From NCBI GenBank assembly GCA_022376925.1, contig JAIOJX010000025.1:185937801-186001800 (forward strand): a stretch of 64,000 bases of DNA. Reading direction: 5' to 3'. Each line of letters starts with the position of its first letter. Position 1 is the first letter of the stretch. The translations under genes were made by a program, and so were the position numbers. A model generated the notes under the pieces. It was not told the origin of the DNA and ran no database searches. It saw nothing but the letters and a program-made list of their open reading frames with translations. This DNA comes from Tragulus kanchil. Lineage: Eukaryota > Chordata > Mammalia > Artiodactyla > Tragulidae. Positions 1 through 64,000 of the stretch are shown here, piece by piece.

Positions 1-3000
1 GGGGAGAGCCGGGGCCCGCACCTCCCGCCCCAGCCCGTCTCTCCGGAAGCCGGGCCAGCCCCGTCGGGCCGCGCGCTGCCGTCCTGCAGGAGGCGGCGGC
101 CCTGGGGCCCCAGCCCGCAGCCTGCAGCGCGCCGGCCGCCTCACCCTGTCCCAGCCTCACCTCGGTCCTGGCGGGCCAGCAGGCCGAGCAGGTAGTTGCT
201 GGCCTGCTGCAGCAGGACGTTGTTGTCGCCCTCGTACGTGCTGTTGGGGTCGTTGTCGTCCCTGAGGTCGCCCAGGGGCACGTCCAGCAGCTGCAGGCCG
301 TGTGTTTACGGTCTGATTTCACCATGCGGGGTGGTTTTGGCGGGAATACCAGTGGGGCTGATGTGACTCCTGGGCTTCCTGGCCCAGCGGGGACCCCGAG
401 AAAGACCTTCAGGAGTGGCCCGGCGTGCTCCCACTCTTTAAGAAGGGAGACGTGGAGGGCCAGTCGGAACAGAGCGGGTGCGGGCGCCGAGGCGGTGGCT
501 ACTGGAAACGCCTCTGGCGGCGGCTGCTCAGGAGGAGAGCGGAGGAGGGACGGCCGGGAAGCCGGCCCAGCCCAGGCCTGACGCTCCCTGCGTCCGCTGA
601 CGCGGGCTGGGCCTGGGTGGACTGGGCTGCCGAGGCCGCCTCTCGGGGAGACCTGAGACCCGAGCCGGGCAGGGCCGCCGTCCACCAGGGACGGCACGCC
701 CAGCGCCCGCCGCCGGCCAGCAGGCCGCAGGAGTGCGCCCAGCACCCTCGAGGGAGGCGGCGAGGCCGTCGCCGTGAAGCTGCTGCTGTCGTCACAGGAC
801 GACACAGGGAGACGTCGGGGCGGACCCACCGGTGGACGGACGAGGGAGCAAAGCCCCGGGCCGCTGCAGGCCCGCGCTGGGCAGAGCAGCAGGCGGCTTC
901 CGGGGCCCGGGCCGGGCCGAGCGCGGTCACCTGAGGCGTCCTGCAGGTCCTCCGGGCTGCAGCCCTCGAGTCTCCGGCCCAGGATGTCCGGGTAGGCTTC
1001 CAGGAAGTCCACGGTCCTCAGGGGGCTCTGGATGCGGGCGCCACCTAGGAGCACAGCCGGCGCCTCAGGGGAGAGCCGGGGCCCGCACCTCCCGCCCCAG
1101 CCCGTCTCTCCGGAAGCCGGGCCAGCCCCGTCGGGCCGCGCGCTGCCGTCCTGCAGGAGGCGGCGGCCCTGGGGCCCCAGCCCGCAGCCTGCAGCGCGCC
1201 GGCCGCCTCACCCTGTCCCAGCCTCACCTCGGTCCTGGCGGGCCAGCAGGCCGAGCAGGTAGTTGCTGGCCTGCTGCAGCAGGACGTTGTTGTCGCCCTC
1301 GTACGTGCTGTTGGGGTCGTTGTCGTCCCTGAGGTCGCCCAGACGGTTGACTGCAAGGAGGCGCGGGCGTCACCGTCGCCGCGGGGGCTCGTGGGGCCGC
1401 GCCGCCACCCCCGCCATCACGGACGCCGGGGCCCAGGCCGGCCTGACGGCTCGAGGCACCACCCACCCTGCTTCAAGGCCAGCGCCCCCGCTCCCTCTCT
1501 CGGAGGCGATGGCGTCGCCGGTGAGGTCGTGGGCAGGGGGCCCGGCGTCGCGCTCAGGGAGCCCCAGGGCCCTCAGCCTCCTCGGCACCGTCGCGAGCCT
1601 CGCGGGACGCCCGGCGGAGCTCCCTCCGGAGGGGCCGCTGACCGTCGCCGGGCCCCGCCTCCGCTCACAGCTGGAGGACCCTGGCTCTCCACAGGACGTT
1701 CCGACGGCCCGCAGAAACGCCTGCTTTTCTCTTGTCTTTCCTACCAGCGAACTAACCCATTGCCGCTGCAGATTTTAAGAGGGGGCTGACCACGACCCTC
1801 CCGACCTGGGCCTCTGGCCTCTGGCACAGTAATAGAAGGAGAATTCTCCACAGGGCGGGCTGAGATGGAAGAAGGGGTAGGACGTGGACGCCGCACCCTC
1901 ACATTCCGCCGTGAGCAGCCCGAGAGGGTTGAGGACGTCCCGCAGCCGACACGGGGCAGTGGTCACCTGTGACACCCGCATCGTCTTCCCCCGACCTGCT
2001 GCCCACGCCCAGGCCGACCACTGGACACGGAGACTGGGGCGGCCTTAGGGAGGGGACTCGCAACTGCTTTCTTTAAGCCTGGATTAAGGGCTCTTGCTTT
2101 ATCCCCGCTGAGCCCGGCCTCACGGCTTCAGCCCCGCTCATCTTCCACGATGCCTGCTGCTGCGGTCACTTAGGCTGCCTGTGGGCTGCATGACTCGAGT
2201 TCCTCTCTCTACACTATTTACAGTGTCTCCACGGGCTGTACCAACAAACTAACGACAGGGAGCCCGGCACAGAGACAAACACACGACGAGGAACTCCGGC
2301 AGCACCGCGGCTCCCCGCCCGTCAGTAACGGAGAGAGTGGGGGCGCCGAGGGCCCCGCCTGCCGCTCCACGGAGAGTGCCCGGACGCGCCGGCGCGAAAG
2401 CACGCGGTTATCCGCGGACCGCCACCGCGATGCTCGAGAGCAGCAAGCGCCTAGAGGGCTCCTAGGAATACACTCTCGGGAAGGCCTCGGCCCCGCGGCC
2501 GTCGGCTGTCTGAGGAACCAGACTCCACCGGCCGGTGACCGCAGGTGGGCACCGGGACGTCAGGCAGGCAGGCCGTGGACAGTGACGACCAGAGTGGCGG
2601 CCGGCCTCCCTGGCGGCTCAGACAGGAGAGAACCTGTCCGCGCTGGAGGGACCCCGGGCTCAGGCCCTGGGGGGGAGATCCCCGGAGGAGGGGGCGGCGA
2701 CCCCTCCAGCGCTGGTGCCTGGAGACGCCCATGGCCGGAGGAGCCTGGCGGGCTGCAGCCACGGGGTCACAGAGAGCAGCTAACACTTTCCCCTTCATAA
2801 CAGCAACAGATCAGCGTCACTGGGCCCGCGCCACTGCCCGGCTCTGTGCTAGACCTTCAGGTGCGTTCGTCACTCACTCACCCCGTCGTCACCCCATCTC
2901 TGGAGAAGGACACCCGGGGCCGTGCGGGGGAGCCGTGCCCACGGCGCCGTGACCAGTGGCCAGCAGAGGCAGGATCCGGCCCCGGGCTGCCGGTCACCCC

Positions 3001-6000
3001 TCCGCCCTCCCGCCACCAGCTGCTTGCTCAACAGCCGCCAATGCCGATAAAAACAAACTCTAGGCTCCAGAGTTTCCTCGAGCAAAACGTGGTGCCAAGG
3101 CCCGGCCAGGCGTGAACCAAAGCGTCCGATTGCCCAGGCCGACCACTGGACACGGAGACTGGGGCGGCCTTAGGGAGGGGACTCGCAACTGCTTTCTTTA
3201 AGCCTGGATTAAGGGCTCTTGCTTTATCCCCGCTGAGCCCGGCCTCACGGCTTCAGCCCCGCTCATCTTCCACGATGCCTGCTGCTGCGGTCACTTAGGC
3301 TGCCTGTGGGCTGCATGACTCGAGTTCCTCTCTCTACACTATTTACAGTGTCTCCACGGGCTGTACCAACAAACTAACGACAGGGAGCCCGGCACAGAGA
3401 CAAACACACGACGAGGAACTCCGGCAGCACCGCGGCTCCCCGCCCGTCAGTAACGGAGAGAGTGGGGGCGCCGAGGGCCCCGCCTGCCGCTCCACGGAGA
3501 GTGCCCGGACGCGCCGGCGCGAAAGCACGCGGTTATCCGCGGACCGCCACCGCGATGCTCGAGAGCAGCAAGCGCCTAGAGGGCTCCTAGGAATACACTC
3601 TCGGGAAGGCCTCGGCCCCGCGGCCGTCGGCTGTCTGAGGAACCAGACTCCACCGGCCGGTGACCGCAGGTGGGCACCGGGACGTCAGGCAGGCAGGCCG
3701 TGGACAGTGACGACCAGAGTGGCGGCCGGCCTCCCTGGCGGCTCAGACAGGAGAGAACCTGTCCGCGCTGGAGGGACCCCGGGCTCAGGCCCTGGGGGGG
3801 AGATCCCCGGAGGAGGGGGCGGCGACCCCTCCAGCGCTGGTGCCTGGAGACGCCCATGGCCGGAGGAGCCTGGCGGGCTGCAGCCACGGGGTCACAGAGA
3901 GCAGCTAACACTTTCCCCTTCATAACAGCAACAGATCAGCGTCACTGGGCCCGCGCCACTGCCCGGCTCTGTGCTAGACCTTCAGGTGCGTTCGTCACTC
4001 ACTCACCCCGTCGTCACCCCATCTCTGGAGAAGGACACCCGGGGCCGTGCGGGGGAGCCGTGCCCACGGCGCCGTGACCAGTGGCCAGCAGAGGCAGGAT
4101 CCGGCCCCGGGCTGCCGGTCACCCCTCCGCCCTCCCGCCACCAGCTGCTTGCTCAACAGCCGCCAATGCCGATAAAAACAAACTCTAGGCTCCAGAGTTT
4201 TTCCTCGGAGCAAAACGTGGTGCCAAGGCCCGGCCAGGCGTGAACCAAAGCGTCCCGATTCAGAGGGTCAGAGCAGCTCGCTCCTGCTCTGCCTCCCGCT
4301 CACCACGCTGCCTCGTGACCCCAGACTGCAACCGAGGGGCACCGGGCGGCAGGGAGCCCAGGGCTCGGACGAGGGCAGGGGCTGGCAACTCCGCTCCGGA
4401 AAGTTCCAGGCGGTCACCGTTGTAGTGCAGGGGAGCGGGAACACGCCACAGGAAGCCCAAATGAATGGGCGCAACCGGGAGCCCATACTCTTACCCACAA
4501 CGCCAGCCCTCGCCTGCAGGCTGACCCCAGGCCGCGTGCTGACCCTGGCTGTGCATCACGCGGCGGCGATGAAGACAGAAAGCCAGCCCACGGGTCCCCC
4601 AAACCTACCGGCTAGGTAGCCGTGGCCTCCACACGCCTCGCGGCACTCCTGGATCCCCCGCTGGGCCGTCCACGAGGCCAGCGCCTTGCCGGCGGACGAC
4701 AAGGCGTGGATCTCGCGCCTCAGCTCCGCCTTGGGGGAGAGAAGCCAACCAGGTCAGGAGAAGAGGCTCTGCCCCGGAGGCCGGTGGACGGTTCAAGCTC
4801 AGCCTCAGGGGCTCGCGTCCTGGCCAGTGTGATCCCGGGGACAAACGCAGGAAATCCAGTGTTAGCTTAAAAAGCAGGATTCATCCAGCCTCACCGGCTC
4901 GGCAACTTCATGGCGCTGAAAGCAAATGACCACAGCAGCCCAGCCGGTAAAGCCCGTGGGAGGAGGCTGACGGCAGAAGGGCACGCACGTGGCTGAGTGT
5001 ACACGAGTGCACAGCGGGAACCAGGCGCGAATTCAAGCTGCAGCGCGTGGCCGACTGCCCGGCTCTGTGCTAGACCTTCAGGTGCGTTCGTCACTCACTC
5101 ACCCCGTCGTCACCCCATCTCTGGAGAAGGACACCCGGGGCCGTGCGGGGGAGCCGTGCCCACGGCGCCGTGACCAGTGGCCAGCAGAGGCAGGATCCGG
5201 CCCCGGGCTGCCGGTCACCCCTCCGCCCTCCCGCCACCAGCTGCTTGCTCAACAGCCGCCAATGCCGATAAAAACAAACTCTAGGCTCCAGAGTTTTTCC
5301 TCGGAGCAAAACGTGGTGCCAAGGCCCGGCCAGGCGTGAACCAAAGCGTCCCGATTCAGAGGGTCAGAGCAGCTCGCTCCTGCTCTGCCTCCCGCTCACC
5401 ACGCTGCCTCGTGACCCCAGACTGCAACCGAGGGGCACCGGGCGGCAGGGAGCCCAGGGCTCGGACGAGGGCAGGGGCTGGCAACTCCGCTCCGGAAAGT
5501 TCCAGGCGGTCACCGTTGTAGTGCAGGGGAGCGGGAACACGCCACAGGAAGCCCAAATGAATGGGCGCAACCGGGAGCCCATACTCTTTACCCACAACGC
5601 CAGCCCTCGCCTGCAGGCTGACCCCAGGCCGCGTGCTGACCCTGGCTGTGCATCACGCGGCGGCGATGAAGACAGAAAGCCAGCCCACGGGTCCCCCAAA
5701 CCTACCGGCTAGGTAGCCGTGGCCTCCACACGCCTCGCGGCACTCCTGGATCCCCCGCTGGGCCGTCCACGAGGCCAGCGCCTTGCCGGCGGACGACAAG
5801 GCGTGGATCTCGCGCCTCAGCTCCGCCTTGGGGGAGAGAAGCCAACCAGGTCAGGAGAAGAGGCTCTGCCCCGGAGGCCGGTGGACGGTTCAAGCTCAGC
5901 CTCAGGGGCTCGCGTCCTGGCCAGTGTGATCCCGGGGACAAACGCAGGAAATCCAGTGTTAGCTTAAAAAGCAGGATTCATCCAGCCTCTACCGGCTCGG

Positions 6001-9000
6001 CAACTTCATGGCGCTGAAAGCAAATGACCACAGCAGCCCAGCCGGTAAAGCCCGGTGGGGAGGGGAGGCTGACGGCAGAAGGGCACACGCACCGTGGCTG
6101 AGTGTACACGAAGTGCACAGCGGGAACCAGGCGACGACCATTCAAGCTGCAGTCGCTCGTGGGGAGACTAAGAAACCCAAGGGGTGCAGGCAGTGCGGAC
6201 ACGCGGCCCCCAGGGAGAGGGTGGGGCGGCCCCAGGGCTGCGGAGCCCTGGCCGTGCAGGCCGCTCTGCGCGAGGCCCCGCCCGTGTCCTTGGCCCTAAC
6301 TGATCTAATAAATATTCTTTTGCTTTGACTGGATATTTAATAACAACAATTACCAGAAAGACACCCCCACCCCCGCCTCTAAATAAGGTGCTTTACCAGC
6401 AGTTTCAACTACAAACAGCAGTTCCTTTGTGACCCGTGCCTGGGCTGAACCGCAGAGTGTCAGAAAGAGCAGGCCAGGGGGACGCACGAGAATGTAAGAG
6501 GACAATTGCACCGCCGGCCGGCAAGGCTTCCAGTGACTCACGTTTGGGGAGAAGAAACACACGGAGCCCGCCCTCCTGATGGAACGGTCCTCAGGGCCCT
6601 GTCGGCCAGGCTGCTCGGCCGTGCACCCTGCCGGCGCCCCCCACGCCCCGACGTCACCCGCCACCCAACTCCCGAGTGCCGAGGCTGAACACTCCAAAAC
6701 GTGCCAATCTGATACAGACTTCTCCGGGCACGGTGCCTAACTTCAATCTGCGCTGTTGCTGACGAGTTCTCAGACATGCTTGTGATCTGCCTCTCCCCTC
6801 CGCCCAGGAGGCCGCATGAAGCAGAAGAAACCAACACGCGAGCCGTCCACACGGAAACTAGCAGCAGGCGCTCTCCTTCCACAGGCGCTGACCTCAGAGG
6901 ACGTGCACGCTCGTGGCTGGCACGAAGCCTCGCCTGTCAGCTCAGATCCACTCAGCTGGGCGCAGACCTTTGTGGGCCTGTTTACCCAAGGATCAGAACC
7001 GTGAAATCTACGCAGGGGCCGGCGATGAGGATTTTGAAAAGCATCGTGTTCCCCAGAGAAGAGCAGCTGAACTCACAGATGGGAGCCAGGAGCCGCGTCA
7101 GCACCTCCCGGGGGCCGGGGAATGGGGACACGTGCCCGACACGCCCCACCGCCGCGAGGGCTCCGGGAGGACACGGCCCAGGGGTCACGTCGGACGAGCC
7201 TTCGTCCCAGCAGATCCCCACGCCCAGGCTGCTTTGAAAGAAAGGCTGTGTCTGCGCTTTTCAACACCAGTGAGATGGAAATGAGGATAAACACTGCAGA
7301 GAAACGCGGGGCCCTCACCTGCCCGAGGCTAGGGCCTTCCCCAGGAGAAAGTGGGGCCCTCACCTGCCCGACTCTAGGTCCTTCCCCAGGAGAAAGCGGG
7401 GGGCCTCACCTGCCCGAGGCTAGGTCCTTCCCCAGGAGAAAGCGGGGCCTCACCTGCCGGACGCTCTGGTCCTTCCCCAGGCGGCCCTGCTGAAGCTCCG
7501 CCATGTCCAGGGAGAGCGACTTGGAGAAGTGATCCAAAGCGTAGGCAGCAGCCAGGTACGGAAGCAAGCGCCATTGCTGAAACAGACAAACCGGCCTGAA
7601 CCCCCCACGCTCCCAGCAGGACCCCCCGCAGGAGGGCGAGCCCCACACCAGCGCACACGGTCCGGCTCGTCTCCGGGACCCGCCCCACGGCACCTGCCCC
7701 GACGCTCCGCCCCGCGCCCAGTGCGCCCCGCCACCCCGAGACCCCACGGGGAGAAACGTGCCCCGCGACCCCTGAGCCAGAGCATAGGGACATTCACGCA
7801 CATGGCCAGCCGGGCCCCACGCCCAAGCATGGGCCCCGGCGATGCCTGCCCTCAGTGACTATGAGGAGTGAAGCGATGGTCCCGAGCCAACGGGGACACC
7901 GGCTCCCGGAGGCCTGTCCGCTCCACGGCACCTGCCCGCTGCCGCGAGGACGGGGCGGGGGGCCAAAGGGACCTGGGACAGCCACCGTGCCGCCCGCACC
8001 GCCGTGGGCTCCGACTCCTGGTGGCGTCACTGTGCCCACCGCCCCTCCCCCTGACGAGCCAACCCCACCGCCGCCCGAGGGGAACCTCACCACTCCCGCT
8101 CACCGGGGAGAGGACCAGAGCACAGAGAGGTTCAGCAACCTGCCCACGGGCACACAGCAGGGCGGGGTGGACCGGGGGGTCAGGAGCCCAGCCCAGGGCT
8201 CCGGGGGCTCTTGTGACCGAGGACTCAATAGCATGGCGGCCACCGAGTGCCAGCCAGGCACGAACCAGGCACTAGGCTTTTCCTTATCTGGTATCAAACC
8301 AGAGTCACGGTCGTATCAAAGGAACATTAAACAGATTCGATCCAGTTACAATTTCCTGAAACTTTCATTCAAATACGCCTTTGCTCATGTGTCGCTTGGC
8401 CCAAGACCTGGGGCTGGGGTAGCGGCGGCCTCCGGGGCCCGGCCTGGAGCCTGGGGACCACCCCCAGCCACCTGCTGCGCGGGGCAGCGTCGCGTGGGCG
8501 TGGAAGGGCGGGCGACGCAGAGGCACTGGCGGGGGCTCCCCGTGGTGAAAGGCCACCCCCGCCCTGGCCCGGCGCCCACGGGTGCTCGGCGTGGCCGCAC
8601 CTCTGCCGTCCAGGGCTGCCCCCTCTCTGAGGACCTGCAGGGCGAGTGCCCCTGCTGAAGGACGCCCGGTGAGCGGCGCTGGACCCTCCGCTGTGGCTCT
8701 GGGGGGGAGCCGGCGTGCTGGGGCGCGGCCCGCACGCTCGGGGCCGTGGGAGGGGTGAGCCTGCGGGCCGGCCCCCTCGGCCTCAGCCGGCGCCTCCTCA
8801 GGCCCCAGACGCCGATCCGTCCTCCCCCGGCGCTGACGCCCGTCCCTCGGCTCACCGCGAGGACGCCCGGTCAGCTCCCAGGGACTGCCGCCACGGCCTA
8901 AGAGAGGCGCTTCCCGCGAACAGAAGGACGACGGGCTCCCGCCTGCGGACGCGCACCTGCGTCGGGTACTCCAGCACCGGGACCTCCTCCCCGTCGGTGG

Positions 9001-12000
9001 GCCCGAACTGGCGCCGGGTGGCTGAGAAACGCAGCGCGATGGACACGGCCAGCTTCAGGTTCACGACAGACATGCCCACGATGGCGACCCGGCCGGAGGA
9101 CAGGCTGCCCAGGGACTCGCTGAACCGCTGCCCGGCGTCCTGCGGGAGGAAGCCGGTGAGGGCGGGCCCGGGACCCGCGGCCACCTCGGGACGGGCAGGG
9201 GCGCCCCGGACACAGGCCCGGGGAACCAGGCGGGCTGAGTGCAGGGGGCCGTGTCCCCACCACGGGACGGTGCGGGGAGGGACAGGCCACACGAGCGCGG
9301 GGCCCCGGGCACACACGCCGTCAGTGGGGCCCGACAGGCTGCCACACAGAGGGGCAGAGCCCTGCTCTCGGCCTCGCTGAGGACCAGACGGGCCGTGCGG
9401 AGAGCGAGGAGGGCCGAGGCAGAGAAGAGCGGCGCCAGCATCTCCCCTTTCCCGTCCAGCCACCACCGTACGGGCCGTGACGGGCACTGGGGCGGTCATC
9501 CGCTGGTCCCCGTGCTCTTCCGTTGTGCTGTTCAGTTGCTCAGTTGTGTCCAATTGTTCGCGGCCCCACGGCCGGCAGCACGCCAGGCTCCCGTCCCTCA
9601 CCCTCTCCTGGAGGTCGTTCAAGCTCCTGTCTGTTCAGTCGGGGACGCCATCCAGCCACCCCCTCCTCTGTGCCCCTCTCCCCCTGCCCGGGTCCTCCCC
9701 AGCAGCAGGGCTTAAAGCGAGGTAACGGCCTGGGCGCGTCCGGTTTCAATCGGTCGTAAACGCCAGCGTGCTCGTCTCACGGCTCCCGCAGCGGCTCGCT
9801 CGAAGGCCCGCCGGCAGCGCCTGGGCACGCTGACCCGTCCGTCTCACCACGTTATCCGACCCCACGTGCCTCCTCACTCCCAGCGGCTTCTCCTGGTTCA
9901 CATATTTTGCTACGCAGGCTTTTCTCCTAACGCCGCGTCCACTCTGGTGTGTGCGGCAACCTGCCGAGACCCGGGCCGTGGACGTGCACAATGTCCTCAC
10001 GCACACATGCCGGCTTGGCTGCATGGAGGACAAGCATGGCCACAGCGGCTCTCCGTCCGCAGTTGGAAACGTCGTCTCCCTGACCGCTTTTGGTCAGCAC
10101 CTGGCCGGGGACACCCGAGGCGAGGGGGCTGGTACCCCGGGAGCCGCTCTGCACCCCTCCCTGGGAGGGCCCGGGCCTCCTCTGGCTGGTTTGGATGTTT
10201 CTCAGCAGCGGCCTGGGTGACAGCCCCTGACCACCCGGTCAGGCTCCCCGGTCAGGGTCTGCCTCCTTCCGTAACTGAGGGACGTCGGTGCTGGCGGTTT
10301 CTGCAGACCGTCTGGGGATCGCCCCTTCCTGCCTGCGCCCGCCTCCCTCTGACCTCCACTCGCCAGCCCGCTGCGGCGACACCTCCCCTGCGTCTCTCAT
10401 TTACGTTCACACCGTCGTTTTTATGCCAGTTTCCTTTTCTGAACGGCCTCCGGTGTCATCTCCAGCCTCTCTCCTTCTCGGAAGGTCCTCGTCACGCTCG
10501 CTGAAGCCCTGCTCTTGAGAGCTCCGCGCAGCCCGTGCGTGGCGTCGGGCGGCACTCTCCGGCGCGCCTGTGACCCCGGACGCAGCGCCCGGCTGTGGCC
10601 CAGGACCAAGGCCCTCCGCTGCCCTGAACTGGCCATGTCTGGAGCCAGGGCCGTGCCACGGCGTGTCTACCCTCAACGAACCTGGGGGCGCCGTGGGCCC
10701 CAGACGCCAGAAGCCACGGTCACCCCGCCAGTGCTCGGCCCGCCGGACGACCCTGGCCTCTTCTCTCTGTGCGAAGCAGCTGGCGGGGGCGGCCTTCCGC
10801 ACTGTGACCGGGGGCCGGCGGGGGCGGAGGGAGGGCCGTCATCGTGCTGGGGGCCCCGGGGACGCGGCTGACCAGAGCGCCCTCGTCCGTGTTGGAGGCG
10901 CCGGGACCCGCGCCTGGGGGGCTCCCGCGGCGCCGCTGCTCCCCCAGCAGACCCCCCGCCTGCAGGCCCCGCTACCTCCACGCGGGGGACGTAGGCGCCC
11001 TCCGGGGTGACGTCTCCCACGCGGCTCAGCAGGCCCTCTCGAGGAATCCTGACCTTGTGGAACACGGCGAAGCTGTGCGGGGAGACGGGCTCCTGGTTAA
11101 GCCGGGCGGCCCCGGGCTCCCCTCGTCTCCCTCCCGGACCCAGTCAGACTCGAGCAGAGGCCAGCTCGAGCGGAGGCGTGAGCCCCGGAGACCGGCGAAC
11201 CCCGGAGAGCAGCCCCAGGAGGGAGGACACGCGGAGACGGCCCCTCTCCACAGAGCCGTCTGTCCAGACGCGGAGCCCAGGGACCGAGGCCCGGGGCCAG
11301 CAGAACCTAAGCTGCGCGGGGCACCCCCCGGCGGGACCCCTGCCCGCCGCCCCACCGCGCCAGCCCCTCGCGGCCCGCGGCAGCTCGCGCCCGCGGTGAC
11401 CTCCAGACCTCGGGCCGGCGGCCCTCTGAGCACGGCCACCTCCTCCGAGAGGCCCGCCACGACTCCCCAGCCTCTCGGGGTGAACACCTGGTGGCCCCAC
11501 ACTCGACCGCGGTCCTGTTCACGTCACTCCCTGAGCCGCCGGCTTCCCGGTGGCACTGGTCACCCAGTTACGAGGGGGCCACACGCCTGGGACCCAGCAG
11601 ACAATCAGGGCCGTGGATGAACCAGCCAGGGACGGGACGCCACCCTCCGGGAGCGGGTGCCGTCTCCACGGACGCCCCCGTCGGCGCACCTGGCGAGGGA
11701 AGAGCTGAGGCCCGGGGCTGCGGGGCAGGGGGGCCCTCCTGATTCCTTCAGAACCAGCTAGAACTCAGCCCGTGAGGCCGCACGGGCCTCGCCAGCTTCG
11801 GGCGAGGGGTCTCCCTCCCTCGTACAAATCACGGACCGGCCTGAGCGCCTGAAGGCGCTGCCTGGAGGCGGCCGTGCGCCGGGCCTCTGTGGGGCTGAGA
11901 CCCTCGTGTCCTGAAGATGCCCGTGCGGACGCCCCCGGTGTGGTCCCGATGGTTACTGGAAAGCCAAGGAATGCACTTCCAAGTCTGCGGCTACAATCCC

Positions 12001-15000
12001 AGAGCGCCTTTTTAAGGAGTGGAAAATCTCCACCTTCCCTGCCATACAGGGATGGGACCAGGCTGAAGGTATTTAAACTTGCAAAAATAGTCACTGAAAT
12101 TTAACTGAAGTCAGAGTTTCGCACATTCTTTCTGGAGTCACAAACGGCCGAGGCCGGCCAGCCTGCCGGCCGGAACCCCGTGTCCCCTGGAGGACACAGG
12201 TGTGCGCGTGCCTGTTGGGGGGTTGGGGCGGCACAGGGCGTGTGTGACATGGGGTCTGAGCACGCAGCGTCTGCTCCCAGCCCCGCACCCCATTCCTCCG
12301 GGGCCCCCACAGTTCCTCAAGGACCCCCGCCACCATCTCAGCCCCACCCGGGACCCAGCAGGTCTCAGGACACCCCAGATCCCCCAAGGGGCTTCCCCGA
12401 TTGACCGCCAGGCAGGCGTGGGGGTGCCCACAGCCCACCTTGACGGCGAGGCTCAACGGCCCATCCGAGGGGTCTCTACTGTCTTGTTTTCAGGGGTATT
12501 TGGCTAAAAGTGATCCACGTAACTTCCGCCTGCCTCTGACTTACAGAAAACCTTCCCACAGGGTGAATTCCTGTGACCTGCCTACAAGCTGTTACCGCAT
12601 TGTTAAAAACTGGCTCTCGGACAAAGACATCCATCACAAGCTGCCTTGGAAGGACGGGCCAGGACGGGCCAGGAGGGGAAGAGGGACTCGGACCCGGGCG
12701 CCCTCTGCTGGGCACGCGCGCCGGGCCGGCGGGGACGGTGGCGCATCCCGTCAGGCGGGCCCTGCCCAGCCCAGACCTGGCCTTGGGGCCGAGGGACCCC
12801 GGTCACTACGGAACCCTCAGAGGCGCAGGGACCCAGCGAGGTGCTTCCTGCCGGGCGGCCCCGCGGCACGGGGACCCTGACCTGGGGAGCCGCTCTGGGC
12901 CGGCTTCGGGCGGTCGCCACGCTGCCCCCTGGTGGCGCCCGAGCGGGCACCGCGGGGCCTCGGAAGAGCGGTGCGCCTCTGACTTGGCACGTTTACTTGA
13001 GGGGGACTTTGTGCCTCAGACGTGAAGAGTTCCCCTGCAGTGGGACACCGATGGTTACTGGAAAGCCAAGGAATGCACTTCCAAGTCTGCGGCTACAATC
13101 CCAGAGCGCCTTTTTAAGGAGTGGAAAATCTCCACCTTCCTGCCATACAGGGATGGGACCAGGCTGAAGGTATTTAAACTTGCAAAAATAGTCACTGAAA
13201 TTTAACTGAAGTCAGAGTTTCGCACATTCTTTCTGGAGTCACAAACGGCCGAGGCCGGCCAGCCTGCCGGCCGGAACCCCGTGTCCCCTGGAGGACACAG
13301 GTGTGCGCGTGCCTGTTGGGGGGTTGGGGCGGCACAGGCGTGTGTGACATGGGGTCTGAGCACGCAGCGTCTGCTCCCAGCCCCGCACCCCATTCCTCCG
13401 GGGCCCCCACAGTTCCTCAAGGACCCCCGCCACCATCTCAGCCCCACCCGGGACCCAGCAGGTCTCAGGACACCCCAGATCCCCCAAGGGGCTTCCCCGA
13501 TTGACCGCCAGGCAGGCGTGGGGGTGCCCACAGCCCACCTTGACGGCGAGGCTCAACGGCCCATCCGAGGGGTCTCTACTGTCTTGTTTTCAGGGGTATT
13601 TGGCTAAAAGTGATCCACGTAACTTCCGCCTGCCTCTGACTTACAGAAAACCTTCCCACAGGGTGAATTCCTGTGACCTGCCTACAAGCTGTTACCGCAT
13701 TGTTAAAAACTGGCTCTCGGACAAAGACATCCATCACAAGCTGCCTTGGAAGGACGGGCCAGGACGGGCCAGGAGGGGAAGAGGGACTCGGACCCGGGCG
13801 CCCTCTGCTGGGCACGCGCGCCGGGCCGGCGGGGACGGTGGCGCATCCCGTCAGGCGGGCCCTGCCCAGCCCAGACCTGGCCTTGGGGCCGAGGGACCCC
13901 GGTCACTACGGAACCCTCAGAGGCGCAGGGACCCAGCGAGGTGCTTCCTGCCGGGCGGCCCCGCGGCACGGGGACCCTGACCTGGGGAGCCGCTCTGGGC
14001 CGGCTTCGGGCGGTCGCCACGCTGCCCCCTGGTGGCGCCCGAGCGGGCACCGCGGGGCCTCGGAAGAGCGGTGCGCCTCTGACTTGGCACGTTTACTTGA
14101 GGGGGACTTTGTGCCTCAGACGTGAAGAGTTCCCCTGCAGTGGGGGACACCCGGGGCTCCGGCCCCGAGCCGGGAAGATCCTCAGGAGGAAGAAACGGCA
14201 GCCCACTCCAGGGCTCCTGCCGGAGGAGCTCCAGGGACAGAGGCGCCTGGCGGCTACAGTCCACGGGGTCACAGAGAGTCAGAAACAACTGAGCAACTAA
14301 CACTTCCCCTTCTTTTTCGCCACGTGGGTGCGCGTGCCCCCCCAACACCCGGGGCCATCGCGGGAAGAACCGGGGCCCAGTCTCTGCAACAGGAGCTGAC
14401 GGGGGGAACCAAGCGCAGTCTTTCTCTGACGGCTCAAAACAGCACTAAGGTTCTCACTTGTCAGCCTGTCGGGACTGGGAACCCGTGACCCCGGCCGAGG
14501 TCGTCCACAGACAGCAGTGAGCCCGGAGCACCCGCTCACGGCTGAGGGTCACGTCCCACCAGCGGGCGCCTGGGGACGCACCGCCAGGCTTCACGGGGTC
14601 GAGAGGGAGTCACCGCCCGCGTGTCCTCTGGCCTCACGCTGGGCTGCGTCATCTAATAAAAGGAAGACAAGCCTCCCACCTCCACCCGCACGCCTCCAGA
14701 AAGCCGCCTCACCACCACCAGAACCATCTTCTCAAACGCACCAGGGCGCGGGGGGCCTTGCCTCAAGGGCTACAGAACTCTGGCTGCCCAGAGGAGCAAG
14801 GAACACGTGCCCGTCCCTGCCGGGCCCTGTGCACCCTCACAGAGCGGCGACGGGTGGGAATTACACGCCCTCTCCACCAGGCACTTAATGGGCCTTTTCA
14901 CAGGTCAGTGAGAGGGGAGTCAAATTCCAGACAGGTGTTAGAAGGCTTGGCGTGCGCGTGTCTGGTTTTGCTTTTTAACTACGTCCTGCCACCTTCTCCT

Positions 15001-18000
15001 CCAGCTATGGAGGGAGGACCAACGGCTCTCCGGCCCTCTCTGGCGCGGGCTGGGGCCACACCAGTTCTGGGAGTCCAGGCTGGGACTGGAGACGCTCTCC
15101 AGACCCCAGCTCCCAGGAGCGAGGAGACCACTTGGTCCAGCTTCTGTCTCGGAGATGACCCGAGCGGGCACCGCGGGGCCTCGGAAGAGCGGTGCGCCTC
15201 TGACTTGGCACGTTTACTTGAGGGGGACTTTGTGCCTCAGACGTGAAGAGTTCCCCTGCAGTGGGGGACACCCGGGGCTCCGGCCCCGAGCCGGGAAGAT
15301 CCTCAGGAGGAAGAAACGGCAGCCCACTCCAGGGCTCCTGCCGGAGGAGCTCCAGGGACAGAGGCGCCTGGCGGCTACAGTCCACGGGGTCACAGAGAGT
15401 CAGAAACAACTGAGCAACTAACACTTCCCCTTCTTTTTCGCCACGTGGGTGCGCGTGCCCCCCCAACACCCGGGGCCATCGCGGGAAGAACCGGGGCCCA
15501 GTCTCTGCAACAGGAGCTGACGGGGGGAACCAAGCGCAGTCTTTCTCTGACGGCTCAAAACAGCACTAAGGTTCTCACTTGTCAGCCTGTCGGGACTGGG
15601 AACCCGTGACCCCGGCCGAGGTCGTCCACAGACAGCAGTGAGCCCGGAGCACCCGCTCACGGCTGAGGGTCACGTCCCACCAGCGGGCGCCTGGGGACGC
15701 ACCGCCAGGCTTCACGGGGTCGAGAGGGAGTCACCGCCCGCGTGTCCTCTGGCCTCACGCTGGGCTGCGTCATCTAATAAAAGGAAGACAAGCCTCCCAC
15801 CTCCACCCGCACGCCTCCAGAAAGCCGCCTCACCACCACCAGAACCATCTTCTCAAACGCACCAGGGCGCGGGGGGCCTTGCCTCAAGGGCTACAGAACT
15901 CTGGCTGCCCAGAGGAGCAAGGAACACGTGCCCGTCCCTGCCGGGCCCTGTGCACCCTCACAGAGCGGCGACGGGTGGGAATTACACGCCCTCTCCACCA
16001 GGCACTTAATGGGCCTTTTCACAGGTCAGTGAGAGGGGAGTCAAATTCCAGACAGGTGTTAGAAGGCTTGGCGTGCGCGTGTCTGGTTTTGCTTTTTAAC
16101 TACGTCCTGCCACCTTCTCCTCCAGCTATGGAGGGAGGACCAACGGCTCTCCGGCCCTCTCTGGCGCGGGCTGGGGCCACACCAGTTCTGGGAGTCCAGG
16201 CTGGGACTGGAGACGCTCTCCAGACCCCAGCTCCCAGGAGCGAGGAGACCACTTGGTCCAGCTTCTGTCTCGGAGATGACCCGACTCCCGATTTATACTG
16301 AAAATGCCCAGAGTCGGGGTAATCAGAGGGCTCAAACCGTGGCCAGGCATGCTCCTCCGTCCCCGGCTCCTGGGCGGCGGCAGGCATGCGGACGCTCCCC
16401 CGACACCATGTGTGACACGGGAATAAGGAGCCCCCGGGCTCTGTTTCCCCAGGGAGGAAGCCTCCAGAACAGGGGCGGAAAGCACCTCAGCCGGACTATC
16501 TGGGGGACAGCGAGTGAGACCCGCCCACGGGTTCACGTGAGGAGGGCACACGGCCAGGGCCACGTGGGGGCCCAGCACGCGGACATCACGCCCACCTCAC
16601 AGATGACAGCATGGGCCAGGAAAGCGGGCGAAGCTAAAACAAAGAGGCAGACCCAGGATTTGAACCCACATCTGTCTCCTTCCCAAACTCGTGCCATGAG
16701 TGAGCCCAAGAATCCCTCTGGGACACTGCACACACCCTTGGGTCCTGGCTTCCTGCCCACCTGCCCCCTCCAGCTCCCCAAGCCCGAGCTTCGTCTCAGA
16801 CCCCACTGCCCCCACCACTCAGAACCCGGCTCCCCCCCAGGACTGGCTGGGCGCCTGACCGCCAGGACGAGGCGCAGGCCGGGGTCCCAGGCCGAGGCCC
16901 AGGGGCTGCAGCTGTCGGGACAGAGCCCAGGCTGACAGCTGGAGCGGCCCCCCGCAGGGAGCTCCGGCGCTCGGCACTCGGGGCTGCCGACGCCTCCCGA
17001 GGCAGGGCCTGGAGCAGGACCCCGCCCTTCCCAACGCGCCCTCCTCAGGTGCCAGGGAGAGGCGTGTCCACAGGACGGTGGGTGGGCACGGGGCAGCACT
17101 GAGGGACTGGGTGGGCGCCCAGCGCGGCCGCACTGCACGGGCGGCCTGGAGTCACAGCCCTGGGGACGCGACCGTCAAGTTCGAGGCGCGGACTCACCCG
17201 TTGTCCAGGCCGTTCTGTCCCAGCTTTCTCCCAATGTCGCCGACCATCACTCCTGGCATGGGAAGAAGGGTTTTCGGGTCCCGGATCTGCACAGACCAGA
17301 AAAAGCAACAGACAGCAGCTGCGAGGGCCACACGGAACTCACGACGAAGACGCTCAAGACCCCCAGCGACTGAGGCACGGCTCCCCGTGCGCAGCGGCCG
17401 TGGGCTAGACAGCCCTCCTGAGGGGTGGCCTTGCCGGGAGGCAGGGTCCCTGTGGACGTAACTGAGGACCTACGGGGAGGTCACCCTGGGTCACCTGCAG
17501 GGGCTGAATCCAAGGACCCATGTTCTTCAAGGGTCAGAGGAGGTGAGGACCTGGGCGGGGGGGGCCACGCGCCATGGGGGCAGAGACTGGACGGGACTGA
17601 GCACAGCCCAGCCTCTGAGGGGTCAGCAAAACCGGAGGAGGCCGGAAGGACTGTCCCCCGGAGCTGCCGGGCAGAGCGTTGCCTTTCTGACAGCCTGATT
17701 TAGACGCCTGCCCCAGACCACGGGGGCTCAACGTCTGTGGCCTCGGGCCCCGGCCTGCCGTGCTGTGGTGGGTCCCGGAGGCCCAGGCGGCCGGGCAGTG
17801 CACGCTCTTCCAGGAGGACACCAGGCAATTCCTTCCCAGTTTCCTTCTAGACGCAGGGCTTTCCGGCGGGCTTTAAGGGAACAACGAGATGGCTGTGCAC
17901 ACGGGTGCTGGTGTCACTTCTGTAGATCGCCCCCTGCGCCCCGTGAATCGCACCCGAAGAGAGTTACTGAAACACGCAGAGACGGCTGACCAGCGTGGCC

Positions 18001-21000
18001 TCTCCGTGGACAGGAGGGGCTTCCTGCTCAGAGGCCCCTGGCGACCCCCCACGGGGCTGGGCTCCTCCACCCGCCCCTCCCAGCCAAGGGACTTCCGGGT
18101 CTCACAGGCGGGGCTGCCCCAGGGTCTAGCGGGTGATGGCCAGCACCGCTGCCAACGCCCCGCCGCCCAGGATGGCCCGCGGCGTGGGGCTGCCCCGCTC
18201 CCACAGCACGGTGGCAAGGAGCCCACCTGCAGTGCAGGAGCGGCAAGAGACGTGGGCGCCCTCCCCGGGTCGGGGAGATCCCCGGAAAGAGGACACGGCA
18301 GCCCACCCCAGCGTTCCTGCCTGGAGAGTCCCAGGGACCGAGGAGCCCGGTGGGCGACAGTCCACAGGGTCACAAAGAGCTGGACACAACTGAGCAACTA
18401 ACAACAAACAACAACTAACTGACAACTAACAACAAATGTCAAAAACACCAAGGTTGGGAAAAAGAACCCCACCCCAACACTTAAAGAAGGACTGCATGGG
18501 TGCTGTCTGGAATTCAGCCATTTGCGTCAACTGCTGGTTTTTGTCTATTTCAGTGGAACAGTTATCTTCGTTGAACTTCATAATCTCAATAATTAAAATG
18601 AAATAGAAGGCTAGTGACAACCAGTAAGGCTCAGGAAACACTCCGATAAAGACCCTTACAAGCTGTGAGAATTTCCTGGCAGTGCAGGGGTGAGTGCCGC
18701 TGCTCCGAGGAGGGGGTTCAATCCCTGGCTGGGGAAAGAAGGTCCCACAAACAGTGTGGAGCAGCTGAAAAAAGAAAAAAATTAAAAATATAAAAGCTAT
18801 TTTAAAAAACCTTATAAAGGAGAAAAACAGTTTAAAAAAAGATGGATGAGTTAAAAAAAAAAAAAAGAACAGTGATTTTTAAGTAATCGAACAAAAAAAT
18901 ACTGCTAATGCAGTTTTCAGTTCATCTACAAATAATCCAGCCCTTCCAGACATCCTGTTAACCTCAGATCAAAGGAAGGATACTCATCGAGGTCAAAAGC
19001 AGAACTAGGTAACTGCACCCTCATCTCAGTCGTCCTTGACTGGATTGCTCTTAACTGACACAGAACATTTCCCACAGCAGTTGGAGACGGTCAGCCTCAC
19101 AAAACACAACCAACCGGCCATAAACTACACCCTAAGGTCCTCACGACTACAGAGAACGTGAAAGGCTACAGGGAGACCCCGCACAGCACAGGGTCTATAG
19201 CCAGTATTTTATAATAAGTTTAAATGCAGGGCTTCCCTGGTGGCTCAGTGGTAAAGAGTTCACCTGCCAGTGCAGGAGGCACGGGTTCGATCCCTGATCC
19301 AGGAAGATCCCACAGGCTCTGGAGCAACTAAGCCCATGAGCCCCAACTGTGGAGCCTGTGCTCTAGAGCCTCGGAGCCGCAACAATGGAGCCCATGCGCC
19401 CTAGAGCCCGAGTTCACAGCAAGAGAAGTCACCCCAAGAAGCCTGCTCACCTCCACCAGAGACTGGCCCCCACTGCCCACAACTAGACAAGAGCCTGTAA
19501 AAACCCAGACTAGCCAAAATAAATACATAAAAAATGAATGGAATGTAATCTGTAAGTTCTGAATCACTGTGTCCGACACCTAAAACTAATATGGCTATAA
19601 TAATGTAGCACTGTAAACTGACTACGCCTCAATTAAAACAATGTTTTTTAAGTAAAGGAAAGGAGGCAGCGGGGCGGTGGTGCCGGCGGGAGGCGGCCGG
19701 CGCGAGGGGCTCCCTGGGCAGCGGGTCCGGGAAGGAGGCGCCCCTCCCCCGCGGCCCAGACCCCGCGGGGAACCCCGACCAGGGCTCTGGAGCCACGGCC
19801 GTGGCCGTCACGGCGGGCGTCGCCGTCGCCCCATCCCGCCCGCCCGCCCGGCCTCGTCCGCATCCCCGCCGCCACCCTCCAGGAAGCGGTGCTGGGCTGG
19901 AACCCACGGGCGTGGGCTCGACCGTCTCCCCCAAACACAAGAGCTGGACGGGCAGGCAGACAGCCCGGGGGCCCGCTGGTCGGGTTCAGGGCCGGGCACG
20001 CGCCAGAGAGGGGCTGCCCGGGGCAGCGGCAGAGGAAGGGCCACAGCCACAGCGGACGGGGCAAGACACTGGCCCCCGCCATCAGGCACGGGGACCAACT
20101 CGGACTGCTAATGGAAAGCCAGCTTGCTGGTTTACTCTGCTCCGGCTCTACCTGGCGCCAGCTCGCTCACGGCGAGCACATGAGCACATTCCTCCTCCCT
20201 AAGAACGGCCGTGGGAAACACGGAGCTCTCCTCCAACGGCGTCTGCTTCTCTAGCAAAGTCCAAGACCGAGGAAGACCTTGAGGACGACACGGACGGCCT
20301 CTGGGATGAGAGCTCCCCGCAGCGTCCCGTGTCCCGGCGTGAGCCCGGGGGCGGGGCAGGGGACCCCACCCCAACGCGCGGCTGGGTCGCCCTTGACCCC
20401 GTCTCATTTCTGGGCTCACTCCGGTCGCCACCTTCCCACCAAGGTCCAGCGCTTGAAGACCGATCCCACGGCCTCCCCCACCGCCTCTCTCTTTACCGGC
20501 CCCCCGGCCAAGGCTCGGGCTGGGCTCAGACTGTCACAGGCTCACCCCACTCCCCCGGACAGAACCACCCCGGCTCCTCGGCCCGGAGGACACTCACAGA
20601 GAGAGGAAAGCACTTCGGAATTTAGACGACCTGCCTTCCGAGCCCTGCGCCCTGGCTGTGTGGCCCTGAGGAGGCAGTGGAGCCTCCCGGCTCTGCCTGC
20701 CAACAGGAACGGGGACTGAGGTCTGCCTCTGGCGACCCAGCAGGCCAGGGGCTCAGCGGAGCGCTCGGGGGGCCCGGCCCCCGCAGACGCTTCACCCGTG
20801 GGAATAGCACTGTCAGGACCGCTTGTTCTGCAGGAAGATATTACTAGCTCCCAGTTTATGATTCAGGACTCAGAACACGTCTTCACATCGATGGGCTCAT
20901 TAACAAGACTGCACGTTCCCCCTCTCTCTGAAAGCTGTTTTTTAATCAACTGTGGTTGGTTGTTTTTTTTTTTTTAACAATTGAGGTCATCTTGGAAGCA

Positions 21001-24000
21001 GGTAATAAGTCTGTTTACAGAAGAAAAAAACCGAAGTGTTAGTACTGAGAGAGTGTAAGCCATGACACTGTATTAAACTAACCCTGTTAAATTTAAAAAA
21101 ATTTAGACTCTTCCACTTAAGCAGCTAACGACCTACAGATGTGCGTGTGTTAAGGTGCCCAGTCGTGTCCGACACCTCGCGCCCCGTGGCCTGCAGCCCG
21201 CCGGGCTCCTCTGTCCATGGGCTTCTCCAAGCAAGAAGCCTGGAGCGGGTCGCCAGTCCCCTCGCCAGGGGATCCTCCCGCCCAGGGACGAACTCAGGTC
21301 TCCTGTGTCTGCAGGCGGACTCTTGGCCATTTTTGTGATGACTCATTTCAACCTCTCTCTCCAGTCGTGGTAGATGGTGAACTCCACGAGGACCGGGTCC
21401 ACGCGGCCCTCAGGCCGGCACAGGAGACGCACCTGGTGCAGAGAGGATGGGCCAGACAGAGGCTGACGGCATCTGCCGAGGGCTTCAAGAGCGGCGTGCA
21501 GAAGAAACCAGAACGCCACGCACGGCTCTGGAGCGACAGGTCAGAAGCCCAGCAAGACGCCGCACTCGGGTCCAGGTCCAGAGGGGAGGACGGTGGCCCT
21601 GGGTGTCAGCAACGACACGTGGCGGGCAGGTGCTCGTGGGGACCCGATAGGCAGGAGCGTGAAGGCGGCCCCTGCGGAGCAGCGGCGAGGACCCCGCGCT
21701 CACGGACGAGGGACGGGGCCCGTTCCGGGTGGGGAGGAGCGAAAGCCCCCCCGTCCATGGGGGTGGTCTAAACAAAATAGAAATAAGGACATGTGCGTCC
21801 AAGAAATGGATCGATGAGATGCCGTGGGGTCAAGTCCCCGTGCACAGCTGGGCTGCTGAGAAAGGGGAGATAATTACAGAACGAGAGGAGGTAGTGGCAC
21901 ATCGTCCGTCTGAGACGCTGAGCACGCAGAATACACAAAGGACCCTCGTGACCCAACAGCACAGACTCACCCGCGTTAGGCAGGCACCGGGAGAGTCAGC
22001 GCACAAGTGGACAACGGCCAGGCCACGTGCAGAGTGGAGCTCCGACCCTCGCCCCGCAGCAGAGCCCGGGGGCTGACCAGCAATGCCCGGGCCACCAGCC
22101 AGGACTCAATCAATAACTGACAGCCTCCCTAATCCCTGTCCAGCCTCCAACGCAGGATCAACCTGATAAGCCCTCAGCCCACTTCCTGCCCGGTCACCCG
22201 GCATGGCCCTGCAGGCAGCCGCACCACGCCTCCGGCATGCTCTCAGCCCCGTCAGGCGTCCTGAGCCATCGTATCTCCACGAGGAAGCGCGTCCAGTCCT
22301 CCGCCGGGCCCTGAGTCTCTTCCAAGCACAAGTTCAGCCAGCTCGGAGCAAACAGCCTTTGCTTTCGCAATCCCCACTTGGTTCCAAAAGACAAAGAACT
22401 GAACAGACTTTTCTGCCAAGAAGATAAAGCAATGCCCAACTGGAACGTGAACATACGTTCCAGGAAATGGCAAAAAAACCCCTACAGCCAGATGCTGGTT
22501 CACACCCACTAGGGTGTTTCTGAAAAGAGAAAACCAGAAAATAACCTGTGTTGGTGAGAACTGAAGAAACGGGGCCCCTCAGCACTGCGGGTGGAGATGC
22601 AGAATGTGGAAAACCAGGGTGAGAGTCTACCGAACGTCCAGCACAGCGACCGTGCGCTTGGCAGCTCTGTTCCCGGTACAAACGCCCAAGAACTGAGGCC
22701 TCACGTACAGACAGACCCTGCTCGCGAATGAACGGCAACCTCACTCTCAACGGCCAAGAGGCGAAAACCACGCCGCGCCCCGGAAAGGAGGGACGGACAC
22801 GCGAGCCGCGGAGCAGCCGTACGAGGGACCACCTGGCCTCAGAGGGGAAGGGGCTCCGGGACAGGCTGCAGGGTGGCTGGACGTCAAAACCCACAAAGGG
22901 AAAGCGGTCCGACAGGGGAGGTCTCGTAGCGCGTGCTTCCTCTTACACGGACGCCCGCGAGAGGCTGGTGCGAGGGCAGAGGGCAGAGCAGCGGCCGCCG
23001 GGGCGGGCGGGGGGGCGGCACCGCTTCTCAAGAGGAGACGCCCCGACAGCAGAGGGGTACGACGTCGTGAGCGCCCCGAATCGTGCACTGTGACACGGCT
23101 GGTTGTGCGTGTGTGTGCTCAGGCGTGTCCGACTCTCTGTGACCCCGCCTGGCTCCTCTGTCTGTGGAATTCTCCAGGCAAGAGTACCAGAAGGGGTTGC
23201 CACTTCTTCCCAACCCAGGGATCAAACTCGTGTCTCTTGAGTCGCCTGCACTGGCAGGCTGATTCCTGACCGCCGTGCCACCTGGGAAGACTTTGCACGT
23301 GACGTGAATTTCACTTTTTAAAAAATCATCATTTTCTTCTCTCATTCGAGCCTCCCCACCATCAGAAAAGTCTTAAGAGAATGAAAATGACCCAATGGGG
23401 GGCTTCCCTGGTAGCTCAGTGGAAAAGAGCCCGCCTGCCAATGCAGGAGACATGGGTTCGATACCTGATCCAGGAAGATCCCACATGCTGCGGAGCAACG
23501 AAGCCCGTGAGCCATGGCTGCTGAGCCTGTGCTCCGGAGCCTCAGAGCCACGACTACGGAGCCCGTGGGCCGCAGCTATCGAAGCCGAGGGCCCTGGAGC
23601 CCGAGCTCCACAACAAGAGAAGTCACCGCAAGAAGAAGCCTGCTCACCTCCACTAGATGTGTGGTGAGAACTGAAGAAACGGGGCCCCTCAGCACTGCGG
23701 GTGGAGATGCAGAATGTGGAAAACCAGGGTGAGAGTCTACCGAACGTCCAGCACAGCGACCGTGCGCTTGGCAGCTCTGTTCCCGGTACAAACGCCCAAG
23801 AACTGAGGCCTCACGTACAGACAGACCCTGCTCGTGAATGAACGGCAACCTCACTCTCAACGGCCAAGAGGCGAAAACCACGCCGCACCCCGGAAAGGAG
23901 GGACGGACACGCGAGCCGCGGAGCAGCCGTACGAGGGACCACCTGGCCTCAGAGGGGAAGGGGCTCCGGGACAGGCTGCAGGGTGGCTGGACGTCAAAAC

Positions 24001-27000
24001 CCACAAAGGGAAAGCGGTCCGACAGGGGAGGTCTCGTAGCGCGTGCTTCCTCTTACACGGACGCCCGCGAGAGGCTGGTGCGAGGGCAGAGGGCAGAGCA
24101 GCGGCCGCCGGGGCGGGCGGGGGGGCGGCACCGCTTCTCAAGAGGAGACGCCCCGACAGCAGAGGGGTACGACGTCGTGAGCGCCCCGAATCGTGCACTG
24201 TGACACGGCTGGTTGTGCGTGTGTGTGCTCAGGCGTGTCCGACTCTCTGTGACCCCGCCTGGCTCCTCTGTCTGTGGAATTCTCCAGGCAAGAGTACCAG
24301 AAGGGGTTGCCACTTCTTCCCAACCCAGGGATCAAACTCGTGTCTCTTGAGTCGCCTGCACTGGCAGGCTGATTCCTGACCGCCGTGCCACCTGGGAAGA
24401 CTTTGCACGTGACGTGAATTTCACTTTTTAAAAAATCATCATTTTCTTCTCTCATTCGAGCCTCCCCACCATCAGAAAAGTCTTAAGAGAATGAAAATGA
24501 CCCAATGGGGGGCTTCCCTGGTAGCTCAGTGGAAAAGAGCCCGCCTGCCAATGCAGGAGACATGGGTTCGATACCTGATCCAGGAAGATCCCACATGCTG
24601 CGGAGCAACGAAGCCCGTGAGCCATGGCTGCTGAGCCTGTGCTCCGGAGCCTCAGAGCCACGACTACGGAGCCCGTGGGCCGCAGCTATCGAAGCCCGAG
24701 GGCCCTGGAGCCCGAGCTCCACAACAAGAGAAGTCACCGCAAGAAGAAGCCTGCTCACCTCCACTAGAGAGTATCCCCCACTCCCTGCAACTAGACAAGA
24801 GCCTTAGGCAGCAGTGAAAACCCAGAAGAGCCAAAAATAAGTAAGAAAATAAAATGCATTTCTTTGAAAAAAACATGTCAGAATGGTTGTGGGGATGGTG
24901 GAAGCAGGATTCACTCCATATCTGGTCAGCCACGCAGAAAGGTCTGTCCACCCCAGCTGCCCTGAGCAGTGGGAAACAAGCCGGCCGGCCGGCCCAGGTG
25001 CCCAGTGGTTAGACCTCTGTGTGTGGCCTTCATCTCGGAACATCTGAAGCTCCTCAGATGGGCCTCCAGAGCCCGGGGGCGTGCGGCCCCCGGCAGGACG
25101 GAGAGTCTCCCCGAGATGACCTCGGGCTTGGGGCTTCTCAGCAGCGACAGCACACACTTGGGATTGATCACTCTTGCTGGGGGTGGAAGCCAGGCCCTGG
25201 GCATCACGGGGTGCTGAGCCACGCCCTACATCTGTACCCCAAGTGCCAGAAGCACCCAAGCCCTCCGTCCTCTCCGGACGGGGTGACGCCGGTCCCTACC
25301 TGCACGAGAAAGGGGTGCAGGCCGTGGCACCGGCCGCCCGGCCCGTGCAGCTGAGCGAACACCACCGCGTGCGTGGCGGTCTTGCCCATGTTGCCAACCC
25401 AGAACTTGGCGGCTTCGAAGTCAGGGGAATGGATGACGAATTCCTGTACGAGGGAAAAAACACGAGCGTTGGCGCCTGGAGCCCACAGAGCTCTTTACCT
25501 CCGGGATCCATCCATTCTCTCTGCTCGGAATCCAGGAGGCTGGAGTAGGAACCGGCGGCAGGTTATTTCCTGCGTTTCTCCTTTGTTTTAAAGGAGCACA
25601 TGCTGGGTCTCCTGGCTTAAAGAAGAACCTTCCTGTGGAGGACGACGCGCCATGTGCCCAACGGCGCCCAGCACCTGTAAAGCACTCTGCAAGCCGCCCG
25701 TGCCCCGGGAGCGCTCAGTGGCTCGACGGGCCTCCCCGAGCACGGGCTTGGGCGGGGTCCCCTCCTCGGGGTCACGCCCGCCTGACCCCCTCCTCTGATG
25801 CGCCGAGTTCCGCACCTTGGCACACCCTGTCTGTCCCCACCAGCTCCACGGGGGCGGACGCCCAGGAGCCCAGGAGCGCCACGCAGGCAAGCACGGGGAC
25901 TCGAGAAGGAGCAGCCAGGACAGGACCGGCCCCGAGGACACAGCCGGGCCTGGGGAGGCAGGAGGCAGCAGAAGTGCAGAGGGAGGCAGGGCGGGGGCTG
26001 CCCCTGCGGAGGTCTCGCCGGCGGCTCCCTGGCCGGCCCCACCGCTCTCTCTCTGCACCGCGGTGTCTCCTTCTTGCCCCTCAAAGACAGAAGCGACATC
26101 GGGGAGTGACACCCTCCCTGTGCTGGTCACACGCCACCCTGCCTCCCCCGATGTCCCCACGGCCTGGCACACCCCGCTTCTCCAGGCTGGTGACCGTCTG
26201 CCGCTTCCTCCAGCGTGAGAGTCCCACCGCGTGTCAGACGCCCGGAGCCGGCGCTCTCGGCAGTGCTGAGCACGCAGCAGGAGCCAAACCAACATCCTGC
26301 CTCTGCGTCGTGCAGCGCGGGGCGCTCCAGTGCACCTCCAACGATCTTCATTTAAGGACAAGCGCCCAGAGGACGAGAGTCTGAAACAACAGCCTCGAGG
26401 AGGGCTGAGCTGTGCCCTGAGCCCACGGGGGCTCCTCCCGCTCCTCCACCCAGCGCCCAGAGCCCAGGGGCGCCGCAGCGCCGAGCGGAGAGGAGGGCTC
26501 AGAGCCAGAAAGACCTGGGTTCAGACAAAGGCACGTCCCGGCTCAAACAACAGTCCCTCGGACAGCAAGGAGATCACACCAGTCAACCCTGAAGGAGATC
26601 GAGCCTGAATATTCACTGGATGGACAGACACGGAGGCTGAAGCTCCAGGACTTCGGCCCCCTGATGTGAAGACCTGACTTGCTGCAAAGGACCCTGATGC
26701 TGGGAAAGACGGAGGGCAGGAGGCGAAGGGGGACAGAGGATGGGGTTGGATGGCATCCCTGAGTCAACGGACATGAGCTTGAGCAAGCTCCGGGGGATGG
26801 CGGAGGACAGGGCAGCCCGGTGCTGCCATCCTCGGGCCACAGCGTCGGCCACGACTGAGCGACTGAGTGGGAGCCCGAGAGCCGCAGGGCCTGCCCTCGG
26901 CCCCTGGGAGTGGCTGACCCTGGGCTCTGCTCCCAGGCGCCACCAGAAGCCTGCAGGGCGCCCACGGCGACCACCCCCACCGGCCCTGCTCTGCCAGGGG

Positions 27001-30000
27001 CCACTGGGGCTCCCGCTCCGGAGTGCCCGCCCCTGCGCCGCAGCACGCCGCCCGCTGCCCCTCGTGGACGGGCGCGCGGACGGGCGGCGAGCAGACGCGC
27101 AGGACGGGGCTCCGCCCTGCCGCACAGACTCCGCCCAGCACACAGCCAGGCCGGGGAAAGGCCGCGGGCGCCCAGCGCCAGCGAGGGGACAGGGACCGCA
27201 GCCCAGGGCCGGCGGGGCCACGGTCGCCCGCACCCCAACCTCCTCCACGGCCCCGCCGCCCTCCACGGCGCAGACCGCGCGCCACATCCCTCGCCGGCTT
27301 GCTCGCCAACTCGCCGGCTCTGAAGCACGTGCTCCCTGAGCGCGAGGACCGCCGCAGCCCTTGGCGGCCCCTGCGCCAGCGCGGGGGGGCGGTGTCAGCA
27401 CCGCACACGGGCGGAACCGGGACCGGGGGGCTGGGCTGCTGCCCAGAGGAGCCTGGCCCAGCCCGGGAACAGGGGCCGGCCTCCGGAGAGGGACGCGGGT
27501 GGAGGAGAGCGTCCTCACTGCCTGTTCCATAGGCCACGAGCAGGTGGAAGCGGTCACGCCATCACACGTCGGAGAAACGCGGTAAACCAACAAAGCCCAT
27601 AGACAGACAGCTTGGGCCTTCGCCGCATTCACATCCTACCCAGAGCCAAACCACGGCCGACCTGCGGGCGGGACCGGGTTGCACCACTTGTAGCCTTTAA
27701 GCTCCTCTGTTCCACGGGCCGGGTCTCCGTGCACGCACGCAAGAGACGGGGTTCCTGGCCTAATCAGGTGACACCACCACGTTTCCTGTGCTCGAAGTCC
27801 CCAGATGGGCAGGCAGGCGCCGCCTCCCCGGGGGCGGGCCGCCGCACTTGCCTGGGTGGTGGGGTCGTAGTGCGCTGTGGTCCGCATGGCCTTGGTGTTG
27901 CTCCCGTGACTCAGCTCGGTCAGGGCAAAACAGCCGAAAATCTAGCACGGGAGCACAAAACAGCGGCAGGTGAGACGGGCCTTTCTGCGCCTTCCTGGAG
28001 AGACCCTGCTGCATCCCCTTCTTTTACGGCCTAACGCCCACCCAGGCCGCAGCCTCCGCGTCCTGCCTCACAACCAGCGAGCTCACGGAGCCCTCTGCTG
28101 TGCCGGACCCCGGCAGCAGCTCCCGCCCACGAGGGCAGCGGCAGGGAGCCCAGGGCAGCTTCACTAAAGCAGCTCAGAACAGCCCCCCGGCAGCCGAAGG
28201 AAAGGAGGGCGCTGAGCATAAGAAAGAGCCCGGCTCCTGTTGGGAATCCTGCCCCCCAGCGCGGCCAACACCAGCACTCGCTATTTGGTGTTCCTCGGTG
28301 AAGTGGGAGGCGCACCCCCGCCCTCGGGGACCCTCTGCCTCAGGGGGCCCCTCCACCGGCCCTGAAGGACAGCCGGGACGGGACGGGAGCTCACAGTTCC
28401 CCGCGCCGACTCACCTCCAGGCTGAAGATCTTCGGAAGGTACCTCAAGTGCCGCTCGGAGCCAGAGCTGTAAACCGCTGAGCCGAAAGACTGCAAACACA
28501 CATCGGCACAGACACCAGCGGGGCTGACGCGTGCCCCACCCCGGGACGGCGCCCCGACACACGCACGCACGCGCGCACGCCAGGGTCCCTCCGCACCACG
28601 CCCGCCCACGGCGATGACACCGGGCTCCGAGAGGCAGCGGCACGAGGGTCCCTGGGCCCGGCTGCGGGCCTGCAGCTCGCGGGGGGCGAGCCGGGTCCTT
28701 GTCCCGAGCGGCTGACGCGCACTAAGCGGACCCAGGAGGCCCGTGGACAGCTGGGGTGGGCGGGTGGGAGCAGAGAGCGGGGAGGGCCGTGCGAGCCACC
28801 TTTCCCCCAGACAGACGGGCGAGGCCACCCTCAAGCCCACGTCCGTCCGGAGCGCAGGCCTCGCTCCCATTGACCTGCCCTCCCCCTTCCTTCCATGTAC
28901 TGTTGTTTTTTGTATAAAAGTCCAGAGCTGCTGTCCCTGTGGGATTTTACCTGCGCCACTCTGCTTTATCCAAGGACCTACGTGTGTAATTCTGCGCAAA
29001 CAGGTGAAAATAATCGGACTTCTCACTACAAGTCATAAGGTCTGCGTGTGCAGTCTCTGTTTCCTTTAATAAATTTTCTACTTTTCCCCTTATTTATTTC
29101 ATTATAGGAAACTCTCAGCTTGGCTCGTGGGCTCTCGTTCCCTGACGAGGGGTGGAACCGAGGCCCGTGCACCGAGAGCGCGGAGCCTCAGCCACGGACC
29201 GCCAGGGAAGCCCTTCCCCTCCGCTGCTATCTCCTTGATTATCTTCTGGAACTCTCTCTAAAGACACATCTCCCAAACGCCAACATCTCCTGCGGCTTCA
29301 GAAGCGGGCCAGCGCTCACAGCGGGGAAACCTCTGTCGGGCTCCATGACGGCCGCCTCCCCCCCCCCTCCCCGCCCCTGCGCTCCCCGCCCCTGCGCTCC
29401 CGCCCGCCCTGCGCTCCCCCTCGCTCCCGCCCCCGCCCCTGCGCTCCCACCCCTCCGCCCCCGCCCCTGCGCTCCCCGTTCCCCGCCCCTGCGCTCCCCG
29501 TCCCTGCGCTCCCCGGCGCACTCACCAGCAGGTGCAGCAGGACCTTGGCGGCCAGGGACCAGTCGTACATGCCCAGACACTCCATCAGCGCCAGGAGCCT
29601 CCGCGGGCTGCCCAGCACGTCCCCCACGGAGAGGAGGTCGTACTCGAAGACCCTCTTGCAGCGCAGGAAGGTCAGCTCCCGGTACTTCTCCAGCGAAAGC
29701 CGGCTGCCACGGGGGTGGGCGAAGAGCGGGTCGCTCTCCAGGGCTGAGAAGATGGTTCTCTGGAAAGGCAGGAGGCAGGGAACAGCTGGCGTGGAGGCTA
29801 AGCTAGGCGCTGGCTGACCTGGTTTCCTCAAGACCGCGGGCTGCCTCGGGCAGGTGGCCTAACGCAGACACACAGGGGCCGGGGGCAGAGCCCCTCCCCG
29901 GGGAGAGCAGAGGCCCCGGCCCGGACGCCCCGCCTGTCGCCTGTCGGTGCCCCTGCGCTCCCGGAGGCCCCAGCCGGGGCCAGGCTCCCGCCCCCCCAGG

Positions 30001-30160
30001 GCCCTGGCGGCCTCACCTTGAAGCGGAGCACGTCCTCGCCCTCCCAGAACAGGGCCAGCTCCTTCCAGGGGAAGGAGGCGCGGTCGCGGGCCGCCTGCAG
30101 GGGCCCTCGGGGCGGGTCCGGCAGCACAGGCACGTCGCTCTTCTCCCCGTGGGGCGCCAT
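1..30160 (-). CDS. ACOX3: ACOX3, peroxisomal acyl-CoA oxidase 3 (coding exons 1-12; 3' end outside window)
   Basis: Twelve minus-strand exons join in phase to about 512 residues. Known role of the family: the FAD-dependent enzyme oxidises 2-methyl-branched (pristanoyl-type) acyl-CoAs to trans-2-enoyl-CoAs in peroxisomes, giving hydrogen peroxide. Visible family signatures are MYDWSLAAK and RCKRVFEYD near the N-terminus, [10 protein letters not shown] and MRTTAHYDP in the acyl-CoA dehydrogenase middle domain, [28 protein letters not shown] (flavin region), [10 protein letters not shown] and [16 protein letters not shown]. By analogy with ACOX1, the glutamate of YEGDNN (about residue 451 here) is the catalytic base. 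The rest of the C-terminal domain and the expected peroxisomal signal lie left of the window. Codon phases agree at every junction. Odd features are one GC-AG intron, coding exon 10 present twice, and a partial second copy of exon 11. Identity is from recalled similarity to mammalian ACOX3, not a search. Confidence 0.95.
161..275 (-). pseudogene. ACOX3: Truncated second copy of ACOX3 coding exon 11
   Basis: This matches 1,228-1,342, including the donor side and the YEGDNN codons, but stops 8 bases short of the exon's 5' edge and has no acceptor. It also sits downstream of coding exon 12 in gene order, which is impossible for a real exon 11. It is most simply the end of an overlapping contig, not a gene part. 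Confidence 0.85.
931..1044 (-). CDS. ACOX3: ACOX3 coding exon 12
   Basis: 114 bases: 2 finish a split Gly codon, 37 whole codons follow, and 1 base starts the next. The acceptor is ...CTCCTAG and the donor is CAG|GTGACC. It encodes [19 protein letters not shown], matching the part after the catalytic region in mammalian ACOX3. It is the last coding exon visible. A second copy may lie just left of the window because of duplication 1. Confidence 0.88.
1228..1350 (-). CDS. ACOX3: ACOX3 coding exon 11 (catalytic glutamate exon)
   Basis: 123 bases with acceptor CTTGCAG and donor CCGAG|GTGAGG. It encodes [19 protein letters not shown] followed by [22 protein letters not shown]. The Glu in YEGDNN is inferred to be the proton-abstracting base. 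Phase fits exon 10 (G|TC = Val) and exon 12 (G|GT = Gly). This is the complete copy; a truncated one lies at 161-275. Confidence 0.93.
2603..2793 (+). repeat. Diverged Bov-tA-type SINE
   Basis: The order of motifs matches ruminant Bov-tA: CCTCCCTGGCGGCTCAGAC, an ACCCCGGGCTCAGGCCCTGG B-box-like part, GGAGGAGCCTGGCGGGCTGC, GGGTCACAGAGAG, and AGCTAACACTTTCCCC. It is highly diverged and GC-enriched. It is repeated at 3,728-3,918 by duplication 2. Confidence 0.75.
3728..3918 (+). repeat. Bov-tA-type SINE, second copy through duplication 2
   Basis: Identical to 2,603-2,793; it is part of the second copy of duplication 2 and not a separate insertion. Confidence 0.75.
4609..4729 (-). CDS. ACOX3: ACOX3 coding exon 10, first copy
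   Basis: 121 bases with acceptor CCCCCAAG and donor GCCG|GTAGGT. It encodes [20 protein letters not shown], then [25 protein letters not shown] is a hallmark of the acyl-CoA oxidase/dehydrogenase flavin region. Bases are identical to 5,706-5,826. Only one copy can be in the mRNA, because two in series would shift the frame (121 is not a multiple of 3). Confidence 0.9.
5706..5826 (-). CDS. ACOX3: ACOX3 coding exon 10, second copy
   Basis: Identical to 4,609-4,729, with the same acceptor and donor. This copy is continuous with the sequence to its right, which leads toward exon 9, so it is preferred for the gene model. Confidence 0.9.
5827..7453 (-). other. ACOX3 intron between coding exons 10 and 9
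   Basis: No exon is seen. 6,300-6,350 is a small AT-rich island in GC-rich sequence. The intron ends at a 45-base minisatellite next to exon 9. Confidence 0.6.
7311..7481 (-). repeat. 45-base minisatellite repeating the exon 9 donor
   Basis: About 3.8 units of 44-46 bases. Read on the minus strand, each holds GGGGAAGG...CAGGTGAGG, that is, the last bases of exon 9 and its donor. The fourth, diverged unit (7,446-7,481) is the real exon edge. Donor-like CAG|GTGAGG sites lie 44, 90 and 135 bases downstream of the real donor. Confidence 0.92.
7454..7576 (-). CDS. ACOX3: ACOX3 coding exon 9
   Basis: 123 bases, phase 0 to 0. The acceptor is TGTTTCAG and the donor is CGGCAG|GTGAGG. It encodes [20 protein letters not shown], then [21 protein letters not shown]. 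Its donor is the first of four similar donors in the adjoining minisatellite. Confidence 0.94.
7577..8956 (-). other. ACOX3 intron between coding exons 9 and 8
   Basis: Apart from one MIR-like fragment no further feature is recognised. The intron is GC-rich. Confidence 0.6.
8085..8200 (-). repeat. MIR fragment
   Basis: AGCACAGAGAGGTTCAGCAA, CTGCCCACGGGCACACAGCA and a following GGGTCAGGAGCCCA match the reverse complement of the mammalian MIR core. Confidence 0.6.
8957..9139 (-). CDS. ACOX3: ACOX3 coding exon 8
   Basis: 183 bases, 61 codons, phase 0 to 0. The acceptor is CCCGCAG and the donor is ACGCAG|GTGCGC. It encodes [20 protein letters not shown], continuing through [20 protein letters not shown] to [17 protein letters not shown]. 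The RRQFGP segment is the conserved flavin and acyl-CoA binding part of the family. Confidence 0.95.
9140..10975 (-). other. ACOX3 intron between coding exons 8 and 7
   Basis: It holds one antisense BovB 3' fragment (9,531-9,712). The remainder is unremarkable GC-rich intron. Confidence 0.6.
9531..9712 (-). repeat. BovB (RTE) 3'-end fragment
   Basis: TTCAGTTGCTCAGTTGTGTC, GGCAGCACGCCAGGCTCCCG, CAGTCGGGGACGCCATCCAG and CCCAGCAGCAGGG match the reverse complement of the RTE/BovB 3' end that lies in sense at 26,555 and 35,028. Confidence 0.8.
10976..11072 (-). CDS. ACOX3: ACOX3 coding exon 7
   Basis: 97 bases. The acceptor is CCGCACAG and the donor is GTGGAG|GTAGCG. It encodes (G)[19 protein letters not shown], then [18 protein letters not shown](I/V)PR and MGDVTPEG-like segments are typical of acyl-CoA oxidases. 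One base completes the Gly codon begun in exon 6. Confidence 0.94.
11946..14149 (+). repeat. Direct duplication 4 (offset 1,102, then 1,100)
   Basis: 11,946-13,047 is repeated at 13,048 to about 14,149. Just after the junction the second copy lacks one C (CACCTTCCTG against CACCTTCCCTG) and one G (GCACAGGCG against GCACAGGGCG). At the junction the first copy loses GG near 13,043. Intronic. Confidence 0.95.
14150..14305 (+). repeat. Bov-tA SINE, 3' part
   Basis: GGAAGATCCTCAGGAGGAAG, CAGCCCACTCCAGGGCTCCT, GGCGGCTACAGTCCACGGGG, and TCACAGAGAGTCAGAAACAA with ACTGAGCAACTAACACTT are the typical Bov-tA 3' half. The tRNA-like 5' half is missing. Confidence 0.85.
15271..15426 (+). repeat. Bov-tA SINE 3' part, second copy through duplication 5
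   Basis: Identical to 14,150-14,305; it is a product of duplication 5, not a new insertion. Confidence 0.85.
16590..16700 (-). repeat. MIR fragment
   Basis: CCTCACAGATGACAGCATGG followed by GACCCAGGATTTGAACCCAC matches the reverse complement of MIR. Confidence 0.65.
17198..17286 (-). CDS. ACOX3: ACOX3 coding exon 6
   Basis: 89 bases. The acceptor is TCTGTGCAG and the donor is AACGG|GTGAGT. It encodes [20 protein letters not shown], then KLGQNGLDN and the first two bases of Gly. GDIG(K/R)[10 protein letters not shown] is highly conserved among acyl-CoA oxidases. Confidence 0.95.
18195..18400 (+). repeat. Bov-tA SINE
   Basis: CACCTGCAGTGCAGGAG, CGGGTCGGGGAGATCCCCGG, GTGGGCGACAGTCCACAGGG and TGGACACAACTGAGCAACTA are in Bov-tA order, followed by an AAC-rich tail to about 18,437. 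Confidence 0.85.
18668..18800 (+). repeat. CHR-type tRNA-derived SINE fragment
   Basis: CCTGGCAGTGCAGGGGTGAG, GGGTTCAATCCCTGGCTGGG and GAAGGTCCCACA are the tRNA-derived part with a B-box-like segment. An A-rich tail follows. Confidence 0.65.
19229..19532 (+). repeat. CHR-type (tRNA-Glu-derived) SINE inside an AT-rich old element
   Basis: GGGCTTCCCTGGTGGCTCAG, GGGTTCGATCCCTGATCCAG, GGAGCAACTAAGCCCATGAG and a CCAAAATAAATACATAAA tail. The flanking text (19,190-19,228 and 19,533-19,650, with ATCTGTAAGTTCTGAATCAC and a CTCAATTAAAACAATG end) looks like the 3' end of an older, unclassified retroelement split by this insertion. Confidence 0.85.
21141..21332 (-). repeat. Bov-tA SINE, antisense
   Basis: GTGCCCAGTCGTGTCCGACA, GGCTCCTCTGTCCATGGGCT, CTCCAAGCAAGAAGCCTGGA and GAACTCAGGTCTCCTGTGTC are the reverse complement of Bov-tA. 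Confidence 0.85.
22540..23098 (+). repeat. Degraded LINE-1 3' end
   Basis: AACCTGTGTTGGTGAGAACT, GGTGGAGATGCAGAATGTGG and the closing GAATCGTGCACTGTGACACG resemble the L1 3' terminal region, but are strongly diverged and unusually rich in GC and CpG. Almost all of it is copied to 23,662-24,208 by duplication 6. Confidence 0.55.
23106..23288 (-). repeat. Bov-tA SINE, antisense (also at 24,216-24,398)
   Basis: CTCAGGCGTGTCCGACTCTC, CTCCAGGCAAGAGTACCAGA, CCCAGGGATCAAACTCGTGT and GCACTGGCAGGCTGATTCCT. The second occurrence is due to duplication 6. Confidence 0.9.
23400..23657 (+). repeat. CHR-type SINE, cut at the contig junction
   Basis: GGGCTTCCCTGGTAGCTCAG, GGGTTCGATACCTGATCCAG and GGAGCAACGAAGCCCGTGAG. 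It stops at CTCCACTAGA, where the junction lies. The complete element is at 24,510-24,840. Confidence 0.88.
24510..24840 (+). repeat. CHR-type SINE, complete copy
   Basis: Same as 23,400-23,657 but continuing through CTCCCTGCAACTAGACAAGA to the tail GAGCCAAAAATAAGTAAG. This is the true extent of the element. Confidence 0.9.
25300..25443 (-). CDS. ACOX3: ACOX3 coding exon 5
   Basis: 144 bases, 48 codons, phase 0 to 0. The acceptor is CTCGTACAG and the donor is GTGCAG|GTAGGG. It encodes [20 protein letters not shown], then [20 protein letters not shown] and GLHPFLVQ. This is the beta-rich middle domain of the oxidase. Confidence 0.96.
25444..27851 (-). other. ACOX3 intron between coding exons 5 and 4 (GC-AG)
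   Basis: It contains a BovB 3' end at 26,555. The 5' splice site (minus strand, 27,851-27,846) reads GCAAGT. 26.9-27.5 kb is very GC- and CpG-rich. No exon is seen. Confidence 0.65.
26555..26868 (+). repeat. BovB (RTE) 3'-end fragment
   Basis: GGACAGCAAGGAGATCACAC, GAATATTCACTGGATGGACA, GATGCTGGGAAAGACGGAGG and GGTTGGATGGCATCCCTGAG. The last lies in the region coding the C-terminal tail of the BovB polyprotein. It is broken by stops, so inactive. Confidence 0.85.
27852..27941 (-). CDS. ACOX3: ACOX3 coding exon 4, with a GC donor
   Basis: 90 bases, 30 codons, phase 0 to 0. The acceptor is GTGCTAG and the donor is ACCCAG|GCAAGT, a textbook GC-type donor. It encodes [20 protein letters not shown], then [15 protein letters not shown](L)SHGSN is a family signature for flavin and substrate binding. 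Confidence 0.96.
27942..28414 (-). other. ACOX3 intron between coding exons 4 and 3
   Basis: A short intron of 473 bases. Nothing else is recognised in it. Confidence 0.75.
28415..28489 (-). CDS. ACOX3: ACOX3 coding exon 3
   Basis: 75 bases, 25 codons, phase 0 to 0. The acceptor is TTTGCAG and the donor is CTGGAG|GTGAGT. It encodes [20 protein letters not shown] then IFSLE, matching the [13 protein letters not shown] segment of mammalian ACOX3. Confidence 0.95.
29060..29216 (-). repeat. CHR-type SINE, antisense
   Basis: The left end is a reversed A/T-rich tail (TTTAATAAATTTTCTAC, CCTTATTTATTTCATTATAG) and the right end is CCACGGACCGCCAGGGAAGC, the reversed head of the tRNA-derived SINE. The middle is diverged. 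Confidence 0.65.
29358..29517. repeat. C-rich minisatellite (CCCCTGCGCTCCC units)
   Basis: Irregular tandem units of about 13-20 bases, each with CCCCTGCGCTCC or CCCGCCC. It ends 8 bases from the donor of ACOX3 coding exon 2. On the minus strand it is G-rich (GGGGAGCGCAGGG). Confidence 0.9.
29526..29759 (-). CDS. ACOX3: ACOX3 coding exon 2
   Basis: 234 bases, 78 codons, phase 0 to 0. The acceptor is TTTCCAG and the donor is CTGCTG|GTGAGT. It encodes [40 protein letters not shown], then [20 protein letters not shown] and [18 protein letters not shown]. This is the N-terminal helical domain. Confidence 0.96.
29760..30016 (-). other. ACOX3 intron between coding exons 2 and 1
   Basis: A 257-base intron. 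Nothing else is recognised. Confidence 0.8.
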
Positions 30161-30172
30161 CGCTCCGGCCAC
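30017..30172 (-). CDS. ACOX3: ACOX3 coding exon 1 with start codon
   Basis: The ATG is at 30,160-30,158 in GGAGCGATGG (G at +4). It encodes [40 protein letters not shown] and GEDVLRFK, with donor TTCAAG|GTGAGG. The start is chosen because ASF(P/S)WKELALF and LRFK match the known N-terminus. An upstream CCCTGCAG acceptor would give 12 bases of 5' UTR in this exon, implying a non-coding first exon further right. Confidence 0.93.
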
Positions 30173-33090
30173 CTGCAGGGACCCCGCCCGAGTCAGCATG
30201 TCCGACTCGCATCGCCGCCGACCACGGCAGACACGCCGTGGGACGTGAAGGACGGACAGACAGACAAGCTCTGACCGCAGAGGGACGGGCGGCGGGGACA
30301 CGCCACAGAGCTGACGTCCCAGGAGAGGGGTTCAGCGAGCGCTGAACCGAGGCGGCGAGGAGTCGGACGGGGGGCAAAGCGTGGCCCCGTGGCGGGCGCT
30401 GTGAGCTGCTCAGGCCCAGGGCTCTGGGCGGCAGCCTGGCCAGAGGACGCCGCACCTGCCCAGGGCCACCGTGCCCACGGCCCAGGAAGCCTCGCCCTGG
30501 AGGTCAGCCGGTGCTGGCCGGTCCCTCCGGCCACACCCCGAGCCCGCCCGGACGGGGATGTCTGCAGCGTCCGTGACTCCGCCTGACACGGGAGCACCTG
30601 GCCCCCTCTAACAGAGCAGCCCAGCTCTCCCGACCGAGGGACATTCTGGAATTCTCTGAGCAGACTCGCTCCCCTTCCACAGTGCCTGGATCAGTGAAGC
30701 CAGGGGTGGGAGAGGCTGGTGACCACAGACCTAGAGAGCCACCGGGAAAGCAGAGCCCTGGGCACGGACCCCCTCCCCCACAGCTCTTTAAGGTGGGCGA
30801 GAACCGCTCCGTCCTTATCGTCAGACAGTAGGATCGTCCACGAGAACCTTTCAGTCCTTGTCGTTAAATGTTGGGAAGTCGAGCTCTGAGTGTGATGGTC
30901 AGGACTGCCGACCACCTGGGAAAAGTGGTGAGGTTGCTGGCGAAGCCTTCCTCTCTTCTGGGGGAGGGGACAGGTGCGCAGGGCAGGCGTGAGGACCGGC
31001 CAGTGTGGCAGAGACGGTGCCCCCAGAAGACAGCAGCCCACGTCACCCCTCAGCTGTGCGCCAGGTCCTGCGGCCCCTCTGGAAAGACTCCAGAACCCCA
31101 GTGCAGAGACGCTCGCTCTCTTGTGGGCGCCCCACCACCAAGGAGTGGCAGAGGAGGGATCCGAACCCCGCAGTGTACGAGTCCCACACAAGCGCTTCAG
31201 CAGCCGCAGCAAGGGGCTGAGAAAGAAGCCGGGACTCACGGAGAGCAAGCAGAAAGGAAGAAGACAGAAGGCTAGAGCAAAAAATACGGAATAGAAGACA
31301 GAGAATCAACAGAAACAAACGGTGGTTCCTCAAAGACTGACAAAATTGACAAATGTTTGGCTTGACTGACCCAGCAGAAAAGAGAGGAAGCACCAATGAC
31401 TAAATTCAGGGACCAAAGAGGGACGATTACCACCAACCTTAAAGAAACGACAAGGACTCTAAGTAAATACGATGCACCAGGGTGCGCTGACAAATCAGGT
31501 AACTTCCATGAAACTGACACATCCCTCGGAAGACACAGTCTACCAAGCTGACTCGTAAGAAACAGAACGTGTGACCCGACCCATAAAGAGGAAAGAGAGT
31601 GTATTAGGAGTCAATAAACTACACACAAAGAAAAGTCAGAGAGCTTCAAATGTGATTTATTCCAAATACTTAAATAAAAGAATAAATATTTAAGAACTCT
31701 TATTAAAAAAAAAAAAAAAAAAAAAAAGCAGAAGAGGGAACACATCCACAAAGCTCTCCATGAAGCCAGGATTGCACTGAAACCAAACCCCAGACATGAC
31801 AGAACAGCTATAGACTCATACCCCTCATGAATACAGAGGCAAAATACCCTCAATAAATCCTGCATGTTGAATCCAGCAACATATTAAAAAGGTTATACAC
31901 CATGACCAAATGAGATTCATCCCAGGAATGTGAGGTTGATTCAACATTTGAAAATCAATTCATGTAATACACGACATTAACAAATGGACAAAAAATGCAG
32001 GGTCCCATCAACAGAGGCATAAAAGCTTGCAACAGAAGCAAATAGCCTTTTATGATACAAACTCAACAAACTAGAAATGGTTTGATAAAGCCATTGAACC
32101 TGATCAAGGACATCTACGAAAGCTCCCTGGTTACCTTAAAAGTCCTTAAATGTGAAAGGCTGAAAGCCCTCCTCCTAAAATTAGGAACAAGACGAGGATG
32201 TCCACTCTTCCTCCTCTAGCCACAGTGCACTGGAGGTGCTAGCCAGCGCCATTAAGCAAGGAATGAAATTAGAGGCATCCCGATTAGAAACCTATCCCTA
32301 TCCACTGATGCAGGTTTTTGCAAAGAAATTCCTAAGGAATCCACTAAAAAACTATGAGAATTAACAAATCAGTCCAGCCAGTCTGCAGGTAAAAGATCAG
32401 TAAGGAGAACTCAGCTGATTTCTACACATGAGCCACGAATAACTTAAAAAAAACAAATTAAGAAAACAATTCTATCTACAACAGCATCAAAAATAATAAA
32501 CTACTTGGAAAAAAAATCAACAAAAGTGCAAAACTTGTACTTGGAAAACTATAAAACATTTTTGGAAGAAATCTAAGACCTAGAGGAACAGAACGACATC
32601 CTCTGTTCATGGCTCAGAAGACTCGATATTGTTAAAACAGCAACATTCTCTAACTCACCTACAGATTCAGTGCTGTCCCAAGTCAAAACTCTAGCTGGCT
32701 GCTCCGGCAGGAATTAAAAAGCCAACCGTAACATTCACATGGAAACATAAGGAACTCGGAACAGACAAAACCACCTTGAAAAAAAACCAGGTTGGAGGGT
32801 TCACACCAGTCGATTTCAGATCTTGCTACAAAGTGATGACGAGGGGAACACACTGACATTCACAGACCAGGACTGGGGGCCCAGGAAGGAACCTTCACAG
32901 CAGGGTCAGCTGCTCTTTGGGACGGACGCCAAGATAATCCTCTCTCAAGGGTGCTGGGGCAGCCAAACACCCACCAGCAAACGCACAGAGCTGAACTCTT
33001 TCCACACACATACACAAAGATTAACTCAGAGTGGATCTCAGATCTAAATGTAAGATCTATAACTATAAAACTCTTAAAATACATATATAG

Positions 33091-33421
33091 GGCTTCCCTG
33101 GTGGTCCAGTGGGTAAGGACACCACCTCGCAGTGCAAGGGGCGCCGGTTCGATCCCTGGCCTGGGAGGATCCCACGTGCCGCGGAGCAGCTGGACCGATG
33201 TGCCCAACCACCGAGCCAGAGCTCTGGAGCGCATGCGCCCAGAGCGGGTGCTCTGCGACAACAGAGGCCACTGTGATGGGAGGCCCACACGGGCCAAAGA
33301 ACAAAGATGGATGAAAAATAAATAAATGAAAGACCAATAGAAGTGGCCTGCCCACCCCCCTCCCTCCGCAACCCGCCCCCCCGCCAAAAGAAACCATTAA
33401 AAAAAAACAATTAAAAAAAAA
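33091..33421 (+). repeat. tRNA-derived SINE with unusual 3' module, target-site duplication present
   Basis: GGCTTCCCTGGTGGTCCAGT, CGCCGGTTCGATCCCTGGCC, GAGCTCTGGAGCGCATGCGC, then AAAGAACAAAGATGGATGAA, GAAAGACCAATAGAAGTGGC, a C-rich run and an A-rich tail. ACATATATAG flanks it at 33,081-33,090 and 33,422-33,431. The same composite is at 52,975-53,306. Confidence 0.88.
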
Positions 33422-33853
33422 ACATATATAGAACTAAATCTTTATCATTTCAGGTTAGGCAAAGCCTTCTTAGAGATGCTGTCAAAAGCATGAGCAAGAT
33501 AAGAAAATATATAGTTATACACAGGACTTCATCAACATGAAAATCTTTGTTGCAAAGGACGTCACCAAGAGACTGAAATGACAACTGAGAGGACAGGGTG
33601 TAGATAATCATACATTGACTTACACCCAGGCTACGTGAAGAATCTTAAAACGTAAGAATAAAGCCAAATAACCCAAGTTAACCGAACTCATATAGGCATT
33701 TCTCCAGATATACACAGAACCAAGCGCATGAAAACACTCTCCACATCATGAGCATCAGGGAGATACAAATCAACACCAGATCAAGATAGCACTCTGCACA
33801 CATACCGAGGGCCATGGATCAAAAAAGACAGCTAGTTAAAGGTGTTGAAGAGA

Positions 33854-34194
33854 GGGCTTCCCTGGTAGTTCAGCGGTGAAGACGTTTGCCTGCCAATGCA
33901 GGAGACACGGGTTTGATGCCTGATCCAGGAAGATCCCACCTGCTCTGGAGCAACTAAGCCCGTGAGCCACAACCATGGAGCCTGTGCTCTAGAGCCTCGG
34001 AGCTGCAAGGATGCAGCCCATGGGCTGCAACTACTGAAGCCCGTGTGCCCTAGAGCCCGCGTCCCACAACAAGAGGCGTCACGGCAACAAGAAGCCTGCT
34101 CACCTCCGCTAGAGAGTGGCCCCCCTCCCTGCAACTAGAGAAGAGCCTGTGGCAGCAGTTAAACCCCAGAATAGCCAAAAATAAATAAATAAAA
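33854..34194 (+). repeat. CHR-type SINE inside LINE-1
   Basis: GGGCTTCCCTGGTAGTTCAG, GTTTGATGCCTGATCCAGGA, GGAGCAACTAAGCCCGTGAG and the tail GCCAAAAATAAATAAATAAA. TGTTGAAGA before and TGTTGACGA after look like a decayed target-site duplication. Confidence 0.9.
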
Positions 34195-35027
34195 TGTTGA
34201 CGAGGACGTGGAGGAATCAGAACCCCGATAAAACATCGCTGGTGGGAACAGCAGCTGGTGCCGTGCCTCTGGAAGAGTCCGGCGATTCTTCTAAAGCGTG
34301 ACTAACACAGGTGCCACGGGGCCCGGCAGCTCTGCTCCTGGGTATGGAGCCAAGAAAGCAAAATAAACATCGGCCCAAGGACTCGTGCAGGAAGGCTCCC
34401 AGCAGCGCTACTTAGAAAAACCCCAAAGGGTAAAGCCTCCTCCTGTCCTTCAGCAGCATGGAGTCTCTCCATCCAGGGGAACACTCTTCCCCCCAGAAAG
34501 GAAACCAGGACTGACGCGCGCTAGAGCAAAGATAGACCTTGCGCACACGAGGCCGAGTGAAAGAGGTCAGACTTGAAAGACAGCCCACTGCCTGATCCCA
34601 CCTACGTGAACCATCAGAAGGGGTTAAAAGAGAGGGAAGGTAGACCAGCAGCTCTGGGAGCTGGGCGACAAGGACTGTGACTCTGAATGGGTCCAAAGTC
34701 TCTTCTGGATGAACGTGACCTGGAATTAAATGGCAGCAGCGTTGGTTGAACAACTCTGTAAATATACTCTAAAAAAATGGGACTGTGCACTTTAGACGGG
34801 TGCGTTGCATACAACAGATCGATAAGTAAATTAAACTCTTAAGACAGTAAGGTGCAGCTCTTGGCAGAGACCGGGTGCCCTCAGATGCAAGCCACCAAGC
34901 TCAAGGGAACCGTGTGTCTTTCTGGACCTCCCCGCAGGGTGGTTCCCTCCTCCTGCCCAGGACCCCTCTTCCCGCGGCTGCTCCTCCTGTCTCCTTGCAC
35001 ACTTGGTCTGGAGAAGACGCTTGAGAG

Positions 35028-35365
35028 TCCCTGGACAGCAAGGAGATCAAGCCAGTCGGTCCTAAAGGCAATCAACCCTGCATATTCACTGGAAGGACTG
35101 ACGCTGACGCTAAGGTCCAGTCCCTTGGCCACCTGATGCCGAGAGCTGACTCTCTGGAAAAGCCCCCGATGCTGGGAAAGACGGAGGGCAGGAGGAGAAG
35201 GGGACGACAGAGGGTGAGACGGCTGGATGGCATCACCGACTCAGTAGACATGAGTTTGCCCAAAACCTGGGAGGTGCTGAAGGACAGGGGAGCCTGGCGT
35301 GTTGCTGTCCACAGGGTCACAAGACTCAGACACGACGGAGAGACTCGACAGCCACACACGGAGAG
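35028..35365 (+). repeat. BovB (RTE) 3'-end fragment
   Basis: GGACAGCAAGGAGATCAAGC, TGCATATTCACTGGAAGGAC, GGAGGAGAAGGGGACGACAG, GGCTGGATGGCATCACCGAC and GTCACAAGACTCAGACACGA. It is better preserved than 26,555 but has no intact ORF. Confidence 0.88.
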
Positions 35366-36289
35366 CTCCCAGAGCCGCACCTCCAGCCCCGTCCACTCGG
35401 CGGCATCTTCCTGGATATCTCTCATTCTCCCGAGGCCCTCACACGCTGAAAGTTCAGCACTGAACTCGCCCTCCTCAGCCCCTACAGGCCCAGTTCAGAG
35501 CGCTAGTTACCTGGAAACCCAGGGGCCGTCCTGGCAGTCCTCTGTGCCTCCGGCCCCAGAATTCAGTTCGTCCCCAAGCCCCTGCCCCGCTGCGCCCGCC
35601 TAATGCTGAGCAAAGCCTTCCGCTTCTCTTTGCTCCCACTCCACCTGTCAAAGCAGCCTCCAGTTACTGAGCAAGCCCGGACCGCGCGCCGGGCGGCGGG
35701 CTTCCCGGTGCCGGCAGCCCCCAGCAGAGTCAGAACTCACTCTTTCCAGGTGATGAAAATGACCTCCTAGGAGAGAAGGGAGTCCTCGAGAGCTGCTACC
35801 AGGCACGGCTCAGCCCAACCCCGGGATCCGCGGCAGTGCAATGCCACCTGCGGCCACCGACAGAACTGCCTGTGGTCGCACAGGGACCTGAAGCCGGTCG
35901 CCCGGTGTCAGAGCCCGGATTTAGAGCTTATGTGTGGGCGAACCTGGCGAGATCCCCTCACCTGCTGGGGGCGGGGACGACACGTGGGCGCCAGGCCTGC
36001 ACCTAGTCAGCAGGCTGCTGCCACCCAGAGGGACACCTGGAGAGGTTCCAGGCGTGGGACGTCCAAACCGTTTTGTGGCAACAGTCGCTTTCCGATGATT
36101 TCAGAGGCGGCCCTAACATGCAGACTCGACCATGCTCCCTCTAGGTGACAGGTGTCCGACGACCTCAGGGCCGGTGTCTGAACACCGCAGTAGGTCTCGC
36201 GTGCTGCCCCCCGGCCGCCAGCCCTCGCAGTCTGAGTCCAGCAGGGCCGCACGAAACATGCGTTTGCCCCCCGCACCTGTGCACGTGCC

Positions 36290-36560
36290 GCTCCGCGTCC
36301 CCGGCCAAGGGCAGGCCGGACCTTAGGCTGGCGCCGGGCCCTCCGGATCGCGGCCCGCGCACCATCCGGGGCACGGAGCAGGCGCTCAACTCGAACCCCC
36401 GCGAGGTCCCGGGAGGCCCCAGAGGAAGAAGACCGCGCGCAGCCGCAGACCGGCCCCCGCCCGCCCCAGTCCCTGACGTCACCGCGGCGGCGCGCGCGCG
36501 TCGCCCGGGAAACGCAGGACGCGTCCGCGCGCCCTGGCCGCAGAGGCTGCGCGCCCGGGG
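36290..36560. promoter_or_regulatory. Internal CpG island with a consensus CRE
   Basis: The segment is dense in CpG. A perfect CREB site, TGACGTCA, is at 36,474-36,481, followed by CGCGGCGGCGCGCGCGCGTC. No TATA box is seen. It could be an alternative ACOX3 promoter or an enhancer; nothing in the sequence decides between them. It is repeated at 37,421-37,691 (CRE at 37,605-37,612). Confidence 0.55.
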
Positions 36561-37420
36561 GAGCAGCCCCCTCTACGCTCTTCCAGGGGCCTTTTCCTGC
36601 ATAAGTCCCTGGGATTCTGTCCCCTCCCTGGTTCGAGGACACTGCTGGGCCTGCGTTTGACCAGGCACGTGCCTGGGACATCTCTAGGTGGAACTGAGTG
36701 GACCTGGAGACTTTTGGGGTCGTGAGGAGGCGGGGAGAGAGGACGGGCTCACACTTCTTGGGACTGTTTTGCAGGAACCTGCGTGGGGAGAGACGCCGCG
36801 GGGACCGACATGGAGACGCTACTTGGGGCAAAAGAAAGGAAGCTCGGTTTTGCACGTGTTTCGTTAGCTGCTTCCTGGGAAAGCTGCCAGGGATGGATGG
36901 TGTGGGCAGGGTGCGAACTCTTCGGGCAGCTCTGCCGACCGCGGCCTGCTGTGCCTCTGCCGGGACTCTGGCCAGTCCCACCCCCGGCCCCACCCAGGTC
37001 TGGATCGTTTTGACCTCCCCACAGCGGGGTCGCCCGGTGTCAGAGCCCGGATTTAGAGCTTATGTGTGGGCGAACCTGGCGAGATCCCTCACCTGCTGGG
37101 GGCGGGGACGACACGTGGGCGCCAGGCCTGCACCTAGTCAGCAGGCTGCTGCCACCCAGAGGGACACCTGGAGAGGTTCCAGGCGTGGGACGTCCAAACC
37201 GTTTTGTGGCAACAGTCGCTTTCCGATGATTTCAGAGGCGGCCCTAACATGCAGACTCGACCATGCTCCCTCTAGGTGACAGGTGTCCGACGACCTCAGG
37301 GCCGGTGTCTGAACACCGCAGTAGGTCTCGCGTGCTGCCCCCCGGCCGCCAGCCCTCGCAGTCTGAGTCCAGCAGGGCCGCACGAAACATGCGTTTGCCC
37401 CCCGCACCTGTGCACGTGCC

Positions 37421-37691
37421 GCTCCGCGTCCCCGGCCAAGGGCAGGCCGGACCTTAGGCTGGCGCCGGGCCCTCCGGATCGCGGCCCGCGCACCATCCGG
37501 GGCACGGAGCAGGCGCTCAACTCGAACCCCCGCGAGGTCCCGGGAGGCCCCAGAGGAAGAAGACCGCGCGCAGCCGCAGACCGGCCCCCGCCCGCCCCAG
37601 TCCCTGACGTCACCGCGGCGGCGCGCGCGCGTCGCCCGGGAAACGCAGGACGCGTCCGCGCGCCCTGGCCGCAGAGGCTGCGCGCCCGGGG
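37421..37691. promoter_or_regulatory. Second copy of the internal CpG island
   Basis: Same as 36,290-36,560 through duplication 7, with the CRE at 37,605-37,612. Probably one island in the real genome. Confidence 0.5.
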
Positions 37692-38412
37692 GAGCAGCCC
37701 CCTCTACGCTCTTCCAGGGGCCTTTTCCTGCATAAGTCCCTGGGATTCTGTCCCCTCCCTGGTTCGAGGACACTGCTGGGCCTGCGTTTGACCAGGCACG
37801 TGCCTGGGACATCTCTAGGTGGAACTGAGTGGACCTGGAGACTTTTGGGGTCGTGAGGAGGCGGGGAGAGAGGACGGGCTCACACTTCTTGGGACTGTTT
37901 TGCAGGAACCTGCGTGGGGAGAGACGCCGCGGGGACCGACATGGAGACGCTACTTGGGGCAAAAGAAAGGAAGCTCGGTTTTGCACGTGTTTCGTTAGCT
38001 GCTTCCTGGGAAAGCTGCCAGGGATGGATGGTGTGGGCAGGGTGCGAACTCTTCGGGCAGCTCTGCCGACCGCGGCCTGCTGTGCCTCTGCCGGGACTCT
38101 GGCCAGTCCCACCCCCGGCCCCACCCAGGTCTGGATCGTTTTGACCTCTGCTCTGATACCCATCCCCTGCGCAGCCTGGGTCCTTAGCTCTGTTCGTGGT
38201 TGCTGGGTACTGCCACTGTCTGAACACGCTGGGAACCCTAGTCTCCTCCCAACTCCGCAGCCACTTGTCTTTTTATCCCCTTCCTCCCTTCCTTCCCGCC
38301 ACCCCACTTCCCTCCCGGTTCAGGACCCACAGAAGAGGCGTTGGGAAGGAGTCAGCAGGTCACTGGCTTGGGATGGGCTTCATGAGGACTTGGTGCCAAG
38401 GATGGTCCTGTC

Positions 38413-38615
38413 ACCGGCTCCCGTGGCGGCTCAGGCAGTAAAGGATCTGCCCGCAGTGCGGGAGGCCCGGGCTCGGTCCCTGGCTCAGGAGGACCCCCTG
38501 GAGGGGGCATGGCCACCGGCTCCCGTCTTCTTGCCTGGAGAGTCCCGTGTCAGAGGAGCCTGGGGGGCCACAGCCCATGGGGCTGCAGAGCCGGTCATGA
38601 CTGGGCACAGCCCAC
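38413..38615 (+). repeat. Bov-tA SINE
   Basis: CCCGTGGCGGCTCAGGCAGT, GGGCTCGGTCCCTGGCTCAG, CTTCTTGCCTGGAGAGTCCC and CACAGCCCATGGGGCTGCAG, in Bov-tA order. Confidence 0.85.
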
Positions 38616-38814
38616 GTGGCCCTGTCCGGGGGCTGGGACCAGCAGCAGCTTCCCAGCCCGGATGCAAGCGCGTCCAGCAGTGGGCGGCTGAGGAAGGCAG
38701 TGAGAAGAGCAGCGCGGTCAGGTGTGTGAGATGCACACACACAGGGCCGGCGCTTTCATCTCTTAGCAAAGGCTACAGGCACGAGCCAATGAAGACCGTT
38801 TAAAACATTTCTGG

Positions 38815-39003
38815 GGCTGCCTCAGGTCCTGGCTCGTCACGTGGGATCTTGCGTGGAGGCACGCGGACGCCCCAGTTGTGGCACGAGGGCTCGGGGCGCC
38901 CAGCTGCTCTGAGGTGTGTGGGCCCCAGTTCCCTAACCGGGGACCCAACCCCACCCCCTGCACTGCGAGGCGGACTCTTAGCCACTGGACCACCAGGGAC
39001 GTC
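38815..39003 (-). repeat. CHR-type SINE, antisense
   Basis: GTTCCCTAACCGGGGACCCA, CCCTGCACTGCGAGGCGGAC and TCTTAGCCACTGGACCACCA are the reversed head of the tRNA-derived SINE. Confidence 0.82.
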
Positions 39004-39462
39004 TCAAGGAATTTTTTTTCAAACTGTAAACCCAAAACATTCGATTCAGAATTTACAGACTGAAGGAAGCCTGGCCTCAGGGGAGTGTCTGGCTGAGGAC
39101 CTGGAAAGTGGGGGGAGGAGGGCTGCTGGAGTGACCCGAAGCCACGTTGAGAGGACACGGCTGGCCCTCCGGATACTCCGAGACGGCCTTCCCGCCGGAG
39201 CCTCAGCTGCCGTCTCCCCCGAGCTCTGCCCAGCTGCCAGCACCGGGATGACGAGGACCCAGCCCGGGGGGCCTTTGGGTGTCCCGCTTGGGCCTCTCGA
39301 GAGCTGCACTGTCCAATCCAGTGGCCACTAGCCCTGTGTGGCTATCTTAATTCAAATGTACATAGCTAGAATAAAGTCAACATCGCATTCAGCTCCACGG
39401 GCGCCATCAGCGACATCTGAAGACACGGGGGCTACTGTCCTGGACAACACGGACAGACGCCT

Positions 39463-41638
39463 TTCGACTCTCCCCAAGTTCATCAGGCTAGCCCTGCTTG
39501 AGACCACTCCTACCCCCGGGCCGCGCGACCCCGACCTAAGCCCAGCTCTCACCTGCTCTTGCGCACAAGTGTCCGGCTGGGCCCTGCTCCTGTCCCAGCA
39601 GCCCTGCCACCTGCCCAGCTCTCCAACACATGGCCTTCACCTGGGGACAGTCACTCGGAGACCATCGCTGGTGTCTCCTGTGTACCCCAGACCAAGCTAC
39701 GGCCGTGGCGGCAGACAGGCCGGACAGGGCTCCCGATCAAAGACACCGTGCTCCAGAGGAAGGAAACACACAGACGACGGTCAGATAACTGCAAGAAAAC
39801 AACGTAACAATGAGATGTGATGTGTCTGGGGCTCTCTGGTTGGGTGGTTGGGAAGCGTCATCTGGGAGGGGGCATTTGATCTGAGTTCTCCACTGGGAGA
39901 AGACAGAGGCTGACACTCCAGGCAGAGGGGACAGGGTGGGGTGAGGGGAGGCGCGTCCACGTTCTGAGAAAGAGAGGCACCCTATGCAGGGGCTCGGCAG
40001 GGAGGGGAGCAACGTGAGGCTGGGCGCGGGAGCAGAAGCCAGGCGGTGTGGGACACTGGAGGCGAGAGCCCAGAGGCAGGTGCACTGTATTCTTATTTCA
40101 GCATGTGGATTTCTGGCAGGGAACTGGCATGATCTTGTGCAAGGATACCACCCTGTAGCGAAATGGAATTTCCCACCTCCCTCCTCAACACTGGCCTCGA
40201 GATTTAGAACTTCCTGTCACTGAATTCAGGCCCAGCGGCCTGCCGCCTGAAGGCCAACACTCGGGGGGCAACAAAGGAAAGACGGCTTCATTCACGAGCC
40301 CAGCCACCAGGGCAGAGGGGGGACTCGCGTCCACAGGGCGGCTCCCCACAGCCAGTCAGTGGGGAAGAACTTTGAAAGGGGAGCCTTGGGGGTGCAGAGG
40401 CGGGGGCTGGGGGTGCCTGAGGAACAGCATCACCAGCTCTGACAGTCATCTTTTTCTTAATTTATCTTTAATTGAAGCATAACCACAGTACTGTGTTCGT
40501 CGCTGTCGTGCATCAACACGGAGCAGCTCCGACGGCCGTCCCGAAGTCGCCTTCGACTCTCCCCAAGTTCATCAGGCTAGCCCTGCTTGAGACCACTCCT
40601 ACCCCCGGGCCGCGCGACCCCGACCTAAGCCCAGCTCTCACCTGCTCTTGCGCACAAGTGTCCGGCTGGGCCCTGCTCCTGTCCCAGCAGCCCTGCCACC
40701 TGCCCAGCTCTCCAACACATGGCCTTCACCTGGGGACAGTCACTCGGAGACCATCGCTGGTGTCTCCTGTGTACCCCAGACCAAGCTACGGCCGTGGCGG
40801 CAGACAGGCCGGACAGGGCTCCCGATCAAAGACACCGTGCTCCAGAGGAAGGAAACACACAGACGACGGTCAGATAACTGCAAGAAAACAACGTAACAAT
40901 GAGATGTGATGTGTCTGGGGCTCTCTGGTTGGGTGGTTGGGAAGCGTCATCTGGGAGGGGGCATTTGATCTGAGTTCTCCACTGGGAGAAGACAGAGGCT
41001 GACACTCCAGGCAGAGGGGACAGGGTGGGGTGAGGGGAGGCGCTCACGTTCTGAGAAAGAGAGGCACCCTATGCAGGGGCTCGGCAGGGAGGGGAGCAAC
41101 GTGAGGCTGGGCGCGGGAGCAGAAGCCAGGCGGTGTGGGACACTGGAGGCGAGAGCCCAGAGGCAGGTGCACTGTATTCTTATTTCAGCATGTGGATTTC
41201 TGGCAGGGAACTGGCATGATCTTGTGCAAGGATACCACCCTGTAGCGAAATGGAATTTCCCACCTCCCTCCTCAACACTGGCCTCGAGATTTAGAACTTC
41301 CTGTCACTGAATTCAGGCCCAGCGGCCTGCCGCCTGAAGGCCAACACTCGGGGGGCAACAAAGGAAAGACGGCTTCATTCACGAGCCCAGCCACCAGGGC
41401 AGAGGGGGGACTCGCGTCCACAGGGCGGCTCCCCACAGCCAGTCAGTGGGGAAGAACTTTGAAAGGGGAGCCTTGGGGGTGCAGAGGCGGGGGCTGGGGG
41501 TGCCTGAGGAACAGCATCACCAGCTCTGACAGTCATCTTTTTCTTAATTTATCTTTAATTGAAGCATAACCACAGTACTGTGTTCGTCGCTGTCGTGCAT
41601 CAACACGGAGCAGCTCCGACGGCCGTCCTGAAGTCGCC
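39463..41638 (+). repeat. Direct duplication 8 (offset 1,089, then 1,087)
   Basis: 39,463-40,551 is repeated at 40,552 to about 41,638. The second copy lacks two bases (AGGCGCTCACG against AGGCGCGTCCACG). One SNP-like change lies in GTCCCGAAG/GTCCTGAAG at the end. Confidence 0.95.
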
Positions 41639-43617
41639 CTGTCACTGTCTAACCAGTGTCATCGCGGCTATTTTCAGTTCCCAGGTCGGTTTGTTCCTGT
41701 TTCCTGGAGGCCGGTTCTTGGAGCGGGGGCAGCTTTCTTCACAGCTTCGGTCTGATCATCAGATAGTTCATGTCTTCCGCCTGAGGGGTGGGGATTTCAC
41801 CATCTGCAAAACAGCTCAAAGGTTAAAGCTCAGAACACTATCTATAGCCCTCGAGGAGGAAGGCAAAGGTCCCTGCCCGCTTCGTTATCATCCGGTGTTT
41901 CTGGCTTGTTTCCTCTGGCTGTGCCACCACCTCATGCCCTCTGAGGCCCCAACCAGGGGCCGGACCCAGGCCATGGCAGTCGGAGTCCTAGACACTGGAC
42001 ATCCCTTCTTATTGGGTCCTGTTTGGCTGCTTTCCTTTGCTTCTGCATTTTCTCACTTCTCTGGCTAAATTTATTCTGTGGGCAAAGTGTTTCTACAGAC
42101 AAAAGGCAGGCGGAAGACACGGAGGGGAGAGACCGCAGGGCGCTGTTCTGTGTCCTCTCATCCACAGTCCTTGGCTTCTGGGTTTCTGCTGGCCCACTCA
42201 GCTCTGTGCATGTGGCTCATGGAGCAGCTGCGTGGGCCAGGTCAGTCAGAACCAGGAAGGGGACAGCCCGAGGGTCCAGGAGCGTAATGCCACGGAGCCG
42301 GAGCAACAGGCACGGTGTTCTTTGTTTTGTTTCTGAGGAACTGAGCCCACGTTTAAATGGAAGAGCACACGTGTTACACACGAGCAGCCAAGGGGACACC
42401 GTGCCTCAACGCTGCCTTGATTACGGACGTGACACAACAAGCTGAGTGCACACACAAAAGCTGTCTGCCTCCTGAGCTCAACTCGTAAGAAAGTGTCAAG
42501 GGCAAGTGAAGGCACGCTCACAGGGTCAAGAACTTGAAGGGGAGCCTTGGGGGTGCAGAGGCGGGGGCTGGGGGTGCCTGAGGAACAGCATCACCAGCTC
42601 TGACAGTCATCTTTTTCTTAATTTATCTTTAATTGAAGCATAACCACAGTACTGTGTTCGTCGCTGTCGTGCATCAACACGGAGCAGCTCCGACGGCCGT
42701 CCTGAAGTCGCCCTGTCACTGTCTAACCAGTGTCATCGCGGCTATTTTCAGTTCCCAGGTCGGTTTGTTCCTGTTTCCTGGAGGCCGGTTCTTGGAGCGG
42801 GGGCAGCTTTCTTCACAGCTTCGGTCTGATCATCAGATAGTTCATGTCTTCCGCCTGAGGGGTGGGGATTTCACCATCTGCAAAACAGCTCAAAGGTTAA
42901 AGCTCAGAACACTATCTATAGCCCTCGAGGAGGAAGGCAAAGGTCCCTGCCCGCTTCGTTATCATCCGGTGTTTCTGGCTTGTTTCCTCTGGCTGTGCCA
43001 CCACCTCATGCCCTCTGAGGCCCCAACCAGGGGCCGGACCCAGGCCATGGCAGTCGGAGTCCTAGACACTGGACATCCCTTCTTATTGGGTCCTGTTTGG
43101 CTGCTTTCCTTTGCTTCTGCATTTTCTCACTTCTCTGGCTAAATTTATTCTGTGGGCAAAGTGTTTCTACAGACAAAAGGCAGGCGGAAGACACGGAGGG
43201 GAGAGACCGCAGGGCGCTGTTCTGTGTCCTCTCATCCACAGTCCTTGGCTTCTGGGTTTCTGCTGGCCCACTCAGCTCTGTGCATGTGGCCTGCGGAGCA
43301 GCTGCGTGGGCCAGGTCAGTCAGAACCAGGAAGGGGACAGCCCGAGGGTCCAGGAGCGTAATGCCACGGAGCCGGAGCAACAGGCACGGTGTTCTTTGTT
43401 TTGTTTCTGAGGAACTGAGCCCACGTTTAAATGGAAGAGCACACGTGTTACACACGAGCAGCCAAGGGGACACCGTGCCTCAACGCTGCCTTGATTACGG
43501 ACGTGACACAACAAGCTGAGTGCACACACAAAAGCTGTCTGCCTCCTGAGCTCAACTCGTAAGAAAGTGTCAAGGGCAAGTGAAGGCACGCTCACTGCTC
43601 ACAGGAAAGATCAAGAA
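41452..43617 (+). repeat. Direct duplication 9 (offset 1,076, then 1,074)
   Basis: 41,452-42,527 is repeated at 42,528 to about 43,617. Its first part is also in duplication 8, so about 187 bases occur three times (40,365, 41,452, 42,528). The second copy starts with single-base losses (AACTTGAAGG against AACTTTGAAAGG). The first copy ends with larger losses (CTCACAGGGTCAAG against CTCACTGCTCACAGGAAAGATCAAG). Four adjacent bases differ: TCAT at 42,217-42,220 and CTGC at 43,291-43,294. Confidence 0.95.
41914..42005 (-). repeat. SINE fragment, antisense (also at 42,988-43,079)
   Basis: CTCTGGCTGTGCCACCACCT, GGCCCCAACCAGGGGCCGGA and CCTAGACACTGGACATCCC resemble a reversed tRNA-derived SINE. The second occurrence is due to duplication 9. 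Confidence 0.55.
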
Positions 43618-43639
43618 GAGACATCTGGGCGGAGCAGAC

Positions 43640-44300
43640 AAATGTCTCCTCACACTAAGGATAAGCACCGCCTGCAGCCTCGCCTCTCTGATAGGTGCTA
43701 ACACAGAGCACAAAGGCTCTTCCTCTTGCCCCCCTTTTTAATGATAAATGTAACACTTTACAACTAGTAGTTCCCTTTGTAGATTAAGAATTATAAGAAT
43801 GTTTTCTCTACAAACAAATGTTTCCCCTCGAGAACAAAGGTGTTGGTGGGGGAGCAAAGAGCTCCAATAATAACCTCTTTTGCGTCTCTAAAGACACAAA
43901 AAGCTTCTTTATGATTACTAGTTAACTTGAGATTTCTAGTTGAAAAAATACAAAAGAGTAAAGGAAGATTGTGCGGGAGGCTCACTCAGGGAGATCAGCT
44001 GCCCATGTGAGATGGAGACGCTCCAGCTCTGGGGTAAGAACATTTGTTTGCATTTGATTGAGTTCTGATTACTTTGCTTGCATTTATTTGAATCCTGATT
44101 AATGGAATCTTGATTCTGAGTATTATACCTTTCATGATTAATAAAACTGCTCTTGCTTTGACAATACTCGAGACCACGACACCTTATCGTCCAAGTCCGA
44201 GACTCACGACTCTGAGGGGAGCCTTACACTGTGGCTGTGAAAGGTTTCTGATCTATTTAGTGCCCCTCAGGGAGAACTAATAACAGGAATCAGAGGAAGC
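43640..44300 (+). mobile_element. LTR-like element (probable solo LTR), edges uncertain
   Basis: An AT-rich block unlike its GC-rich surroundings. It has a polyadenylation signal AATAAA at 44,140-44,145 followed by CTGCTCTTGCTTTG and a U5-like stretch. No internal retroviral gene is present in the window, so at most this is a solo LTR. I cannot place its ends or name the family. Confidence 0.45.
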
Positions 44301-44356
44301 TGCAGCACAGTGCCCGCGGCAAAAAGCCAAGTCTGCACTAAACACACTGCTCTTGG

Positions 44357-44545
44357 GACCTCCCTGCAGTTCCGTGGTGAAGGCACCACGCTCCCAGTGC
44401 AAGAGGGCTCAGGGCTCCATACCCGCTCAGGGGACCAGATTCTCACGCGCCGTACCTACGAGCTCACATGGTGCTGTGAAGATTCGCGATGCCATGTGCC
44501 ACAGCTATGAGCCGGCACGACCAAATAAATAATTTAGAAATCAAA
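44357..44545 (+). repeat. CHR-type SINE, diverged
   Basis: GGGACCTCCCTGCAGTTCCG, GGTGAAGGCACCACGCTCCC, GGGGACCAGATTCTCACGCG, CCACAGCTATGAGCCGGCAC and the tail CCAAATAAATAATT. Confidence 0.7.
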
Positions 44546-45639
44546 CACCAAAACCACTGCTCTCGGCTCCAGTAAAACCAGTGACTGCAGACAGGTGACG
44601 GTCTTTGCAGAGGGGAGAGGCGTGGGTGGAGGCCTCCCCTCGCCCCACCCCTGCCGAGGGAACACCACCGTGCCCTCAGGGACGCTCTATCACGCTCGCC
44701 TCTGTCTGGACAGCCAGGTCTTCTGACGTCAGGACTCCTGAGAAGCGTGCTTCCACCACTGCTGCTCCGTCTAGCTCAGGTGCCCCCGAGCCCGCCTTTC
44801 ACAGCCCCGGCACGGTGAGATTGGAGGAGGTGTACAATGTTAAAGCAAACTACTTCCTCCTCCTGTGGCCTCTGCCCCCGCGCGTCGTGACAGTTGCGCA
44901 TCTCATATCCCACCATCACCCTCTTGCCCGTCTGCCTCCTGCCAGCCCAGAGGTGCCTCGAGGGTGCAAGCTTCCTCAGCTCTGTGTCCTTAGGGCGGAG
45001 TCTGGGCTCCTCCACAAATGGGCAACCAGTAAGGATTGTGAAGGTTAATCTGGTGGCTGTCCTCCCCAGGCCAAGCCGCTGTGGATAGCGCTGGAGCTGA
45101 CACTGTGTCTCCCGCTCAGTGACAGGCCCAAGTCCGAGCCCACTGTCCCCGTGACCTCACTTGGAAGTAGGGTCTTTTGAGAAGAGTCACAGAAACACAA
45201 GAAGGCCACGGGGCCACCGAGGTGAGGATTCAAGTTCTGTGGCCACAGCCCTAGGAACACAAACAGTTGCTGGTAATCGCCAGATGCTGAGAGAGAGGTA
45301 AGAAACAGACTCGCCTGCCAAGCCTTCGGATCTGCGAGAGCAAATCCCTACAGTCCGAAGCCCCCCAGTTCGTGGTGGTTTGTTAGGACAGCCCTCGGGG
45401 GTTAGCATTCCTTTACTGCTGACTCGATTCCACAGACCCTGGTCTTTGCTCTTCCCCCTGATAAACTACAGGACTCCAGCTCGTTTTCACTCCTCCATGC
45501 TGACAGAGGCCCTTTAGAGAAACATTCCAACTAAGCCACTAAGGTACAGAAGGAATGAAGAATCTGAGGTTCTGGAGTATCGCTTGGTTCTACAAACTGT
45601 GCAGGCGACGTTGGTCGACGCTGGGAACTCCCGGGAACA

Positions 45640-45835
45640 GGGCTTCCCTGGTGGCTCGGATGGGAAAGAACCTGCCTACAAAGCAGGAGACCCGGGTTCA
45701 GTCCCCGGGTGGGGACGAGCCCCTGGAGAGGGGAACGGCTACCCACCCCCATGCCTGTCTGGGAGAATCCCATGAACAGAGGAGCCTGGAGGGCCACCGC
45801 GCACGGGGCCGCCGAGAGTCGGACGCGGCTCAGAC
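45640..45835 (+). repeat. Bov-tA SINE, full length
   Basis: GGGCTTCCCTGGTGGCTCGG, GACCCGGGTTCAGTCCCCGG, GGAGAATCCCATGAACAGAG and GAGAGTCGGACGCGGCTCAG. Its tRNA-like head with A- and B-box regions is intact. Confidence 0.9.
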
Positions 45836-46199
45836 GCCCTCTTGGGGACCGCGGACATCCACGCGTCCTAACATCCCAGGACAGCGCCCGGACGCGGGAG
45901 CCCAGCAGCTGCAGCTTCCGCACGCGAGCAAGCACGCCGGCGTGGGGATGGAGAAGCGCGAGCTTTCACAAGAGACCTAATCCTGAACGTCACAGACGTG
46001 GGCTGCTCGACTTGAATCAACACGGAGACAATCAGCCTCCGGACGCGGGGTTGAGGCCAACGGTGCCGTCAGTGCCCCCCACCCGGAATCCTCCGAAAGT
46101 CAGCTCGGCTCCTGCGACTGTCGGCCCCCGACAGCCCTGAACGCGGCCCCGGAGAATAAAACGAACCTGACATCCCTCGGCTCACAGCGTCCCTGTCAA

Positions 46200-46367
46200 A
46201 CCACCCGCGGAGGAAACCAACGCAGGAAAAGCAGCGGCTCCGCCTTCCGCCCCCCCACTTCCGGCCCGGCGCCCCGGCCCGTGACGCAAACGCGCCGCGC
46301 CGCCGCGTGCGTCGTCGCTGCTCGCGTCATCGCCGCGCGCCGCCCGGGCTCCCGGCGTCCGCGCGTC
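46200..46367. promoter_or_regulatory. Likely bidirectional ACOX3/TRMT44 promoter
   Basis: A TATA-less, CpG-rich stretch just before the TRMT44 ATG. It has an ETS/GABP-type site ACTTCCGG at 46,257-46,264 and CRE-like half sites (GTGACGCAA, CGCGTCATC). Head-to-head placement with the ACOX3 leader exon is recalled from human and not proven here. The ACOX3 leader exon and its donor were not resolved. Confidence 0.6.
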
Positions 46368-46869
46368 ATGGCCGAGGTGGGCCGGACTGCGGTGAGCGAC
46401 CCGGACGCGCGGCTCCCGGGGGGCTTCTGGGCGGCGGTGGCCGTGTGGGTGGAGCGGCCGCAGGTGGCCAATAAGCGGCTGTGCGGCGTCCGCCTCGAGG
46501 CCCGGCGCGGCGCCGCCCTGCCCCCGGCCGCGCCCCGCGGCCCCCGGCCCGGCGCGGGCCCCGAGTGCGAGCAGCCGGCCGCGGCCGGAGGCGGGCCCCG
46601 CGCCCAGCGCGCCCCCGACGGCGGCCCGGGCCCGCGCCCGGACGAGGGGGGCCCGAGGCGAGCCGCCGCGGACCTGGGCGCCCTCTGGGACGGCCTCTCT
46701 CGGAGCCTCGCCGGCGGCCGTGGAGAGCTGCGGGCCTTCCTCTCCCGCCGCGGGGCCGGGTCGCCGCCGGAGGCCCCGCGGGAGCTCGAGCTGATTCTCA
46801 GGACCGTCCTCCCCAAAGCGCGCCCGCGCGGCGAGCTCGGCGTCCCGGCGAGAGACGTGGTCGTGCAGG
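46368..46869 (+). CDS. TRMT44: TRMT44 exon 1 with start codon
   Basis: The ATG at 46,368 is in CGCGTCATGG (G at +4). It encodes MAEVGRTAVSDPDARLPGGF and WAAVAVWVERPQVANKRLCG, and near its end RELELILRTVLPKARPRGEL. It ends at GTGCAGG|GTAAGA after 502 bases (phase 1). An in-frame ATG at 46,281 exists upstream, but 46,368 matches the known N-terminus. Confidence 0.92.
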
Positions 46870-49800
46870 GTAAGAGGGGCTCGGAGCGCGGCAGGTGTCG
46901 GAGGTCCGGAGCCGGCGCGGGTCCTAGGCAGGCGCGGCCCTGGAGCGGGACCCGGCCGCCCGCCCCAGTGCCCTTGCCCGGGAGGCCCGTGGGCGGCGGA
47001 GCCCGGCGGGCGGCGGGTGCGGCGGGACGGAGCGCGCCCGGCCCTCGCGGCGGGGAGGCGCCTTCGCAGGCGGCGCTTCGAGGGGCCCGAGGGTCGTGCT
47101 TGAGCTGTGGCCTCGAGCGCTTGGGGACTGGGACGCTGCGTGTTCGCGTCTTCACAGGCCAGGGCTGAACCCACCCGAGCAGACACAGGGCTCGGGGAGC
47201 CTGCGTCCAGCTGGGTCCTTTGGTCACAGAGCAGGCACCGGAAGTCCATTTGCCCGTTTCCTCGCGGTGCCCTCGTTGCTCCGTTTTCAAGCGGTGTCAG
47301 GCTCTTGGTGACCCTGTGGACCGCAGCGCGCCAGGCTCCTCTGTCCTCCCTGTCTCCCAGAGTTTGCTCAGATCCGTGTTTGTTGGGTGGGTGGTGCCCT
47401 AGGGAGGTGGTAGCTGGTTCGTTGTTTTGGGAGGGAGCGTGTAGAAAGGTGGATCTTTGGTGCAGAGGACAGGGTTGTTGACGGCGGCAGTGTCTGGAAG
47501 GCTCGGGTGAGGAGCCGAAGGAGGCTGGATGGTGAGTGTAAGGAGGAGTTTAGCGGCAAAGGGAGGGAGAAGACCGGCTGCATCTCCGAGCCCGCAGCCG
47601 ATCCTCTCGTCCTGGAGCCTCCTTGGCCTCACCTGTGGCCACGTCCCTTCTGCCTCTAGCGGGAGACAGTCCTCAGCTTTCCTGTGCTGATGGGCTCCCC
47701 CCAGTCCAGGTACCCTCTGTCTCCGGAGGTCCGTAACCCTAGTCACACGTGGAGGGTCCCTTTGGCCGTGTGAGCCCACGTGGTCACAGGCTCTGGAGTT
47801 AGGGTGCCGGCGGCCCTGGGCTGCTCTGTCCCTTACAGGTAGTGCTGCCGACTCGCTGGGGGACACAGCTCTGCCCCCGTCCCCCAGTGCTGCTGCTGGC
47901 CACCGTGCCCCTGAGCTATTCGCTCAGACGGTAGAGAACCCGCCTGCCGTGCAGGAGACCTGGTTCAGTCCCTGGGTCGGGCGTGACCACCCACTCCAGC
48001 GTTCTTGCCTGGGAAGTCCCATGAACGGAAGTACCTGGCGGGCTCCCGTCCACGGGGCCGCAGTCAGTCAGACCCGGTTGAGCAGCTGACATCCGGTGTC
48101 CCTGTGAGACTCTCCCTGGGGGCCCCTCCTCCTGGAGGCCTTCCCTGACCCTGGTGCCCTGACTAGTCCAGGAGCCCTGGCGGCTCTCGGCACCCCTTAC
48201 TCTTCGCCTCCCCTGGCTGCGGGGATGAACGCGGCCACGCCCACAGGTCTTCACACATGGACGTCAGCGCGCTCACATGGCCTTCGCTGAAGAGCGGGGC
48301 AGGCTGGGCTGGGAGACGCAGGCGCAACCAGGACCCTGACTGTGGTCCGTCGAGTGGGCACGGCCCTGGGGCTGAAGGCCTGGCGGGGGGTGGGTCAGGC
48401 TGTGTGTGTGAGGCCACTTCTGGGAGCCTCTCAACTATGCAGTTTTAACGGGTCATCCCTGTGTTTCTCCCCCCAGATGTCCTCAACGGCACCGTGACTT
48501 TTTTACCTCTGGAAGAAGATGACAAAGGAATTTAAAGGTTAAGATGAGCAACGTGTATCAGATTCAGCTCAGTCACAGCGAAGGAGGATGGTAAGAACTG
48601 GAGAACGACTCCTCTTTTCCAGCCACCTCTGGTTTCGAGCGGTGGTTTCTTGGGGCGCCTGTGAGCCTGGGGGTCCCCGAGGAGCTGCTGAGACTCTCTC
48701 GGGCAGCTCAGGTCTGTGGAAGGTGTGAAGTCTGGTCCGCTTCCATTTGGCGATTTTAAATGGGGAAGTCAGAGGAAAGGGAGACCCCGTGTTTCTCTTC
48801 CGCTGTCTCCCGCCGGCCTCGTGGCTCTGTTCCTCCGCCGCAGGCTCGGACCCTGTCTGTTTAACCGCAGGGCGCTGTGCCCCTGGTTTCGTGCAGGGCC
48901 ACAGTGGGCAGAGCTCGGGTGTGGCGTCGTAGGCCTGGGTCACCTGTGACCTTGGGAGGGTCACCGCTCCGCCTCCCTCGCCTCGCCTCTGACACAAGTG
49001 GAATCATGTTTGCCCCGTCCCCAGTGCTGCTGCTGGCCACCGTGCCCTGAGCTATTCGCTCAGACGGTAGAGAACCCGCCTGCCGTGCAGGAGACCTGGT
49101 TCAGTCCCTGGGTCGGGCGTGACCACCCACTCCAGCGTTCTTGCCTGGGAAGTCCCATGAACGGAAGTACCTGGCGGGCTCCCGTCCACGGGGCCGCAGT
49201 CAGTCAGACCCGGTTGAGCAGCTGACATCCGGTGTCCCTGTGAGACTCTCCCTGGGGGCCCCTCCTCCTGGAGGCCTTCCCTGACCCTGGTGCCCTGACT
49301 AGTCCAGGAGCCCTGGCGGCTCTCGGCACCCCTTACTCTTCGCCTCCCCTGGCTGCGGGGATGAACGCGGCCACGCCCACAGGTCTTCACACATGGACGT
49401 CAGCGCGCTCACATGGCCTTCGCTGAAGAGCGGGGCAGGCTGGGCTGGGAGACGCAGGCGCAACCAGGACCCTGACTGTGGTCCGTCGAGTGGGCACGGC
49501 CCTGGGGCTGAAGGCCTGGCGGGGGGTGGGTCAGGCTGTGTGTGTGAGGCCACTTCTGGGAGCCTCTCAACTATGCAGTTTTAACGGGTCATCCCTGTGT
49601 TTCTCCCCCCAGATGTCCTCAACGGCACCGTGACTTTTTTACCTCTGGAAGAAGATGACAAAGGGAATTTAAAGGTTAAGATGAGCAACGTGTATCAGAT
49701 TCAGCTCAGTCACAGCGAAGGAGGATGGTAAGAACTGGAGAACGACTCCTCTTTTCCAGCCACCTCTGGTTTCGAGCGGTGGTTTCTTGGGGCGCCTGTG

Positions 49801-52800
49801 AGCCTGGGGGTCCCCGAGGAGCTGCTGAGACTCTCTCGGGCAGCTCAGGTCTGTGGAAGGTGTGAAGTCTGGTCCGCTTCCATTTGGCGATTTTAAATGG
49901 GGAAGTCAGAGGAAAGGGAGACCCCGTGTTTCTCTTCCGCTGTCTCCCGCCGGCCTCGTGGCTCTGTTCCTCCGCCGCAGGCTCGGACCCTGTCTGTTTA
50001 ACCGCAGGGCGCTGTGCCCCTGGTTTCGTGCAGGGCCACAGTGGGCAGAGCTCGGGTGTGGCGTCGTGTAGGCCTGGGTCACCTGTGACCTTGGGAGGGT
50101 CACCGCTCCGCCTCCCTCGTCTCGCCTCTGACACAAGTGGAATCATGTTTGAACCCTGGGGACGGGGCTGGGCTGGGCTTCCCGGGGAGCTGCTGGGGGT
50201 CAGACGCTGGGTGGGCTCCTCAGGGTCTGCCCCAGTGTGTGTTTTGGTTCCCTGAGGGCCCTTTGCGGGGAGGGTGGGCGGACCCCAGGGAAGGCCGTGA
50301 GGGCCCCTGGGGCTCCCCCATTGGGTGCCGATGCCGCAGCTGTGGGGTGAGCCCTGGAGCCGCTGTCCGCTGGCCTGGGTGGGGACACCCGGCCCGGGCC
50401 TGGCCGCGGCAGGCGGGGCTCAGAGGGGCTGCCGTGGTGGGTGCACTGCCCGTCCTCCCCGGGCTCTGAGCACTCGGCTGGCTGCCCCCATCCTTCCCGG
50501 CCGACGTTCCCTGTGGTTGCCCACTGGGCACTGGGCACTGGGGCTGGATGTGTGCCTTCTCGGCAGAGCACCCGTCTGTGGGCGTCGGGTGGCCGCCATG
50601 CGTGGCGTGCGGCTCCTGGTCGGCACTGGTTTCAGCAGGATTCGCGGTCTGCCCGCCGTGGGGTCACACTGGCACCGGGCTCCGCAGGGCCCACGGTGAC
50701 AGGTGCTGCCGTGCGCGTGGGTGGAGCAGGGAGAGGTGCCCCGGGCCTCTGCTTGGTGACCGAGTGTCAGCTTTCCAGCTGGGAAATACCTGGTGAGCCA
50801 GCAATGTGCCTCCGGGTGGCACGTGTGAAAAGTGTAAAACCTAGAAAAGTTAGAGAAGTCCGTGCCGTTGCAGACGCTGGCTGCCTGGTGCGCGCGGGAG
50901 GGGAGAGGAGCCGTGCGGCCGTGCGGCTCGCTCCTCTTTCCGACGGTCCTCGTGAGCTGCGTAAATGCATTTTTAACAACATTTGCAAGAGAGGAGGAAT
51001 TGTCTCTGCTTTTGAAATGTGTTGTTCTCCACAGGACGAAAATGCTGTAACTAGTTCCAGATTGTTTTGGGTACAGCATTTGCTCATCGTAGCTACCTTA
51101 GCTCCTATCTTCTTTGAGTAAATAAATGTATAGTTTAAAAATAAGAACCGACACCAGCTCCACTTATTCATATTTCTCGGGTGGGGGGGGCGTCGTGTAG
51201 GCCTGGGTCACCTGTGACCTTGGGAGGGTCACCGCTCCGCCTCCCTCGCCTCGCCTCTGACACAAGTGGAATCATGTTTGAACCCTGGGACGGGCTGGGC
51301 TGGGCTTCCCGGGGAGCTGCTGGGGGTCAGACGCTGGGTGGGCTCCTCAGGGTCTGCCCCAGTGTGTGTTTTGGTTCCCTGAGGGCCCTTTGCGGGGAGG
51401 GTGGGCGGACCCCAGGGAAGGCCGTGAGGGCCCCTGGGGCTCCCCCATTGGGTGCCGATGCCGCAGCTGTGGGGTGAGCCCTGGAGCCGCTGTCCGCTGG
51501 CCTGGGTGGGGACACCCGGCCCGGGCCTGGCCGCGGCAGGCGGGGCTCAGAGGGGCTGCCGTGGTGGGTGCACTGCCCGTCCTCCCCGGGCTCTGAGCAC
51601 TCGGCTGGCTGCCCCCATCCTTCCCGGCCGACGTTCCCTGTGGTTGCCCACTGGGCACTGGGCACTGGGGCTGGATGTGTGCCTTCTCGGCAGAGCACCC
51701 GTCTGTGGGCGTCGGGTGGCCGCCATGCGTGGCGTGCGGCTCCTGGTCGGCACTGGTTTCAGCAGGATTCGCGGTCTGCCCGCCGTGGGGTCACACTGGC
51801 ACCGGGCTCCGCAGGGCCCACGGTGACAGGTGCTGCCGTGCGCGTGGGTGGAGCAGGGAGAGGTGCCCCGGGCCTCTGCTTGGTGACCGAGTGTCAGCTT
51901 TCCAGCTGGGAAATACCTGGTGAGCCAGCAATGTGCCTCCGGGTGGCACGTGTGAAAAGTGTAAAACCTAGAAAAGTTAGAGAAGTCCGTGCCGTTGCAG
52001 ACGCTGGCTGCCTGGTGCGCGCGGGAGGGGAGAGGAGCCGTGCGGCCGTGCGGCTCGCTCCTCTTTCCGACGGTCCTCGTGAGCTGCGTAAATGCATTTT
52101 TAACAACATTTGCAAGAGAGGAGGAATTGTCTCTGCTTTTGAAATGTGTTGTTCTCCACAGGACGAAAATGCTGTAACTAGTTCCAGATTGTTTTGGGTA
52201 CAGCATTTGCTCATCGTAGCTACCTTAGCTCCTATCTTCTTTGAGTAAATAAATGTATAGTTTAAAAATAAGAACCGACACCAGCTCCACTTATTCATAT
52301 TTCTCTTATTTTCAAAGGTTCATATCTGTTTTAATTTTCTGTCCAGAAAGATGGCATTCAGATGGCATTGTGTATCCCAAACCCACCTGGCTTGGAGGGG
52401 AGCTGCTGGCCAGGTTGGCCAGGTGGTGCGTGGGGAGCGGGCAGAGCGGCTTCAAAAGCACCCTGTCCCTCATTTCCGTCCTGAAGTACAGCAGGGCTTA
52501 CCAGAGGCTCAAAGAGAAGTATAAGGACCTGGTCAAGGTAATTCTGGGGAAGGACGTCTTGGGCCCCACCCCCTGTGAGCAAGGTGACGCCCTGGACTGC
52601 TGCGGCTAGCTCTGTTCCCGTGTGCCTTGTCCTTCCATGCAGCCGCAGACGTTAGGTCAAAACAGACCCACCTGAGGCCCCCCTGCAACCTGTAGCTGGG
52701 GGTGGTGAGGGGGGCAGACCATGAAACACTGGCGTTTATTAAGTTATGGAAAAGAGGGGTTTTAAAAAAATTTTTTCTTGGCATGTTCCTAGTTTTTTTT

Positions 52801-55800
52801 TTCCCAAGAGAACAAAAAGGATGTATTTTTAATTTAAAATAATTGAATGTTAAATTAATTGCTAATTTGCCGTAATCCTTTAGTATAAATAAAAATACAT
52901 TTGGAGAAAATATATGAAATGTTCTTTACTTTATATCTAAGAAGTATAAAAAAAGGTAACAACAAGCATCTGTGGGCTTCCCCTGGTGGTCCAGTGGGTA
53001 AGGACACCGCCTTGCAGTGCAAGGGGCGCCGGTTCCATCCCTGGCCTGGGAAGATCCCACGTGCCGCGGAGCGGCTGGACTGATGTGTCCAATCACCGAG
53101 CCGGAGCTCTGGAGCGCATGCGCCCAGAGCCGGCGCTCTGCAACGACAGACGCCACCGCGATGGGAGGCCCACAGGAGCCAAAGAACAAAGATGGATGAA
53201 AATAGACAAATGAAAGACCAATAGAAGCGGCCCGCCCGCTCCCCTCCCTCCCCAACCCGACCCCCGCCCAAAATAAATAAATAAATAAATAAATCTTTAA
53301 AAAAAAAACAACAAGCATCTGTGACATCACACCCAGCTTAAAAAGGGAAGTGTCCCAGAGCACATCGCGATGCACTGTGCCCCGCAGCTGCTGTCGCTGT
53401 CGCACACTAAAGCTTCACGACGGCCTCGCGTGGCCAGTCTCCGGGCACCGCTCTCCACCCGCGTCTGCTCAGGTCACGTCCCTGGGCTCCTTTCTGGTCA
53501 CGGCACAGTGTTTCAGACGTGTTCGCTCTCCGTGCGCTCGGCACGATGATCTCTGAAATGACTGCCGTGACTCCACTGGTGGTTGGCGTCTCTCAGGAGT
53601 GACGTTTTAGCGGCGGGGGCTGCGCCCCGCAGCCTGTGGGCCTCGGTTCCCCGACCAGGGATCGAGCCCGCCCCTCGGTGGTGAAAGCCCCCAGAGTCCA
53701 GCCGCTGGAGTGCCAGGAAGTCCCCAGGACAGGGTCTCTTTTCAGTCGAGTCTTTGTAATTAAAGAGCCTATGTTGTTTTTACAGACCTAATGCTGTTGC
53801 ACACTTAATAGACTAGCGTAGTCTCAGCGTGACTCTCATACGCAGTTGGAAACCAGAAACTCCGTGTGGCCGCTTCACCGCAGGGCTTGCTGGGTCGGGG
53901 TGTCTGGCGCCGAGCAGCCCGTGTGGCAGCCCGTCACCGGCAGCCCACAGGGTGGAGCTCTGACCCCACCCCTCAATTCCGTGTTCAGCAGACTCAGTCT
54001 GGGGGGCGGGAAGGAGGCGCAGCGGAGCGTCTTGCTCCGGGGTTGAGTGGCCTCGTCTGGGTGTCCTGCAGATGAGATCCATATCCTGAAGGCTCGCTCT
54101 GGGCTCTGGTGCTCGCTGCAGGCCCTGAGACGCGCTGACGCGGTGGAGATTTACCTGTGCTCTTGAAAACTAGGTGTGGCCTGAAGTGACCGACCCCGAG
54201 AAGTTCGTGTTTGAAGACGTGGCTATCGCTGCCTACCTGCTGGTGAGACCCGAGCCCGGGCGGGCGGTGGGGCGGGGCTCCCAGCGGGGCTCAGGTCTCG
54301 ACGGCTCTCTTGGCCAAGGCTGGTCCCGCGGAAGACGTCTTCTTAACCTCTGCCTGTGCTTGTGCAGGAGTGTGGAGCAGGTTTGGGTTGTGAAACTCAG
54401 CCCCAGGAGCTCCGTGTTCTCCTAGTCACTAGTCGACAAGGCGCACTTAGGCACGCCCTTCACCTCAGTGGTCTTGGTGGTCTTACCTGTGAAGTGTCTA
54501 GAGGAGGCAATCTCCAGATGCCTTCCGGCTGTAGTTCCCTTAGTCTTAGAAGTAACAGTGCTTCTCACAGGACACAGCGCCTGAAGAACTTAGCGAGCCC
54601 CCGAGGCACGAGCGGTCGTCTGGAAAGCTCTGGCCAGAGCTGACCACGGGAGTGTGGGCTCTGGATGCGAGAGGAGACCTGGGGCCCGCGCAGCCTCGGG
54701 CGGGAGCAGCAGGCGGCGCCCACCTCCCGTGGCTCACCGGGCATCGGCAGGGCCCCAGAGGCCTCTCCACGGGCTCTGGGAGAAGACCGTGGTCCCACGC
54801 GGGGCTGGGCCTGAATGGCTCTCGCGTAGAGTGACTCACAGTGTGGCTTTGTTTTTCACGTGTCTTAGATTCTGTGGGAAGAAGAGAGCCGAGCGGGGAG
54901 AGACCGCCAAGCAGTCCTTTGTGGACCTCGGCTGCGGGAACGGCCTGCTGGTCCACATCCTGAGCAGTGAGGGGGTAAGGCAGCCGCCGGGGGCCGCTGC
55001 TAGAGCGTCGGCAAGCCCAGCACCAGGGCGTCCTCTGCTGACGTGACCTGGGTAGAGGGCGGGCTGCCGGGCGCTCGGCTAAGCCGCGAACCCCGCGGGC
55101 CTGGGAGCAGCCCGTGTGGCAGCCCGTCACCGGCAGCCCACAGGGTGGAGCTCTGACCCCACCCCTCAATTCCGTGTTCAGCAGACTCAGTCTGGGGGGC
55201 GGGAAGGAGGCGCAGCGGAGCGTCTTGCTCCGGGGTTGAGTGGCCTCGTCTGGGTGTCCTGCAGATGAGATCCATATCCTGAAGGCTCGCTCTGGGCTCT
55301 GGTGCTCGCTGCAGGCCCTGAGACGCGCTGACGCGGTGGAGATTTACCTGTGCTCTTGAAAACTAGGTGTGGCCTGAAGTGACCGACCCCGAGAAGTTCG
55401 TGTTTGAAGACGTGGCTATCGCTGCCTACCTGCTGGTGAGACCCGAGCCCGGGCGGGCGGTGGGGCGGGGCTCCCAGCGGGGCTCAGGTCTCGACGGCTC
55501 TCTTGGCCAAGGCTGGTCCCGCGGAAGACGTCTTCTTAACCTCTGCCTGTGCTTGTGCAGGAGTGTGGAGCAGGTTTGGGTTGTGAAACTCAGCCCCAGG
55601 AGCTCCGTGTTCTCCTAGTCACTAGTCGACAAGGCGCACTTAGGCACGCCCTTCACCTCAGTGGTCTTGGTGGTCTTACCTGTGAAGTGTCTAGAGGAGG
55701 CAATCTCCAGATGCCTTCCGGCTGTAGTTCCCTTAGTCTTAGAAGTAACAGTGCTTCTCACAGGACACAGCGCCTGAAGAACTTAGCGAGCCCCCGAGGC

Positions 55801-58800
55801 ACGAGCGGTCGTCTGGAAAGCTCTGGCCAGAGCTGACCACGGGAGTGTGGGCTCTGGATGCGAGAGGAGACCTGGGGCCCGCGCAGCCTCGGGCGGGAGC
55901 AGCAGGCGGCGCCCACCTCCCGTGGCTCACCGGGCATCGGCAGGGCCCCAGAGGCCTCTCCACGGGCTCTGGGAGAAGACCGTGGTCCCACGCGGGGCTG
56001 GGCCTGAATGGCTCTCGCGTAGAGTGACTCACAGTGTGGCTTTGTTTTTCACGTGTCTTAGATTCTGTGGGAAGAAGAGAGAGCCGAGCGGGGAGAGACC
56101 GCCAAGCAGTCCTTTGTGGACCTCGGCTGCGGGAACGGCCTGCTGGTCCACATCCTGAGCAGTGAGGGGGTAAGGCAGCCGCCGGGGGCCGCTGCTAGAG
56201 CGTCGGCAAGCCCAGCACCAGGGCGTCCTCTGCTGACGTGACCTGGGTAGAGGGGCGGCCGGGCTGCCGGCGCTGGGGCTGGCGGTGACGCCGCAGAGCA
56301 GGCCGCTTGTCCACGGGGAGGTGGGGCCGCGATCCTGCGAGGCCGGGAAGGGCTCCAGGGGCAGGCGGCCTGGGAGTTGTGCCTCTCAGCAGCACGCGTG
56401 TTCTCATTGGTGTTTTCTTTGGGCGGTGCGCCATTTCAGGGCGTGGGAAGGGGTGGAGGTAAGGCGCACTGTGCCGTGGAGAAGCGACTGGCAGGCACCT
56501 GCATACTGTGTGCGTGTGTGCACCTGGGGCGCTCAGTTTTGTGACCATCTTCTTGGTTATGACGCAGAGGCCTGAGAACCAGGAACAGGCCTGGCCCGGG
56601 AGCAGCTGAGGCGCAGCGGCGACAGTGCCCGGCTCCCGGGACCCCGCGTCCTGCCTGTGGACAGACCCCGTGTGTCCTCACCTGCGGGCCTTTGGAGCGG
56701 CTTGTTAGGCACTTTGGGGCTGTTTATAAAAGAATGAATCCGTGACCCTTTGAACAGCTTGTCTGTGGGTGTTAGCATGTCAGGCGGGGGCTGGGGCTGG
56801 GGCGGGCCCAGGAGAGCCGCGTGGGGTCAGGGCGTGTTGGGCGGGAAGGGCCCGAGAGGAGGCCTGGCCGGGGCCGGCGGAGCCGTGAGCGCACGGGAGT
56901 GTGGGGGCGCGGCCCCCTCCCAGGGAGGTGTGCTCCTGGGGCTCGTGTGACCCCGGGGGGTCCCCGGGCCTCGTGAAGGCTTGGCCGCTCCGGCTCTGTC
57001 TGTGCCTGGGCCGAGCGTCTGTTCTCCGCAGCCCTGGCGCTGCGGGCCCCCGCCCTTCACTCGGGTGATGCCTGGCAGGCTTGGTTTGTTCGCGCTCTCG
57101 CACAGTGACGTGCTGGCCTCAGCCTTCCATTCCTCAATTCTTCCTTTCAGCATCCGGGCAGAGGGATTGACGTCCGAAGAAGAAAAATCTGGGACATGTA
57201 TGGACCCCAGACCCGCCTGGAGGTACTGGCCCTGTGCCTTCACTTGACCCCAGCAGGGTGTCCCCGGGGCAGCTGTTCTCAGGAGAGGGGTCTCTGTGCG
57301 GCCAGTCAGGCGCTCGTGACCAGAGCAACCCACACTAGGCTCTCCGCTCTGCAGCTTAAATGGAGGGTGTCCCCTAGGGCTTCCCAAGGCTCGGGCCACA
57401 CGGAAGGAAGAAGGCTGGCCTCCGGCGTGCAGGTGCTGTCTCGGCCCCAGGTCAGCCGCAGGTGCTTGGCGCCTCCTGGGGAGCTCACGGCTGCCGTGGG
57501 GGCGTCTCCTGCGGGGCCTGCCGCGGGCTGCAGCTGCGATAGTCGCTTGGCAGCGGGCACCCTCCCTGCAGGAACGAGCTCCCAGGGGCACCGCTCGCTC
57601 CTGTGGGGCTGAGGCTAGAATCGGCTGGCGCCTGTGCCCTCAGTGGTTTGGGCCGGGCACAGATGTCTTCACGCCTGGCCCAGCCGCTGCCTCTTTCAGG
57701 GGAAGACCCACGGCCCAGGGGCCGAGAGTGGCCCAGAGCAGCTGTGCTTCTGCAGGATGCTGCGTCTTTGTCCGCACGATGCGCGGCGTTCACGGACTAG
57801 ACGTTCAGTCTTGCTCTGCATCTTTCTTCTAGGAAAGTGCAATCACACCGAGTGATGAGACCCTTTTCCCTGACGTCGACTGGCTCATCGGTAACCATTC
57901 CGACGAACTGACACCCTGGATACCTGTCATTGCGGCCAGGTGAGCCGGTGGGCGTGCTGGCACCAGGGTGGCTGGGGAGGGTCTCTTGCCTCAGTCGCGG
58001 CATCCGCACCCATAGCTGCTTCTGTCCGGTCCTGCTCTCCGCTGGTGCTCTCCAGTGCTGACGTGTTTTTCCCGGGAGGCTGTCTCATGGCGGGAGGCCG
58101 TGCCTGGCGGTGTGGAGATGCTCTGCGCAGGGGCTGGTCTCCTGGTTCTGGGCGCTCTGCCGCGCTCGGCGTCCAGCCTGCTCCTCGCCGCGCTGCCCTT
58201 CTGCCACTCGCCACCGGGCGCTCCCACCCGGGACCCAGGACCCAGGATGGGCTGTGCCATCTGTTTACTTCTGATGCCCTCCTCCCCCTTTTCTCAGGCA
58301 CAGGTGATTTACGGTGATGGTTTCAGGTGTACAACACAGTGATTAGAATTGTTATAGATTATACCCTGCAGTCGTCATAAAGTATTCCTCGTGTCCCCGT
58401 GTGGCCGTAGCTTGTTGATTTCCTGCGTCGTGGCTTGTGTCTCTTCACCCCCCACCCCCGCTCCCTCCCCCTGGGGGACCGCCACCTCATCCTCTGTACC
58501 TGTGAGTCGGCTTCTTTTTGGTTATTTTCATTCGTTTTATTTCTTAGATTCAGCCTACACCTGAGAGCACACAGCGTTTGTCTTTCTCTGTCTGACTGTA
58601 TTTCACAGAACATGATACTTCCAGGTCCGTTCTTCCGGACTTCCTCTGAGAGCAGCAGAGGTCAGGGAGCAGACCGTGCCCTTTAGGTGCCCACCTCTGA
58701 GATCCCTGTCCACAGCTGAGGCCCCCAGGTGCATCCGAAGGGTTTGGTTACAGTCGGCCCAACGGCAATGGAAAAAACAGTTGTTATAAAAGCCGTTACT

Positions 58801-61712
58801 TACACCCACGCTTTATTGAAAAGTTGCCATGCCTCGTTGTTTCTGAAAACCACGCCGGGGAAGGCTGCAGCTCACGTGCTTACGCGGAAAGCACAGCGAG
58901 CTGGCAGCGCAGTGGTGGCCTTCCGCCCCGCCGCGCCGCGCCGCGCCCCGCTGCCACGTGGCCCCCGCGCGCCGTCCGCCGCGAGCCTGCTCAGGGCCCG
59001 GGCCGCGTGGCTCTCCTCTCTCAAGGTCCTCCTACGGCTGCCGCTTCTTCGTGCTGCCCTGCTGCTTCTTCGACTTCGCCGGGAAGTTCCAGCGGACGCA
59101 GAGCGGGCGGCCGCAGTACCGCAGCTACCTGGACTTCGTCGCCGAGGTGGGCGCGGCCTGCGGCTTCCGCGTGGAGGAGGACTGCCTTCGGATTCCTTCC
59201 ACCAAGCGGGTGCGTGCTGGCCCCCGGGCGTCCTCGGCCGGCTCGTGGGTGGCTGGATGGGCCTGGGGCCGTCCTGGTCACGGAACCAAAGGCGCGCAGT
59301 GGTGCCGGAAGGAGCGGCTGTCCCAGGGGGTCCGTGCTGCCCGGTGTCCCCCGTCGCCGGCAGTTTCCAGAGCTGGCCCCGCCCCGCCCCGCCCCTGCAG
59401 GCGCTCCGGACCGCCTCCTCCAGGCCGTGGCCGCGTGCAGGGCCCTTGCCTGGTCGTCATCTGCCCGAGCCGGGCCCCGGCCTCGGCCTCCAGAGCCCCC
59501 TGCTTGGCGTTTGCTCGGTTCTCTGGCTCGGTGCTGCCGGCGGCGGAGCGCTCTCCCCTCTGACTCGGCCTCCCTGCCGCCGACTAGAACTGGCTCGGAC
59601 GTGCCGAATGGCTTCACATTTTCTCTTTGAAGGCCTCTTAATTCAGGTTTTCTTGAGATGAGCTTGTCCAGGGAGACATTGACCCTCGCACTGCCTGTGA
59701 CCCTGCGAGATGGCCCGGCTGACCTCCCACCACGCGGGGGCTTGGACCTCTAGGAGCCGGGGGCGTGTTGACGTCGGTTCTGTGTTACTCTCTGGTCACT
59801 TTCTTCTGTGAGACTCTAGGCTGTCAGAGCTTTTTAAAAAGAAAAAGAAAAACCTGTCACCCAGCTCTCAGCCTCGCAGCCTGACAGTGGCAGAGAGACC
59901 GAGACGGAGCTGGCTCGGCTCCCCACTCTCCAGGCGCGCCCTGCCCGGGTGCTCCCTGCCCGACCGGGGGAGCGGCAGCTCGCGGCCAGCGCTGGCCCGG
60001 GCGCCCCCAGAGGCGTTGCTGCTGTCTCTGCTCGGAGCCGTGGGGGAAGTGCCCTTTAGGACTCACCTTAGTACCTCCTCCTCCTCCTCTTCAGCATCCT
60101 CTGTCTGGGCAAGGCACGGGCGTCTGACGTCGGAATTGAATTTTGCTCGAGTCTGGGCTTCCCTGCTGGGCGCTAGTAAAGAGCCCACCTGCCAGTGCAG
60201 GTGACGCAGGAGATGCAGGTTCAAGCCCCAGGTCGGGGGGATCCCCTGGGAAAGGGAGTGGCGGGCCGCTTGAGTGTCCCTCCTGGAGAATCCCAGTGGA
60301 CGGAGCGCCAGGCGGGCTGTCGCCCACGGGGTCACCAGAGTCAGACGCGACTGAAGCAGCCTCGCGTGCACACGCGCTGTTAGGGTCGTGTGTGTACAAG
60401 GGTCCTGCAGTTTTGAGGTCTGCCTTTGCTGTTCTGTTACTGATAGCTGAGACCACAGACGCTTGCTCAGCCTCTGGGAGCCTTGGTGTCCACTTAGATT
60501 GGGTGGTTGGGGGTCCGTGCAAGCATGGGTGTCCATGTGTAGCGGCTGTCTGCTGAGGACGAGCATGTGTCCGGCGCTCTCGTTCCACGCCTGCTGGGAT
60601 GGCGCAGTGCGCGGCCAGCATGGCTGCAGAGCAGGGGGCTGGCTCTGAGGCGACCGGAGGCGCTCTCCTCGGCCTCGGGCTTGGGATGACGTCCAGAGAC
60701 CCTGTAGCCACAACAGCCTCGCCAGACCTACCGGGCTCTCGCCTCTGGACCCTGTGGGCGTGCAGAGGGGGACGTGGGACGCAAGCTGGCCCTGCATGTG
60801 GCGCCCAGCACTCCGCTCGGTGCTCACGCGCCCGCCGCACTCTGGCGAGGCTGGCTGCCTCCCCCTCCCCGAACTCTGGGGAGCTCCTGTCCCGGGGTGG
60901 AGGCGTGTGCCCTGGGGGCCGAGACGGCCGAGTGTGTCAGTCAGGTCACAGCTGGTCCACTCAGTCAGGGCGGCTTGGTGTGCACGTGTTTACTGGGCTC
61001 CATGGGGGTGCGAGTGGTGAGGCTCTCTGTGGGCTTTGGTGTTTATTTTGAATTCAGCCGTTGATGCTGAAATTGACTTTGTAAAAGGATTCCTGTCGAG
61101 ATAGGTCCCTAGGACTTGGGGGCTTTAAAAAAAAGAAAAAACTTTTATTTTGCTTTTAACTTTCACAGAGTTTTGTTGTTTACAGATACATATGTTCTCA
61201 GATTGGACTTGGGGGCTTTGCTCTCCAGGACGAGAGTTGCGTGGGGAGCGCTGCACGTTGGGAGCTGCTGAGCACGTCTTCTCTCCTCCTGCAGGTCTGT
61301 CTCGTTGGGAAGTCCAGGACCTACCCGCCCGCCGGAGAGGCCGCCGCGGACGAGCAGAGGACCCGCTACATCCGCAGCCGGCGGGGCTGCCCGGGGAGTG
61401 CCCCCCGCCAGGGCCCCGCCCCGTCTCCCCCTGGGGCTGCTGCCGGCCGCGCCCCGAGCCCCGCGGAGCGCGGAGCCCTGGACGCCGGGGCCGGGCACGC
61501 GCTGGAGACGGGGGCCGGCCAGTGGGGGACAGACGCCCCCGCGCACGGACTCTGGCTGCCTGGGTTCCGCCCCAGGGGGAGAGCCGAGCGCCTGCGGAAC
61601 TGTGCCGCCCTGCCTCGGGAGTTCGTTGACCGAGTGGTGTTGCACGTGGCACACTTGCTGCTGGGCACGAGCAGTTCGCCCCCCGGGCGCACGCAGGCCT
61701 GGAATCGAGGAG
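46368..61712 (+). CDS. TRMT44: TRMT44, tRNA (uracil-2'-O-)-methyltransferase homologue (exons 1-9; 3' end outside window)
   Basis: Nine plus-strand exons join in phase to about 598 residues if the intact second copies of exons 2, 4 and 5 are used. By homology to yeast Trm44 it should methylate the 2'-OH of U44 in serine tRNA with S-adenosylmethionine; for the mammalian protein this role is inferred. Landmarks are VLIFCPERWHSDGIVYPKPT, VWPEVTDPEKFVFEDVAIAA, the SAM-binding motif FVDLGCGNGLLVHILSSEG, RGIDVRRRKIWDMYGPQTRL, DVDWLIGNHSDELTPWIPVI and FFVLPCCFFDF. The last exons, including the C-terminal CCCH zinc-finger part, lie right of the window. Exon 1 is extremely GC-rich and encodes a poorly conserved Ala/Pro/Arg linker. 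Duplications 10 and 12 interrupt the model. Confidence 0.94.
47288..47385 (-). repeat. BovB 3'-end fragment, antisense
   Basis: GTGTCAGGCTCTTGGTGACC, GTGGACCGCAGCGCGCCAGG, then CCCTGTCTCCCAGAGTTTGC, as in other reversed BovB ends. Confidence 0.7.
47915..48090 (+). repeat. Bov-tA SINE (also at 49,051-49,226)
   Basis: CGCTCAGACGGTAGAGAACC, GGTTCAGTCCCTGGGTCGGG, GGGAAGTCCCATGAACGGAA and AGTCAGACCCGGTTGAGCAG. The second occurrence is through duplication 10. Confidence 0.88.
48477..48590 (+). pseudogene. TRMT44: TRMT44 exon 2, first copy, frameshifted by 1 base
   Basis: Same splice sites as 49,613-49,727 but 114 bases instead of 115. GACAAAGGAATTT has two G where the other copy has three (GACAAAGGGAATTT). 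This shifts the frame to an early stop. The loss is in a homopolymer, so it is most likely a sequencing error in an unmerged contig end. Confidence 0.88.
48920..48995 (+). repeat. MIR fragment (also near 50,058 and 51,187)
   Basis: GGGTCACCTGTGACCTTGGG and CTCTGACACAAGTGGAATCA match the MIR core in sense. The three occurrences are one locus, copied by duplications 10 and 11. Confidence 0.6.
49613..49727 (+). CDS. TRMT44: TRMT44 exon 2, intact copy
   Basis: 115 bases. The acceptor is CTCCCCCCAG and the donor is GGATG|GTAAGA. With the base left from exon 1 it encodes DVLNGTVTFLPLEEDDKGNL, then KVKMSNVYQIQLSHSEGG and the first two bases of Trp. Use this copy in the model. Confidence 0.94.
49728..52317 (+). 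other. TRMT44 intron 2
   Basis: About half of it is redundant through duplication 11. The distal part (52,085-52,300) is AT-richer. No other gene is recognised. Confidence 0.7.
50060..52305 (+). repeat. Direct duplication 11 (offset 1,129, then 1,127)
   Basis: 50,060-51,188 is repeated at 51,189-52,305. The first copy stops at ATATTTCTC, 12 bases short of the exon 3 acceptor, and ends in a G-rich string (51,179-51,190). The second copy has lost two G early on. T50,120 differs from C48,981 and C51,249. It lies in intron 2. Confidence 0.95.
52318..52537 (+). CDS. TRMT44: TRMT44 exon 3
   Basis: 220 bases. The acceptor is TTTTCAAAG and the donor is GTCAAG|GTAATT. It encodes (W)FISVLIFCPERWHSDGIVY, PKPTWLGGELLARLARWCVG, then KSTLSLISVLKYSRAYQRLK and EKYKDLVK. 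It is the best conserved part upstream of the SAM motif. Confidence 0.96.
52975..53306 (+). repeat. tRNA-derived SINE with unusual 3' module, 17-base target-site duplication
   Basis: AACAACAAGCATCTGTG flanks it at 52,958-52,974 and 53,307-53,323. The body is GGCTTCCCCTGGTGGTCCAG, GCGCCGGTTCCATCCCTGGC, GAGCTCTGGAGCGCATGCGC, AAAGAACAAAGATGGATGAA, GAAAGACCAATAGAAGCGGC, a C-rich run, and an (AAAT)n/A tail. The perfect flanks suggest a fairly recent insertion. Confidence 0.93.
53608..53727 (-). repeat. CHR-type SINE fragment, antisense
   Basis: CGGTTCCCCGACCAGGGATC, GAGCCCGCCCCTCGGTGG and GCTGGAGTGCCAGGAAGTCC are the reversed tRNA-like head. Confidence 0.75.
54174..54242 (+). CDS. TRMT44: TRMT44 exon 4, first copy
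   Basis: 69 bases, 23 codons, phase 0 to 0. The acceptor is AAAACTAG and the donor is CTGCTG|GTGAGA. It encodes VWPEVTDPEKFVFEDVAIAA, then YLL. Identical to 55,367-55,435. Confidence 0.9.
54869..54974 (+). pseudogene. TRMT44: TRMT44 exon 5, first copy, frameshifted by 2 bases
   Basis: 106 bases instead of 108. GGGAAGAAGAGAGCC lacks one AG unit present in the second copy (GGGAAGAAGAGAGAGCC). The SAM motif still follows, but out of frame with exon 4. Probably a consensus error near a contig end. Confidence 0.88.
55367..55435 (+). CDS. TRMT44: TRMT44 exon 4, second copy
   Basis: Identical to 54,174-54,242 and linked to the intact exon 5. Preferred for the gene model. Confidence 0.92.
56062..56169 (+). 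CDS. TRMT44: TRMT44 exon 5, intact copy (SAM-binding motif)
   Basis: 108 bases, 36 codons, phase 0 to 0. The acceptor is GTGTCTTAG and the donor is GAGGGG|GTAAGG. It encodes ILWEEERAERGETAKQ, then SFVDLGCGNGLLVHILSSEG. DLGCGNG is motif I of class I methyltransferases, the expected SAM-binding loop. Confidence 0.96.
56170..57150 (+). other. TRMT44 intron 5
   Basis: GC-rich; no recognisable repeat or further exon. Confidence 0.7.
57151..57222 (+). CDS. TRMT44: TRMT44 exon 6
   Basis: 72 bases, 24 codons, phase 0 to 0. The acceptor is CCTTTCAG and the donor is CTGGAG|GTACTG. It encodes HPGRGIDVRRRKIWDMYGPQ, then TRLE. The GIDVRRRKIW part fits motif II (an acidic residue after strand 2) of the methyltransferase fold. 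Confidence 0.96.
57223..57832 (+). other. TRMT44 intron 6
   Basis: 610 bases; nothing else is recognised. Confidence 0.75.
57833..57939 (+). CDS. TRMT44: TRMT44 exon 7
   Basis: 107 bases, phase 0 to 2. The acceptor is TTTCTTCTAG and the donor is GGCCAG|GTGAGC. It encodes ESAITPSDETLFPDVDWLIG, then NHSDELTPWIPVIAA and the start of Arg. WLIGNHSDELTPW is a hallmark segment of the Trm44 family. Confidence 0.96.
57940..59025 (+). other. TRMT44 intron 7
   Basis: It contains an antisense LINE-1-like stretch at 58,295-58,640 and a very GC-rich end (58,920-59,020). No exon is seen. Confidence 0.65.
58295..58640 (-). repeat. LINE-1 3'-UTR-like fragment, antisense
   Basis: GTTTCAGGTGTACAACACAG, TTTGTCTTTCTCTGTCTGAC and ATTTCACAGAACATGATACT match the frequent antisense L1 3' region (TCTGTCTGAC..TTTCAC). 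The sub-family is not resolved. Confidence 0.55.
59026..59209 (+). CDS. TRMT44: TRMT44 exon 8
   Basis: 184 bases, phase 2 to 0. The acceptor is CTCTCAAG and the donor is AAGCGG|GTGCGT. It encodes (R)SSYGCRFFVLPCCFFDFAG, KFQRTQSGRPQYRSYLDFVA, then EVGAACGFRVEEDCLRIPST and KR. LPCCFFDF is the probable catalytic-side motif of the family (inference). Confidence 0.96.
59210..61294 (+). other. TRMT44 intron 8
   Basis: It holds one Bov-tA SINE (60,156-60,362) and a short CTC repeat at about 60,076. Nothing else is recognised. Confidence 0.7.
60156..60362 (+). repeat. Bov-tA SINE
   Basis: GGGCTTCCCTGCTGGGCGCT, GGTTCAAGCCCCAGGTCGGG, GGAGAATCCCAGTGGACGGA and AGAGTCAGACGCGACTGAAG. Confidence 0.88.
61295..61712 (+). 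CDS. TRMT44: TRMT44 exon 9 (last visible)
   Basis: 418 bases, phase 0 to 1. The acceptor is CTCCTGCAG and the donor is CGAGGAG|GTGAGT. It starts VCLVGKSRTYPPAGEAAADE and RTRYIRSRRGCP, followed by a Gly/Ala/Pro-rich variable linker, and ends in LWLPGFRPRGRAERLRNCAA, then LPREFVDRVVLHVAHLLLG. The length and the order of conserved ends fit mammalian TRMT44. Confidence 0.93.
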
Positions 61713-62210
61713 GTGAGTGCCGGCCCGGCTTCTTGCTGGGCTCCAGGCGGCGGCTGTTCTCCTCGCAGGGCCAGCCTGGAGCGGTGTGGTCGTTGTTCAT
61801 TGAGCGTATTTTAGGGGAGAGCGAGGCTTGTCCCCGTGGCTCCCGTGAGCGTACAGGACGTGGCTGCCTCGGAGGAGGCGGCGTGGTCGTCGTGAAGCCT
61901 TCGGGTCCGCCGCGCCGCGTTCCTGGCTGTTGAAAAGGTCTTAACAGAGAGCCGCTGGCTGGCTGCGGAGAGGCGCCCTGGCCCCGGGAGGAGGCAGGAG
62001 GGTTTGGGAAACGGCGTGCTTGACGATCGACTGTGCTCTGAGATCCCCAGACGCAGATGAGAGGGCAGCACCGTGCCTGTCCTCCCAGGACGAGCGACCG
62101 GCTGGGCGCTGGGGCGCTCGAAGGGGCCCGGGCTCAGGAAAGGCCGTCGTCTTACAGCGTTACCACCGGCCTTCAGATGGGGGGTGCCCGGAGCTTGGCG
62201 GCGGCCACTG

Positions 62211-64000
62211 GCAGGCGCTGTGGAGCTGCCGGGGAGCAGGCGCTCGCCCTCTTGAGTTCAGGGAGGAGACGGAGGCCCCGCCTGCAGCCTGTCAGGGTGC
62301 TGCCCCCTGGCCTGAGGTTGGGCCAGACCAGGGGGTGAGCAGTGGCCCCACTCCCGGCATGGAAGGAGCCAGGCTGCATTTCGTTCTTCACCCCCGCAGC
62401 CTTCCCGTTCTTCGTCCCCTCCAGGGAGCCCAGCCCCGTGAGCCTCGGGGTCAGGAGGGCCTCTTGGGGACCCTGCTCAGGCAGCTGGCCATGCGTGTGA
62501 CTGTGAACAAGGCCTGGGGAGTTTCGGGGGTCAGCACCGCTTCCTGGGGCTTCGCTTGTGGCTCAGCTGGTGAAGAATCCACCTGCAGCGCGAAGACCTG
62601 GGTCCCGTCCCTGGCTGGGGACGATCCTCCGGAGAAGGGGCCGGCTCCCCGCTCCAGCGTTCTCGCCTGCAGGACATCAGGGCTCGTCCGGGTTGCAGAG
62701 AGTCAGACACCACGGAGGGACTTTCGCCTCTCACCCCTTCCTCGGGGTGCCCGCAGAGGGGCCAGGGTGGAGAGGGAGGCCGCCGAGGCCCGGAGTCCCC
62801 AGCCCTGCAGGCCGGCTGACAGTCAGGACTCTGAGCTTTAGCCGCAGCCCGGCCCGGCCCTCTGAGGGCTCCTTGTGTGGGCCTGCGCCCAGGAGGCGCC
62901 AGCCTCCGCCTGGGGCGGGCGGCCCCGTCAGTGCCTGGAGGGGGCCTCCAGCGGGGCTCACGCGAGGTGGCCGTGGCTCTGGGGTGAGGCCTCGGGGCTG
63001 CCCCCGCCCACCCTGGGGTGGGCCTCCGAGGGTCAGGCTGCTCTGAGGCGCTCTGGCTGCCTTCCAGGGGTGAGGAATCCACCTGGTGTCGGGGGTCGGG
63101 GGCACCCTGAGCCCGCGGCAGTTTCCCGCCTCTGTCATGGGACGCAGTGACCCCCGCCCCGGGCCCCCGTGTGTCTGAGCCCTGAGGAACGCATGAGCAG
63201 GTCTGTCCCTGGGACCTTGCTGAGCCAGGCCTGGGCTCTGCACTCTGCAGGCGCTGTGGAGCTGCCGGGGAGCAGGCGCTCGCCCTCTTGAGTTCAGGGA
63301 GGAGACGGAGGCCCCGCCTGCAGCCTGTCAGGGTGCTGCCCCCTGGCCTGAGGTTGGGCCAGACCAGGGGGTGAGCAGTGGCCCCACTCCCGGCATGGAA
63401 GGAGCCAGGCTGCATTTCGTTCTTCACCCCCGCAGCCTTCCCGTTCTTCGTCCCCTCCAGGGAGCCCAGCCCCGTGAGCCTCGGGGTCAGGAGGGCCTCT
63501 TGGGGACCCTGCTCAGGCAGCTGGCCATGCGTGTGACTGTGAACAAGGCCTGGGGAGTTTCGGGGGTCAGCACCGCTTCCTGGGGCTTCGCTTGTGGCTC
63601 AGCTGGTGAAGAATCCACCTGCAGCGCGAAGACCTGGGTCCCGTCCCTGGCTGGGGACGATCCTCCGGAGAAGGGGCCGGCTCCCCGCTCCAGCGTTCGC
63701 CTGCAGGACATCAGGGCTCGTCCGGGTTGCAGAGAGTCAGACACCACGGAGGGACTTTCGCCTCTCACCCCTTCCTCGGGGTGCCCGCAGAGGGGCCAGG
63801 GTGGAGAGGGAGGCCGCCGAGGCCCGGAGTCCCCAGCCCTGCAGGCCGGCTGACAGTCAGGACTCTGAGCTTTAGCCGCAGCCCGGCCCGGCCCTCTGAG
63901 GGCTCCTTGTGTGGGCCTGCGCCCAGGAGGCGCCAGCCTCCGCCTGGGGCGGGCGGCCCCGTCAGTGCCTGGAGGGGGCCTCCAGCGGGGCTCACGCGAG
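62211..64000 (+). repeat. Direct duplication 13 (offset 1,036, then 1,034), right copy cut by window end
   Basis: 62,211-63,246 is repeated from 63,247 to beyond 64,000. The second copy lacks two bases at GTTCGCCTG (GTTCTCGCCTG in the first). Intronic. Confidence 0.95.
62548..62722 (+). repeat. Bov-tA SINE (also at 63,584-63,756)
   Basis: GGCTTCGCTTGTGGCTCAGC, GGTGAAGAATCCACCTGCAG, GACCTGGGTCCCGTCCCTGG and GAGAGTCAGACACCACGG. The second occurrence is through duplication 13. Confidence 0.85.

What the first reader, a model, noticed from the sequence alone, without database searches (positions are those of the whole stretch)
1..64000. Thirteen direct near-identical duplications, all about 1.1 kb apart: unmerged contig overlaps
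Offsets are 1,067, 1,125, 1,096, 1,102, 1,121, 1,110, 1,132, 1,089, 1,076, 1,139, 1,129, 1,193 and 1,036 bases, with junctions near 276-300, 3,131, 5,053, 13,047, 15,158, 23,661, 37,027, 40,551, 42,527, 49,010, 51,188, 55,104 and 63,246. The duplicated sequence is different each time and ignores exons, SINEs and GC content. Where a piece is short, neighbouring duplications overlap and the shared part is present three times (3,958, 14,038, 41,452). Real tandem duplications would not share one length at unrelated sites. Overlap of consecutive contigs by a near-fixed length, pasted without trimming, explains all of it. About 13 kb is redundant.
Basis: partly seen in the sequence, partly recalled or inferred. 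Interest (0 to 1): 0.88.

Follow-up and report, generated by a model that had tools for sequence, protein, structure and literature searches.

The report
Untrimmed overlaps in a ruminant assembly
Thirteen stretches of this mammalian genome sequence appear twice in a row, almost certainly because overlapping pieces were pasted end to end without trimming during assembly; it is an error, not biology, but it creates false duplicate exons in two genes.

Summary
All 13 direct near-identical duplications are present, with offsets of 1,036-1,193 bp (mean 1,109, SD 39) and junctions within about 6 bases of those given. About 13.3 kb of the window is redundant. There are four triple-copy stretches, not three.

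The artefact reading is strongly supported. Disagreements crowd at piece ends. Length differences within 250 bp of an end are losses in the copy at its own piece end in 17 of 17 cases (strict count, edge zones left out). In the triple stretches a terminal copy is the odd one in 17 of 18 differing columns.

Protein evidence agrees. ACOX3 and TRMT44 exons inside overlaps occur twice here; only 1 of 240 homologous proteins examined shows any of its gene's three tested exons twice. Both exons that differ between copies are frameshifted in the terminal copy and intact in the other.

The near-fixed length and absence of Ns suggest a consensus-joining failure. My best guess is neighbouring layout units sharing one about 1,024-bp node, as in a wtdbg-type assembler with deletion-biased long reads (inferred, about 0.5). 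No reads, no second assembly and no own-genome search were available. The species is probably a ruminant, not close to the pecorans compared. Interest is low.

The parts
1..1342 (.). Overlap P0/P1, offset 1067: copy 1 ends at 275 (begins before the window), copy 2 is 276-1342; doubles an ACOX3 exon (1220-1357 and, cut short, 153-275, - strand)
   Evidence: 1-275 = 1068-1342 at 100%
2007..4260 (.). Overlap P1/P2: 2007-3131 and 3132-4260, offset 1125
3132..5053 (.). Short piece P2, wholly covered by its two neighbours; 3958-4260 present three times
3958..6152 (.). Overlap P2/P3: 3958-5053 and 5054-6152, offset 1096; doubles an ACOX3 exon (4610-4732 and 5707-5829, - strand)
11946..14151 (.). Overlap P3/P4: 11946-13047 and 13048-14151, offset 1102
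13048..15158 (.). Short piece P4, wholly covered by its neighbours; 14038-14151 present three times
14038..16284 (.). Overlap P4/P5: 14038-15158 and 15159-16284, offset 1121, no difference
22547..24768 (.). Overlap P5/P6: 22547-23657 and 23658-24768, offset 1111; two substitutions at CpG sites
35896..38148 (.). Overlap P6/P7: 35896-37027 and 37028-38148, offset 1132
39455..41638 (.). Overlap P7/P8: 39455-40544 (or 40551) and 40545-41638, offset 1090
40545..42527 (.). Short piece P8, wholly covered by its neighbours; 41452-41638 present three times
41452..43595 (.). Overlap P8/P9: 41452-42527 and 42528-43595, offset 1076
47875..50151 (.). Overlap P9/P10: 47875-49012 and 49013-50151, offset 1138; doubles a TRMT44 exon, frameshifted in copy 1 (48476-48591), intact in copy 2 (49612-49728)
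49013..51182 (.).
50054..52305 (.). Overlap P10/P11: 50054-51182 and 51183-52305, offset 1129
53912..56277 (.). Overlap P11/P12: 53912-55104 and 55105-56277, offset 1193; doubles two TRMT44 exons (starting 54174 and 55367; about 54869-54974 frameshifted and 56062-56169 intact)
62211..64000 (.). Overlap P12/P13: 62211-63246 and from 63247 on (runs off the window), offset 1036

Best explanation
An assembly artefact. The window is a chain of 14 consensus pieces, each overlapping the next by about 1.1 kb, concatenated without trimming the shared stretch (supported by internal evidence). The near-constant length, the absence of Ns and the deletion-type errors at piece ends suggest that the pieces are neighbouring layout units of a long-read assembler that share one graph node of fixed length. 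The node would be about 1,024 raw bases, which becomes about 1.04-1.19 kb of consensus when reads lose bases, and the unit-joining step failed or was skipped (inferred; a wtdbg-type assembler is my best guess, about 0.5). The four triple regions arise where two successive shared nodes themselves overlap by about 100-300 bp. The confidence below is for untrimmed overlaps of consecutive pieces, whichever program step made them.
For: (1) 13 tandem pairs with one length, 1,109 +/- 39 bp, at different sequences, with no N.
(2) 54 disagreement events in the 11 complete overlaps; 42 of 54 lie in the outer 10% at either side.
(3) Within 250 bp of an end, leaving out the last 47 bp of copy 1 and first 9 bp of copy 2, 17 of 17 length differences are losses in the copy that is at its own piece end. 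With the edge zones the count was 28 of 28 after 9 events of extra bases in the last 47 bp of copy 1 were set aside as ragged tails; counting those as contrary gives 28 of 37.
(4) 26 of those 28 losses are in homopolymer runs (23) or dinucleotide repeats (3).
(5) In the four triple regions a terminal copy is the odd one in 17 of 18 differing columns.
(6) Exons of ACOX3 and TRMT44 are doubled here and single in nearly all homologous proteins in which they were detected. Both exons that differ between copies are broken in the terminal copy and intact in the other.
(7) Terminal losses are shared equally by odd and even pieces, 14 and 14, so there is no sign of two kinds of piece.
(8) A benchmarking paper's introduction says wtdbg2 decomposes reads into 1024-bp segments merged into vertices (passage); all 13 overlaps are 1.01-1.17 times 1024.
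Against: No reads, coverage or second assembly of the same species could be examined; the own-genome search did not complete. The wtdbg link rests on one number and on options recalled from memory. wtdbg normally joins its units (recalled), so a failure must be assumed, and mean overlaps 8% above 1024 need strongly deletion-biased reads. Eight disagreement events lie more than 250 bp from either end, and at 50,120 the middle copy is the odd one; these may be heterozygous sites or consensus errors. Nine events in the last 47 bp of copy 1 are extra, not missing, bases in the terminal copy. Overlap P4/P5 has no difference at all.
Confidence: 0.96

Rival explanations
1. Long-read gap filling or patching (a different way to the same untrimmed overlaps): fill sequences about 1.1 kb longer on each side than the gap were pasted between contigs without trimming, so contigs and patches alternate.
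For: Every fill would give two flank-length duplications. The four short, wholly redundant pieces all have even numbers in the chain (P2, P4, P8, P10; coordinates), as alternation would predict.
Against: Terminal losses fall equally on odd and even pieces, 14 and 14, where a polished contig and a raw patch might be expected to differ. No N remains in the window. Even pieces of 13.4 and 8.1 kb would be long fills. Four fills would have bridged contigs that already overlapped.
Confidence: 0.2
2. Finished contigs placed side by side by a scaffolder or reference-guided step that joins with no gap and does not merge overlaps (duplicated overlapping contigs; also a different way to untrimmed overlaps).
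For: Same end-error pattern. A described class of error.
Against: Scaffolders normally insert Ns (general knowledge) and none is present. Contig overlaps that escaped merging would be expected to vary in length rather than cluster at 1,109 +/- 39. Contigs of 2-13 kb with 1.1 kb of near-perfect overlap would be expected to have been merged.
Confidence: 0.25
3. Real tandem duplications, or heterozygous haplotypes placed in series.
For: Substitutions at CpG sites (22,725, 22,777, 40,542) and the single-base difference at 50,120 look like allelic variation.
Against: One length at 13 different sites. 45 of 54 differences are gaps rather than substitutions, and they crowd at the ends. Losses lie in the terminal copy, 17 of 17 in the strict count. 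Nested triples. Doubled, out-of-order exons in two conserved genes.
Confidence: 0.01

Closest known systems
Duplicated overlapping contigs (DOCs), Kelley and Salzberg 2010 (PMC2864568; passages read)
   Same: Nearby pieces overlap at their ends and both copies are kept, giving a false duplication; exons can be affected.
   Different: There the cause studied is divergent haplotypes of a diploid, and gaps between placed contigs are part of the setting. Here the copies are nearly identical, the length is nearly fixed and there is no gap.
Homotype false duplications, Ko et al. 2022 (PMC9516828; passages read)
   Same: Duplication linked to sequence errors rather than heterozygosity; more erroneous k-mers reported in false duplications; false exon gains described.
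   Different: That class is defined by read depth and k-mers, which could not be tested here; [quoted passage not shown]
wtdbg2 (Redbean) layout units sharing a 1024-bp vertex (passage in PMC7730629; the wtdbg2 paper itself is not held)
   Same: A fixed segment length near 1 kb matches the overlaps. An option limiting overlap of adjacent nodes to 256 bp (recalled; one search listed no paper naming it) would match the 98-303 bp overlaps in the triple regions.
   Different: In normal use the units are joined by alignment (recalled); a failure or omission of that step is assumed. The assembler of this genome is unknown.

Membership tests
Duplicated overlapping contigs (false duplication) | End-to-end overlap of adjacent pieces with both copies retained | tested here: met
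   13 of 13 pairs
Duplicated overlapping contigs (false duplication) | Mate pairs or reads more consistent after merging | not testable with these tools
   no reads available
[quoted passage not shown]
   no reads available
Homotype false duplication | Differences are sequence errors, not haplotype variants | tested here: met
   45 of 54 events are gaps; 17 of 17 strict-zone length differences lie in the terminal copy; a few substitutions may be alleles
Homotype false duplication | Assembly gap between the copies (described as most often present, not always) | tested here: not met
   no N in 64,000 bases
Unjoined wtdbg-type layout units | Overlap length equals one node, about 1024 raw bases | tested here: inconclusive
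   1,036-1,193 bp, 1.01-1.17 times 1024; the read deletion bias needed is assumed
Unjoined wtdbg-type layout units | Adjacent nodes overlap by at most 256 raw bases (recalled) | tested here: inconclusive
   98-303 bp in the four triple regions, up to 1.18 times 256
Unjoined wtdbg-type layout units | Genome assembled with that program | not testable with these tools
   species and record unnamed; own-genome search unanswered (and earlier)
True tandem duplication | Differences spread evenly along the copies and mainly substitutions | tested here: not met
   42 of 54 events in the outer tenths; 45 of 54 are gaps
True tandem duplication | Both copies on single molecules | not testable with these tools
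   no reads available

The most novel reading that the evidence does not exclude
The about 1.1-kb overlap is a genome-wide fingerprint of a consensus unit-joining failure in this animal's assembly. The whole assembly would then be inflated, by as much as a fifth where it is as dense as here, with many falsely doubled and frameshifted exons. The overlap-length peak plus losses confined to the terminal copy could serve as a reference-free detector of this fault in other assemblies.
Probability: 0.5. Interest if true: 0.3.

Novelty: not a real feature. Interest (0 to 1): 0.12.

Why it matters
It has no biological meaning, but it matters for users of the assembly: gene models of ACOX3 and TRMT44 here would gain false exons and frameshifts, copy-number and tandem-duplication scans would report false events, and about 21% of this window is redundant (13,342 of 64,000 bp). 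The signature (near-fixed overlap length, no Ns, losses in the terminal copy) is easy to scan for in other assemblies.

Tried and rejected
Real tandem duplications and serial haplotypes were rejected on difference pattern, length constancy and exon order. An alternation of contigs and patches was tested by parity of terminal losses and not supported (14 against 14), though not excluded. Dependence on local GC was tested and not found.

Species: the identity table is mixed. The window is 87.4-89.1% identical to six pecorans, its nearest rows, but hippopotamus is closer to them (91.9-94.3%) than the window is, and a FastTree tree of the 249 columns grouped the window with peccary (support 0.933). 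The ruminant reading rests on SINE-like peptides recognised from memory and on ruminants leading the ACOX3 hit list. My earlier guess of a chevrotain is only a guess.

A search of IMG/VR for the TRMT44 methyltransferase exon found no relative by tblastn (279 pattern matches, none confirmed). Paper searches on wtdbg-type assemblies, duplications and contig ends and on ruminant or chevrotain wtdbg assemblies showed no paper whose listing describes this fault; listings show titles and the start of abstracts only.

In the first majority vote I cut the middle copy of the first triple region four bases too long, which made four spurious columns; one search repeats it with the right cut. The 28 of 28 includes 11 events in edge zones where the alignment is doubtful; one search gives the strict count.
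Full report
What is there. Self-comparison of the 64,000-base window (no N; GC 63%) shows 13 direct tandem pairs, at 98.8-100% identity over the 11 that lie wholly inside. Offsets run from 1,036 to 1,193 bp, mean 1,109, SD 39. The second copy begins directly after the first, apart from 4-26 unmatched bases at the end of copy 1 at five junctions. The window is therefore a chain of 14 pieces (P0-P13), each sharing about 1.1 kb with the next. Four pieces (P2, P4, P8, P10; 1.9-2.2 kb) are wholly covered by their neighbours, which themselves overlap by 303, 114, 187 and 98 bp; those stretches occur three times. The redundant sequence in the window is 13,342 bp. A more sensitive plus-strand scan found no further near-identical pair at offsets of 30-3,500 bp.

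Errors mark the piece ends. Alignment of the 11 complete overlaps gives 54 disagreement events, 45 gaps and 9 substitutions; 42 of 54 lie in the outer tenth on either side. Within 250 bp of an end, but leaving out the last 47 bp of copy 1 and the first 9 bp of copy 2 where alignment is doubtful, 17 of 17 length differences are losses in the copy that is at its own piece end. With those edge zones the count is 28 of 28 (18 at ends of copy 1, 10 at starts of copy 2), after setting aside 9 events of extra bases in the last 47 bp of copy 1 (ragged tails), 9 events without length change and 8 events further than 250 bp from an end. Counted harshly, with the ragged tails as contrary cases, it is 28 of 37. 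Of the 28 losses, 21 are of one base and 7 of two; 23 are in homopolymer runs, 3 in dinucleotide repeats and 2 in neither. The two partial overlaps show one two-base difference in 1,031 bp. In the four triple regions the interior copy can be compared with both terminal copies: a terminal copy is the odd one in 17 of 18 differing columns, the exception being a C/T difference at 50,120.

Genes as an independent check. Homology searches (best 120 of 1113 listed, best 120 of 295 listed) identify TRMT44 (tRNA uracil-O(2)-methyltransferase; Pfam PF07757 on one exon) on the + strand and ACOX3 (peroxisomal acyl-CoA oxidase 3) on the - strand. Among tblastn matches kept by strand, identity and score, their exons run in order along the window except at overlaps, where they are doubled. 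The ACOX3 exon for residues 393-433 is at 5,707-5,829 and 4,610-4,732. The ACOX3 exon for residues 432-477 is at 1,220-1,357 and, cut short, at 153-275. TRMT44 exon 218-256 is at 49,612-49,728 and, frameshifted by one lost base, at 48,476-48,591. TRMT44 exon 330-352 starts at 54,174 and 55,367. The methyltransferase motif exon 353-388 is intact at 56,062-56,169 and frameshifted by two lost bases in copy 1 (about 54,869-54,974). In both coding disagreements the broken exon belongs to the piece that ends there.

In the homologous proteins these exons are single where detected. For the three TRMT44 exons (218-256, 353-388, 330-352) over 120 proteins: single in 95, 120 and 119, not detected in 25, 0 and 1. 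For the three ACOX3 exons (393-433, 432-477, 475-512) over 120 proteins: single in 113, 108 and 109, double in 0, 1 and 0, not detected in 7, 11 and 11. The one doubled case is a tree-shrew ACOX3 model (P0187), plausibly an annotation or assembly error of its own, which was not followed up. These proteins come from other species, some from unnamed sources, so this is not an independent assembly of the same animal.

How it most likely arose. Concatenation of consecutive overlapping pieces without trimming is the only reading I found that fits all of the above. Three further facts narrow the step. No N separates any pair, so a gap-inserting scaffolder is unlikely. The overlap has a near-fixed length, so it was probably set by a parameter. 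Terminal losses fall equally on odd and even pieces, 14 and 14, so there is no sign of two kinds of piece. A consensus step that works unit by unit, with neighbouring units sharing one fixed-length node, gives all three. A benchmarking paper says in its introduction that wtdbg2 decomposes reads into 1024-bp segments merged into vertices (passage in PMC7730629); the overlaps are 1.01-1.17 times that, as expected if reads lose bases. The 98-303 bp overlaps of next-but-one pieces resemble an allowed node overlap of 256 bp in that program (recalled; one search listed no paper naming the option). This step is inferred, at about 0.5. The alternatives are untrimmed long-read gap fills and zero-gap scaffolding of overlapping contigs.

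Where it comes from. In 249 TRMT44 exon columns the window is 87.4-89.1% identical to six pecorans, which are 94.7-98.8% identical to each other, so it is no close relative of the sheep, banteng, buffalo, musk deer and deer compared. Against a simple placement, hippopotamus is 91.9-94.3% identical to the pecorans but only 87.4% to the window, and a small tree put the window with peccary (all). Ruminants lead the ACOX3 hit list, and SINE-like peptides typical of ruminants occur (recognised from memory). A divergent ruminant, perhaps a chevrotain, is a guess.

Relation to the known. False duplications from overlapping contigs are a described class: duplicated overlapping contigs in PMC2864568 (passages) and homotype false duplications in PMC9516828 (passages). 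What differs here is the near-fixed length, the absence of gaps and the density (13 in 64 kb). Read depth, a defining test in the latter paper, could not be run.

Verdict. It is an artefact, not biology.

Noticed in passing
window 46368-61714 (+) and 153-30160 (-): TRMT44 (+ strand) and ACOX3 (- strand) lie divergently, their first recognised exons about 16 kb apart in window coordinates; many exons are recognisable from other artiodactyl proteins.
   Followed up: partly
window, TRMT44 exons 49612-59212: The host's TRMT44 is 83-89% identical to all 12 mammals compared, and further from pecorans than hippopotamus is, so it sits on a long branch of unclear place.
   Followed up: partly
window 50120 (copies at 48981 and 51249): C/T difference where the interior copy, not a terminal one, is the odd one; together with CpG differences at 22725 and 22777 this may be heterozygosity.
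   Followed up: no
P0187 (Tupaia chinensis ACOX3 protein, residues 377-455): The exon for residues 432-477 of ACOX3 is present twice in tandem in this tree-shrew gene model, possibly another false duplication.
   Followed up: no
window 7299-7481: Imperfect tandem repeat of about 91 bp period (88%), running into the region of an ACOX3 exon match at 7391-7579.
   Followed up: no
window 33090-33424 and 52974-53310: Pair of 88% identical dispersed repeats about 20 kb apart, probably a transposable element family.
   Followed up: no
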